This document shows, piece by piece, positions 1 to 64,000 of a stretch of 64,000 nucleotides of DNA (within the stretch, counting starts at the first letter, position 1; every line of letters starts with the position of its first letter). The stretch lies in assembly GCA_016748015.1 (NCBI GenBank), contig JAAOMT010000570.1, forward strand, positions 651,253 to 715,252, given 5' to 3'. The stretch is from Geosiphon pyriformis (lineage: Eukaryota > Glomeromycota > Glomeromycetes > Archaeosporales > Geosiphonaceae). A program made the position numbers and the translations under genes. Below the pieces are notes generated by a model. That model ran no database searches. It saw only the letters and a program-made list of their open reading frames with translations, and was not told the DNA's origin.

Positions 1-3000
1 GGGCTATGCGGTGTTTTGAAGTTGTGTTGGGACCTGTGCTATTCCTGCGCCGGCAGAGATTAATAACATCAATTTTGCACGAAGGATATGATAAAAGAAG
101 CTCTGTAAAACATTGGAGCAAAAAGCACCGAGACAAATAGTCAAGATTGTCCTCAGGTTTGAAATCAATAAGCGGGTTACTGGACGTATTAAATATAGTG
201 GCCGAAGAAATTTCTTCAATATTTGTGACTCTTTCCGGCTCTAGCTCCTTGTTAGCAGTCACCCCCGAGCTTGATTGCTCACGAATCGAGATCAATTCAT
301 TTGCAAGAAATTGGACAGGGTTTTCAGGGATTTGTGAGATATGTGTTAACTTTTTTCCTTTTTCTGCTGATGCGGAGGTTGACGGGGTGACATCAGCCAT
401 TTCTTCCGCGCTTATTGGAACATCTTGTTTTTGATTGGCAGTATTAGTCTCTTCAGCATCTGGGCGAATCACAGTTATTTGGTAGTTTCGTCCAGAAGAA
501 TCATACTTTGTTAATTTACAAACGTTTTTGGTTGATTGTACGAAAACTTGAGGGTCACGTAAGGCGAACTGACTGTTATTTCGAAGATAAGTATTGATAT
601 CAACCACTCTGGGACGGGGATGTGTGAACCAATTTTTGATTTCCCGATCCATTATTGATTCCAACACTTGCGACTCCTCGATAATATGTCTGAGAATCAT
701 AATAATGAAAACTTGTTGACGATGAAAATCATACGCTTTGGTCTTGTATAAATTGAAAAGTACTGAGAGACCATTTCGTTTTACAAATTCAACAGCATCC
801 GCATGTCGCCGAGTAAGACGCACCAAGATGCGAAGGAGAGCATGCCTGACATCCTTGCCAAACTGGCGTGTTGAAATTAAAGCTAGCGCATAGGATAAAA
901 GCGAGGATCTTTGCTCATCTGTGACTGTGACACTACTCATGACAATATCCTCATCTTCCTCTTTAGAGTCTTCAGGTTTGGTATCAAGAGGAATTAATGT
1001 AGGTTCATCAGCTAAAGAAATGAAAGCCTCAATAACTAATAAAGCTGCTGCAAGCCAACTAGACAATTGAGACTCAGAAGACAAAGCAGCTTCTCCACGG
1101 ATCAGTTGTAGAACAACCGGAATAATATCAAGGGGTATGGAAGAGATATTGGTTTGTATGCTAGATTCATTCAATAATAGGGCTAAAAGTCGAAGACGAG
1201 AGCCTAGTACTTTGGTGCGCTGAGAATCCGATTGCGATAATTCGGAAGAGATGTCCTCGATACTTTTGAAGACCAACTCCATCGTATTCGCAAACTTATC
1301 TTTACTTAGTAGCACAAATAAATCTCTGACTTCGAAAATTACATCCTCAGTTTGATTCAATAGTTCAAGGGCACGCGGAGCAGCAGTTTCTTTAACTTCT
1401 TCCTGCAATATTTTAAATTGATCAATGATTGATATTTCCTTACCCTTTCCTTTTTCCATTTTTTTGGCAACAGGATCCATTTCCATAGGGACAGGTGCAC
1501 CAGAATTATCAAATGGATTGCCTTGCATTGATAACGCGAGCGCTTGCTCAAGAACACTTTCATCATCGTTAGAAATATTATCATCTTCGGTACTGGAAGA
1601 TGAGCCAGTTTGTTCTTGAGTAGTTGGATCCGCTTGAGATTCAGGGGGTGGAGCTTCTTGAGGTGTATCGTTGGCAGTAGTATCATTAGTATTTTCAGCT
1701 GCTTGAGACGCTTCAGCGGATGCGTGAAGAACGGCCTCTGCTACCATTTCGGGATGGGTGACCAAATATTCAGCAGCTGTATCAGCATGATTGTTGCAAC
1801 GTAACAACGCAGTTTCAGCGGCAGATCGAGGAAAGCCCATGTCAATTAACTGTTGGATTCTTTCTTCATCAGGAACTATGTTTCTTCCGAATACATATGG
1901 AGTTGTGCTGCTGTTTGTTGACCCCTCGGGACGCTGATTTACTTCTCCTTCTCCTTTTAATATCTGCACCAAGTTTTGAACCACAGATTTGACTATATTC
2001 GGTGGAGCTTTTAGCAGATATGGGCTTTGCCAAAGTTCATTGATTACGGGAAAAATTTTAGCTCTAATGTTTACGAGGAATTCAAAGGGATCGAAAAAGT
2101 CAGAGTTTGTTCGATCTCGTTCTTTGGAAGTAAGAGTTGAGGTATGAGGAGATTCGTGGAGAAGTTTTGAAGACGCAATGAATTGGAAGAAGTTTAAGGT
2201 GATTTCCAAGCAGCTGTGGATTCTTGCGAGTTTTTCTTTTGATCCGTCATCAGTCTCGGTGGTACATTCTGCCAAGGCGTGAATTCCTTGGGCTTCCTCC
2301 CAGAATTGACGAAGAAGCGCTAAGACGCATTCTAACCCACCAACCCTGTCAAATGAAACAACCAACATGGTCTGAAGTGCCATCTGATTTCGTTCTTGAG
2401 AAAGAAGTATAAAGATAAATTTTATTGGAATCAAATAGAAAATACTTTGCTGCTGAAGAACATTATGGACTTTACCATCCAAGAAAAGTAGCGACAGTAA
2501 ACCGAGCATAATGCTGAGGTAACTATAATTGTGGGATGAATCGGACCCACTATCGAGGGCTATATAAGATGGGCGAAAAAAAGCCTTAAGTGGAATACAA
2601 TCACAGAAACAGAGCAAAATTATATCCACCTACAATAACGTTTCCATGTCAAATGATCACTAAGAACTTGTGCGATTGCATCAGAAACTTTGAAGGCTTG
2701 TTTTTTTTGATTGGCATCTGGTGCCTTTCGACTGAAAAGCATTTTTGTCAGGCCTAGGTAATCAAAAGTGGAGTTAAAAAATCACTAAATGCAAAAATTT
2801 GAAGTAATCAAGTTGAGGCAAATAATATACCTTGAAATAAAGGTGTCAGGCATGATGGAATTTGTGATACCAAGAATTTCAAGCTCTTCGTATTTTTCAC
2901 TTGGCGATTAGTGGGATCAACGGGGGGTTCATTGGGATCAGTATTATCCTTTTCACCGTCATCGAAAGATGTCACAAATAGGCTGGATTCACCAGGTGTT

Positions 3001-6000
3001 AATGAAGAAGATTTTCTTAATTTGCTAGGGGAGCTGTACCAAGATTTAGGGACGGCAGATTTCAAAAGAACATTTTCCCATACGCAAACTCTGCGATACG
3101 AATTATAGAAAGGTAAATCAAATTAATAAAAGTTACAGTTGTGAACTAAAAATTAACAAGTGAGCCCTACCGATGTAGCTTTCCGAGTGCTGGTAAAATT
3201 TCTTTGTCTGCCACAAAAGCCTCAATTACGGAGGGCGAGCTTTTACTATGGGAAAATCCGGGGGTATAATAAATGTCTGAAAGCAAACCGACAAATCCAT
3301 ACAATGTGACTAAAGACCGGAAGGTCTTGTTAGCTTCCTGCACTTTTTCGGCTTTACTCTCTGTAATGGTATTCATTGATTTATTAGCTATTTTTGCGTA
3401 TAAATATCAAAAAAAAAGGGCAGAAGTGGGATGTTACCTTCCAAATCAATATATTCAACGATGCGTGATTCTTTTGATTCCGTATCTAAAAAGTCTTGGG
3501 CTTCTTTGAGAGCAGTGTTCAGAGAAGAAATAACAGATTTGACAAACGCCTTGGAATCGGTTTCGGCAATGAGTCGCATAGAATTCGATAAGGCATACGA
3601 TGCTGGGGTGTTACCGAAATCATAAGGGAGAGTTGGCAGGGAATAAAATTGGATAATGACATCCAGACCATTCTGTTTCAAAAAATCTCTGCAATGGCTG
3701 GAGTTTTGAAAAAGACCATCCAAGAACTTTGTGTCAAAGTAGATTTTCAGTATATTTAGAAAAGGGACACCAAGAGAAGTTAAAATGAGCGCTTTCGAAC
3801 AATGTGATATTTTAATTACCTTTACAGCATTTTCAATCAGGGCAACGACAAAATTTTCTTTTTTCTCTTCGGGTTTAGCTGCATCCAAATCAGTCATATT
3901 GACATCGATCGTATCGGAGCCCGTAGGCTTTGATGTGCTTCCAGCCTGTTCAGATGTTGCAGGGGCAACATGTAATCTGTTGTTATCATCATTTATTGGT
4001 ATTACTGCCCCCTGGCCAATCTCGATAATCCGCTTCAACGTATCCATTATGGCCTCCAAGGCAGTTGGTTTTAAAGTAGGATGATGGCGCATTAATTCGT
4101 CAATGGAATTTCCTAGGTGAGAGGCAATGTCCCCGTCTTGAATAACTCTAACATGCTCAGTTGAGGTAAAGATCGAGAAAAATTTTACAATGGGGTTAGG
4201 CTTGGTCTGATTGAATAACTCTAATCCCGAGTTATTGAGGCAAATAGCACCAAAGGCGTTCGGAATTTGCTGGATAACCTATTGTGGTAAGATATAAGAA
4301 TAAAGATAGTTTAATATTTCAATTCTTTTTTCATATTACACATTGTGATGATTTCTCATACGTACATCCACCGAAGCCGGGATCTCTGATGTGATCGATC
4401 GCAAGAAAGTTTGAGGTAACCGAGCTTCTTGCATGATGGGAAGGGAGGTTGGTTCATTATGAATAAAAGTAGCCATCAAATGAATGGCTATGGGATTCAC
4501 AGGTAATGTTTGAAAATAAATATATTGAATTGTCGAACTTGAAATATATATATATATATATTGACTCTCCGGAAAATACTAAACATACCCAATGCATAAA
4601 TGCTACTTCCAAATATTGGATGATCGAGAACCCGATTCAGAGATTCTGGCAATGATGTCTCGATCAGATTGCGTAACCCGTCAGCGGTTCCCGATGTTTG
4701 CATCATATGAAGAATAAATTTAAACATTGATTTCAATAAAGATGATCTTTCGTAAGGGAGAATAGGCTCATCTTCTACAAGAAGATTTGCAGAATTAGTT
4801 AAAAAAATGTCTATAAAAATTCAATCCGGGTCAAGCAACATACCTTTTGATGTTGAAGGGTGAGATGTAGAGCGACTTGCAATTGTGACATCTTCCATCT
4901 GATCACCCTGAATTTGAGTGGCGAATTGCACATCAAAAGTAACTTCGTCCTTTTTAAAGAGCAATTTACTACTTGTTAATATAATACAAAAATTGGTGAA
5001 AATTTCAATACAAATATTTTACCTTGATGCGCTCGACGAGAATGTTCACACCATTTGCGTTGCAGAAAGTTGTAAATGAAGTGCTGAAGCTATATACAAG
5101 ACTATCCAAAAGAGACACGGCTTTTGCGACATTCTACGATTTTAAGATATAGAAATTAGTTTGGGTGCAATGAAAAAACAATTCTAGGTTTTTGATGATT
5201 TGACCCTTGCCTTAAGTTGTGATGCTTTCTTATTTGTTAATAATTTGAGGAGGGTTGGAACAATTCCAGCCGATATTACCATTGTCCCCCCTTGCTGAGT
5301 TTGGATTATGTATTGTATGAAAGCAAAGAGGGCATCCAAATACTCTTGCGGCGAGGTAGCTTTGAATGAAAGAGGTATAGCTTAGTTGAGATGATGCGAG
5401 ATCATCGTATTTCAATAATTCGAATTGATTATATTTACGATTCTCGTTTTCCAAATCAGCAACAACTCTTCGCATCACGTATAGAAGTACTCCATGATTA
5501 GCAGAAGCGTTAATCGCAGTTAAAACCTCACCCAATTTTGAGCGGTAGCGGCTAATGCCGTCAAGCGCATAAAAGGCAACGGTTTGAATTTCCTGCGGAA
5601 AATAAAGATTAGATAAATTCGGTGTTGACTGGACAAGAAAGACAGTAGTGAATTTCACATACAAATGGAACCTTTCGCTCTGGGGTATTTTTTTGCTCAG
5701 GATGAACCAATTCTGCCAAATTAGCGACAATATCTGGCTCGTAGAGAAAAAGTTTTGTTTGTGCGATATGTTCGGGAACCACGTGTGCTATTCATATCAG
5801 AAAGAAATTAGAATCATTCAAAATGTAAAATTATATTGATTGATAGATCGATAAATATTGAAAATAACCCATAATAGCAATCGCCAGAATTCTGATAATC
5901 AACAATTGTCTTCTTTTTTCTTTTGAACTGATCCCCATCACAATCCTTATACGATTTAGAAGTGCGAAATGAAATTCTTCAGGAACATCATATTCTTCTA

Positions 6001-7146
6001 CAACATTTTTTAAAATGTCTATAACACTTGTGCCCAACTCGTGAATATTGTTAGCAGATATGATGGTGATTCCTTCACCATTCTTTGCAACTGTATTCGA
6101 ATTACTACTGTCCTTTGTTTTTTGCTTTGGGGTAGGTGTTGAGGAAGCCGCTATTGAGCTGTCGGCTTTTTTGTCGCCGGCTGTCCCAGCAGCCTCAGCT
6201 GGTGTTAAATGCCGATAGAATTGATAAGTCAATGACTTCAATTCTTCTGGAATTATCACGTTATCATAAGCAAGGTCTTTCATTTCTAAATCGTAGTCTT
6301 TGGTACCCCAACTGTGCCCCAGGGTTAGAATACGATCGTGAGAAATAGAGAAATTTGTACGCATTGCTCTTTGATTACTGAGTCTTTGTGCAGGTCGAAG
6401 AATCAGTCGAAGAAGCGTTTCCAACAAATCTAAATCGGACGTATTTAACAAATCATTGAGGTGCTAGAATACACGAGTGTGTAATAAGGAAGAGTCGGCC
6501 AGGTATGAGCACGCGTTTAAATTCGTTTAAAAATATGATGATCATCATTAAAGACGATGAGTTTACCTCATAAGAGCTATAGAGATTTCTGTTGGTGCAA
6601 TTTTCTAACAGTATTCTTGAAAATTTGAGAACTGCCAACAAGATACTGCGCTCTTCAGGGGTGAATTCTTGAGTTTGTAATTTTTTAAGCTTGTATGTCT
6701 GGCAGGTGGTTTCTAGAATCGTATCGAAACGGTTCAAGACACCGATCCAATGAAACAGGTCACCTCGAGGGTAACTCCACTCTTGTTGAGAAGCTATTAT
6801 ACTCGGTATTTCGTGATCTTGACATTCTGTCAGACGTTGTATGAGGTTTTTGATTGGAGATATCTAGAATGAAAGTATAAATGAAAACGTTTGAGAGTTA
6901 AAGTTTTTGACGAGATTGCAGGAAAGGGGAATCCGTTGCAAATCAGTTGTTAGCCATTTATCACAGTGCCGAAAAAAACAAACAATCGTTAAAGAATGAC
7001 GAATGTCAATAGAGGTAAAGACTTTGTTGGGAGCTGCTTGGACGATCAAGCGAAAATATTTTTTGTGTTAATAGTGCTTCACCGCTATGCTATTATATAC
7101 TCACTGGAGCTACCAGTTTCTTCGGCGGGGTCTTCTTTATTTTCAT
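1..7146 (-). CDS. TOM1: HUWE1/TOM1-type HECT E3 ubiquitin ligase, N-terminal part (partial)
   Basis: Giant HECT-family E3 ligase homologous to animal HUWE1 and yeast Tom1. Sixteen exons join in frame on the minus strand: 7146-7105, 6863-6567, 6463-5869, 5787-5663, 5592-5439, 5380-5211, 5133-5023, 4949-4844, 4774-4589, 4487-4366, 4278-3438, 3360-3171, 3090-2831, 2753-2634, 2559-2476 and 2394 to the window edge, about 1,932 codons. Exons 1-10 cover the DUF908/DUF913 armadillo region (exon 2 ends in RNLYSSYE; exon 3 has LGHSWGTKD). Exon 11 contains DELMRHHPTLKP. Exon 16 holds a UBA domain near residue 1312 (QQLIDMGFPRSAAETAL) and a UIM near 1411 (LEQALALSMQ), close to their places in human HUWE1. 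The DUF4414 and HECT domains lie beyond base 1. The start is the ATG at 7146 (MKIKKTPPKKLVAP), matching the conserved KKTP start of the family. Intron 6 has a GC donor; the others are GT-AG. No damage was seen. The family ubiquitylates histones, ribosomal proteins and other substrates. Confidence 0.95.
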
Positions 7147-7731
7147 TATGGTGCTTGATTGAACAAGCTCTGAGTGGGAGATAAGAGTTGGATTATCACT
7201 GTTTTAAGTTTTTATTCACAAAGGGATATGTTTTTGTGAGATTTAAAGTTCAAGAACCCTAAAAGTATTTTTGAAGAATTAGTTTCCCAATCCTTGAGGG
7301 CACAGAATAAGGTTAGAAATGATTGATAACCTAGGAAACAGATAGCAATAGCCTAAATAAAGCAAACCGTCGTTGATGACATCACAAGAATTGCGTATTA
7401 CAATTAGGCAAAAGTTTGATGATTGAGACTTTGCGAAGAATGATTTAGCAGAACCGGCGAAGTTAGCATCAATGCCTATTAATCATGCAATCCCACTCAG
7501 AGTGAATACGTATTAGGAGAGAGGTTGGTACAATGGTACAATAGATGTCTGATACGGATAGCGAATCAGCGGTCAATAGAATTTGAAAAGGGTAAATTAA
7601 TAAAGCAATGTGTTTCTTCTTTTGAAGTGTGATCCGAAATTTGATTATTGAATCAAGTCACGTAATCATTGATACGATTTACAAGGATGATCAGATAATT
7701 GGCATATTAGTTTTATGAGTTTCACTGGTTA
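7147..7731. other. Intergenic: TOM1 upstream region and RAD17 3-prime flank
   Basis: About 585 bases of moderate AT content between two minus-strand genes. It must hold the 3-prime UTR of the RAD17 gene and the promoter of the TOM1 gene. No ORF, repeat or confident promoter element was recognised. Confidence 0.6.
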
Positions 7732-9763
7732 TTATAGCTTCCGCTTCTTAGGGGTAAGTAGGGTCGGGAATTGATTTATAACTGGGGGAACACTTTTACG
7801 ATTTAAGAAAGCGCGAATAGCAATATCGATAGCTGAAGGCTCAATGGACTGTTTTTCCTACAAAGTGAAAACCATTGGATTTTTGAGTTTTTCAAAGGCG
7901 TTTAAAAGTTTAAAACTCGATTAAAATGATACCGTGTATGGGGTTGATCCCATTAGATAGTCTCCATAAGATAAAGAGCGTAGTCCACTTTTGATGTCTT
8001 GCATTTGTTGATTATCAATTGCTCCCTCTTGATCTTGAAAATATCTTGGAAAATTCGTCCAAAGGTATCTGTGCAGAGTCGCCGGGTCACAGGGTATGTT
8101 TGAAGTGATTTCCTAATATTTTTGTTTTGATAGAGAACAGATAAGCTAATTGGGCCTAATAAAATAAGTATGATCCGGTAATGGAACTTAGCCGGTTTTA
8201 CCTCTGAAGATTTATTTTTCTTGCCAGAAAGGATTGACTGGACAATTTTCAAAAGATTTGGTGAATCCTTTGTACCCCCCTTGTCGGTTTCTTGGCTGAA
8301 AATAGTAGCTTTAATTGGATTGCTTTTTTCATAATCATGGCGAGAATTATTTAAAGCAAAATATGATTATACATTAGCTCGGCGATTTTTGATATTCGAT
8401 CATCCTCTGGGGTTTCGGCAATTGTTTGTCTTATAGTTTGCCATACCCATTGAAATTGATTAATGGAATTCCTAATATCACCATGACTCTCCTCGGCGAT
8501 AGAATCGGTAAGCATCTTGATAATATCGTCAATGATCCCCATGAGCTCATTGGGATAATGATTTGCCAAAAGTTTTCGCGTTCTACCAAGTCCCAAGCGG
8601 ATGTTTTCTTTCGGTATAGGATTGAACCTTGAAATATTTTAAAGTTTATTATAACATAACCCAATCTTGATTTCAAAAGCAATTGATATACTTGTTTCAT
8701 TATGTCCAACCAGATTTCCGTGAAACGATCTTTGTTCATACGAATTTTTTCCGGGAAAATAATTTTACTGGGAACTTCTGTAAGTTTTGAGAGATTCTTA
8801 TCAAAATGATCCGAATTGTGTCTATTCAAAATACTTATTAGAGATAAAGTGACTTTAATGTAAAAGTCTAAAATTTAAATTTATTTACCTAATATAAGAA
8901 TCACTCTGAATAAAAACCATTGGAAATTTGGCGTCCAAGTCATCAAAGTAGCCCTCGATTAAGAATTCGTGAAATTCATTTCGGGTTCTTAGATTTGAAA
9001 GATCCGGCCATTCTTCCAATAACAGTAATTGTCGAGTTCTAGGTGGATAATGCATATCAGCTTCGAAGCTCAGATAGGTTTTGCATTTATTAACGTAGTT
9101 TTTGAAGTTATTTAGCACGGGTATATATTCTGAAAGTTAAAGATTAATAGAAAAAAGGTCAGAACTTTGTTTCGTTACTAGAAGAAGTTAATAATTGAAA
9201 ATAATGACACAATTGATCTTGAAGGATTATATATCGGTAGAGGAAAAATGATACTTTAGTAAAATCTATTTACTCCTTCGCATTCCAAGCGCTTCATGTT
9301 CTGGGGTATAATATTCATTTTCGTCTTGAGCACTTTCGTAAGAAGCAATATGAAAATTCATATCATTGGCCAACGCATGAATCACGGCGGACTTTCCAGT
9401 ACCGGTTGGACCACGTAGAAATAAAATTCTTCCACCCTGTTAAAAAAATCATGGTCTCAAAAATTGAGCTTCAGAAATTAATTAAAATTATCATCAAAAA
9501 TGAATAAATTCATACTTGAAGAGATCGAGGCTTATTCTCTTTTTCCATTATCCTGAATGAATATAAAAGCCATTGGCGAATCTCATTACATTTATTTGGA
9601 GTTATACAAAGCTGTTGCTAAAAATTAATAGTAAAAAAGGCATTTTAGCGACGTGATATAGTAGTAATAAGGGATCTATATCCTTTGCTCAATAAAGGAA
9701 AAGATAATATGAATACCATACAGCAGTTTGGGGTGGAAAAGCATCACACCACAACTCTAACAT
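7732..9763 (-). CDS. RAD17: RAD17/Rad24-type checkpoint clamp loader ATPase
   Basis: AAA+ ATPase of the Rad17-RFC complex, which loads the 9-1-1 clamp onto damaged DNA to activate the ATR/Mec1 checkpoint (family knowledge). Nine exons join in frame: 9763-9722, 9611-9516, 9436-9274, 9129-8889, 8833-8711, 8627-8373, 8295-8202, 8112-7933 and 7857-7732, giving 439 codons plus TAA. Visible motifs: N-terminal LWCDAFPPQTA, equivalent to the WVDKY.P box; Walker A GPTGTGKS (exon 3); Walker B-like QLLLLEEWPDL (exon 4); IWFNPIPKENI, equivalent to the ISFNP box; SHGDIRNSINQFQW sensor region (exon 6); SYGDYLMGS in exon 8; and a basic C-terminus TPKKRKL that could be a nuclear localisation signal. At 439 residues it is shorter than human RAD17 or yeast Rad24 (roughly 650-700), so N-terminal exons may be missed and the ATG at 9763 is the least certain point. 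The intron 5 donor (GTTGGA) was chosen for frame and homology and is weak. Confidence 0.87.
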
Positions 9764-11065
9764 CCTGCTCTTAAAAATTTAATTCCATTAGCTGTAAAGT
9801 TTATAGAGACATAATGAAATTATTAAACTTCAAAAAAGTATCGATATTTTTTAAAACAATTTCTTACTTTCTATAAGAACAATTTTGATAAGATGGCAAA
9901 TTTTTGAGAATAGTTTATAATTAGAATTCATTAATGTAATTTATATATCTAAGATCCGATCCTCCTTTTTATATATTTTGCCAACCTTCAATTTATTTCG
10001 TTCAAGATTTATCTTTTATAATTTGATCCCAATCACTGATATCTAACCTTCCAAGTTATAAATCAAAGGTCCAAGTAATAATGATCATCACATGAGGCTG
10101 GTCAAACCTGTTTTCAGCCTTGACGGTAACACCAGACTTTGACCCTTCGACTATTTTAGTATTTTTAAATTTGAAATACACATTAATTGTGTAAACACAT
10201 AATACAAATATAATTGTTACAATATTAATAAATAATTTTTAAGTTTAAACACTTATTTTATTATTTAATTTACATAATAATTTATATTTATAAATTAATT
10301 TAAAATAATCAACCATTTAAAACAAAGAAGTTACCAAAGTAAAGATTTTTTATTTCTCAAATATTTTATTTAAACTTGTATTTTTACAAAAAACTCTGAA
10401 ATTTTTACTTGAAAAAAAAATTTGATAGCAAAAATAGTTTAAAATTAATTATAAAAATTAGATAAACAAAGATAAAAATATAATAAATTCTAATAACAAA
10501 AATTAAACACAATAAAAGTTTAATAATAATACATTATAATTTTTTTTATCAAATAAATACAATTTAATAATATTATAATTTGTAATTAAATAAACAAATT
10601 AGAAAAAAAATACTTTTAATTATAATATTAAAAACATTATTTTAAAAGCTTAAACAAAAAAAAATTAATTTTTACAATAAAAAACAGAGTAATTTTGTTT
10701 TTATTTATTATAATATTGGTTTTTTATAAGACAACTTTACATAATATTAATCAAAAAATTTATATTAAAAAAAAGTATAATAATATGCTAAAAACTTTTA
10801 AATTTATAAAAATAAAAACATAATTTAATTTTTGAATAAATTAATAATTATTAAATATAAAAATTTAATAGATTATATAATATTAATTTAAATTTTCAAA
10901 TTATTTTAGTTTAAATAATAATAAAAACTTTTATTTTTTCAAATTTTTTAAAAAACAATATTTTAAAAAAAGTTTTTTGTTTTTTTAGTTATATTTTTTA
11001 TCATTTTACAAAATACAAATTTATTTATTTAAAAACTGATAACTATTATTAATAATAATATGATT
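9764..11065. other. AT-rich spacer upstream of RAD17
   Basis: The first ~400 bases have ordinary composition and presumably carry the RAD17 promoter. From about 10150 the sequence becomes extremely AT-rich with long A and T runs and no credible ORF. Nothing else was recognised. Confidence 0.6.
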
Positions 11066-11190
11066 AAAAAAATTTATTTTTTCTCTCTTACCTCCAAAAA
11101 ACTCCAATGAGCACTTTTCTAAGAAAAGAAGTTTTTTGTTTTTCTTGTTAATAATATATCAATATTTTTTTAACTAATAACCATTTCGTC

Positions 11191-13058
11191 ATGAATTTGG
11201 AGGCTGTTTCTAGTGGCGACATGTCTAGTAAGAAGGCTCTTAAAAGTGTGTTTCATGGTCCTGCTGGTGGTTTTTTTTCACAAAGAAAGAAGGCTTCTCT
11301 TGAAAATATTAAACACTCTGGTGATGAAAAGGATATTTTTTTGAAGTCTGGTTCTGGTGCTAGTGTATATTCTGATGTGGAGAGCCTATCTGATGATGAT
11401 GAAAATGTTAATATGTCTGGTGGTTTTGATGGTTCTCTTTTGAACTTGGCTGTTAATACTTCCAGGACTAAACGAGTGAATACTGGTGCAAATTTCAGTT
11501 CTCCTATTGGTTCTCCTGACTTTGAAATAGATGAAAAGGTGAAGCTCCTTCTGCCCTTCCTTAGGAAAAAAGTTCCTTTAAATAAGATTTGGATTGATCT
11601 CAAGATTATCAAAACTCTTGTAGAGATTTTGGTTAAGAAATCATTTACTTTAGACATCAATTTTTTGGCTGTGGAAAGGAAATCAGCTATGCAAAAAACT
11701 CAGTTCATCAGAAAAATTTTTCAAAAATCAATGGTTTTGGGGGGGCCACTACCCCCTCAAAATTTGAAGGAATCATCAGATCAACGTTTACATCAGAGGA
11801 AAGCATGAAGAAGGCCATTTTATTGGCTGGCAAAAATGTGATCAGTGTAAACAACAATCTTAGAAAACAAGAATTTCATTCAAATCAGGCCATAGTGATT
11901 AAGAAAATTCTCATGGACATGCCTAGGGATATGATTGTTACTACAGTTTCTGAGTTTGGGCAAATTAAGTCAATCAAAATTCAGTTAATTAGAATGTGGC
12001 AAAAAACTATGATGGAGTTTGCCAAATTGAATCAAACCAATCTGTTGGCCTCAAAATGGTTATTTCTGATTGGGAAGAATTCAGTATATGTTGCCAAAGC
12101 AGCAGAAGATCATGATATCTGGGCATTGAGAGATCAGTTCAGAGCGCTGTTGTTTACTTTGCCAGTGAGAATAACTGCACATAATCTTGGTACTCTTTTG
12201 GAAAAGACTGGCAAAAAAACTTGCATCATCAATTATTTATTGGAAACTGGCAATAGATTTTGTTGTGCTGTGATTAACTTTGAATCTGATGAAGAGTTGG
12301 AATCTGTTTTTTTCACTGAGCCTATTTTCGGTGAGGTGCATTTCTTATGGGCTAGGTTGAATTTGGTTCAGTGTGGGAAGTGTGGGCATTTTGGCCATTC
12401 TACTCTGAAGTGTAATGTATTGGTTGAGTCATCTTCTGGCCTCCCAAATTTGTTTAAGAAATCTGTTTCTGGTTTTGATTGTTTTCAGTTAGCCAAGTTG
12501 TATGCAAAAAAAAATGTTCCTATCTCTCACTCTACTGCCTTTGACAGAAAATTATGGGCTTAAGTAGTGTCTCTTGTCTTCTTTTCTGGTGGCTCCCCTT
12601 CTGGTTCTGGTTTGCTTTCTGGTAGTATGTCTCTCTCTTTTGGTTCTTCTGGTCTTCAGATCGATGGTTTGGGTGATCGTTTGGCAGTTTTGGAGCATTC
12701 TTTGGAAATTTTTTCAGATCAGGTTTCTGTTATTCTTAAGAAATTGAGTTTTGTTGATCTGGTGCCTTTGGCATCTACTTCTCATGCTCCTTCTATGACT
12801 GGTTCAGTGTCTTTAGCTCTAGTTGTGGACTTAGATATGGCTCTGGATGATATGTTAGCTCTGTCTGTTCCCTCTCTTTCTGGTAGTGATGAGTCTGCTG
12901 CTGGTCTTAGTTCGAGTGGTTTTAAGGTTCTTACCTCCAAAGTGGGTGGTTTGGAATCCAAATTGTCTGCTCTAAAAGCTTTGTTTGGTTCAATTCTAGC
13001 GAGATTGGATTTTTTGTGTTCTGGTTCAGGCTCATCCTTACTCCTTTCATCCCAATGA
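11191..13058 (+). pseudogene. LINE copy A ORF1 (gag-like, CCHC zinc knuckle), broken
   Basis: Nucleic-acid-binding ORF1 protein. It opens with MNLEAVSSGDMSSKKA; the Met at 11221 is the only early Met shared by copies A, B and C, so it may be the true start. A one-base deletion near 11720 relative to copy B (a TTTCA stretch where B has TTCTCA) shifts the frame, and reading resumes in the correct frame up to about 12560. The CCHC knuckle is intact: CGKCGHFGHSTLKC, spacing CX2CX4HX4C. An in-frame TAA at 12561-12563 replaces the Gln codon still present in copy C. Downstream is a Ser-rich linker and a short coiled-coil-like end (LTSKVGGLESKLSAL). The terminal TGA at 13056-13058 overlaps the ATG of ORF2. 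Confidence 0.85.
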
Positions 13059-16000
13059 GTGATTTAGTCTGGAAATTAACTATATGCAACGTTTGAAGTA
13101 TCAATGTTCCTGCAAAACAAACAGACATAATCCATTGACATATGAGTTCTGGAAATATGGTTTCTTTTGTTGCTAAGACAAAATTAAGGTCCTCTTCTGG
13201 ATCATGGATCAGGGACAAATTTGATGGAGTTCGGATTTTTACTTCTGGGTTGGATATTGGTTATCTTAGTGCTGGCATTGCTGTAATTATGAACAACTCT
13301 TTGGCTCACTATGTTTCTAGAGTTGAGAAGGTTCCTGGTCATTTGATTTCGATTTGGCTTTTGTTTAAAGGCAAGCTTTCGGTTACAATTTTGGGTTTGT
13401 ATACTGGTGCTTCTTCCGGGACTAGGTTTGCTCAGGCTCCTATAGTGAATTCTCTTATTGCTAAGGCTGTTAACTCCAGCACTTTTGTCATTTTGGGTGG
13501 TAATTTCAATGAGAATAATTCTGGGAGGAGTGCGAGTTTTAAGTTTTGTTTGGGTTTGGGTTTAGTCAATTTTTTTGCTGGACACTCTTTGATCAAAACA
13601 GCTACATGGAGCAATTCTAAGGGAGTGGAGAAAACAATTGATTTTATTCTTGTTAATAAAACTCTATCTTCTGCTGTTGTGAAACATTGTGTCAATTCTG
13701 TTTCTGATTTCTTTAATATGGATCACAAATCTGTCATGATATTGGTTGGTCTGGGTGGGCTCTTAGATATTTGGCTGAATGGTTTGCATAAGCAGACCAA
13801 CAAGAACTGTTGGAAGTTTAGGATCAAGGATGCTGATAGTACTGGGTGGTCCCGTTTTAAGGATTGTTCCTCTGCTAAGATGTTGAAGGTAAAGAGGAGG
13901 TTTCTTGGCACTGCTGCTGGTCTTGATTTGGAAGCTATGTGGTTTTTGCTGGAAAAGATGGTGGTGGATTCCACAGATGAAATATTTTTCAGACATTGGT
14001 TCTGTGATTTTCAGTACTCAAAAAATAAACATTCTTTTAAGTTCCTGGGTTTGGAGTTGCTGGTTGCCAAGATAGTCAAATGTCTGACCTCTGCTAATAC
14101 TTCTGGTTTCAATTGATTTGTAAAAAAATGGTCGGCTCTGGATGCTGGTAAAGCTCTCGTTCTGGAGAACATGATTTGTAGTGGCTAAAAAGTGGAAGAC
14201 CTTCTTAGTTATTTGTCACTCGTCAGAAAGGAGTACAGAAAATCTAAGATGTTTGAGTCAAAGTTACTGCAAGAGGCTACTATCAGAAAGGCTATTGAGA
14301 GACATATAGAATGATTTTGCTTGGACAAGAGAAGTATAATTAGGAGTGTTCTGGATTAGCCATTTTAAAAGGTGGTATTGGATCACTTGGTGGTTAATAA
14401 TAAGTTGATATTGGAGCTGAAGGAGGTTAGATCAAGTGTTGACAAGATTATAGAGGGTTGGACATGGAAGCGTGTGATGCCTATGGTGCTGCCTGATCTC
14501 TGGGCTTGTCAGTATACATCTTTGAATTATGTTAGAGATGATGCCTTTTCTAATATAATGAATGTGATTAGCATAGATGAATTGCTTTCGGTTACTAATG
14601 GTCTGCCTGATAACAAAGCTGCTGGCTTGTCTGGCATTCCCAATGAATTCTGGAAACATGGTTGTGATAAGATGTTGAAATGTCTTTTGGTGTTGCTGAA
14701 TGTGTACTTATCTGTTGGCATAGTGCCTGCTTTGTGGAAGAGGGCGTGGGTCTCAATGATCCCTAAGTCTTATGATTAGGATGGAGTTCTTACTAATACT
14801 CAATCTATTGCTTTGATTGAGACTGCCAGAAAGATTTTGTCTAAGATTTTATCTGATTGCATCTCTTTGGCTTGTAATAAGTTTGGTGTTTTCTGGGGTA
14901 ATAATTTTTCAGTGCTCTGTGGTACTTCTACATAATCTCCAGTGTTTGCAGTTAGTTTAGTTGTGGAGGATGCTCTTGAAAAGAATAAGAAAATTTGGTT
15001 GGTTTTGCAGGATATGCAGAAGATATATGATTCTGTTGGTTGGCCTCACTTAAAAGCTAGTCTGCAGTACATCAAAATGTGTGAGAGATTTATTGGGTTT
15101 TTTGGGAATATTCACGAAAATAGGGTTAACAGAGTGATGACTGATTTTGGCTTGTCAGATGGCTATAGTGTACATAATGAATTGGACCAGAGTAAAGTTT
15201 TTTCGCCTTTCTTATGGAGGATTTTCTATGATCCACTCTTATACAAAGTAAAACAACATGAGCATTTGTGCAGATACCGTGTTAATTCTAAGTTTGTTGC
15301 AAAGACGGGCAGAGTTGAGAGTGTGAATGGGATAACATCTTACTTGGCAGCTGGTGCATTTGTCAATGATACAATTTGGATTGGAAATTGTCAGGCCTCT
15401 ACTCAGTATGCTCTGAACATTGCCAGTGAGTTCTTCAAAATCAATGATATTTTTATTAATAATAATAAGACAGTGACTATTTCTATTAACCAAAGTGTTA
15501 GGATTGCCTCTCTGAGTATTTGTGGTCAGCCAATCTTGATTGCTAAAAAGGGCAAAGCTTATTGTTATCTGGATATCTTCTTGTCAACGGAAGGCTTGTC
15601 TAAACCTAATGTGTCCAAAGCTTATTCTGATGTTCGTTTTTTTGTTAACGTTGTGCTCAGAAAGGCTATCACAGATAAACAGTTCTCGTATTTGGTCTTG
15701 GCTGTCTTGTAGTCTATTGTTAGTTATTGAACTCAGTTTAGTTTTGTTTTATTTGGTGTTTGTCGCAAATGGGATGTTATGGTTAGAAAGAGTCTTAAGT
15801 CCAAAGCTGGTTTGTTTCATGATTTTCCAGATGCTGCCTTACATCACCTTTCTTTGTATGGCTTAAAGACTTTTGAACAGGTGCAATCTAAAGGGAAGAT
15901 TGCTGCTTTGGTAACCTTTTTTAATGCCTCTGGGGTCCTTGGGTGTTTGTTTAATTATAGGTTTTTAGACTTGCAGATTCTTGGCTGGGCTCTTCTGGAT

Positions 16001-17746
16001 TCTTTGCAGTTTCCTGTCAAGTTACGTGTTAGTCCAGTCAACAACTTTTTGGCTGGGATTGTGAAAATTTTTTTGAGTAATGAGCTTTCTTTGGCTAACA
16101 ACCTTCCCAATGCCTTTTGCAGTTCAGGTCATTTTCTACTTTCATTGATTCTAAGTAGTTCTGAGTATTTTAATTCTGTTCACTCTCTAAAGTGTTTTGA
16201 AGTTGCTTTTGGTGATCGGATTTTGGATAAGAGAGACCATGTACTAAATTGGAAGACCTTTTATTATTGGAAGAGATTGAACCCACAGGGCCCCATGCCT
16301 TACTGGTTTTCAGTCACATCTGAGTTTATGTTGGTTCAGGGCTTTTCTGCTTCCAGTTCTGCTGGTTTTGCTCAGTTTGTTGATACAAATATTTTAGATT
16401 CTGAAGTGTTTTCTCTGGTAAAAGATGGGTTGCATAATATCTGGTCTAGTTGCTTTGAAGTGTATACTGATAGATCTTTAAGAAATGCTGGCTTGGTTGA
16501 TGCTGCTTGTGGTGCTGCTGCATATTTTCTGGTTTTGGATAGAAGTGTTGGTGTTGTGATTGGTGGTCTACTGTTCTCTACTTTGACTGAGTTGCAGGCT
16601 GTTGTGTTGGCTCTTGAGTGTGTACCTTTCTCTTGTCAAGTGATTTTGCATACTGATAGCCAAGCTGCTATTAATGTCTGCTTGTCAGAGTTGTCTTGTA
16701 CCATGCCTGATTTTCATAATCAGTGCTGGTTGAAAAGACGCCATATTTTCAATTTGGTTAGGAAAAAGGATCTCGAAGTGGTCTGGGTTAAGGTTAAGAG
16801 CCATTCTGGTGTTTCAGGTAATGTCAAGGCTGATTTGGCGGCTGGGAATGCTACTTGATCTTTCTTCTCTTTGTTGACTAGAGTTCATGAACATTATTTG
16901 GTGGCTGAAAACACGGCAATCTCTGGCAATGCCTGCCATTTTGTAAGAGACATTTTTCAATCTATTAGTCATGCTCACTAAGAGGCTGAGCCTGGTGTGG
17001 GTGTGATATCTGTTGACCTTGTTGGGTGTGTAGACTGGATTTCTACCATGAAGGTTTGGCATCTGAACTTTTATATGCTCGCTAAATTCACTGGTCAGAA
17101 AACTTTGAATTTGTGCTTATATTTGATGAAAGCTGTGCACAGGTGTCTTCTGATAGCTGTTCAGAAAAAATTGTATAATAAGGGTTATCCTGGTGTGTTG
17201 TGTCTGCTGTGTGGTGAAGTGGAATTTTCTGACCATGTCTTCACGTGCCTTTGGGATGTTGTTATTCATAATAAGGTTCTGGTTAAGGCTTCTGCTCGTT
17301 GAATTTTGGTAGCGGGTCTTTGTGACTCGCTGTCTTCAGCTGTTTTGCAAACATTGTTTGCCTGTTCTCTGAATATAGGTTTGTATTTTATTATGTGTAA
17401 AGGCTTTATGCTGAATAAATGGTGCGAGGAAGCTTGGGGTGTATTTGAAAATAAGAAGCAGGCCATTGGTAAGGTTGTCAGTTTTGTTAGGTTTGTAGCT
17501 GATTTACATTATGTGAAGGCATGGTTAGTGAGATCTGAGCACAGAGTGCGGATGGAGAAAGCTGGTTTGGTTGCTGATGGTAAGATTGTTTCTGGTTTGT
17601 TTCGTGATGTTTCTTCTATATTGTCGGGTAGAATGGTTAGAATGCTTGGTGTGGTTGATTCATTCACTGTTAGCTTTGGTTGTCATTTGCCGTGCTGTTT
17701 TTTTTCTGGTCTAGGTGGTGTTGTTAGTGTCAATATAGGTGTGTAG
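13055..17746 (+). pseudogene. LINE copy A ORF2 (APE endonuclease-RT-RNase H), broken
   Basis: Retrotransposase polyprotein. APE region at 13055-13740: it starts at WKLTICNV, has LGGNFNEN and IDFILVN, and ends with the MDHKSV box; the catalytic Glu of the TETKL motif is Lys here (VAKTKL). RT region at about 14370-15720: PDNKAAGLSGIPNEFWKHG, the motif A equivalent DMQKIYDSVGW, and the catalytic box FVND at 15359-15370, where copy C has FVDD. RNase H at 16440-16860 keeps all four acidic positions (VYTDRS, TELQAV, HTDSQAA, VKADLAAG). A C-terminal finger follows (CLLCGEVEFSDHVFTC). Internal stops near 13095, 13128, 14116, 14777, 14934, 15710, 15728, 16857 and 16980 and further on are mostly explained by CGA, CAA/CAG or TGG transitions. 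Confidence 0.88.
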
Positions 17747-17755
17747 TGTTGTCTT

Positions 17756-17776
17756 GACTGGTCTGAGTGGCTAGTC
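17756..17776 (+). promoter_or_regulatory. 3-prime UTR hairpin of LINE copy A
   Basis: Arms GACTGGTC and GGCTAGTC pair over 8 bp (with G-U pairs) around a 5-base loop TGAGT, nine bases after the ORF2 stop. The same fold occurs at the same place in copies B and C and in the half-LINE, with compensatory changes. A likely role is recognition of the RNA by its own RT; this is inference. Confidence 0.6.
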
Positions 17777-17880
17777 ATATGTAGTAAGTATGTAAATTGC
17801 ATTTAGTTTGGGTTACTTAGTTTGACTCTATGTACTAGATAGCAGTTGGACTTCACTCAATAAAAGCAGGAAAAAAAAAA

Positions 17881-19375
17881 TTTAAAAAAATTTAATAAAA
17901 AGTTTAATGTCTGACTTTATAAATAATAGTTTTATATAAAAGCAAAAAAAATTCAAGAATTTTGATAATAAAATAAATTTTTCTTTAAGTAATTTAGTAT
18001 TTTTGGATAAATTATTAAAACTTTTTAATAAATATATAAATATAAAAACTAATACAATAAACTTTTTTTACAGTTTTTTTGGTTATAATTATTATTTTCT
18101 TATAATTACACTTTTTTAAAAACCAAAACTATTTATATATAATATTATTTTCTTATAGTTATTTTTATTATATATCTTTTTTTATAATTTTTATTCCTAT
18201 AAATACAATAACAGAATATAAGTAATTTCTATTTTTTATAGTTATACTGTAATTATATAATATTAAATATATTGTGTTTTAAATATTATTTTTATGAATA
18301 ATTTTAATAAAGTATGTTTATAATATTTAGCATTTATAATTTAATATCAAAAACAAGTTAATTTTAGATAAATTGGTTATAATAGTAAAGTTAATTATTA
18401 GTCTTTGAAAATTTTTTTCTTTAAAGTTTTACTTATTAAGTTTTTTAATTATAAGACATAAAAATATGTTTTTATTATAATATTAATATTATGATTGTGT
18501 TATTTTATGCTAGTTAATTACAATTACTAAGGTTTAATATTGTTTTTTTGTTTTTTTGGTAAGCTAATAAGATAAAGGTTAATATTTAAATTTAGGAAAA
18601 GCTTTTTTTTTATTAGCCTATTATAAAGTTTAATTTTTAATATTGTCATTTTATAAGAGAAAAAAAAATAAAAAATAAAAAAAAATTAATATTTTATTAA
18701 TTACTATAATTAAAAATAATTGGTTTAAGTTATTAAAATTCTGAAAACATTTATATTAATAATATTTAATCTGAAATAAAAGTAAATAAAACAATTAATT
18801 TAATTTTAATAATTAAAAGTTTGGAATCATATATTTATAAATTGAATAATAATATTTTATTAAATTGGTTACAAGATATAAAAAAGATAAGGTAAAATTT
18901 TATTTAGACTAAAAATAAAATATTAAAAGAAAATTAATTTTTGTTTATTTTTTTTTACTTATTAAAACTACTTATTTTTATACCTTTTTTTTGGTTTTAC
19001 AAAATTGTTTTTAATTGTTTGTTATTATTAGCTATTATTTATTATTTTAGCTATTGCTTTATTTTTTTATATTATTACTAATCATTTTGTATTATTTTAT
19101 ATTATTATGTATTATTTTGTATTATTTTAAATTATTTTAAATTATTTTTTATTATTCTGTATTATTTTATACTATTATGTTTTTTTTTATATTATTATAT
19201 AGTACTTATGTTTTTTTTAATAAGTTTTTAATTAATTTTTTATTTGAATAAAATTATTTTTTTCTTTTAAAATTAAGCTTTTGTAAAATTTTTAAAAGTT
19301 AATTTTTAAATATAATATTTAAGTATTGTATTAACTATTAAAAAAATATAATAAACTCTTTGTCTTCTTAATTTT
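17881..19375. other. AT-rich spacer
   Basis: Very AT-rich DNA between LINE copy A and the half-LINE. It includes the dispersed repeat listed separately and a run of TTATTTTRWA-like 10-base units at about 19075-19195. No gene was seen. Confidence 0.6.
18310..19250 (+). repeat. Dispersed ~0.9 kb AT-rich repeat, copy 1
   Basis: Aligns by eye in the same orientation with 36265-37205. Shared landmarks are TTTATGCTAGTTAATTACAA (TCTATGCTAATTGATTACAA in the other copy) and the TTATTTTRWA tract near the right end. The differences are mostly C/T and G/A, as if both decayed from a more GC-rich ancestor. It sits directly upstream of the half-LINE and may be its 5-prime region or an older element. Confidence 0.6.
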
Positions 19376-21496
19376 ATAACCACAACCAGAGCAAAAAGTA
19401 AAAAAGCTGCACCTGATATCTGTTCTGAGATATCTAATAAAATTTCAACCAGAGGAGCTTTTTCTGTTGTAGAAGCAACTAAGCAGAATGTTTTAGAAGC
19501 CTTTCTTTTACTCAGTAATCATAATAAGCTGCCTTTGGTAGTCACTGAAGCTACTTCCTCATCTTTGGCTGGTTTCTCATCAGTCAAAGTTCTCTTAAAA
19601 AGACACATTTGGGTTAGTTCCAGTATTGCCTCCACCCCAACTAAGAGCCCAAAAGTTTTTAATAATAGACCAGTTAACAAGCTGGTCTTCCTCTCCATAG
19701 CTTTTACATCTGATGCTGCTAACACCTCCTCTTCAAAAAAAATGGTCAAAAAGACCAAAAATTCAGAAAAGTAAGCAGTTGCTTGTCTCTGCTATTGTTA
19801 CACCAAACCTTTTTGTGGTTTCCAATAAGATCTTAAATGAGATCTTCATAATATCATTCGGCACATTGTCTAAGATAGGCCTAGATCAACCACTGGCTGT
19901 GTTGTCAAATGTGGTGTTTTCTAGTAAATCATTGCTGGTTTTAGAAGCAAAACAATTTCTTCCTGTTGGATCATCTGTTTTTGGGAACTGGACTGATCAA
20001 ATAGAAACTGAATCATCTCCTTTTCTAGTTTCTAGTGCTATTTCTGATAATGCTTGGAGAACTATTACTAGTCATCAAAGATTTGCTGGGTGGGTGGCCT
20101 CCACTCTGGTGCTTGGTGCTTGGTGCTACTTTTAAGATTAAATTGGCTTATGTTAAGACTGTTTTTTAGTTTTTTGGGTGCAAAGTCAGTATTAAAAGAC
20201 AATGTAAAGTTGTTTTATATGGAGTTTGCTTCTCAAGTGTTTTTAAAAGCTGTATTCTTGGTTGAGTTTACAAGCTCTGTACATTTGGCCACCCTTAAAA
20301 TTGCCAAGTCTTTGGTAGTTTCTGAGTCTGGTTCCCTTTCTGTTGCTGTTGCACTGCATGATGTGCCCTTAAGTGTGTTTGCTGCTGACATTAAGACAGC
20401 TCTCAATGTGTTTGGTAGTATCACTTGTGTTGTGCTGAAGCCTGTTGGCATTTGGCAATATGTAGTGGTTTATTTTAAAAAGTTGGACTCTACTGTGTCT
20501 GTTTTGAATTATTGGTCAGTTTTGGTGGGCAAAAATAGTGTTAGAATCCTCCTTCTGGTGAATCAAAATGAGACTATTTTGTCTCATGATAAGTTTAAAG
20601 CCAAGTTGGTCAATCTTCTTTCTGGATGCACAGCTTTTGAAATTAGTGATATGATTTCTTAAGTTGGTGGTCAAACATGTTTTATTCTTCATTCTTTCGA
20701 GTCTGGTCATTATTTTCAGTTTGCTCTGGTCATATTTGGTTCCCAAGCTGATTTGGACTCTGCTATTGTCAAAACTGATACATTGAGAAAATGCCATATT
20801 TGGTGGGAAACTTCTAGTTGTTGGCATTGTTTCAAGTGTCAAGAACTGGGTTATCTGACTGCAGACTGTAAGGTTTTTTTACCTTCCCCTCCCAAGTTTC
20901 CCAAGGTGTTCACACCATGTTTTGCTGGTCCTAAGTCTTATGTCAAAGCTTCTGCTCTTTTGGACTCCTCTGGATTTCTACTTTTATCACCTCTTGTTTT
21001 TTCTCCAGTTGTTGTTGGTAATTCTTTGGTACTATCTTAACTGTCTTTTTTGGAATCTGATTTGACTAAGCTTTCTGTTTTAGTTAAGTCTATTGTTAAG
21101 CCTATTGGCTTTCTGGTTACAATTTTTGAACAGTTTATTAATGATGATTTGGTTTCAAGTAGTGCTCTTGGTCTTAAGATCAATAAGGTTATGGTGCATA
21201 TGGGTTTTTTTAGTAGGACTGTTAGTAAGTTGGGGAGAGAAGTGGTTTCTTTAAAAAAGGAATATTGTATGGAGAACATTGATATGTCTGGTAATTCAGA
21301 GCTTCCACCTGTTGTAAGTAATAAGGTGTTTTCCAACTTAATGTCTCTTTGGGAGCATAAGTCTGTTGATGTTAAAAATGATCTCTTTAAAACTGCCAAG
21401 TGGCTAGTTGGTTTGGTTTCTTGCAGTGTAACTTTGTTTTCTGTTATTCAAAAAATGTTATCTTTGGGTAAGTTTTTTTTTATAGCATCAATATAG
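19376..21496 (+). pseudogene. ORF1-like CCHC protein of the half-LINE, broken
   Basis: Reads from TTRAKSKKAAPDI; the codon before it (19376-19378) is ATA where ATG would be expected. One frameshift near 19770, others near 20140, and TAA stops near 20660 and 21039 break it into at least five pieces. The second half is clearly homologous to the LINE ORF1: LVGKNSVRI matches FLIGKNSVHV, and VGGQTCFI matches AGGKTCVI. The knuckle reads CFKCQELGYLTADC, with Tyr where the ligand His should be (CAT to TAT). The C-terminal part (SLKKEYCMENIDMSGN) is not shared with the full-length LINE ORF1. Distant resemblance to abundant Rhizophagus zinc-knuckle proteins is from memory. Confidence 0.75.
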
Positions 21497-21505
21497 TGTG
21501 TTTTT

Positions 21506-21526
21506 AACTGGTCCGAATGGCTGGTT
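21506..21526 (+). promoter_or_regulatory. 3-prime UTR hairpin of the half-LINE
   Basis: Arms AACTGGTC and GGCTGGTT, loop CGAAT. The outer A-U pair replaces the G-C pair of the full-length copies, a compensatory change. Confidence 0.6.
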
Positions 21527-21650
21527 ACATGTAGAAAATGCATAATTAGTGCCTAGTTTAGATCTATTTTTTGATGTATTGTTCTAAGTAGCTTTTGGGC
21601 CTTATTCGTTAAACTTTAATAAAAAAAAACAACTATTATTTTTTGTAATT

Positions 21651-23452
21651 TTTTGAATTATTAATTAGTTATTTTTTTAATATTGTTAACTGTAATTGTT
21701 TTTATTGTACTGTTTAATAATATGATTAAACAGTATTTAAATATTATATACAGTTTATAAGTTGTTTTGTAATATAAAATCAGATTGTTTTTTTTAACAA
21801 ATTGTTTTATTTATTTTAGAGCTTTTTTGTTGAATTATTATTTACATATAATATTTGTGAATTTAGTTTTTTACTGATTTTAAAAAATTAATATATTGAT
21901 AAAAAACTTTCTTTCCATATTATAGAAGTTTTAAGTATTTATTCTTTTGTGTTTAGTTTATAATCAAGTTATTTAAAGCTTTTTTTACTTTTTTTATTGT
22001 TTATATATTAAAATTTTTCTTGTTTATTATTAAATACAATTGAAAATATTTAGTTCTAATTAAACTCTTGTTTTTTTTATTTTTGTTTACTGTTTTATAT
22101 TGTATTTTTATTTTGTTAATAGTTATTTTCAATAATATAATCAACTATTAAATAGCTTTAAACAATTGTTGTAAAAGCTTTAAAATAGTGTTTGAAATAT
22201 TTATAATAAAAGAGTTTTCGAGTTATTTTGGTTATTAGAACAATATTTATATCTTAGAATTTTTCATGTCTTAACTTATGACTAATAAGCTGTATTTAAT
22301 GATAATAATAATTGGTTTTAATTTTCATAGAATATTTTTAAATTTGACCAATAGAATTTGTATTCTTAATTATAATATAATTAATAACAATTTTTGTATT
22401 GTGTAATAATATTTTAAATAATTTTTATGTATGGTTTTTTTTTATAATTTTGTCTTTTAATTATAGTTTGTAAGTTCTATTATCAAAAATTTTATGTATA
22501 TAAAATAGTTTATCCTATTTTGGATTATATTTTTTATTTTATTGTTTTTCTGCTTTGATATAATATAACAATACTTGGTTTTTAATCTTAAATTAATTAA
22601 ATGATCATGTAAACAACTATTATGTTTTTTTTTGGTCATTTTTAAAAATTACTAATATTGTTAACTGCTGTTCTATAATTGTTTTTTAGTATTTTTATAA
22701 ACTAATATGTTTTTTAATATAAAATTATTTCAAGATTTTTTTTGTTATTGTTTTTGTTAAAAAAAAGTGTATTTTTGGTTTAATAAACAATATAGTTTTC
22801 TTTTTATATACTAATTTAAATAGTATAAATTGAGTAATATTTTGTTTTAATGTTTGGTATACAAATAATACTAAAAATATAAATAAGTTTTATTTTTGTG
22901 TATTTTTATAATTTATTTTTATTAATATTTTTATTAATATTTAATTAAATTGTTCTATTAATTTATTTGTTTAAAAATAATATAGTAATAATAAAAGTTA
23001 TTTTATCCCAAATTGTTAACTTAATTTTACAAAAGTACTATTAATAAAATGAGTTTTTTTATCAAATAATAATTTTTTTGGACATTTATATTAACAAATT
23101 AGGTCCTAGTATACAAATTTAACTATTATTTTGGTATTTATAATTAGAATGGCTCAGATTTTTGGCTATTTAATAAGATAGTTTATAGTTATAACAATAT
23201 ATTAATTTTTTTTAAAGATAATTAAAAAAAATACAATCAAATTAATTCTAATTTTATCAAATATTTCTAACTAAAATAAATTAAAATAATTCTACTATTC
23301 TGGTTTTTTTTGATAAGAGTTATATTTATAAATATATTTAAAAATATCTTTATATATTAATAATTAATAGCATAGATTTATTATTTTTTCTAAAATAGTA
23401 TTTTTGTTAAAGTATTTAATAATTAGATTAAAATACATATTAAATAGAATTG

Positions 23453-23460
<8 letters not shown>
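21651..23460. other. AT-rich spacer
   Basis: About 1.8 kb of very AT-rich sequence. No ORF with a recognisable domain, no clear repeat boundary and no RNA gene were seen. Confidence 0.6.

Positions 23461-23510
<50 letters not shown>
23461..23510 (-). repeat. (AAT)n microsatellite tail of LINE copy B
   Basis: About 17 uninterrupted trinucleotide units directly abut the 3-prime end of copy B. Copies A and C have A-rich tails instead, so this is a tail variant or an expansion within one. Confidence 0.85.
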
Positions 23511-23513
<3 letters not shown>

Positions 23514-23593
23514 AGTGAGGTCCACACACAACCTAGCACTATACATCAAAGAAATGATCTAAACTAGACATGAATCATGCACTTTCTACATAT

Positions 23594-23614
23594 GACCAGC
23601 CACTCGGGCCAATC
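23594..23614 (-). promoter_or_regulatory. 3-prime UTR hairpin of LINE copy B
   Basis: On the minus strand, arms GATTGGCC and GGCTGGTC with loop CGAGT, at the same distance from the ORF2 stop as in the other copies. Confidence 0.6.
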
Positions 23615-23623
23615 AAAACAACA

Positions 23624-26600
23624 CTATGCAACTATATAGACAGAAACCAAATTACCAATGCTGGAAAAAAACATGTAAGACTTGCAAAAACCAAAATGCA
23701 CACCAAAAGCTTCATCGATACCAAGCAAATCAACCACATCAGCAAAAAGACGCAAAGTCAAACCAGAGACTGAAGTAGGAGACAAGCCATCTAAAGGAAT
23801 CAGTCTGTGCTTCTCCATATAGGCACGATGTTTGGCACAAACTAACCATATCTCATCTCTAAAAGTGAGGCCAAGAAAATGTGCGAAATCAACGATCTTC
23901 AAACATGCCACCTTGGGATTATGGAAGATGGAGACAGCTTCACAAAACCAATTATCAAAAACAAAACCCTTATGAAGAACTATAGATACTGAGGAACCTA
24001 AAATACAAGATAACAACATCTGCAACAAACATAAAAAAAAGACAAAAAAACCAGAAAGTGTTTTCCAAGTGGTCATGTGAGAATCCAACAACTGATGCTG
24101 AGCAGAATCATCAATCTCACAAGAAAAAACATGATCCGACATCTCCACATTATCACAATATAGACACAACACACTGGGATAAAGCCTATTATAAAGCCGC
24201 TTTCGAACAGCCACAGACAACCGATGATACAAAGCCTTTATAAAATAAGAGCGCACATTAGCTGAAATCCTGCTAGTGAAACCAGTGGCCATATGCAAAT
24301 CAGAATGCCACACCAAAGATGAGCAAGACCAATCAACATCAGCCCACAAGTTGTTAGACAAAAATTTAGAACCAGATTCCACTTCCCAACGTGCACGACA
24401 CATGGCATGAAAAGTGTCATGGACAAAGTGCCTTGAATTGCCAGAGACAACGTTGCCATCAGCCACCAAAAGTGTTCATCCAGACAAGGAGGAAGAAACC
24501 AGTCAAAAACAAAATCAGCACCAACAATTACATCAGCATACTCATTTTCCAAAACTCCAGAATAACCTTTGACTTTATGCCAAGTAACATTTAAGACCTT
24601 ACTGGAAATGACGTTGGCAATGTGCTGACGCTCAATCCAATATCGATTCTGGAAATCAGGAGCCACCATACCCAATTCCAATTTGCAAGTATTCAAAGCA
24701 GACTGACTATCCGAAAACAAATGGACATTACTAAAAGCAGGAACACACTTAAAAGCCAACACAATTGCCTATAACTCAGCCATAGTAGATGACATCAAGC
24801 CAAACACATCAACACCCAAACTTATACCAATGTCCTCAAAAAAAGCTGTAGCACCCGCTTTACAGCCAACTGTACCCAAATTTCTCAATGACCCATTAGT
24901 ATAGACAGACAACACCCTTGCATCAACCCACAAAAGACAATCACAGATAGACACAAAGTCAGAAGAACCCAGAATGTCCAAAGGACCAATATTAGTAAGA
25001 ACTGGGATGCGAGCAGGAGAGAAATCCTCACTAGCAAGAAACACAGCAGAAAGCCTGAACCACTCAAAAACAGAACCATGGGAGTCCAGTTTTTTCCATC
25101 ACTTAAATGTGGACCAATTAAAGACTGTACCATGATGATCATGAAGTTGGTCTACAAAGGCCACATCATACCACTAAAGCGAAGGAAAACACCTGGAGAA
25201 AACTGATTCATTCAAAACAGTTGACATGGGCATCCCACTATTGACATGAAAGAAATTGGCAAAAGATCCACCCAAAGACAATTTGCAATTATAAAGCACA
25301 CAAACCACACCTGCCAGAAAATTATTAGAGACACTAACACAAATGCAAACAGGAGAACTCAACAGATGAATAGGGCACTAACATAAAACCTGCAGATCAT
25401 GAGACCTATGAGAGAACAAACGTCTTACAATCCTACCAGAGTTGACAAAATTAATAAGAGAAGCAACCTTGCCTTCAGACTGAATCTGCAGGAAAGATTT
25501 CAAACCATAAAAGGAGGGGTGGTGAATCGAATCACTAGGAAAGTTGAGTAGGAGTTCAGATTTGAGCTTTAGGCCCTTACAAATCATAGCATCCCACTTG
25601 TTGCAAATGCTAATAAGAACAAAGCTAAACTATGTTTTGTAACTAACAATAGGTTGGAGAACCACTGAAACCAAATATAAGAACTGCTTATCTGAGATAG
25701 CTTTTTTTAGAACCAAATTTGTAAAGAAACAAATGTCCGAATGCCCCCTAGCTAAACTAGGTTTGGAAAGACCCTCAGTTGACAGAAATATGTCCAGATA
25801 CCAATGGGATTCACCTTTTTTGGCAACAAAAATAGGTGAACCACTAATAAAAAGAGCAGGATTTCTAACCCTACAATTGATGAGAATAGTTACAGTCTTG
25901 TCATTGTTTATTGAAATGTCATTAATCCAGAAAAACTTGCTAGCAACATCCAAAATGTGTTGAGTAGCACTTTAATTACTGCCAACCCAAATTGTATTAT
26001 CAACAAAGGCACCAGTGACAAAACAGAAAGAAAGCCCAGTCTGCAACTTGACACGACCACTCTTGGAAACAAAATGAGAAATTAGCCTGTACCTACACAT
26101 ACTCTCTTGATGCTTGACTTCACACAAAAGGGGATCATAAAAAATGCACCACAGAAGGGGAGAAAAGACTTCTCCTTGATCTAAACCATCATGGACCTGA
26201 TAACCATCTGTCAAACCAAAATCCATCATGACTCAATTAGTGTGACCTTTGTGAATGCTGCCAAAAAATTGAATGAACCTGTTGCACATTTTAATTCTGA
26301 CCAGACACTTCTCCAAATGCTTCCAGCCAACTGAATCATATGCTTTTCTCATATCCTGCAAGACCAGCCAAAGTTCTCAACAACCAAACCAACCACAAAA
26401 ATGGGGGACTGTATCATTGTACCTTTCAAAACCAAAAAATTGTCACCACAAAGGACATTATGAGTGCTGCATGCAAAAGAAATCCTGTCTGAGAGTATTT
26501 TGGAGAGAATTTTGCGAGCCGTCTCAATCAGTGCAATAAGACAAGTATTTGTAAGAACACCTTCCCATTCATATGGTTTGGGAATCATTGAAACCCAAGC

Positions 26601-28289
26601 TTCCCTCCAGGGGCCAGGAACAGATTTCTCAGACAAACAAGAGTTTAAAAGTACCAAGAACATATTAAAAACTGAAATATTGCAATGTTTCCAAAGCTCA
26701 TTTGAGATACCTAAAAGGCCAGCAGCTTTGCCATCCGGCAGATTAGAAACAACCCCAAACAGTTCATTAAAGTCTATTAAACCCATCACACCAGAAAAAG
26801 CTTCGTCAAAAACATAACCTAGAGGACAATACTGGTGAGACCACACATCATTAACATCGAGCACCACTCTACACCTTCTAGTTCAATCTTCCATAATCTC
26901 ATCTACCTTGGACTTCACTGGAGCAGAATCCAACACCAGTTCATCTCCTACCACCAAATGGTCTAAAACCATCTTGCGGAAGGGTCGCTCTAAAACACTA
27001 TGTACAGTATGACCTTTGTTCAACTCAAAACTCTCCATTCTTTTGTTAATCACCAACTTGATCAGAGATTCTCTGACATGATTTAATTCTGACAACTTAG
27101 ATGAACAGTAGGACTTCCTGATCTTGGCCAAAGCTGAATGAATGGTATCAAAATGGGAACTCAAAAGAAAGAGAGAATTCACAACAGAAGCATTAGCAGG
27201 ATCAATTCTCTTCCATGTATTAAATAGAGAAACAAATTCCTCATAAGAGACCAGATGAGAGGCTTTGACAATCTTTGACACCAAAAGTTCTAATTTGTGA
27301 AATCTGGATAATACTTTATTATAGACACTGTTAAAACTTTTAAACCACTTTTTTTTGAAAATGTTCTCAGCCGACAAATACACCACTTGGTGAAGATAAC
27401 TCCACATTGTGTCCAGGTCCAAACTCATCTTGGCAGCATAAAATTCATCATGGAACATGGCAGCATTCGCCAACGTATTCTCTTTAAACTTGATCCATTC
27501 AGCATCAGCAGCATCCACAAAATTGTACTTTCAACAATCCTTATTCACTTGTTTGCACAATGAGTTCAACTGCGCATCCAGCAAACCACCAAGACCCACA
27601 GAAACAGAAACAGCCTTATGATCAGTATCAAAATACTCTTCAACACCAGACACATCACGATCCAGAATTGTATTAACTAGACTCGACGACACAAACACAT
27701 AATCAATAATTTTAGCCACTCCATGAGAATTGGTCTATGTAGCTTCCTTTCCAAACAAGCTTCCACTCAAAGAGTTGACCAAACCCAAATCAAAACATTT
27801 TCTGAAGCTGGCACTTTTGCGAGAACTATCTTCATTGAAATCACCACCCAAGATGATGAAGGAAGACTTATTTACTGCTTTTGCAATCAAAGAATTGATA
27901 TCATCTGCCTGAGAGAAACGTACTGCCAAAGATAATCCAGCATACAGCCCCAAAATTGACACAGACAGTTTATTTTTGAAGAGAAGCTTGACAGAAAGAA
28001 ACTGGCCAAGAATGTCTGAAATCTTACACACATGCTGAGCCAAGAAATTGTTCATAATGATTGTGATCCCAGAACTCATGTGACCAGAATTCAAACCAGA
28101 AGTAAAAACCCAAATGCCAACAAACTTGTTCATAATCAAAGGGCAAATCCCATTTTTCAACTTAGTCTCAGTAACAATTGAAATCATATTGTTTATTTCT
28201 TTATGCCAATAAATAATATCCTTCTGTTTTGCAGGATTATTTATTCTCCTAACATTGCACGTGGCAATTTTCCAAATATAACTGGTCAT
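23624..28289 (-). pseudogene. LINE copy B ORF2 (APE-RT-RNase H), broken
   Basis: The APE domain is the best preserved of the three comparable copies: WKIATCNVRRIN, TETKLKNG with the catalytic Glu present, LGGDFNED, IDYVFVSS and FDTDHKAV. RT: PDGKAAGLLGISNELWKHC, VPGPWREAWVSMIPKPYEW, and the catalytic box FVDN at 26007-25996 (second Asp changed to Asn). RNase H: VYTNGSL (first Asp changed to Asn), MAELQ, FSDSQSA, HKVKGYSGVLENEYADV. C-terminal finger: CLYCDNVEMSDHVFSC. Stops near 27534, 26880, 25975, 25630 and 24769 among others interrupt it; the stop near 27534 follows KDC where copy A has Trp. Confidence 0.88.
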
Positions 28290-30163
28290 TGAGACGAGAA
28301 GAGGACCAGAGGACACAAACCAGTACACATCTGCTCTAACTTCGCCAAAATCGAGCCAATAGAGGCATCAAGGGCAACCAATTTCGACTCTAAAATGCCA
28401 ACTTTAGAAGTTAGCATCTTGGAACTGCTTAGACCCAATTGAGAATTGTCATTGCCAAAAGAAAAGGAAATAGGCTGAATCATAGGAATATCTAACACCA
28501 TGTTGGAACCCAAATTAGAGTCAGCAACCATAAGAGAATCAAAGATGGATGGGTAAGAAGTACCCACAGAAGGAATCACACTAGAAGGAAGAGCTGAAGA
28601 CACCAAACTGAGATTGTCAAGATGAAGAAGAATGTTCAAAATTCGATCAGATAAGAGCTTCACAGAGTGTTCCAGATGTGCCAAACATATACCGAAGGGG
28701 AAATCGACCATAGAAAGAGGAGGAGGAGTACCACCAGAACTCGAAGCACCAAAGAGCAGAGAACCAGAACCAGAGCCATCATGAGAACCATGAGAGGCTG
28801 AAGCAACTGAGACCACTTAGACCCAGGATTTGCCTCCAAAAGCAACAGGACAAGAGATTGGAACCTTCTTTTTAGCATATAATTTGGCCAACTAGAGACG
28901 AATATCCAAGTTAGCAGGCTTTTTAAATGACTTGGGTAACTGGGAAGCTGATGCAACCCCAGCATCACATTCCAAGGCAGAATGACCAAACTTCCCACAC
29001 CATTCACAGCAAACTAAATCCAATCTAGCTCATGAGAGTTTCACATTACCAAAAATTGGCTCCGTGTGAAAAGCTGATTTTATAGTGTCATCAGATTCAA
29101 AACAGACCACAGCACAGCAAGTTCTATTGCCAGTCTCCAATAAATGATTGATAACACAAGTTTTCCCACCAGCTCCTTCCAAAAAAGTCACAAGATCATG
29201 AGCTGTCATTCCCACTGGCAATGTGAAAAGAAGCGCCCTGAATTGATCCCTAAAAGCCCATGTCTCATGATCTCCCACAGCCTTGGCCACATGCACAGAA
29301 TTTTTTCCAATAAGGAATGACCATTTTGATGCTAACAGATCAGTCTGGCTAGATTCAGCGAACTTCACCACAGCCTTCTGCCACAGCCCAATTAACTGAA
29401 CTTTGATAGACACAATCTGACCATACTCAGATACTACGGCAATGATCATTTCTTTTGGTATGTCCATGAGAATTTCTTTTATCACCACAGCCCAATCTGA
29501 ATGCATTCCTTGTCTCTTGAGATCAGTGTTTATGATGATCCCATTTTCTCCAACCAATAATGCAGCTTTTTTCATGCTTTCTTCTGATGTGAAAGTGGAT
29601 CTAATGATCCCTTCAAATTTTGAGGGGGTAGTGGCCCCCCCAAAACCAATGATTTTTGAGAAAATTTTTCTTATGAGTTGAGTCTTCGCCATTACCAATT
29701 TGTCTTTCACATTTGAGATATTGATATCCAAAGCAAATGATTTCTTAACCACTACTTCCACTTGAGTCTTAATAATTTTAGGGTCTAACCAAACCCTGTT
29801 CAGAGAGATACCAAGAGGAAGAGAGAGGGGACCACCATCATTATCATCTATGTTATAATCCAAGGAACCAAGAGGGGAACCGCAGTCCAAATTATTTTTA
29901 ACTCTCTTTGCCTTAAGAATCATTGCAGCTGAGCTGAAAAGAGAACCATCACTACCACCAGCCAATATGTCACTAGCAACACTGTCACCAGAATCACTCT
30001 CCATATCTAAGTATTGATTTTCTTTAGAACAAGGTTTGGCCAAAACAGCTTCTTGATTACCACCAGACTGAATCATATGGTGAAAGAAAACCCTTTTTTT
30101 TTGAGAGGAGAAGCCACCAGTAGAACCAGAAAAAGCACCAACAGAAACTTTCCTATTCAACAT
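28286..30163 (-). pseudogene. LINE copy B ORF1 (CCHC knuckle), nearly intact
   Basis: Begins at the conserved Met at 30163 (MLNRKVSVGAFSG); the frame is open further upstream to 30235. It is one open stretch to about 29030, where TGG has become TGA just before the knuckle. The knuckle CEWCGKFGHSALEC has ideal CX2CX4HX4C spacing. Two more stops follow: TAG near 28894 and TAA at 28819-28817, the latter at the same codon as in copy A. The end LTSKVGILESKLVAL matches copies A and C. The terminal TGA overlaps the ORF2 ATG. Confidence 0.85.
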
Positions 30164-32723
30164 ACCACTGCTGGAAACAGCTTCCAGGTCCACAATAAAT
30201 GGATTATTTGTAAGAGAAATAGTAAAATATAGCAAGTAAAAAAAACAAAAAACAAAAAAACTTCTTTCAAAAACATGTTCTTTGGAGAATTTGGAATGTA
30301 GGAGAAAAAGAATTTTTTTTTTTTTTTTTTGTATTTTTTATAATTTATTATAATATAATATGGTTTTAGCATTTTTGTTAATATAAATATTTATTATAAA
30401 TAAGATAGTTTTAAATTTGTTTTTGTATAATATTTTGTTTTTGTTAAAATACTTTTTCTTTAAACTAAAATATTAATAAATATTAGTATAATTATTAATA
30501 AATAGATGTGTTTATTTGGTAGATTTAAACTTGAATTATTCTTGATCAGCTGTTAGCATTAGTGTTTTTAGCTTTTTTTTTATAATGCACTTTGTATAAA
30601 AATTGTTGTAGATAGATATTCTATTTTATATATTTTTTTTTTAATTGTGTTTGTTAAACAATTAGATTAATTTTTTATAATTTATATATAGATTAAATAG
30701 CTAGTAAAAATAATATCTTTAGTTTTGTATAATCCAATAAATAATAAAACATTCTAAGTTTGTAATATTGTATATTTTTTTGGCTGTACTAGTGTTTTGG
30801 TTAATATAAGCAATAAAATATTTTCAATTATTAAATTTAATTTGTAATAGAACTGTTTTTAAAGTATTTTTTAATGTATTTATGGCTATAATAAATTATT
30901 TTGTAAAGTTTGAATACATTAAAATTGAACTTTAATCAGTTAACACTTAAGATAATTAAAAGTTTTTTGTTAGTTTGTTTTCTATAAATAAAAAACATGT
31001 TTTAAAAGTAGATAATAAAAAAGTTTAATAATGTTCAAAAATTTTTGATAAATTAGTAATAGTATTTAGCAAATTCTAAAAATTTTTATAGTTTTTGTAA
31101 ATTGGTTGGTGCTAAAAAATTTTTAATCTTTTGAACTTTGTTTGAATTCAATTTTATACTGTTTTTTTAATAATATGTCTTAAAATATAAGCTTAGTTTT
31201 TTCAAAGAAGTATTTGTTAAAATTAAATTTGAGTTCTATATTTTAAAAACAATTAAAAATTTGTTAAAAATAAAGTAAATAGTTATTAAATATCTTTGAA
31301 AATACATTAGTGTTGTCTAAGTAAACAATAATTAATTTTTACAGAATTTTTTATATACAATATTTATTAAGTATTGAAAAATAGTTAAAATATTGCAAAT
31401 TTCAAAAAACATTCGAAATTTTTATCTTGAATTGTAAATATGGTTTTTTTTTTTTATTTAAATTTATTTTTACTTGCCAATATCTGCTAATTAAGTCTAA
31501 TAAGAAAAACTATTTTTTATTTTTTAAATTGTCTAAAATTTTTTAAATAAAAGAAGTTAAGTAATTATTTTTTTGAATTATATTATTAAGTTTTTAATAA
31601 TTAATACAAAAACATTTTTTTTGATAATTAGAATAATTAATAAGAACTATAAGCTTAAAAACTTCTTAATTAAACTATTATTTAGTATTTATTGTATTTT
31701 TTGTTTGATTAGATTGTTTTTATTTAAAGTAACTTGATAGATTTATTGTTTAATAAGTCTAATATTTCTTATATTAATCTTATGTTTTACAATATTAATA
31801 TATCTAAATTTGTTTTTGTTAACAAAAATATTAGTATATTGGTTTAGTAAAACTTTAAATTATATTTGCTAAAAAATACTTAAATTTTTAATATTAAATT
31901 TATCAATTTTTTCTGGTATAAATAAATAATTTTTCTTTAATATGTTTTAAACTTAAAAAGTAATATTAAAAAATAAAAATAATTATGTAAAATCAGAAAT
32001 AGATTAGAGTTTTTTGGAATCTTAAATATCTAAAGTAATAAAACTAATAAGAGTTTTTTTAGAAATTTTAATAATATTGTTTATTAGATTGTATATAAAG
32101 ATCTTAAAATATTTGTAGATTTTGGCAAAAATATAAAAATTTATAATATTAGTCAAGTAACAGATTTCTGAAGCAGCTTTAAACAATAGTATTTAGTCTT
32201 GATTTTTTTATTTAATTTTTATAATATATTATTAATATAATAAGATTAAGATAATAGTATTAATATAGATAAATTTTATCTTATTACTAAAATTATTTAT
32301 ATAATTAATTTATATATTTTCTTTTTTACTAGATCTAAATTTTTGAAATTTTTTAATAATAAGATTTAATTCTTTTTAAGTGTTTATTAAAATAAGTTAA
32401 AAGATTTTGATAAAAGACAAAAAGATAATTTGAACAATTTTTTTTGTAATTTAACTATATAAGATTTATCAAAGTTGTTTTAAAGCATTACAATAATATT
32501 CTCAATATATTTAACATTAATTATTCTTTTTTTGATATCAATTTTTTTGTTTATAAGACTTAAATAAAATACAATTTGAATTATAGTATTAATAAAATTT
32601 TTTAAAGTTTATTTAAGATCTATTTTTATAAAAAAATAGAGTATTATAATTACAAAAAATTATTTAGAATATTTTAAATCAAATTTAATATTATTTGTAT
32701 GTATTCTTTTAGAGCATATTTTT

Positions 32724-32750
32724 TTATTGTTATTGTTATTGTTATTGTTA
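32724..32750. repeat. (TTGTTA)n microsatellite
   Basis: About four and a half units of a hexanucleotide within the AT desert. Confidence 0.8.
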
Positions 32751-34559
32751 TATTATTTTAGTTCCAATTTCTTAAAAAGATTTAAATAGACAAGATATTA
32801 TTTTATTTTAATAATCATATTTGGCTTTTAAAATATAATGTTATTTGTATTTAATAAGTATTTTTTTTAGGTTTTTTGAGTTCAAAAATTGGATAGAGTA
32901 TTTAAAATAGTAAATTAAATAAGAAATTAGATTTATTATTGTATTAAAAATAGCAAAAAATTAAATAATAATTATATAATTTTATGTTAAAGTTAGCCAG
33001 TTTTTGTTTCTGCTCTTTTTTTATAAGAACAAGCTTTTAATAATATTCTTAAAATGCTTTAAAGTTATTAATAAAAAGATTATTTATTTTTTTAACTATT
33101 ATAGAGACATTTTTAATAACATATATTTCTTTTAACAGTTGTATTTTCTTATTTTATAAAAGCTATTTTTCAAATTTTATATTTATAATAAAGATATAAG
33201 TTTAATTAGTTAATTGTTTAACTATAAACAGCAACAAATAAGGTTTTTTTGCATAACTAATTATTAATTAAAATAATATATTAACAAAATTTATTGCATG
33301 TTCTTTTTTTATTAAACAAGATTTTTTCACAAATAAAATATAATATATTATTCTATTTGTTTTGTTATTTTGAGTGTTTAAATTGTTTTAATATACAAAA
33401 ATGACAATAATATTTGGTAACAATAGATTATACTTTATTATATATTTATTAATAATAGTTTTTTTTCAAATTTACATAGATTAATTTTGGTTAATGGTAA
33501 GATTAATTGTATAATTTGGTAAAATATATACAGAAATCAAAACTTGTGATTTTTTTTTAGCTTTTTTTTTTTCAAGTGAGTGATAGAAGTAATTTTGTTT
33601 TGAAATTATTGATTTAAAAAATTTGGTATATTTTTAGAGTAAATTATACTACAAATTTTTTAAATTTAATAAGAAATTGTTTTAAAATTGCTGTTTTAAA
33701 ATATTTATAGATGGTGAAAACTCGAATATACTGACTGTTAAATATAATTTAAAGCTCTTGAATATTTTAGTTCAAAGTAGTATAAACTTTAATCAATCAA
33801 TTATTTTCAATTAACACTTAATATTAAATTGTTTCTATAATCAAAACTTTAGTAAAAATCTTAATCTTATCAATTTTAAAAAGAAAATTATTAATTTTTT
33901 CAATTGGTATTTTGGTATTTTTATCTGCAATAATTATTTTGATTATAGTAGCCTAATTAATTTATAAGCTATTTTATGATTATGTTATTAGCTAATCTAC
34001 TATTAAGTATTAATTTAATATTTATTTATTTTACTATAATATTAGTATATATTATTATAATTAGTTTAGCTTAGTTGATAACAACTTTATTAAAAAATTT
34101 GGAATGTTTAAACTGTTAATATTAAATAAAAATATGGTTACAAGAGTTTTGTTTTTAGTAATTATAACTAGAAAAATCAAAGTAGTAATGATTTAATTAG
34201 TAAAAAAAAAAGATTAATAGACTTAACTATAGCTTTTTTTTCTAAGATATAATATTACCAAAATTTTGGATTTAATAAAATTAAGATATAAAATTTAATT
34301 TAGATAATTGGTTAAAATTACTTATAATAATAAGTTGTTATAATTTATAATTTGAGTTGATATTATTAAAAATTGAGATTGATTTCTAAAATTACTTTTT
34401 TATTCTTGGCTATAATTAATAGTTCTGAATCTTAAATTATTGTTTTAAGAAACTTAATACTAAAATTGAAGTTGTATTATCATTTAAAAATATTAATAAT
34501 AATTTAGTAGTGGCTAAAATAAACATTAAAATTGTTAATATTGTAAAATAAAATAGTAA

Positions 34560-35200
34560 TATCTTATTAGTTGTAAATATCTTAGTTGTTGTTGATATTG
34601 GTTTTTATGATTTTAATCTGCCATTTTTTTGTAGCAATTTTTTATAATATAACTAGATTTTGACAATAATAACAATTTCGGAAAACTTATTTTTAATGTT
34701 TTTGTTGCTATTAATATTATTATTATTATTAGTACTTAAAACTATTATTATTTTTTTGATATTGAAATGGCTAATAGATTCTTAAATTTTTTACTTTTTT
34801 GAATTAATTTTTTACTTAATTAAATAAGCTTTATATTAATATCTGAGGTTTTTTTTATGGCTAAGTTAATAACTTGGATATAATTGGTTTTTTGTTTAGT
34901 TAATTTAAAATTATGGACAAATATTATTGTATTTTGCAAATTTTTAGAATAATAAAATCTAATAAATTAAAAAATATTGCTTCTTAGTTCTTAATAAATT
35001 GGTTTAGAATTTAATTAGATGTATAATAATCTTATTTAATAATTTAAATTTAATAAAAACTTTGATTGAATTGTTTAAAATAAATAATTACAGCTTTATA
35101 ATTTTTTGGTTTTATAATATTAAACTAATTTTGTAGTTTAATTAAAATATTTAGATCATGAAAATATTGTAGAAAAGCGAGTTTAAAGGCAGTAAAGTCA
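34560..35200 (-). mobile_element. Possible decayed LTR-retrotransposon gag relic
   Basis: On the minus strand at 34678-34625 an Asn-rich stretch is followed by codons that read, with one frame change, as CYYC...YIIKNCYKK, resembling a CX2CX4HX4C knuckle with His changed to Tyr. Farther downstream on the same strand (about 32190-32080) a translated stretch NIINFYIFAKIYKYF weakly resembles the NYYRFI..FAKI.KPL segment of Ty3/Gypsy RT. Both matches are weak and could be chance in such AT-rich DNA. Confidence 0.22.
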
Positions 35201-36264
35201 GTTGGTTTTTTATTAAAACTTTAGTATTATGAATTAGTAGTTTTAGTTAAGAAGAAAAATAAGACTTAAATTGTTTTGATATTATCTTAATTGTTTATCA
35301 TAATTGTTTTTTTAGCTTTAACAATTCAAGTATATGTATTTTTTTTTTTTTTAAAAAATTTTTTTAATTTAATAATGTTTTTGTATACTATAACAAAAAT
35401 AATAAAAATTGTTTATTAATTAACAAAAATAAAATTGGCAGTAGTATATTTGGTTGTTTAATTGAACTTATTGCTAACTGTTTTTTTATTAGTTATTATA
35501 AAAGATTAAAACAATAATATTCTTTTTAAAGAGATAATTATTAATTTAGTTAGTGGTTATAATATTTGTTATTTCTAAGTAGAAGTATTTTATAAAGTAA
35601 TATTTGTTATTAGAGTAAGATTTTTAAATAATATTTTGTATTTTTCCAATAATTTAGTCCAAAGATTTTTGTTAAAGTTTTAGAAATAAAAATTTTTGAA
35701 GTTTTAAGCTATAATTTAGTAGGCTAATTAAGTAATATTCTATTTTTTAAAGTTTGATAATATAATAATATTGTTGGTAATAGAAATTTTGACTTTTTGC
35801 TAATAGTAGGTTGCAATTTTTTTTGTTTATTGTTATTGAATATTGTTTTTAGTATTTGATTCGAATTCTCTAAAGAAGTATTAATATTATAGTTTTTTTT
35901 AAGTTATAGATAACAGTTTTGTATATATATCTTAATTTTCTTGTTAATAAGGAGAAAAGTTTTTATAATTGCTTTTTTAATAATAGGTTTTAATAAATTT
36001 GCTTTTTAAATTTTTTAATATTAACTGTTCTGCTTAAATAATAGTTAACTTTAGCATATATATAATAGAAAAATTTATTTTTAATTGTAAATATTTCTTC
36101 TAAGATTTTTAAATCTTTTTAAAAGTGTAAATATAATGTTTTTCTAAAAGACAAGTGATTTTTTTTAATTATTTTAATAGTTACTATTTTGTAAATTTCT
36201 GAATGTTTTGTCTCTGTAGATTTTATAATTTTATAAAAAATATTAAATATTATAGATAAACTTG

Positions 36265-37205
36265 ACAGAATATATTTATAATATTTTCACTTATAATTTA
36301 ATATTAAGAGCAAATTAATTTTAAATAAATTAGTTGTAATAGTAAAATTGGTTATCAATCTTTAAAAGTTTTTTTTTTGAAGTTTTACTTGTTAAATTTT
36401 TTGATTATAAGGCATAAAAATTTGTTTTTATTGTAGTATTAATGTTATAATTGTGTTATTCTATGCTAATTGATTACAATTGCTAAAGTTCAGTATTGTT
36501 TTTTTATTTTTTTGGTAAACTAATAAAATTAAGTTTAATATTCAAACTTAAAAAAAGCTTTTCTCTTTTATTAAATTATCATAAAATCTATTTTTAAACA
36601 GTTAATTTTTAATGTTACTGCTTTATAAAATAAAATAAAATAAAAATTAATATTTTGTTAATTACTATAATTAAAAGCAATTAGTTCAAATTATTAAGAT
36701 TCTAAAAGTATTTATGCTAATAGTATTTGGTCTGGAATAAAAATAAATAAAACAATTAATTCGATTTTAATAATCAAAAGTTTGGAATTATGTATTCATA
36801 AGTTAAATAATAATATTTTATTAAATTTGTTATAAAATATAGAAAAAATAAAATAAAGTTTATTTAAACTAAAGATAAAATATTAGAAAGAAATTGATTC
36901 TTGTATGTTTTTTTTTATCTATTAAAACTACTTATTTTTATACATTTTTTTTAATTTTATAAAATTGTTTTTAATTGCTTATTATTATTAATTATTAATT
37001 ATTATTTTAATTATTTTTTTATATTATTATTGATTATTCTGTTTTATTTTATATTATTGTGTATTATTTTAAGTTATTTTATATTGTTTTGCTTTATTTT
37101 GTTTTATTCTGTATTATTTTATGTTATTATGTTTGTTTTTATATTATTATATAGTATTTATGTTTTTTTAATAAGTTTTTGATTAATTTCTACTTGAATA
37201 ATATT
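36265..37205 (+). repeat. Dispersed ~0.9 kb AT-rich repeat, copy 2
   Basis: Direct copy of 18310-19250. Similarity fades just after TACTTGAATA at the right end, and no half-LINE ORF follows it. Confidence 0.6.
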
Positions 37206-38835
37206 GTTTTGTTTTAGATATTATTATTTAAAATATTTTCAATTATAAAAAGTACTTCAAATATTATTTTAAAATATTAATTCCATTTTGTATTTAAGTA
37301 TTGCAATAATAAAATTTATATTAATTTATTATTATTTGCTTTATTTATAAATTTATTATTTTATTAATATAATTTTAAAAGTTATAATATGTTAATTATT
37401 GTAAAATAATATGCTTTACTTGGTTTTAATAACAAATATTGAATAATTGTCCAAGAATTTAATTAGTATTGCTATAATAATTGTTATAATTATTTAAGAA
37501 TAAGTAAAATAAATTATTATTGCTATATTAATTATTAAAGTTATTAGAAAATAAGTAAACTGAATTATTATTATTTTGTTAATTATTAAGACTGTTTAAA
37601 AATAAGTAAATTTGATTATTATTGCCATATTAATTATCAAGATTTGTTTAAAGATAAATAAATTTGAATATTATTATTAATATTAATTAACATATTATCA
37701 ATTCTGTAAATAGAATTTGTTTAGATTATAAACAATATAATAATTAATAAATTTATAAAACATATTAATAAATATTTTTAGAATAAGAAATAAATTGTTA
37801 ATTATTTTCATTAACTATAGTGTTTACATAATTAATATAAATGTTTTTGTATTTGAAAGACTTAATAATATAATATTATACTATTTTTTATGTAATTATG
37901 TAAGTATACAAAAAATTAAATTGACAGTTTTTATTATTAATTATAAATTCTAGATAAAAGTAGACAAGAGACAAAAAGTATTATAAAAGTATTATTAAAA
38001 TTAGATTTTTTTTACTAAAAATTTATTATTTTCTGTATTTAAAATTTTATAATCTATATAATTCTATTTACAAAAATAACACTAAAAAAAGTTTTTTATT
38101 ATTAATAATGTATTACAAGATTCAATTGTTATTATTAATTTATTAAGTTATAATATATTTTAAAAAAATAATAATTTAAAATAAATTAACAATAAAAAAT
38201 AATAAAACTAATCTGTCATTAAAAAACATAATTATATAAATCCAAATATACTGCAAATAGTGTGAAAAATATAATACAATTCTAATTACAAAATATTAGA
38301 TATGTTGGATTAAAATCTTTATTTTTATAATTTAAAATGTTTTTTATAATTTAAAATACTTTATATTTTTAATTAGATATAAGATGTTTCAAATAATATT
38401 TAAAACAAAATAATATTTAAAATACAATAAATATATTAATATATTATAAAAGCAAAATACAATAAAAAATATATAAACCAAAAACTATTGCTTTGTTTTT
38501 ATAAATATGTTAAAAAACATGAATTAAAAATAAGCAGCAGTTTTTTTTAAGAGTAAAAAAACTTTTTATTAGTACAAACTAAAATATTCTTATTACTTAA
38601 TAAACAAACCAATTAAAATATTCAATCTAAAGATTATTACTTCACTGTAACAAAGATATTTACAAAATCAAATTAAAAAATTAAAAAATATATATTTGAC
38701 AACTTTAATTAATTAACAAAAAACAGAAAAAAAATATTTCTAAAAATAAATAATGTATTAAAAAAATAAATATTTAAAACATTAACTATTAATTGTATTT
38801 TTACTGGAAAATTTTTACAAATAAAAGCACTGTTA

Positions 38836-40240
38836 CCAGTGATTTTTGTCAATATTTGAAAATATTTCTTAGCTCAACTAATAACACATATTACCATGAT
38901 TATATTACTAACTATAGTATATCATAGATGTATAGACTATTTCAGTGAGTGAAAGAACAAAAAAGAGTATATGATAAAAATATTAAAAACAAGAGAAAGC
39001 ATTGTTATTATTATTTGTTTTTAAACAAGAACTAGTTTTAGGTATTTTAAAGAGGAAAAAGAAGTCACATCTCTTTATATATATCAGAAATACAACCAAT
39101 AACAGAAGTAAAACCAACTATTCTAATAAATATGTAACCAGAATTCTTTCAATTAGTTATCAAAAGGGTGTGGTATTCAAATGCTCAGCTTTGAAAATAA
39201 AGTTATAAGAATTATAAAAAGAATTATAAAAGTCAAACATAACTGAAATAGATTTTGATTAAACTTTTTATTGTTAAAACCACTCTCTAACAACATGATA
39301 TTTTATTACTTATTTTTATATTTAACAACTTGTTTGGGAAAACAAAACTTAATGTGAAATAGTAATAATACATGATTTTAAAAGATCAGAAGTAATAGAA
39401 CAACTTAAAATAGTAATAACAAGAAGGTAAAAGATTATAAACAACATAATTCCAAATGGTGATAAGAAATATAGAAAAGCATATTTAAAATTGTGATAAC
39501 AAGTATTTAGAGCATAGAAAAAGGGAAAAAGAAAATAAGAGGTAGAAAAAAAAACTAACTGCTTACTATAAAACTATAGTAAAAAGTTGGTTCAGTATTG
39601 AACTAATACTTTTCTGAGCTAACAGAAAGGCTATATATATAGCTAAATTACACCAGATCTATATATTATATTAGAACTATTTAAAATACATCAATTATTT
39701 ATATACATTAAATTAATCAATTTATGATAAGCTTATTTGGCTTATTATTTATCCAAGAGTTAGTAATTTAGATGATTAGATTTTAGATGGCTGGATCTAG
39801 AATATTGATTGTAAATTAATGATACTAATTGTAATTATAATTAACATAATCAGAAATAGATCAATTGATTACATTTTTTAGTAACCATTTTTAATTATTG
39901 ATTACAGATTTGGAATGTTGAATTGTTTTAATAAGGGCATATAAGAATTTTGGAACATAACAAAGTCTTTTATTATCAGATTACATGTGTCAATCATTTA
40001 TTTCCATTGGTGTTTCTTGGTTTGCCAAGATTTTTTTGTATTCAACTTAGTTAAACTGTTAGATTGTGTCATATTTCTTTGTTGTAATTGAACTGATTGT
40101 TGATTATTTATTTTCAGATTGCTGGCTGATTTTGCTAATTAAGTACAATAATATAGATTTTTTTTGCATAATTTTGATGTTAATTTTTATGATATATGTT
40201 GTAATTTTTGTATTGAAAAGTGTAAAAATCTTCTAGTAAT
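38836..40240 (+). repeat. 1.4 kb repeat with inverted ends, copy 1
   Basis: Starts at CACTGTTACCAGTGATTTTT and ends AAAAATCTTCTAGTAATA; the ends are imperfect inverted repeats (consensus TTACYAG.GATTTTT). It matches 40384-41797 throughout and 42513-43953 in inverse orientation. The only ORF, 39002-39208 (68 codons), is lysine-rich, has no known domain and is not clearly under coding constraint. It is least AT-shifted of the three and probably a non-autonomous DNA element. Confidence 0.75.
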
Positions 40241-40383
40241 ATTTTCTCTATCTTTAAAAAATAAGCTTCTGTGAATTGTTAAATTTTTCTTTTTTTTTAA
40301 AAAAAATTGAAGTCTTCTGAGATATTTAAAGATCATTAAAATGTTCATAGTTGTTTTTATATTGACAATAAGAGACACTATAT

Positions 40384-41797
40384 ATTACTAATAGTTTTTG
40401 TTAATATTTAGAAATATTTCTTAGCTCAATTGATAACACATATTATCATAATTATGCTACTAACTATAGCATATTATGGGTATATAGACTATTTTAATAA
40501 GTGAGAGAACAAAAAAAGATACATGATAAAAGCATTAAAAACAAGAAAAAATATTGTTATTATTATTTGTTTTTGGGCAAAAACTAGTTTTAGGTATTTT
40601 AAAGGAGAAAAAGAAGTTATATTTCTTTATATGTATCAGAAATACAATTAATAACAGAAGTAAAACCAACTATTCTAATAAATATGTAACCAGAATTCTT
40701 TCAATTAGTTATCAAAAGGGTGTGGTATTTAAATGTTCAGCTTTAAAAGTAAAGTTATAAGAATTATAAAAAGAATTATAAAAGTCAAACATAACTGAAA
40801 TAGATTTTGATTAAACTTTTTATTGTTAAGACTATTCTCTAACAATATGATATTTTATTACTTATTTTTATATTTAACAACTTGTTTGGTAAAACAAAAC
40901 TTAATGTAAAATAGTGATAACACATGATTTTGAAAGATCGAAAGTAATAGAACAACTTAAAATATTAATAACAAGTAGATAAAAGATTATAAACAACATA
41001 ATTTCAAATGGTGATAAAAAATATGGAAAAACATACTTAAAATTGTAATAACAAGTATTTAGAGCATAGAAAAAGGGAAAAAAAGAGTGAGAGGTAGAGG
41101 AAAAAACTAACTGTTCATTATAAAATTATAATAAAAAGTTGGTTCAATATTAAATTAATACTTTCTTAAGCTAACAAAAAGGCTGTATATATAGTTAAAT
41201 TATATTAAATCTATATATTATATTAGAATTATTTAAAATACATCAATTATTTATATATATTAAATTAATCAATTTATAATAAGCTTACTTGACTTATTAT
41301 TTATTCAAGAGCTAGTAATTTAGATGATTAGATTTTAGATGACTGGATTTAGAACATTGATTGTAAATTAATAATACCAATTGTAATTATGATTAACATA
41401 ATCAGAAGTAGATTAATTGATTACATTTCTTGGTAACCATTTTTAATTATTGATTACAAATTTGGAATATTAGATTGTTTTAATAAGAGTGTATAAGAAT
41501 CTTGGAGCATAACAAAGCTTGTTATTATTAGATTATATGTGTCAATCATTTATTTTTATTGGTGTTTCTTGGTTTGCCAAGATTTTTTTGTATCCAACTT
41601 AGTTAAACTGTTAGATTGTGTCATATTTCTTTGTTGTAATTAGACTAATTGCTGATCATTTATTTTCAGATTGCTGGCTGATTTTGCTAATTAAGTACAA
41701 TGATATAGGTTTTTTTTGCATAAGTTTGATGTTAATTTCCTTAATATGTGTTGTAATTTTGCATTAAAAAGCATAAAAATCTTTCAGTAATAACACT
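40384..41797 (+). repeat. 1.4 kb repeat with inverted ends, copy 2
   Basis: Direct copy of 38836-40240, separated from it by 143 bases. It starts near TTACTAATAGTTTTTGTTAA and ends CTTTCAGTAATAACACT. The differences from copy 1 are mainly transitions toward A/T. The equivalent small ORF is at 40554-40760. Confidence 0.75.
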
Positions 41798-42512
41798 TAA
41801 GTTTGTTTAAAAGTTTTCAGAAAAAAATAACTTTAAAATATTAAATAATTAATTAAAAAAGTTTAAAAAACAACATAATTTGTATTATATTAAATATATG
41901 ACAAAACAAGCAGTGTTTTCTTGGAAATTTTACCAAAAAATAAAAGCAGCTACATGAAATTATTGGCAAATATAACCTAAATAATATTTATAATACTAAT
42001 AAAATATCATTATTTTTTAGAATACTATTAAATACAACTTTGGCAACAAGAGTTATTTTTAATATAAAGTATAATAAAAATCAGATTACTATATTTTTTG
42101 CTTATAATACAATAAACAGTATTAAGTTACAGCTCTTAATTATTGACAAAACTGCAAAATCACAATGTTTTTACAATATTAACATAAATATATTTCTAAT
42201 TACTTATTGCTAAAATACAAAAACATGAATACAAACAAATATTTTTAATAAATAACTTAATTTATTAAATAAAAAAAATGTGCTACAAGAAAAAAAAATT
42301 TTGCTTTTGATTAATAATATTGGTTTTTATAATAAAAAATTTTTTATATTATTTAATATAACATCTTATTTATAGTTATTAAATACAAAAATTATTATAT
42401 TTTTTAAGATATAATATTAAAATTTTTTTTTTATCTTATTAATTAATATAATAGCAAGATTTTAGCATTAACAATAATATTAAAAGATACAATTAACTTT
42501 TTAATTAATATA
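41798..42512. other. AT-rich spacer between repeat copies
   Basis: About 700 bases of very AT-rich sequence with no recognisable feature. Confidence 0.6.
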
Positions 42513-43953
42513 TAATATTACTAAAAGATTTTCATGCTTTTCAAATACAAAAATTACAATATATACTATAAAAATTAGCATCAAAATCATGCAAAAAAAA
42601 CTTATTTTATCATACTTAATTAACAAAATCAGCCAGTAATCTGAAAATAAATGATCAACAATTAACTTAATTACAATAAAAAGATATAATACAATTCAAC
42701 AGTTTAACTAAATTAAATACAAAAAAATCTTAACAAACTAAGAAACACTAATAGAAATAAATAATTAATGTATTTAATCTAATAACAACAAATTTTGTTA
42801 TGCTTCAAAATTTTTATATGTTTTTATTAAAACAATCTAATATTCCAGATTTGTAATCAATAGTTAAAAAATAATTACCAAGAAATATAATTAATTAATC
42901 TATTTTTGATTATGTTAATCATAATTTTAAATAGTATTATTGATTTACAATTAATGTTCTAAATTCAACCATCTAAATCTGATCATCTAAAAATCATTAA
43001 TTTTTGAAAAAATAACATGTCAAGTAAGCTTATTATAAATTAATTAAATTAAATTATATAAATAATTAATGTATTTTAAATAGTTTTAATATAGTATGTA
43101 GATTTAATATAATTTAGCTATATATACAGTCTTTTTGTTAGCTCAAAAAAGCATTAGTTAAATATTAAGTCAACTTTTTGCTATAGTTTTATAATAAATA
43201 ATTAGTTTTTTTCTTTATACTTAATTTTTTTTCTTTTTTCTATATTCCAAATACTTGTTATTACAATTTCAAATATGTCTTCTCATATTTTTTATCACTA
43301 TTTAAAATCATGTTGTTTATAATCTCTTATTTATTTATTAGTATTATTTCAAGTTTTTCTATTACTTCTGGTCTTTAAATTATGTATTATTATCATTTTA
43401 CATTAAGTTTTGTTTTACCAAACAAGTTGTTAAATATTAAAATAAATATTAAAATATTATATTATTAGAGAATAGTTTCAACAATAAAAAGTTTAATCAA
43501 AATCTATTTCAGTTACATTTTATCTTCACAATTTTTTTATTATTTTTATAAATTCATTTTTAAAACTGAATATTTGAATATTATACTCTTTCAATAACTA
43601 ATTAACAGAATTATGGTTACATATTTATTAAAATAGTTTGGCTTTTTTTGTTGCTAATTGTGCTTTCAATATATATAAAAAGATATGCTTTTTTTTTTCT
43701 TTAAAATATATTAAGCTGGTTTTTGTCCAAAAATAAATAATAATAACAATACTTTTTTTCACTTTTAATAATTTTATTACACATTTTTTTTTACTTTTTT
43801 ACTTATTAAAATAGTTTATATACTCATAATATATTATAGTCAGTAATCATAATTATAATAATAAGTATTATAAATAAAAACTATTGCTGTTGCTAAGAAA
43901 TTATTAATCTATAGTTTTCACTTAATAATAATAATCCAAAACTGTTAACACTA
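42513..43953 (-). repeat. 1.4 kb repeat with inverted ends, copy 3 (inverted)
   Basis: Reverse-complement copy of the same unit, with its left end at TAGTGTTAACAGTTTTGG (43953 downward) and right end at AAAATCTTTTAGTAATA (42513). It is the most AT-shifted of the three and its small ORF is lost. Copies 2 and 3 face each other as a large inverted repeat. Confidence 0.7.
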
Positions 43954-46900
43954 TATAAAAATTTTAGATAATAGCCAAATATTAATTTATTTATTACATA
44001 TTAAACAAAAATTCCAATAAAAAATACAGATTTTTATTAAGCATATTAATATTAACAAACTGTTAACAATAAACTTTATTAAAATTGACAAGTTTAAATT
44101 ATTATTTACTTATATTTTAAAAAATAAAATTGTAGATCTTATTAATAATAAGTATAATAAAAATTTTAATATAAATAAAGATTTAGAAAATAAAAATAAA
44201 TTTTTGTCTTTGCTATTTATATATTAAAGTAAAATTACACTTGAAAATATATTATATTATTATAAAAAAACAATATAATAAAAAAATTAATCCAGATTTT
44301 TTTAAAACTTTGAAAATATTAATTTATAATATTGTTTTTAAAATTTAAGAAAAAAAACAGCTGTAAATAGATGGTTTTTTCGAATATTAAAAATAAAAAT
44401 ATATTAAATAAATTAAAATTTGTACTTTTTTTAAATATAATATATTAAAAAGTTTTAAAATCAATAAATAACTGGTCAAATATTTTTGCTTCTGTTTTTA
44501 TACTTTTTATTAGTATGTTTGTTTTTTAAAATTAAATAACTAATTAATTAATATTATTAATATCTTATTATTTAACTTAAAAAAATTGAATATATTAATG
44601 AAAAATATAAAAACAAAGACAAAAATATTCAATTTATAATTTATTAATTTCAAAACTTTCTAATGTAATTTTATAAATATTTAATATATTTAATTAATTA
44701 TCATATTATATATATAATATATAGATTATATAATAAGATATTGATTATTTTTTATAGTTTTATTTTTTTATAGTTACTATAAATATGTTGATCAAAAGAT
44801 ATAACTATAGAAAAAATTTACTGTATTAAATATAAATTAAAAATCCAATAATAATAAATAAAAATTTTAAAACTAATATTATGAATTGAAGTAATAAGCT
44901 AATAAATAACAAGAGAAAACAAAATTATAGAATAATAAAATTAATCAAAAAAAATTTAACTTTAAGAAGCAAATTGAATAAGTATAGATTCAATATACAA
45001 GATTAATCTTATAAAACATTTTAGTTGCTATTTTTTTCAAAGAATAACCAAAGAATCTAAAAGTAAAAAAATAATTCATACTGTCAACAAATAATAACAC
45101 ATTGATATAATTCTATGCTTTATATCAGCACTTTTAGAATTTAATATTAGATATTAAATATACTTTTTAGTTATGTTTTATTCAATAATTTTCAAATGCT
45201 ACAATTATATGAATCAGAAAAAAGATAAATAAATGCTAACAAGTAATCTTTTATTTTAAGATATTCAGATACTTAAAGATAAAGAAAAAAATAAGCAATA
45301 AGAAAAAGATTAAAATGATAGTTGTTATTTTATTTATTCTTGATTAATTACTATATGCTTTTCTATATCTAAAAAACTTATTGCTTATATAGCTATTAAA
45401 AATGGTCAATGATTAAGTCAATAATTAGGTCAATAGTTAGGTTATTAATTAGATTAATAATTACAATTTAAAAATAAAATGGCTAATTATATAATATTAA
45501 TGATTAATACATGTAATAATTAAAAAAAACTATGATTTTTAATTATAATATTAATAATAAAAATAAAATTTTTTTAAATTTTTAAACTAATATTTTAAAA
45601 CAAAAAAAGTTAATACTAGTAAAATAATAACTTTTTCTTAAGTATTATTAACTTTAAAATAAAAAATTATATTTTTTTCACTATTTTATTGCTTTAAAAT
45701 TTAAATAATTGAATTTTATAGTAATTAAAAAAAATTATATATTTTAAATATTAATTTATTAATTATTAATAAGACTATAATATTAATTGTTAATAAAAAT
45801 TTTTTAATAAATATTAATTTTAAAAAACAAAAAATTTATTTAGATTAAATTATAATTATTAAGAAAATTTTTATAAATATATTTAAAAATATAATCATCT
45901 TAATTTTGTTTAAATTTAATTAAACTAAAATCTAAAGTAATTGTATTAATTTTATTAAATCTATTATTAAGTTTATTAATGTTAGTTTTACTAATTACTA
46001 AGTTAATTAAATTTTTTTCTGTTTTATATATAAAATTAAAAAATTATAATTAAGACTATTTAAGATAAAATTTTTATTTTTAATAATTTTAAATAATATA
46101 AATTAAGATATTATTAAACTTAAAATTTTAAGTAATAATATGAATATTTCTAATAATATTATAAATAAAAATATATTTACTTAGATAATAGTTTTTTAAA
46201 AGTACTAATTATTTAATATTAAAATAAATATAAATAAAATTATTAATATTAATATGTTAATTATATATATACACAAGATATTTTTTTTAAAATTAATATA
46301 GTTTAATTTAGATAAAACTTATGTTTAATTACATATAAAAATTATAAAAATTATATTATATTAAATAATAATTGAATTTTACATATTAAAAAAATAAAAT
46401 AAAATAAAATAAAAAATAATATATTTAAAATTTATAAAAACTTCTTTTTTGTGTTTATATAATTATAATTAAATTAAATTTAAACTTATAAATTTTATAA
46501 AATTATTTTAGGTTTAATGTTAATTAATATGTATAATATCAATAAAAATCAAGCTTAAAAAAACATAAAAAATATATACACAACTTTTACAAAAAAATTA
46601 ATATATAAAAATTAGTATTTAATTATAATTATAAAATTTGAAAATAGTAAATTAATTAACATAAAAATTATTGTTTTAATAAAAAACTTTGTAAGTATAT
46701 TATAAAAAAATAATTTTGAAAAAACAAATACAAATACAAATATGGAACATAAAATAAGATAAAAATACATTAAGAAAATACAATATATAATAAAAGCATT
46801 TATGCATTATAAGTTTGTATGTATTTGGCGAAAAAAATTTTTAAATATAGTATCCAATAGGAAATTTGTTAATGGTTGGATTAAACCTTTAGCAAAAAAA

Positions 46901-46960
46901 TGATATAATTTTTTATAATTTAAAAAAATGGGCTTATATTATATAATATTATTTATTTAT
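43954..46960. other. AT desert
   Basis: Three kilobases of extremely AT-rich sequence without a credible gene. The segment at about 45000-45460 is slightly less AT-rich and contains a short tandem repeat; its origin was not recognised. Confidence 0.6.
45404..45463. repeat. 12-base tandem repeat
   Basis: About five degenerate units of GTCAATAATTAG. Confidence 0.6.
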
Positions 46961-46990
46961 TTAACGAGTGAGGCCCAACCAATCACTAAT
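46961..46990 (-). mobile_element. LINE 3-prime end stub
   Basis: On the minus strand the motif GGGCCTCACTCGTTAA is followed by a TAAA-repeat tail, the same end as LINE copies A-C. No LINE body can be followed upstream of it for more than about 30 bases, so it is a severely 5-prime truncated insertion or a deletion remnant. Confidence 0.5.
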
Positions 46991-47439
46991 ATTAAAAATA
47001 AAATAAAATAAAATAAACAATAAGCAATAATATAAAAATAACAAATCAACATAATTTATCAAAATATAATAAATACCTATTTTAATATTTTACACTTTAA
47101 ACAATTATTATATTAACAAAATATTTACATGTAAATTATAAAAAATCTTTTTTTTTGATACTAGAATTGAAATCTTCGCTAATAATTAATATGACGAAAA
47201 AAATTAAATTCGCAATTCCCAGAAATAAAGTAAGTCCAATTTATGGAAAATAACAACTAATTACCATATGAAATTTACTAAGTGTTTTTGAAAATGTCAA
47301 TAATCCATTTTTTCGAAGCGCAGATTGAGCGCTCGAGTTGAGCCCATATTTTGTGGATAGTGAAATCTTGGTCTTTGTCAGAATTTAGCCTATAAAAATA
47401 AATATATGTTAAAGGAGCCTGATAAACCTCCTCGATTAC
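46991..47439. other. AT-rich spacer and TFG2 3-prime flank
   Basis: The first ~170 bases are AT desert. From about 47160 composition becomes ordinary and this part is presumably the TFG2 3-prime UTR. No ORF was seen. Confidence 0.6.
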
Positions 47440-48946
47440 TTAATTCTCATCTTCATCTTCATCGCCATCTCCGAATAAATCAGCATCATCCAAATCATCC
47501 CCGCCGCCGCCATCTTCATGGTACTCTAGTCCTTCAGAATCTTCATTTTCTCTGTCGATTGACGTGGTGGTAGGTGCCTCAGGTGCAATCGCATCATTTA
47601 CGTTGTGGTTTTCAACTTTATATTGTGTCTTTAGGTGATAACAATTATTGTAAGAGCCACGTTTATCCAGTATTGCAATTTCTGTGAGCACCTCTTTAAG
47701 ATAAGACTAAAAATACCCAAGAAATCATTAAGGGTGAGTAAAATTCAAAAACCATTTTGTAGAAGCTGGTTCCAATTGACAGGAGATGAATAGCGTAGTA
47801 GCAGTAGCAGTAGTAGTTGTAGTTGTAGTACCTCTGGTTGCTTCACATAATCTTTGAGACCTTTTAATGTCCAATACGCATATTGCTCAAAAGCCTGAAA
47901 CAGTAAATCGAGAAGATCGTCTTTTGGCATACGTGTTGTTTTTTGTTCCATTGAAACTTTTGCTTTTTTCGCCTATTTTTTTTTTAACAAAGTATTATTT
48001 TGTGGGGAACGACTTAATTTCAAGAATTAGGATCGAACTTCCAAAAAACTTCTTATTACCAGTAGTTCCCCGAATTTTTTACCAGGTGGTACATAGCCTT
48101 GACGATTTTGAGCATCATCAATCATTTTAATATGTCGTTTAGGTTGCCCCGCCTGTATTGTCCTCTCGCGTAACTTTCTACTGTAATCTGTACCCTGAAT
48201 TGGTGTAACAAAACATTGGTGATGAATTGTAGCCTGCATAGAAACCGCTGGGAAATACACAGAGTAAAATTAAATAACTATTTCTTGTGGAGCAACCAAG
48301 CTTCGAGTACAAAATAACACGTACCTCCGTTTTCTTTATCGCTGTCTTTTTTTTCATAAAAGCAGTATGAGTCTTTAACATCTGGATTGGTTATGGTCAA
48401 ATCATATTCTTTAGGAATGTCCGCATGGGCATCGGTATCGGATAAAAGCAATTTAATCTAAAATCGAATAATATTGTTACAAAAAGGAAAAGCGGGAAAT
48501 TCGAAACAGAGTAGGCGTCAGAAAATAGGAAATTTAATACTTTGCCAGGTGTTGAACTACTGTTAATTCCAACAAGAAAAGTCAGTTTTACACGTGAATC
48601 TTTTAAACGAAATAGAGACCTAGGTTTTCTGAATGTTACTCTGGTTCATATATTCGCACAAATCCCAAGTCTTTGTCTTCTTGTTCTTGGTCAAGCCACC
48701 TTTCTGAGAGGAACTTTGGAAGCTGGAAAGAGAATTGTGTTTGAACAAGTGATTCAAAAGAGGGCTTTGAATAATCCAAAGAAATAACTGAATTTTTGAA
48801 ACCTTGACTAGCCAAGCCTTGGTTACGATGTTTTTGAGCTCAAGATCGTCAGCTTCTTCGTCGTCCTCCTCGTATTCAAAATCAGAAGTAAGTTCATGTG
48901 GTTCTTGTTTAGGAGAAACAAGCCCTTCTTCCTTTATATATTCCAT
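47440..48946 (-). CDS. TFG2: Transcription initiation factor TFIIF beta subunit (RAP30/Tfg2)
   Basis: General RNA polymerase II factor that acts with TFIIF alpha at the promoter in the nucleus. Seven exons join in frame: 48946-48803, 48722-48640, 48559-48541, 48457-48325, 48247-48060, 47972-47832 and 47706-47440, for 324 codons plus stop. The N-terminus is acidic, then TKAWLVK and LPKFLSERWLDQ (the family WLVK.PK box), VRIYEP, IPKEYDLTITN, SRKLRERTIQAGQP, and the C-terminal winged helix: RMPKDDLLDLLFQAFEQ, YWTLKGLKDYVKQPE, SYLKEVLTEIAILDKRG, YHLKTQYK. The protein ends in a long Asp/Glu tail with a Gly run. Human RAP30 has 249 residues and yeast Tfg2 400. Exon 3 is only 19 bases. All introns are GT-AG and no damage was seen. 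The start is the first Met before the acidic leader. Confidence 0.95.
47795..47830 (-). repeat. Trinucleotide repeat at a TFG2 intron donor
   Basis: A GTA/GCA/GTT-type trinucleotide repeat on the plus strand. On the coding strand it is a TAC/AAC repeat that begins at the first bases of intron 6, so the 5-prime splice site GTACTA is part of the repeat. Confidence 0.8.
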
Positions 48947-49129
48947 GGTTGAAGAAGTCGAAGGATTAAAGATTACGAAAATGAATTTTAAGTAGAGTGA
49001 TTATTTATACGCCTCAGAAAGATTTCAGGGGTTCAAAACTGCTTAGCGCCACAGATTTGTCTTACCCCCATTTTTTCTTTAAGTGCCAAATTAATTAAAA
49101 GCGAAGGCACCAAAAATCAGTCCAAAAAA

Positions 49130-49797
49130 TTTTTTTTTTGTCTGAGCAGTGTCTGCATTAGCCCAATCTAAACGAGAAAGCAAAGGATCCGATAATTTTT
49201 CGGTTTCGTGGATAGAGGTAGTAGCTAGAAGAATAAATTTCGATAAATCTACTTCTCCATTAAATAGTTTATCTTTTGCCGACTATCAAATACTGGTAAC
49301 AAAGATTCTTCTAAGGCTTGGTTCTGGCCCAATTTTTTCAATATTTTTAAAACAAATAATTGGGAATTCCCCAGCTTTAATAAATTCTTTATTTTTGGAA
49401 TCATTATAAATCTCTTTAATTTTTTTCAATAAACTTTGGGTTTTCGTATTAAATTAATTTGATCTTTTACCTCGACTAATTCTTGATTATGCTCTTCCCC
49501 CATTAATAAATTAACCCGAGAAAAGTCTTTGATTTTTGGATTCTTTTCTCGAGTTCTTTGGTCATCTAATTCTTTTAAATCAACAGCATCTTTTAAGTTG
49601 TGGCCAATTTTTCTTTTGTAACTACAGCAGCAAAAAAATTAATGTAGGCTAAGTCTATTTCTTCATTGAAATAATGATCAATAAATCTTTCTTCATTTTT
49701 AATATTTTTATTAATTACTTGTTCTAATTCATTCAGAAAAATAATAGGATTTTTGCATCCAGTCTCAATTAACATCTTATCAAATATCACAATTTAA
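49130..49797 (-). pseudogene. Lon-like AAA+ protease/ATPase fragment, frameshifted
   Basis: Reading down the minus strand: FDKMLIETGCKNPIIFLNEL matches the Lon segment that leads into Walker B (KNP...LLDEID), with the Walker B Asp changed to Asn. Then come DHYFNEEIDLAYINFFA, equivalent to DHYL...DLS.V.FI.TAN, and a hydrophilic linker. After it lies a second, similar unit: FIKAGEFPIICFKNIEKIG, VDLSKFILLATTS and SDPLLSRLD, a sensor and arginine-finger-like region. At least four frame changes, near 49590, 49435, 49340 and 49280, break it. Walker A and the Ser-Lys protease domain are absent. Composition is AT-rich but codon-like. A bacterial origin is possible because AM fungi host Mollicutes-related bacteria, but no search was run. 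Confidence 0.6.
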
Positions 49798-50204
49798 CAA
49801 AAACTTCAACAATGTTTCAATAAAATAAACAATTAATACTCTTTTATTTATAAATATTTTCACATTAAAAAAACACTTAAAACCCAAATTTGAAGCAACA
49901 AATCTTATTTTAAAAGTTATATATACAATAAATTCAAGACAACAACTAAACCAACAAATACTTATTACAAATTAAAGCAGCTTTAAGATTCTATAACTTA
50001 TTTAATACTAGTAAAAATAATTTACAAAATCTGATATTACAATCATTGAAAATTCAATATATTAAAAAGCTTACAAAAATAAAATTTTAATAATTTCAAA
50101 CCAAATTACTTCAATAATTTTATTTTTAATTAATATATATATTATTAATTTACATTTTATTATTTATTATTTAACCAAATTATTAATTATTATTTAATTA
50201 AAAA
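49798..50204. other. AT-rich spacer
   Basis: AT-rich DNA between the Lon-like fragment and the 5-prime end of LINE copy C. No feature was seen. Confidence 0.6.
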
Positions 50205-50352
50205 AACTTTTTTTTCTTTTACATCCACAAATTCTTAAAAAGCACTTTTCTGAAAAAGAAGTTTTTTTTTTATTTTTTTTTGTTAGTATCTCACAATTTC
50301 TCTTTCTAATAATCCCTTTTTTGTGAACTTGAAGGCTGCTTCTAGTGACAAC

Positions 50353-52203
50353 ATGTCTAAAAAAAAGGCACCAAAGGGTGTTTTTCATGGTCCTGCAAAT
50401 GGCTTCTTTTTACAGAAAAAGAAAGTTGTGCTTGAGAATATTAAACACTTGGGTAATGAAAAAAATATCTCTTTAAACAAGTCTGAGTTTGGTGACAATG
50501 TGTTTTCTGGTGTGAATAGTCTGTTTGGTGATAAAAAAGGTGCTAATATAACTGGTATTAATGTTGGGTCTCTTTTAAATTCAGCTGTTAATACTTTTAA
50601 AACAAAGCATGTTAATACTGGTGCTGTTTTTGGTTCTTCACTTAGTTCTTCCAACTTTGATATAGATGATAATGAAAAAGTCTTTCTTTCTTTTTACCTC
50701 TCAATCTCTCTGAATAAAAAGTGGGTTGACCCCAAAATTGTCAAGACTCAGGTAGAGGTCTTAATTAAGAAGTCATTTGCTTTGAACATTAATCTCTCAG
50801 CTGTGGAAAGAAAATCAGTAATGGCAAAAACTCAACTCATCAAAAATTTTTTTTCAACAGTCAATGGTTTTAGGGGAGCCACTACTCCCTTAAAGTTTGA
50901 AGAGATTATTAGATCTATGTTTATTTCAGAGGAAAGCATAAAAAAAGCCACTTTATTGGCCAGAAAGAAAGAGATTATCATAAATAGTGATCTTAAAAAA
51001 CAAGGAATCCATTCAGATTAGGCTGTGGTAATTAAAAAAATTCTCATGAACATGCCTAAAGACATGATCATTACTGTAGTATCCAAATTTAAGAAAATTA
51101 AGTTAATCAAAATTCAATTAGTTAGAATGTGGCAAAAGACTGTAGTGAAGTTTGCTGATTTAAATTAAGCTAATCTGTTGGTCTCAAAATGGTCATTCTT
51201 GATTGGAAAAAATTCTGTGTGCATAATCAAAGCTGTAGGAAATTGTAAGATTTGGGCATCTAGGGATCAGTTCAAGATACTGTTGTTTATTTTGTCTGTA
51301 AGTATAACAGCACATGATTTTGAAACTCTTTTAGAAGAGGCTGGTGAAAAAACTTGCATTATAAACAGATCTATAGAAACTGGTAATAAGATTCACTATG
51401 CTGTGATTGGTTTTGACTCCAATAATAATCTGAAATCTGCTTTTCGCACAAAGCCAATTTTTGGTGGTATTAAACTTTCTTGGGCAAGGATGGATCTGGT
51501 TTGGTGTAAGAAATATGGGAGGTTTAGTTATTCTACTTTGGAATATGATGCATCAGTTGCATTTATTTTTAGGCTTTTAAAAACATTTAAAAGAGTTGTA
51601 TCTGATAAATGTTGTCTTCAGTTGGCAAAGTTGTATAAGAAGAAGAGTGTTCCAATATCTTGCTCTGCTGCCTTTAGTGGCAAATCTTGGGCCCAGATGA
51701 TCTCACTTATTGGTTTTTTTGATGGTTTTCGATTTACTCTTGGTTTTGGTTTCTTTTTCTCTAGTGCCTCAGATTTGAATAGTGGTTTTTCTCCTGTTTT
51801 GGCTGACAACTCATCTTTAGATGCTCAGTTGGCATCTTTGAAATGATCCTTAGAGCTATTAACTGACCAAGTTTTTGACATTGTACATAAGCTTAGCAAC
51901 ATAAAATTGGTGTCACAAGTTTCATCTCTCTCCTCTAAAGCCTTGGCTTCTTTGATTGCCACCAAAAAGAATTTAACTTTGGATATAATTGTGAACAGTC
52001 CTGAGTTGGTACTTTTACCCATCTCTTCTGCTTCTTTTAAAGTTTCAACTTTGGGTCTGAGTAGTTCAAAAGTCTTAACGACCAAGATTAGCAGTTTGAA
52101 ATCTAAGTTGGTGGTTTTTAAGGCCTCTGTTGGTTCAGTTTTGGCAAAGTTAGATCATTTATGTGCTGGTTTGGGTCTTTTGTTATCCTTTTCATCTCAA
52201 TGA
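50353..52203 (+). pseudogene. LINE copy C ORF1, broken
   Basis: Starts at the conserved Met at 50353 (MSKKKAPKGVFHGP); the frame is open from about 50323. CAG to TAG near 51019 and CAA to TAA near 51166 break it. Every change in the zinc knuckle is a transition: CKKYGRFSYSTLEYD has Tyr at two Cys positions and at the His. At the codon where copies A and B have TAA this copy keeps CAG (SWAQMIS). The terminal TGA at 52201-52203 overlaps the ATG of ORF2. Confidence 0.85.
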
Positions 52204-55200
52204 ATGGTTTGATCTAGAAAATAGCTACATGTAATGTTCAAGACATTAATGTTTCTGCCAAGCAGAAAGATGTTGTTTGTTGGTATAAGGATATGAGCAA
52301 CTTGATTTTGATCATTACTAAGACTAAATTGAAGGGTAAAGTTTGTTTGTGGATTGCTGGCAAGTTTGAAGATATCTGTGTGTTTACTTTTGGTTTGAAT
52401 TCTGAATATTTGGATGCCAGTATTGTGGTTGTCATAGACTCTTCTTTGGCAAAACATGTGTACAAGGTTTCTGAAGTGCCTGGTTAGCTTCTATTTATTA
52501 GATTGCTTTTCAAAAATAAACTTTCTGTGTTAGTCTTAGGACTGTATACTGGTGCCTTATCTGTGGTTCAGTTTTTGCAAACTAGAGAAGTCAACTCTCT
52601 TATTACAAAGACTGTTAACGAATCTTTTTTTATCATTTTTGGTGGTAACTTCAATGAAAACAGTTTGCAAAAAAGTGCTAGTTTTAAAAAATGTATTAGT
52701 TTGGGGCTGGCCAATTCTTTGATGAATAGTTTGGTCATGAAAAGTTCTACATAGAAGAATTCAAGGAGTATGGAAAAAACAATTGATTATGTATTGGTTT
52801 CATCAAATTTAGTCAGTGCAATAGTAGATTACAATGTCATGAACATTAGTAATTACTTTAATACTGATCATTAAGCTGTTTCTGTGTTAATAGATCTGAG
52901 CAGTTTGTTAAACACTCAGTTGAACTTTCTTCACAAATAGGCAAATAAAGATTGCTGAAAGTTTGATTTTAAGGGTGCTGATACTGCAAAATAGGACAAG
53001 TTTAAAGATGCTATGGCAGCCAATGTTACCATGTTCTCTGATAATTTTTTTATCTCTGTGCAATTCTCGAATTTGGATACAATATAAGATGCAGTTTGTA
53101 AGATTATAACACTATTAGTTAATGAAATATTTAAGAAGAATTGGTTTAAGGGTTTTGATAGTATTTTTACCAAAGAATCTTCTAGATTTCATAAGCTGAA
53201 GCTTTTGGTCTTGAAAATTGCTAAAGCTTTTTGTGAAAAGAATGTTAATAGGTTTGCTTTCTTTATGGAATGCTGGGATTTTTTGGACAATATTAGGGCT
53301 TTGATTGTACAGAATATGATGCTCTCTGGTGCAAATTTTGTTCATGTATGTTCGGCTCTTTTTAGTGCACAAAAGTCATATTATGCTTCCAAGCTTGCTA
53401 AGTCTTTGTGAGCTAAGAAGTCAAGTATAAGATTGGCTATTGATAGATAGATGGAGAGTTTTGCAGTCAATAAAAGTCACACAATCAGAAGTGTGCTAGA
53501 GCATCCTTTTTGTAAGGTGGTTTTAGACTATTTAATAGTTGAGAATGAACTGATTCTGAAACTTGACCTAGTTAAAGCCAAGGTTAACATTATTATGGAA
53601 GGCTGAACCAGAAAGCATAATGTGGTAAAAGATTTTTTCAATGATTGGTCTTGTCAATATTGGCCTTTGGAATATATTTTTAATGATGCTTTTTCAAATG
53701 TGATGTGTTTAATTAGTATTAATAAGTTACTTGGAGTGGTTTCTAATCTGCTTGATGGCAAAGCTATTGGTTTGTTTGGGGTGTCAAATAAGCTATAAAA
53801 GCATTGCAACAGATCAGTTTTGGATATGCTTTTGGTGCTTTTGAACTTTTGTTTGTCTTATGAGTCAGTATCTAGTACTTGAAAAGAAGCTTGGATCTCA
53901 ATGATTTCAAAACCATATAAGTGAAAGGGAGTTTTTATGAACACTTGACCTATTGCTTTGATTAAGACTGCCTGTAAAATTCTTTCCAAAATTTTCTTGA
54001 ACAGAATTTTTTTGGCATGCAGCACTTTTGATGTCTTACATGAAAACAATTTCTTGGTTCTAAAGGGTATAATAATGCAATCTCCCATTTTTGCTATTGG
54101 TTTGATTATTGAGGATGTTTTGGAAAAGAACCATGAACTCTGGCTGGTCTTGCAAGACATGTGAAAAACTTATGACTCTGTTAGATAGGAGCATCTTAGA
54201 AACAGTTTGGTTAGAATAAAAATGTGTGACAAGTTCATTAGATTTTTTGGTAACATTCACAATAGTCGTGTTAATAGAATAATAACAGATTTTGGTTTGA
54301 CGAGTAAATATCAGGTACATGATGGTTTGGATTAGGAGAAGATGTTCTCACCATTTCTTTGGTGCATATTTTATGATTCTTTTTTGTGTGAAGTCAAGAG
54401 ACAAAAAAGTATATATGAATATAGGCTGAATTCTTATTATGTTACTAAGACTGGTTATTTAAAAGCTTAAGCTGAGTTGACATCTTTTTTTGCTGCTGGT
54501 GCTTTTGTTGATGACACAATCTGGATTGGTAGCAGCCAAATTGCAACTTAACACATTCTTAATGTTGTTAGTGAATTTTTTCAGATCAATAACATTTTTA
54601 TTAATAATGACAAAACTGTGGCAATTCTCATTAATTGCAGAGTTGTATGTTCTAATTTGTCTATTAGTGGTTTGTCTATATCCATTGTCAAGAAAGGAGA
54701 GTCTCATTACTACCTAGGAATTTTTTGTCAACTGAGGATTTATCAAAGTCTAGTTTGGCTAAAGCTAATTCTGATGTCAGATTTTTTACCAATTTGGTTC
54801 TAAGGAAGACCATTTTTGATAAACAGTTTTCATATTTGGTATTGGCAGTTCTCCACCCCATTGTCAATTACAGAACACAGTTCAGTTTTGTTTCTATCAG
54901 TGTGTGTAATAAGTGGAATTTTTTAATTTGCAAGTGCTTAAAACTAAAGTTCAGTCTGTTTCTTGATTTTTCTAATAATGCACTTTGTTATCTTTTATTG
55001 TATGATTTAAAAACTTTTAAGCAAGTTCAAACTGAAAGCAAAATTGCTTCCATTGTATGCTTTGTGAACTCTGTTGGGATTTTGGGTCAGTTGTTTTTGC
55101 ACAGGTTTTATGATTTACAAGTTCTGTTTTGGAGTCCACTTTACTTTTTGGTCTTTCCAGCTTATATTAAAGTCAATGCTTTTGATAATTTTTTGGCAGA

Positions 55201-56885
55201 TGTGGTTCATATTTTTCATGGGTGCAGTCTGTTTCTAGGTGGTCATGTAAACAACTTTTTCCATTTTTGTGGTGGAACTTCTATGTTATCTGTTCTTGGC
55301 AGAACTGACTATTTTAAGTTTCTTTCATCTCTTTGATGATACAGTATTGCTTTTGTTAAACAGCTTTGCAATAAAAATGGAGCAGTTTTTGATTAGAAGA
55401 CATTCAGGCATTGGAAAAAGCTGGACCCATGTGGCCCTATTCCTGATTGGTTTAGGCTTTCTGTTGACTTTCTCAATAGTATAGCTTCTTTTCCTGCCTG
55501 TTTTTCTTCAATGGGAATTATTGAACCTTTGGACATTCTGGAATCTAATGAGTTTGGTTTGATTTATGATCAGTTGCTGAGTCTTGAGATTAACAGCCTT
55601 TCTGTCTATATGGATGAATCTCTGAAAGACTTGGGGAGCATTAACATGAAAGCTGGTGCTGTGGTTTTTTTTAAGGATATAAGCTTGGGTTTGAGAGTCA
55701 GAGTTTTTGGTCTGATGTCTTCTACTTTGGCTAAATTGCAGGTCATCACATTGGTTTTTGAGTGTGTTCCTCCTCTTAGTTCAATTAGTGTCTTTATGGA
55801 CAGTTAGGCTGTCTTGGATACATACAAATCAGAGTTAGATCTAGTTCATCCAGATTTTTGGAATTGCTGTTGGGTCAAGCATTAGCACATTGTAAACATT
55901 ATTAGGAAAAAGGATTTAAATATTAACTGGCACAAAGTAAAAGATTATTCAGGTGTTATAGATAATAAATGTGTTAATACACTTACTGATATGGCTTTTT
56001 TTTTATTCTGGTGTCTTCTTTCTTGTGTGGAAGAATGTTATATTTTAGCTGAAGGTAATATTATTTTTGGTAATTTTAGACACTTTGTTTATGAGATCTT
56101 TTGGTCTATTCATCATGCATACTGGGAGGTTAGTTCAGATTCCAGGGTTTTGGATAATAGTCTGTGCTTGGATGTTAATTGGCTTAGCTCATTATTGGTG
56201 TAGCATCCAAACTTGCACATGACTGCTGGCTTTACTAGTAAATCTATGGCTTGTACTTACACATATTTTATGAAAGCTTTATACCATCAACTGCCAATTG
56301 CTGTTCAGAAGTGCCTGTATGACAAATGTTACCCCAGTGTGTTGTGTTTATATTGTGATGAGATAGAGATTTCTGATCATACTTTTTCTTGTGTGGTTAA
56401 TAATTCTGTTTGTTATTGCTTGTTAGATGCTTATGTTACTGCTTGAGATGCACTCTCTGGTCTCCATCTCTTCTTTAAGTGTTTTTCAATTACTGTCTTT
56501 CTGTATTTCAAATGTTGCAATTTAAACAGCTTTTTGTAAAGGCTTTGTTTTTAAAGAGTGGATTTGGAAAGCTACATTTGTCTTCAGTGGTTCCAAGATA
56601 ACTGGTCAGAAGATTATGGAATTTGTGTGTAACTTATGTCTTGCTTTTAGGAATAAGGTTTGGTTGGTTTGTGCTAAGTATCATGCCTATATGGAAAAGA
56701 ATGAGATGATATTGCATAATGGTTCAGCTCTGGTTTTAGTTTCTGGGCTGTTTGTAGTGCTTTCTATAAGTGTAGTTAAATTGCTGAGTATTGTTGAGAC
56801 TATTGGTATTGGTTTTGGGTTTCATAGGTCTTATTTGTTTTTCTCAAGCATTAAAGACTCAGTCTCTGTACATATAGGTGCCTAA
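52200..56885 (+). pseudogene. LINE copy C ORF2 (APE-RT-RNase H), broken
   Basis: APE: TKTKLKGK (catalytic Glu changed to Lys), FGGNFNEN, IDYVLVSS, FNTDH followed by a stop. RT: LDGKAIGLFGVSNKL, LVLQDM then a stop where copy A has Gln, KTYDSV, and an intact catalytic box FVDD at 54504-54515. A one-base deletion near 54720 (GIFCQLRI in place of GIFLSTED) shifts the frame. RNase H: VYMDES, AKLQ (Glu changed to Lys), FMDS then stop. C-terminal finger CLYCDEIEISDHTFSC is intact. More than twenty stops, nearly all at positions where A or B has Trp, Gln or Arg. Confidence 0.88.
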
Positions 56886-56894
56886 AGTGGTCCT

Positions 56895-56915
56895 GATTGG
56901 CTCAAGTGGCTGGTC
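56895..56915 (+). promoter_or_regulatory. 3-prime UTR hairpin of LINE copy C
   Basis: Arms GATTGGCT and GGCTGGTC, loop CAAGT, beginning ten bases after the ORF2 stop. Confidence 0.6.
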
Positions 56916-58712
56916 GCATGTAGAAAATGCATAATTCATGCCTAATTTAGATCAGTTATTTGATGTATTATATTAGGTAGTGTTTGGACCTCACTCGTAA
57001 AATATATATAAAAAATTTAATTAATAATTTAATTTGTATAATACATATGTATAATTATGCAATATTTCAAATTTTATAATATTAAAAAAATCTTAATTTA
57101 ATAAAATACTTATTAATTTATAAGATATACAGTTAATTTTTAAAATATCAACAAAAAAATATGCTAAAACTCAAAATAATACTATAATTAAATATATAAA
57201 AAAAAGTTTTTCTTTTTAAATAAATATATTTTTAAATTAATATAATTTTTTTTAATTTTTTTAATTTTTTAATAGTACATTCCAATTACTATCTAATACA
57301 AAAAAACAAATTAAAAGTTTTTAATTAAATATAATTTATGTATTTTCTATATATAACTAGTTATTTGAACCAATTAAGACTATATTATACACTTATATAA
57401 ATTACAACATCAATATTTAAGCCAGAAAAAAACAAATATAATCTATAAAAACCAAAACCAACTGCAAATGTTTTATTAATTTTAAGCAAATAAACAATAT
57501 TACTTAACAACTAAAATAATACAAAGTGCAATAATATTAAAACCATTTTTATATTATTTATCAAGTTATTGTTTTTCATATTTATTCTGAATTTAAATCT
57601 AAAATTTCAAATTACTATTCTATAATATTCAATAAATTTGCAAATAAACTTAACTATTATTAAACCTATTTTTTTCTTATTTTTAAACATTACTACTGCT
57701 TTTTTAAACCATTTTTTCAAAATAAAACTCTTATTAATAATTTCATATAAACCAATATCAACTAAACTTGACAAAAAATTTTGAATAATTATTGATATCT
57801 AAAAAGCACTAAATTCAACCAAAAACTGTTAACAAAAAATTATTTTTTGTATTATATTTTTATGTAAACCAGTATTATTTAGACAAATAAAAACATAATC
57901 AAAAAATTTTATCTTATTATACATTAAACACAAAACACCAAAGTAAAATCTGTTATAAAGTTTTTTTTTAATAGCAATTAATAATTTTTTATAAACTGTT
58001 TTTATAAGATAAATATACAAATTTAAAGATATTTTATTAATAAATTTAGTATATATATGGAAATTTAAATACTAAACTAAAATTATATGTAATCAATCAA
58101 TACAGTAAACAAAAAATCCAGTTACAATAACTGTATTAAAATCTGTTTTTTAGTTGATCTAATTAACTAATCTATAAACTTTATGTATAAAATAGTAAAT
58201 ATTACCTAATACTGTTTGATTATTAGTTAAAATAAATCTCTTTTAAATGTAATATTTAAGAAATAAACATAAATAAGCAACAATATTAGCAAACATATCT
58301 ACTTTATTATTGCTTATATTTTTTAAATAGTTTTTAATCTTTATTTACTTAACTAAAATATTTTTATTTCTAATTAAGTTAACAATATGTTTTTGTTTCA
58401 ATCAACAAATACTGCAAAAATCTAAATATTGTAAATTCAAATCTGAGGTATACATATTAATTACAATTTGGCTGTTTAAGTATATAATTATTATATAAAA
58501 TAAAAAAACATATTTTAAAGCCAAAGTAATTATCTGCAATTCAGTCATTATTAATAATATTAGATTTTGAATTTTTACTTTAATATCTATATTAATATTT
58601 GAAAAATAAACTGCTGTTTTATAAATTATAGATAAAAAACCCATATTTTTTAAAGATTTATTAATATAAACAGCAAAACTTCCAAATTAAATTTAATATT
58701 AATAATCATAAA

Positions 58713-59333
58713 CAGTGTTACCGGAGGTTTTTGGTCTCTTTTCTTAAATGTTGTCAATGCTTGTTTGCTGTGAATTCACGTTTTCTGGATGTGGTTGAAC
58801 CTCTAGTAACTGAATTTATCTTCAAATTATCTCCTATAATTTAAACTGCTGGACTTATAAGTAGAATGGCCAATTCTGTGCCAGTTGCTTTATGTAGTTA
58901 CGTTGTAGTAAACATCAACTCTTTCCCAGGAAATGCTTGTCTGGAAGCTCACTAAAAAATGTGTAGTTACTTTGCTGTGAAAGTCAACTCTTCTACAGGA
59001 ATCTCGTCTGTAGACTACTTTAATGATTATAGTAAGAAAATAAAAAGAAAATAAAAAAAATGTAAAAGAAATAGAATTCTGTCAAGAGAAACGTTTTCTA
59101 TCCAGGCCTGGAGTTACTAACAGTTTACTGAAATTAGTAGCTAATCAATTTTGAAATGTTAGTTGGGTTTTGGGGATTTTCCAAGTGCAATAATTAAAGA
59201 ACTTGGTTTTTCAAATTATTTGATATTTATTTCTTTTTGTGTATATAGGAATGGTTCTAAGTAATAAATCTAAAGTAAGATATATTTTCTTGAAGAGAGA
59301 AGCTCTTTTTTTATACAACTTGTCGTAACACTA
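58713..59333. mobile_element. TIR-bounded insertion inside LINE copy D (possible MITE)
   Basis: LINE RNase H homology stops at 58712. The sequence from CAGTGTTACCGGAGG to CGTAACACTA has matching inverted ends (CAGTGTTAC against TAGTGTTAC read from the right). Base composition is clearly less AT-rich than the surrounding LINE relic, so the insertion is younger than the decay. The end resembles those of the 1.4 kb repeats (CACTGTTACC). LINE homology resumes only near 59687, so the right boundary is unsure; no convincing target-site duplication was found. No coding region. Confidence 0.45.
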
Positions 59334-59365
59334 TTCTATGAACTTGAACTTTGCTATTTTCTACA

Positions 59366-59486
59366 ATTTTGCTGAACTAAAGATACATTTTGGCAAACTA
59401 CAAGTTATTTCTGCGAACTATTAGATATTTCGGTGAACTATCAATTATTTCAGCTAATTTATACAAATTTCGGCAAACTTTTGAAT
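59366..59486. repeat. 20-base tandem array, six units
   Basis: Six consecutive units with an almost exact 20-base period (first unit 21), consensus ATTTCGGYGAACTATYARWT. It lies in the same less AT-rich insertion within LINE copy D, directly right of the TIR-bounded segment. It may be subterminal repeats of a larger DNA transposon. Confidence 0.75.
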
Positions 59487-62400
59487 GTTATATAGTTCGG
59501 GGTATTGCATGTTTGATCATCGCAATTAGGTTACATTTGTGTTGTGTACAATTTGGGTTATTAATTAAATGATAATTTCGGACATTTTTTGCTAATGTAA
59601 TAAGTAATAATTTGAAATGATAATATATGCTAATTAATGATAGGAATTATAAGATAATTTCATGCTAAATAATATCTCTAATTTTGTCTGATAACAACAG
59701 CCACAAAATTATTAGAATTTAAGACACTAAAAGAATCACAAATAGAAAACATGTATAAAGAGCCAGAATAAAAATTAGCCATAAATCTGGAAAATAACTT
59801 AAACCAATAAAAAACTGAATTCTTTGAATTCAATTTTTTCTAACAATAAAATATTTTTTAATTCATAACTACCTTATGTTTATCCAGGAATTTGTTATCA
59901 AAAACTATGCCAAATTGTCTTAAAAAATTAATTATACCAAAATAACAAAAATTTCCTAAAATAGCTAACATAAAAAATTTGTTATATTTATAAAAAGCAC
60001 TAAGTAAATTATTAGTTAAAAATATTTTATTATCCAAAAAATTTTTTATTATGTTTACAAAAAAATTGTTTACTGGATTAATCTTTAGTTTTACAAAAAA
60101 TTATAAAAAATTCAAAAATACTTGCCTCAAAATTTGCAAATTCAAGAATTAATAATCAAATAATTATTACTAACAGCATTAAAAAAAGTAATTACTAAGA
60201 CAGTTTTATTCTTTGCTTATAATTGTTTAAAAAACTTCAGTTTATACAAAGATAAATAGTACAAAAATTCACTAAAAAAGTTTTTAGGCAAATTAGTTTT
60301 GATCTTGAATCCCTTTCTCAACAAAGCATTCTATTTGTAATATATGTTTTTTAAAATAAAACCAAACTGAGTTCTATAATTAATAATTGGCTATAGTATT
60401 GTTAATATTAAATAAAAAAATTGTTTATTTATTAAAGTCTTTCTTAAAACCATATTGGAAAAAAATATAATATCTGAATATGCTTTGACCAAATTTGGCT
60501 TAAACAGATCTTTAGTTAACAGAAAGATTTTCAGATATCTGTGTAGTTTATTTTTATATACTATTATAATTAGTATCTTATTAATAAACAAAAAAGCAAC
60601 TTTAATCTTTTGATTAATTAGAATAGCTATTGTTTTCTTATTGTTAATTAAAACATTATTAATAGAAAAAAAATTGCTAAGAATGTCTAAAATATATTGT
60701 GTAGATATATAACTGTTCTTTATCTAAATAATATTATCAACAAAAACTCTAATTACAAGAAAAAATGTTCTGTTTAAATTGGCTTTTACTTTTCCTAATT
60801 TGGTAATAAACTTTAAATTAATATAATATTTACACAAATATTTCTGTCTTTTAACTTTGCACAAAAAAAAATTGTAAAATATTCTTTAAAGCAAAGATAA
60901 AAAAACTTTATTTTAATCCAATTTATTATGCATTTTATATTCATTTGAAAGTTCAAAATCTGTCATCATCTTATTAATTTTATTTATATACAGATTGCCA
61001 AAATATTTAATAAAGTTCTTGTATATTTTTATTTGTCTTAAACTCTATTACAGATAAATTTAGTTAACAAAATTATAAACTTTACACATATCTTGTAATA
61101 TTAGCTATAACTCTTTATCCTTTTTTAAAATATTTTTAATAATTAAATTTACTATAAAAATAAGATTCTAAATAAAAGTGCTCTTAAGCACAAAGAAATT
61201 GTCTCCATAAAACATACCAAAATCACTACAAGCAGAAAAGATATAATTCAAAAAAATTTTTAACAGAATTTTTATTATTATTTCAATTAAAACAATAAAT
61301 CTGGCATTTGTTAACACCCTTTTTTAATTATATGACTTTAAAATTATAGAAACCCAAAATTTTTTTCAAGATCCAAGAATATACTTTAAAACCAAGCAAC
61401 TATTTAACAAATTTAAAAGACATTTTAAAACATTATTACTATAATACTTTTACAATTTATTTAAAATATCAGAAAGACTAATAGCTTTATTATTAAAAAA
61501 ATAGCCAATTATTTGCTTTAATTTCTAAACTTAATTTTTTTTATAATCTTAGAAAATATACTATTATTTACATAATTCAAAAGCATATATTGATATAACT
61601 AAAGACCAAACATTTTTTTATTTGGTCTTTTATAATACTGTTTATTTTATTTTTTATTTTCTTTGACTTCAGAATCAACTTATCATTTATTATTAAATAA
61701 TTCAGCACTATTTTTTAAAAAAGTTATTTTAAACTATTTTTTATTATACAGTCTTTGTTTGTATAAAAGTTTTCTATTTTTTTATTAATGGTTTTCTTAA
61801 TAACTAATATTTTAGTAACTTTAAATTCATAAAACTTAGATTGGTAATAATTTTCTTTAGTTTTAAATAAATAATCAAGAACCATCTTAGACTTTACTTT
61901 ATATTTAATTAAAAACTAAATATTATAAGCTTTAATAGCATTAATTTTCAACCAAATCTTTATAAAATATTTAAAATTAAGAGTATTTTTAGAGACAAAA
62001 ATCTTGACAATCTTAGAAACCAATATTTTCAACCTAAAAAATTTTGAAGATTGTTTGTTCTTTAAAATATTAAACTTATTGAACTAATATTTAGAAAAAA
62101 TTTTATTTGTAGAATCTATTATTATTTTATCCAAACACTTTTATATTATGTTTAAATTATTTTGTTTTTTTGTATCTTAAAAATTGTGTTGAATTGAGCA
62201 TATATTCAAAAATGAACAGTTTTTAAATTATGTTTATTTTAACATATCAGCATTTTTTATTCCAAACTTCTAATAATTATAATTAGTTTGTTTGTGCAAA
62301 GCATTTAAATAAACATTTAAAAAACTACTTAAACTAAGAAATATTAACATAATCTTGTATTTAATATTAAAAAACTCAGATATATTAAAAATTTTACAAC

Positions 62401-63340
62401 TAATAATAATTAACAGAAAGTATTTATTAACAAAAATGTAATTAATAATCTTCTTAACACTTCTTGAATTGCTTTATGTTGGTGTTTTGGCTGCAAAATC
62501 TCCAAAAAATAAATTATGTAAACTCAAATTAAAACACTTCTTAATACTAGTACTTTTTCTCATATTATTTTTATTAAAATTATCTTCAAGTATTATATAA
62601 GAACCAAAACTAATTGTTTTAATAATAAAAAAGTTTATTTCACTAGTCTAACCAAAATATATACTTGTTAAAACACCAGTATAAATCTCTAAAATAATAA
62701 TTAACAGACTATTATTAAATAAAAAATAAATTGACAAAAAACAACTTAAAATCTTTAACACTTTGCTTACATATTGAGCAAGTATATTATTTATTATTAT
62801 TACAATATTTAAATTCAAGTAGCCAGAATTCAAACCAGATACAAAAACTTTCAAACCAGAAAATCTGTTTTTTATCTATAACTTGTGTTGTTTTTTTAGC
62901 TTTGTCTTAGTTATAAAGAAAATTAAATTTTTAGAATTTCTATGACACTTAACAATATCTTTTTATTTAACTAAATTTTTCATATCTTTAATATTACATA
63001 TAGCAAACTTTCAAACTAACTTATTTATTAAAATACAAAAAACAACAAAAAATTTAAACCAGAACACAACTGATTTAATTTTATCAGGATTAAATTAACC
63101 AAAACTTACAAGACAACCAACTTTGATTTCAAACTTTTTATCTTAATTGTAAAAATTTTTAATGCACTTGTATTTGGAATTAACTTTTTATTAATCATTA
63201 ATATAAAAAAAGAGAAAGTTTTATGTAAATTATTTATAACCAAATCTGAATTCAAAATCAGACCAAAACTTAATAATACTATTAAAAAAAATAAAGACAT
63301 AACAAGTATTTGAAAAGCCAGAACTAACTCTTTTAACTTA

Positions 63341-64000
63341 CAAAAAATACTAGAAATCTAAACCAATTCTTAAGAAAAACTTTGTTCATTAATTTAATTA
63401 CTATTTTTTTTATAAAATTTTATATTGTATCTAAATTATTTAGCTTTTTTATACTTTGAAATTTATTTAGTACTAAAAACATCTTTATTAATAAGCATTT
63501 CTTAAATTAAGCCTATTTTGAATTATCTGTATTTTTAAAGTCAAACTTCTATTAATTTTTATTAACATGTTTTTGAATTATATTTAAATGTTTATTCAAA
63601 AAATTATTTAAATCAAGAAAAACCTTAACAATTAAATAATTAATATTAAAAAAATTAAACACATTACTAATTTTTTATCTAACTACAACTGTTAAAAAAT
63701 ATTTACTAATAAAAATATAATTAATAGTTTTTTTTACACTTTTTAAATTGTTTTATATTAGGAGTTTAATAGTAGAATTACTTAAAAAAGAATTGTATAA
63801 ACCCAAATTAAAACATTTTTTGAAATTCATTCTATTTTACACTATTTTTGTTAAAATTACTTTTTACTATTATATAAGAACTTAAATTAACTGCTTTGGC
63901 AATATAAAAGTTTATTTTACAAACTTAACTAAATTATATATTAGCTAAAACTTTAACATACAGATCTAAAATTGTTATCAAAAGCTTATTGTCAAACAAT
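63341..64000 (-). mobile_element. LINE copy E, partial, AT-decayed
   Basis: The APE end and APE-RT linker region matches copy D at about 62080-62700 (for example TAAACCCAAATTAAAACATT against TAAACTCAAATTAAAACACT). It abuts the ORF1 end of copy D at about 63340 and continues off the right edge. It is either a separate truncated insertion or a tandem duplication of about 1.28 kb. Confidence 0.6.

Follow-up and report, generated by a model that had tools for sequence, protein, structure and literature searches.

We analyzed a stretch of 64,000 nucleotides of the Geosiphon pyriformis genome (contig JAAOMT010000570.1, positions 651,253 to 715,252 of the forward strand), referred to here as the window, which is part of an assembly of 124.7 Mb in 406 contigs. 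The window holds a HUWE1-type gene, a genic-type island, decayed LINEs and LINE relics, and copies of a repeat that is not a LINE and for which 331 candidate places were found across the genome (Table 1). LINE A has the endonuclease, RT and RNase H domains that characterize the LINEs with RNase H; in this decayed copy, RRM_1 and RNase_H were matched by Pfam, and Exo_endo_phos_2 and RVT_1 fell below the cut-off.

Table 1. Features of the window (positions from its first nucleotide)
Feature	Position	Strand	Description
HUWE1-type gene	1..9800	-	Pfam DUF913, DUF908; control without decay
LINE A	11066..17870	+	RRM-like ORF1; endonuclease, RT and RNase H pieces; 3' end placed by reading the sequence
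LINE ORF1-like relic	20354..20971	+	Inside 19.4-21.6 kb; 27-32% amino acid identity to ORF1 of A, B and C (tblastn)
LINE B	23480..30440	-	Separate LINE family with its own copies
1.4-kb non-LINE repeat	38843..43875		High-copy, three copies here; same transition excess
Genic-type island	47001..49500		CpG-normal, CpG o/e 0.7-1.3; second control
LINE C	50073..57028	+	Third LINE family; heavier dose, about one third of C/G gone
D	57388..64000	-	Old relic belonging to a further LINE family; GC 16-28%

In a preliminary description made from the sequence of the window, A, B, C and D were taken for copies of one LINE family with rising AT content. They are instead four different LINE families: in the self-comparison of the window, A, B and C share 63-72% identity with an ordinary transition to transversion ratio of 1.6-2.5, and each of the three has its own genomic copies, while D matches their ORFs in tblastn at mostly 28-47% amino acid identity (E down to 7e-72). 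This rules out a graded series within a single family. LINE A has at least 20 close genomic copies (85-90% identity) and LINE B at least 33 (85-89%), and LINE C has copies at 77-84% identity; the copy counts for all three are lower bounds, with 40 of about 2500-2850 candidates scored, and because the copies analyzed are the best-scoring ones, very young and very old copies are under-sampled. The inferred starting state of A, B and C has a GC content of about 48% in all three. Thus, the rise in AT content across the families reflects that the dose of mutation differs by family.

To describe the mutations, we aligned 17 copies of LINE A (4.07 kb ungapped), 27 of LINE B (4.02 kb) and, over shorter stretches, 14 of LINE C (1.2 kb) and 11 of family Y (480 bp), a younger family unrelated by selection to A, B and C. 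The near-pure change from C to T and from G to A on both strands, as described for the window, was borne out in every copy examined. The LINE A alignment has 1598 columns with transition differences and 78 with two-state transversions, and both strands are struck at similar rates in each copy. Because the subfamilies differ by transversions, counts within subfamilies provide the clean test; pooled within five subfamilies, these counts are 6299 C>T (inflated by the polarization of C/T columns to C), 143 T>C and 123 transversions. The direction is unchanged under simple majority polarization in LINE A (C>T 3622 versus A>G 665), and in family Y, with 147 C>T, no T>C and three transversions, the derived T is nearly always the minority state. 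Individual comparisons give 456 transitions and five transversions over 4.07 kb between LINE A of the window and its nearest copy (L010), 151 and one in the L073/L080 pair, and 134 and six between two copies of the 1.4-kb non-LINE repeat (rep1/rep2). In LINE A, about 10% of bases have changed versus about 0.1% by transversion. The decay of the repeats from C to T and from G to A is both real and extreme, outpacing every other kind of mutation by a factor of tens.

The same changes account for the loss of the reading frames. Stops arise by transition from CAA, CAG, CGA and TGG, as proposed in the preliminary description, and also from CGG. When C or G is preferred at each variable column, the frame is fully reopened, with no stop in 1399 (A), 1407 (B) and 403 (C) codons; the copies carry 2-20 stops each, and in LINE B 4-18 stops were gained per aligned copy. 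In LINE A, the loss is nearly equal at the three codon positions (0.144, 0.131 and 0.155).

Cytosines are affected in every context, with CpG two- to sixfold above the others and CpA usually lowest. The fractions of CpG cytosines lost in A, B, C and Y are 0.44, 0.38, 0.57 and 0.21, respectively, and those of CpA cytosines 0.12, 0.11, 0.26 and 0.03, while CpC and CpT are intermediate or similar. C>T fractions by context span 0.25-0.55 in LINE C, and CpG stands at 0.21 versus 0.039 in the other contexts in family Y. The inferred starting sequences have a CpG o/e of 0.68-0.76 (A, B and C) and 0.99 (Y). Outside CpG, losses favor a 5' pyrimidine (T and C over A and G) in all four families (p 2.5e-38, 3e-33, 4e-18 and 6e-4). 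At CpG, the 5' base has no effect in these families (p 0.23-0.91), and the 5' T bias of the basidiomycete type (TpCpG) is absent from them. The cytosines remaining in AT-rich intergenic DNA broadly match this preference: a 5' G is enriched 1.6-2.3-fold in four of five stretches and a 5' T reduced to 0.6-0.8-fold in all five, a skew that the genes do not show. The standard RIP indices (product >0.89, substrate <1.03) flag none of the 69 aligned copies.

The hits within a copy are independent of one another. We observed no positive autocorrelation or strand coordination along the copies at any distance, and the sole distance signal is the negative one between strands at less than 10 bp that is expected of CpG. 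Clusters and strand runs were accordingly rejected, as were tandem CC>TT changes, for which there is no same-strand excess at 1-10 bp. The dose is graded. In LINE A, its variance equals the sampling expectation (sd 15.3 versus 14.8); it is more variable in B and C, and in family Y it ranges continuously from 6 to 21 hits per 480 bp. Across the five subfamilies, the hazard ratio relative to transversions is 240-513 for CpG and 52-105 for non-CpG cytosines, and the two hazards increase in step; a rough and unpolarized estimate for a gene pair (see below) is about 7. The dose is thus proportional to the transversion clock, and a clock fits better than a single pulse. One synchronous pulse for all copies is unlikely because the dose tracks transversions in the five subfamilies and family Y shows a graded one, although LINE A alone is homogeneous.

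Genes lie outside this decay. In agreement with the earlier observation that nearby housekeeping genes were spared, the HUWE1-type gene has a CpG o/e of 0.89 and the island one of about 0.9, compared to 0.20 in LINE A, 0.22 in LINE B and 0.05 in LINE C (GC 0.325); in the LINE ORF1-like relic it is 0.06. Along the HUWE1-type gene, CpG o/e is 0.66-1.2 up to an abrupt boundary near 10 kb, and outside genes in the window it is mostly 0-0.3, again with sharp edges. Intergenic GC content is 12-16% throughout the window. Because the non-LINE repeat shares the transition excess and the CpG edges are sharp, the process concerns the non-genic compartment rather than a single LINE family.

As a control for the neutral spectrum, we used one duplicate pair, i.e. 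two DNMT-like gene copies that lie 32 kb apart on contig C318 and are 93% identical over 1.1 kb, one of them being degenerate. They differ by 52 transitions, 21 transversions and five indels, with no clear asymmetry of direction (C>T 32 versus T>C 20). By transversions, this pair is several-fold older than the LINE insertions, yet it is without transition excess. The preliminary description had named transitions no more frequent than in the neutral spectrum as the observation that would speak against decay; compared to this single 1.1-kb pair, the pooled LINE counts of transitions (C>T plus T>C) and transversions, 6442:123 versus 52:21, differ with a Fisher p of ~1e-18, and median LINE pairs differ from it with p 2e-9 to 3e-3. 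The claim of decay, therefore, stands.

The genome encodes cytosine DNA methyltransferases, as seen from PF00145 matches and DNMT-like exons. DNMT1-like proteins are among the PDB matches of the DNMT-like genes, and BAH domains are present; for the DNMTs with BAH domains, comparison with the PDB gave no placement. The single UDG-family match in the genome is a fragment of a TDG/Mug-type (GINPG) glycosylase, so that T:G repair is not simply missing and its loss was rejected as a cause. No UNG match was found in the genome in a search of a kind that introns limit. The fungal type I FAS ACP domain is absent from the genome, which agrees, weakly, with a placement in Glomeromycotina, as does the similarity of the LINE proteins to known ones. 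The AML2 primer site of the 18S gene has no exact match in the genome, a negative that carries no information on lineage because rDNA may be missing from the assembly. In R. irregularis, transposable elements are highly mCG methylated and most genes are not (PMC8647823), and AMF are reported to have DNMT1, DNMT2, DNMT5, DIM-2 and RID (PMC8298701). By contrast, 5mC was judged not to be a substantial addition to spontaneous mutation in Neurospora (PMC10234303).

Based on these data, we suggest that the decay probably results from 5mC-dependent deamination in the non-genic compartment, together with a weaker non-CpG component that prefers a 5' pyrimidine. In this model, inserted LINEs and other repeats would enter a non-genic and presumably methylated compartment, in which C to T changes would proceed site by site on both strands. 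CpG would decay fastest, as expected of 5-methylcytosine deamination at CpG, and non-CpG cytosines more slowly and with the 5' pyrimidine favored. The process would run in a clock-like manner alongside rare transversions, kill ORFs via TGG, CAG, CGA and CGG codons, and drive non-genic DNA toward 12-16% GC, with genes, including the duplicated gene, outside its reach. Methylation would then be the cause and would extend to non-CpG sites, and deamination would be spontaneous rather than enzymatic. The preliminary description had left a choice between RIP and, as the plainer explanation, methyl-cytosine deamination. The latter is favored by the CpG bias, the CpG depletion of non-genic DNA, the DNMT genes and the mCG methylated transposable elements of R. 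irregularis. Classical RIP is not supported: the copies show neither its sequence context, nor its index values, nor its tracts, and the one gene duplicate compared was spared. The rate ratios seen here exceed those of mammalian CpG decay, which counts against deamination, and we know of no established methylation counterpart of the 5' pyrimidine preference. The non-CpG component may represent non-CpG methylation of the DIM-2 type or a second process. One or the other is needed to account for the non-CpG hits.

A RIP-like defense, in which repeats are recognized and mutated enzymatically from C to T over many weak rounds under a context rule other than CpA, would also leave almost exclusively C>T changes on the two strands, with scarce transversions. 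RIP loses its target below a certain limit of identity, and the affected sets, which share 82-89% pairwise identity, lie near that limit; moreover, the AMF clade reportedly encodes a RID homologue (PMC8298701). However, all 69 copies are negative by the indices with CpA usually least affected, tracts and strand coordination are lacking along the copies, and the duplicated gene escaped on one contig despite more transversions per base. The graded dose that tracks transversions also argues against such a defense, although the age-scaling and gene tests bear on it indirectly, and in a kingdom-wide screen RIP-like signatures were confined to ascomycetes (PMC12543289). We, therefore, consider this explanation unlikely, with a small but real chance of being correct. 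An active, context-broad and repeat-directed C-to-T mutagenesis, as a mitotic or cryptic-sexual analogue of RIP outside Dikarya that CpA screens would miss, has in our view a slightly smaller chance.

That two processes act, mCpG deamination and a heterochromatic non-CpG process such as a cytidine deaminase or inefficient repair of dipyrimidine lesions, would explain why the 5' pyrimidine preference is seen in all four families at non-CpG sites and not at CpG. Nevertheless, the copies show no tandem CC>TT or cluster signal, and the CpG and non-CpG hazards climb together across the subfamilies, making this combination rather improbable. Ordinary AT-biased mutation, acting untargeted and genome-wide over a long time, fits the low intergenic GC content all over the window, but is very improbable given the difference between the gene paralogs and the LINEs, the T>C and transversion counts that mark the copies as young, and the CpG o/e of about 0.9 kept in genes. 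Some deaminases have a 5' T/C preference, which the preference observed here resembles; even so, APOBEC-like editing of LINE cDNA at retrotransposition is contradicted by the equal effect on the two strands in every copy, by the lack of strand runs and by the same excess in the non-LINE repeat, and we regard it as the least plausible of these explanations.

Compared to known systems, deamination of 5mC in methylated transposons of vertebrates, plants and many fungi shares with the decay described here the CpG-biased change from C to T on both strands, the restriction to transposons or non-genic DNA and the gradual course. Here, by contrast, non-CpG changes are far above background and prefer a 5' pyrimidine, the ratio of C>T to transversions is very high, and the methylated compartment is taken as the non-genic one. 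CpG-biased RIP-like hypermutation in Basidiomycota, for which it is debated whether RIP or methylation is the mechanism, similarly changes C to T in transposons (Microbotryum, PMC4469406; Rhizoctonia solani AG8, PMC4014442). However, the system described here belongs to another lineage, has no TpCpG bias and, unlike R. solani AG8, spares genes. The Dim2-dependent mitotic mutation of Zymoseptoria tritici also exerts a non-meiotic pressure on methylated repeats with >95% C>T, but more than 98% of these changes are at CpA and not at CpG (PMC8016269), whereas in the present copies CpG is the most affected context and CpA usually the least. Finally, classical RIP of Neurospora has in common that only C to T changes occur, on both strands, and that repeats are inactivated; it differs from the present system by its CpA preference, its positive indices, its tracts and the gene duplicate that is spared here.

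The mutational findings are independent of the placement in Glomeromycotina, while their novelty depends on it. Mycorrhizal fungal genomes abound in transposons and have been scored as being without RIP (PMC8647823, citing Venice 2020; PMC12543289). All copies examined here are hypermutated from C to T and yet blank by the CpA indices; thus, an absence of RIP by index is not an absence of hypermutation, and screens based on CpA overlook such decay. Because transposon divergence is mainly cytosine loss, the ages of transposon bursts estimated from divergence would be far too old in such genomes. Deamination in the non-genic compartment would also explain in a simple way why non-genic DNA is so extremely AT-rich, and it makes the testable prediction that these fungi have non-CpG methylation.

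The two ~1-kb repeat copies that adjoin the arrays with a 10-bp register are 82% identical and, over the first 0.67 kb, differ by 100 transitions and 12 transversions. The 1.4-kb repeat is present in high copy number genome-wide, frequently as tandem pairs with a spacing of ~1.55 kb.

Arrays and repeats in the window
Feature	Window position	Arrangement
Array, 10-bp register	18959-19287	Adjoins ~1-kb repeat copy 18281-19293
Array, 10-bp register	36941-37249	Adjoins ~1-kb repeat copy 36238-37238
1.4-kb non-LINE repeat	38843-43875	Two copies direct, one inverted

In the DNMT-like gene at 788 kb on contig C318 (L001/L003), no BAH domain was detected. Its paralog (L005, C318:820 kb) lies at a distance of 32 kb on the opposite strand and is degenerate and in part deleted. 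The sole match to the uracil-DNA-glycosylase family genome-wide is a TDG/Mug-type fragment with the motif GINPG (L093, C282:250360-250581); a genome search, limited by introns, gave no match to UNG.

LINEs B (~23490) and C (~57000) have the 3' end GGACCTCACTC in common, followed by an A/T-rich tail, and LINE A has a related GGACTTCACTC.

Among the 150 best reverse transcriptase (RVT_1) matches genome-wide, 72 are stop-free. In the remaining matches, TGA dominates the stop codons (79 TGA, 22 TAG and 16 TAA), and this excess is the pattern expected from decay of CpG or TGG. LINE families that are young and intact exist in this genome.
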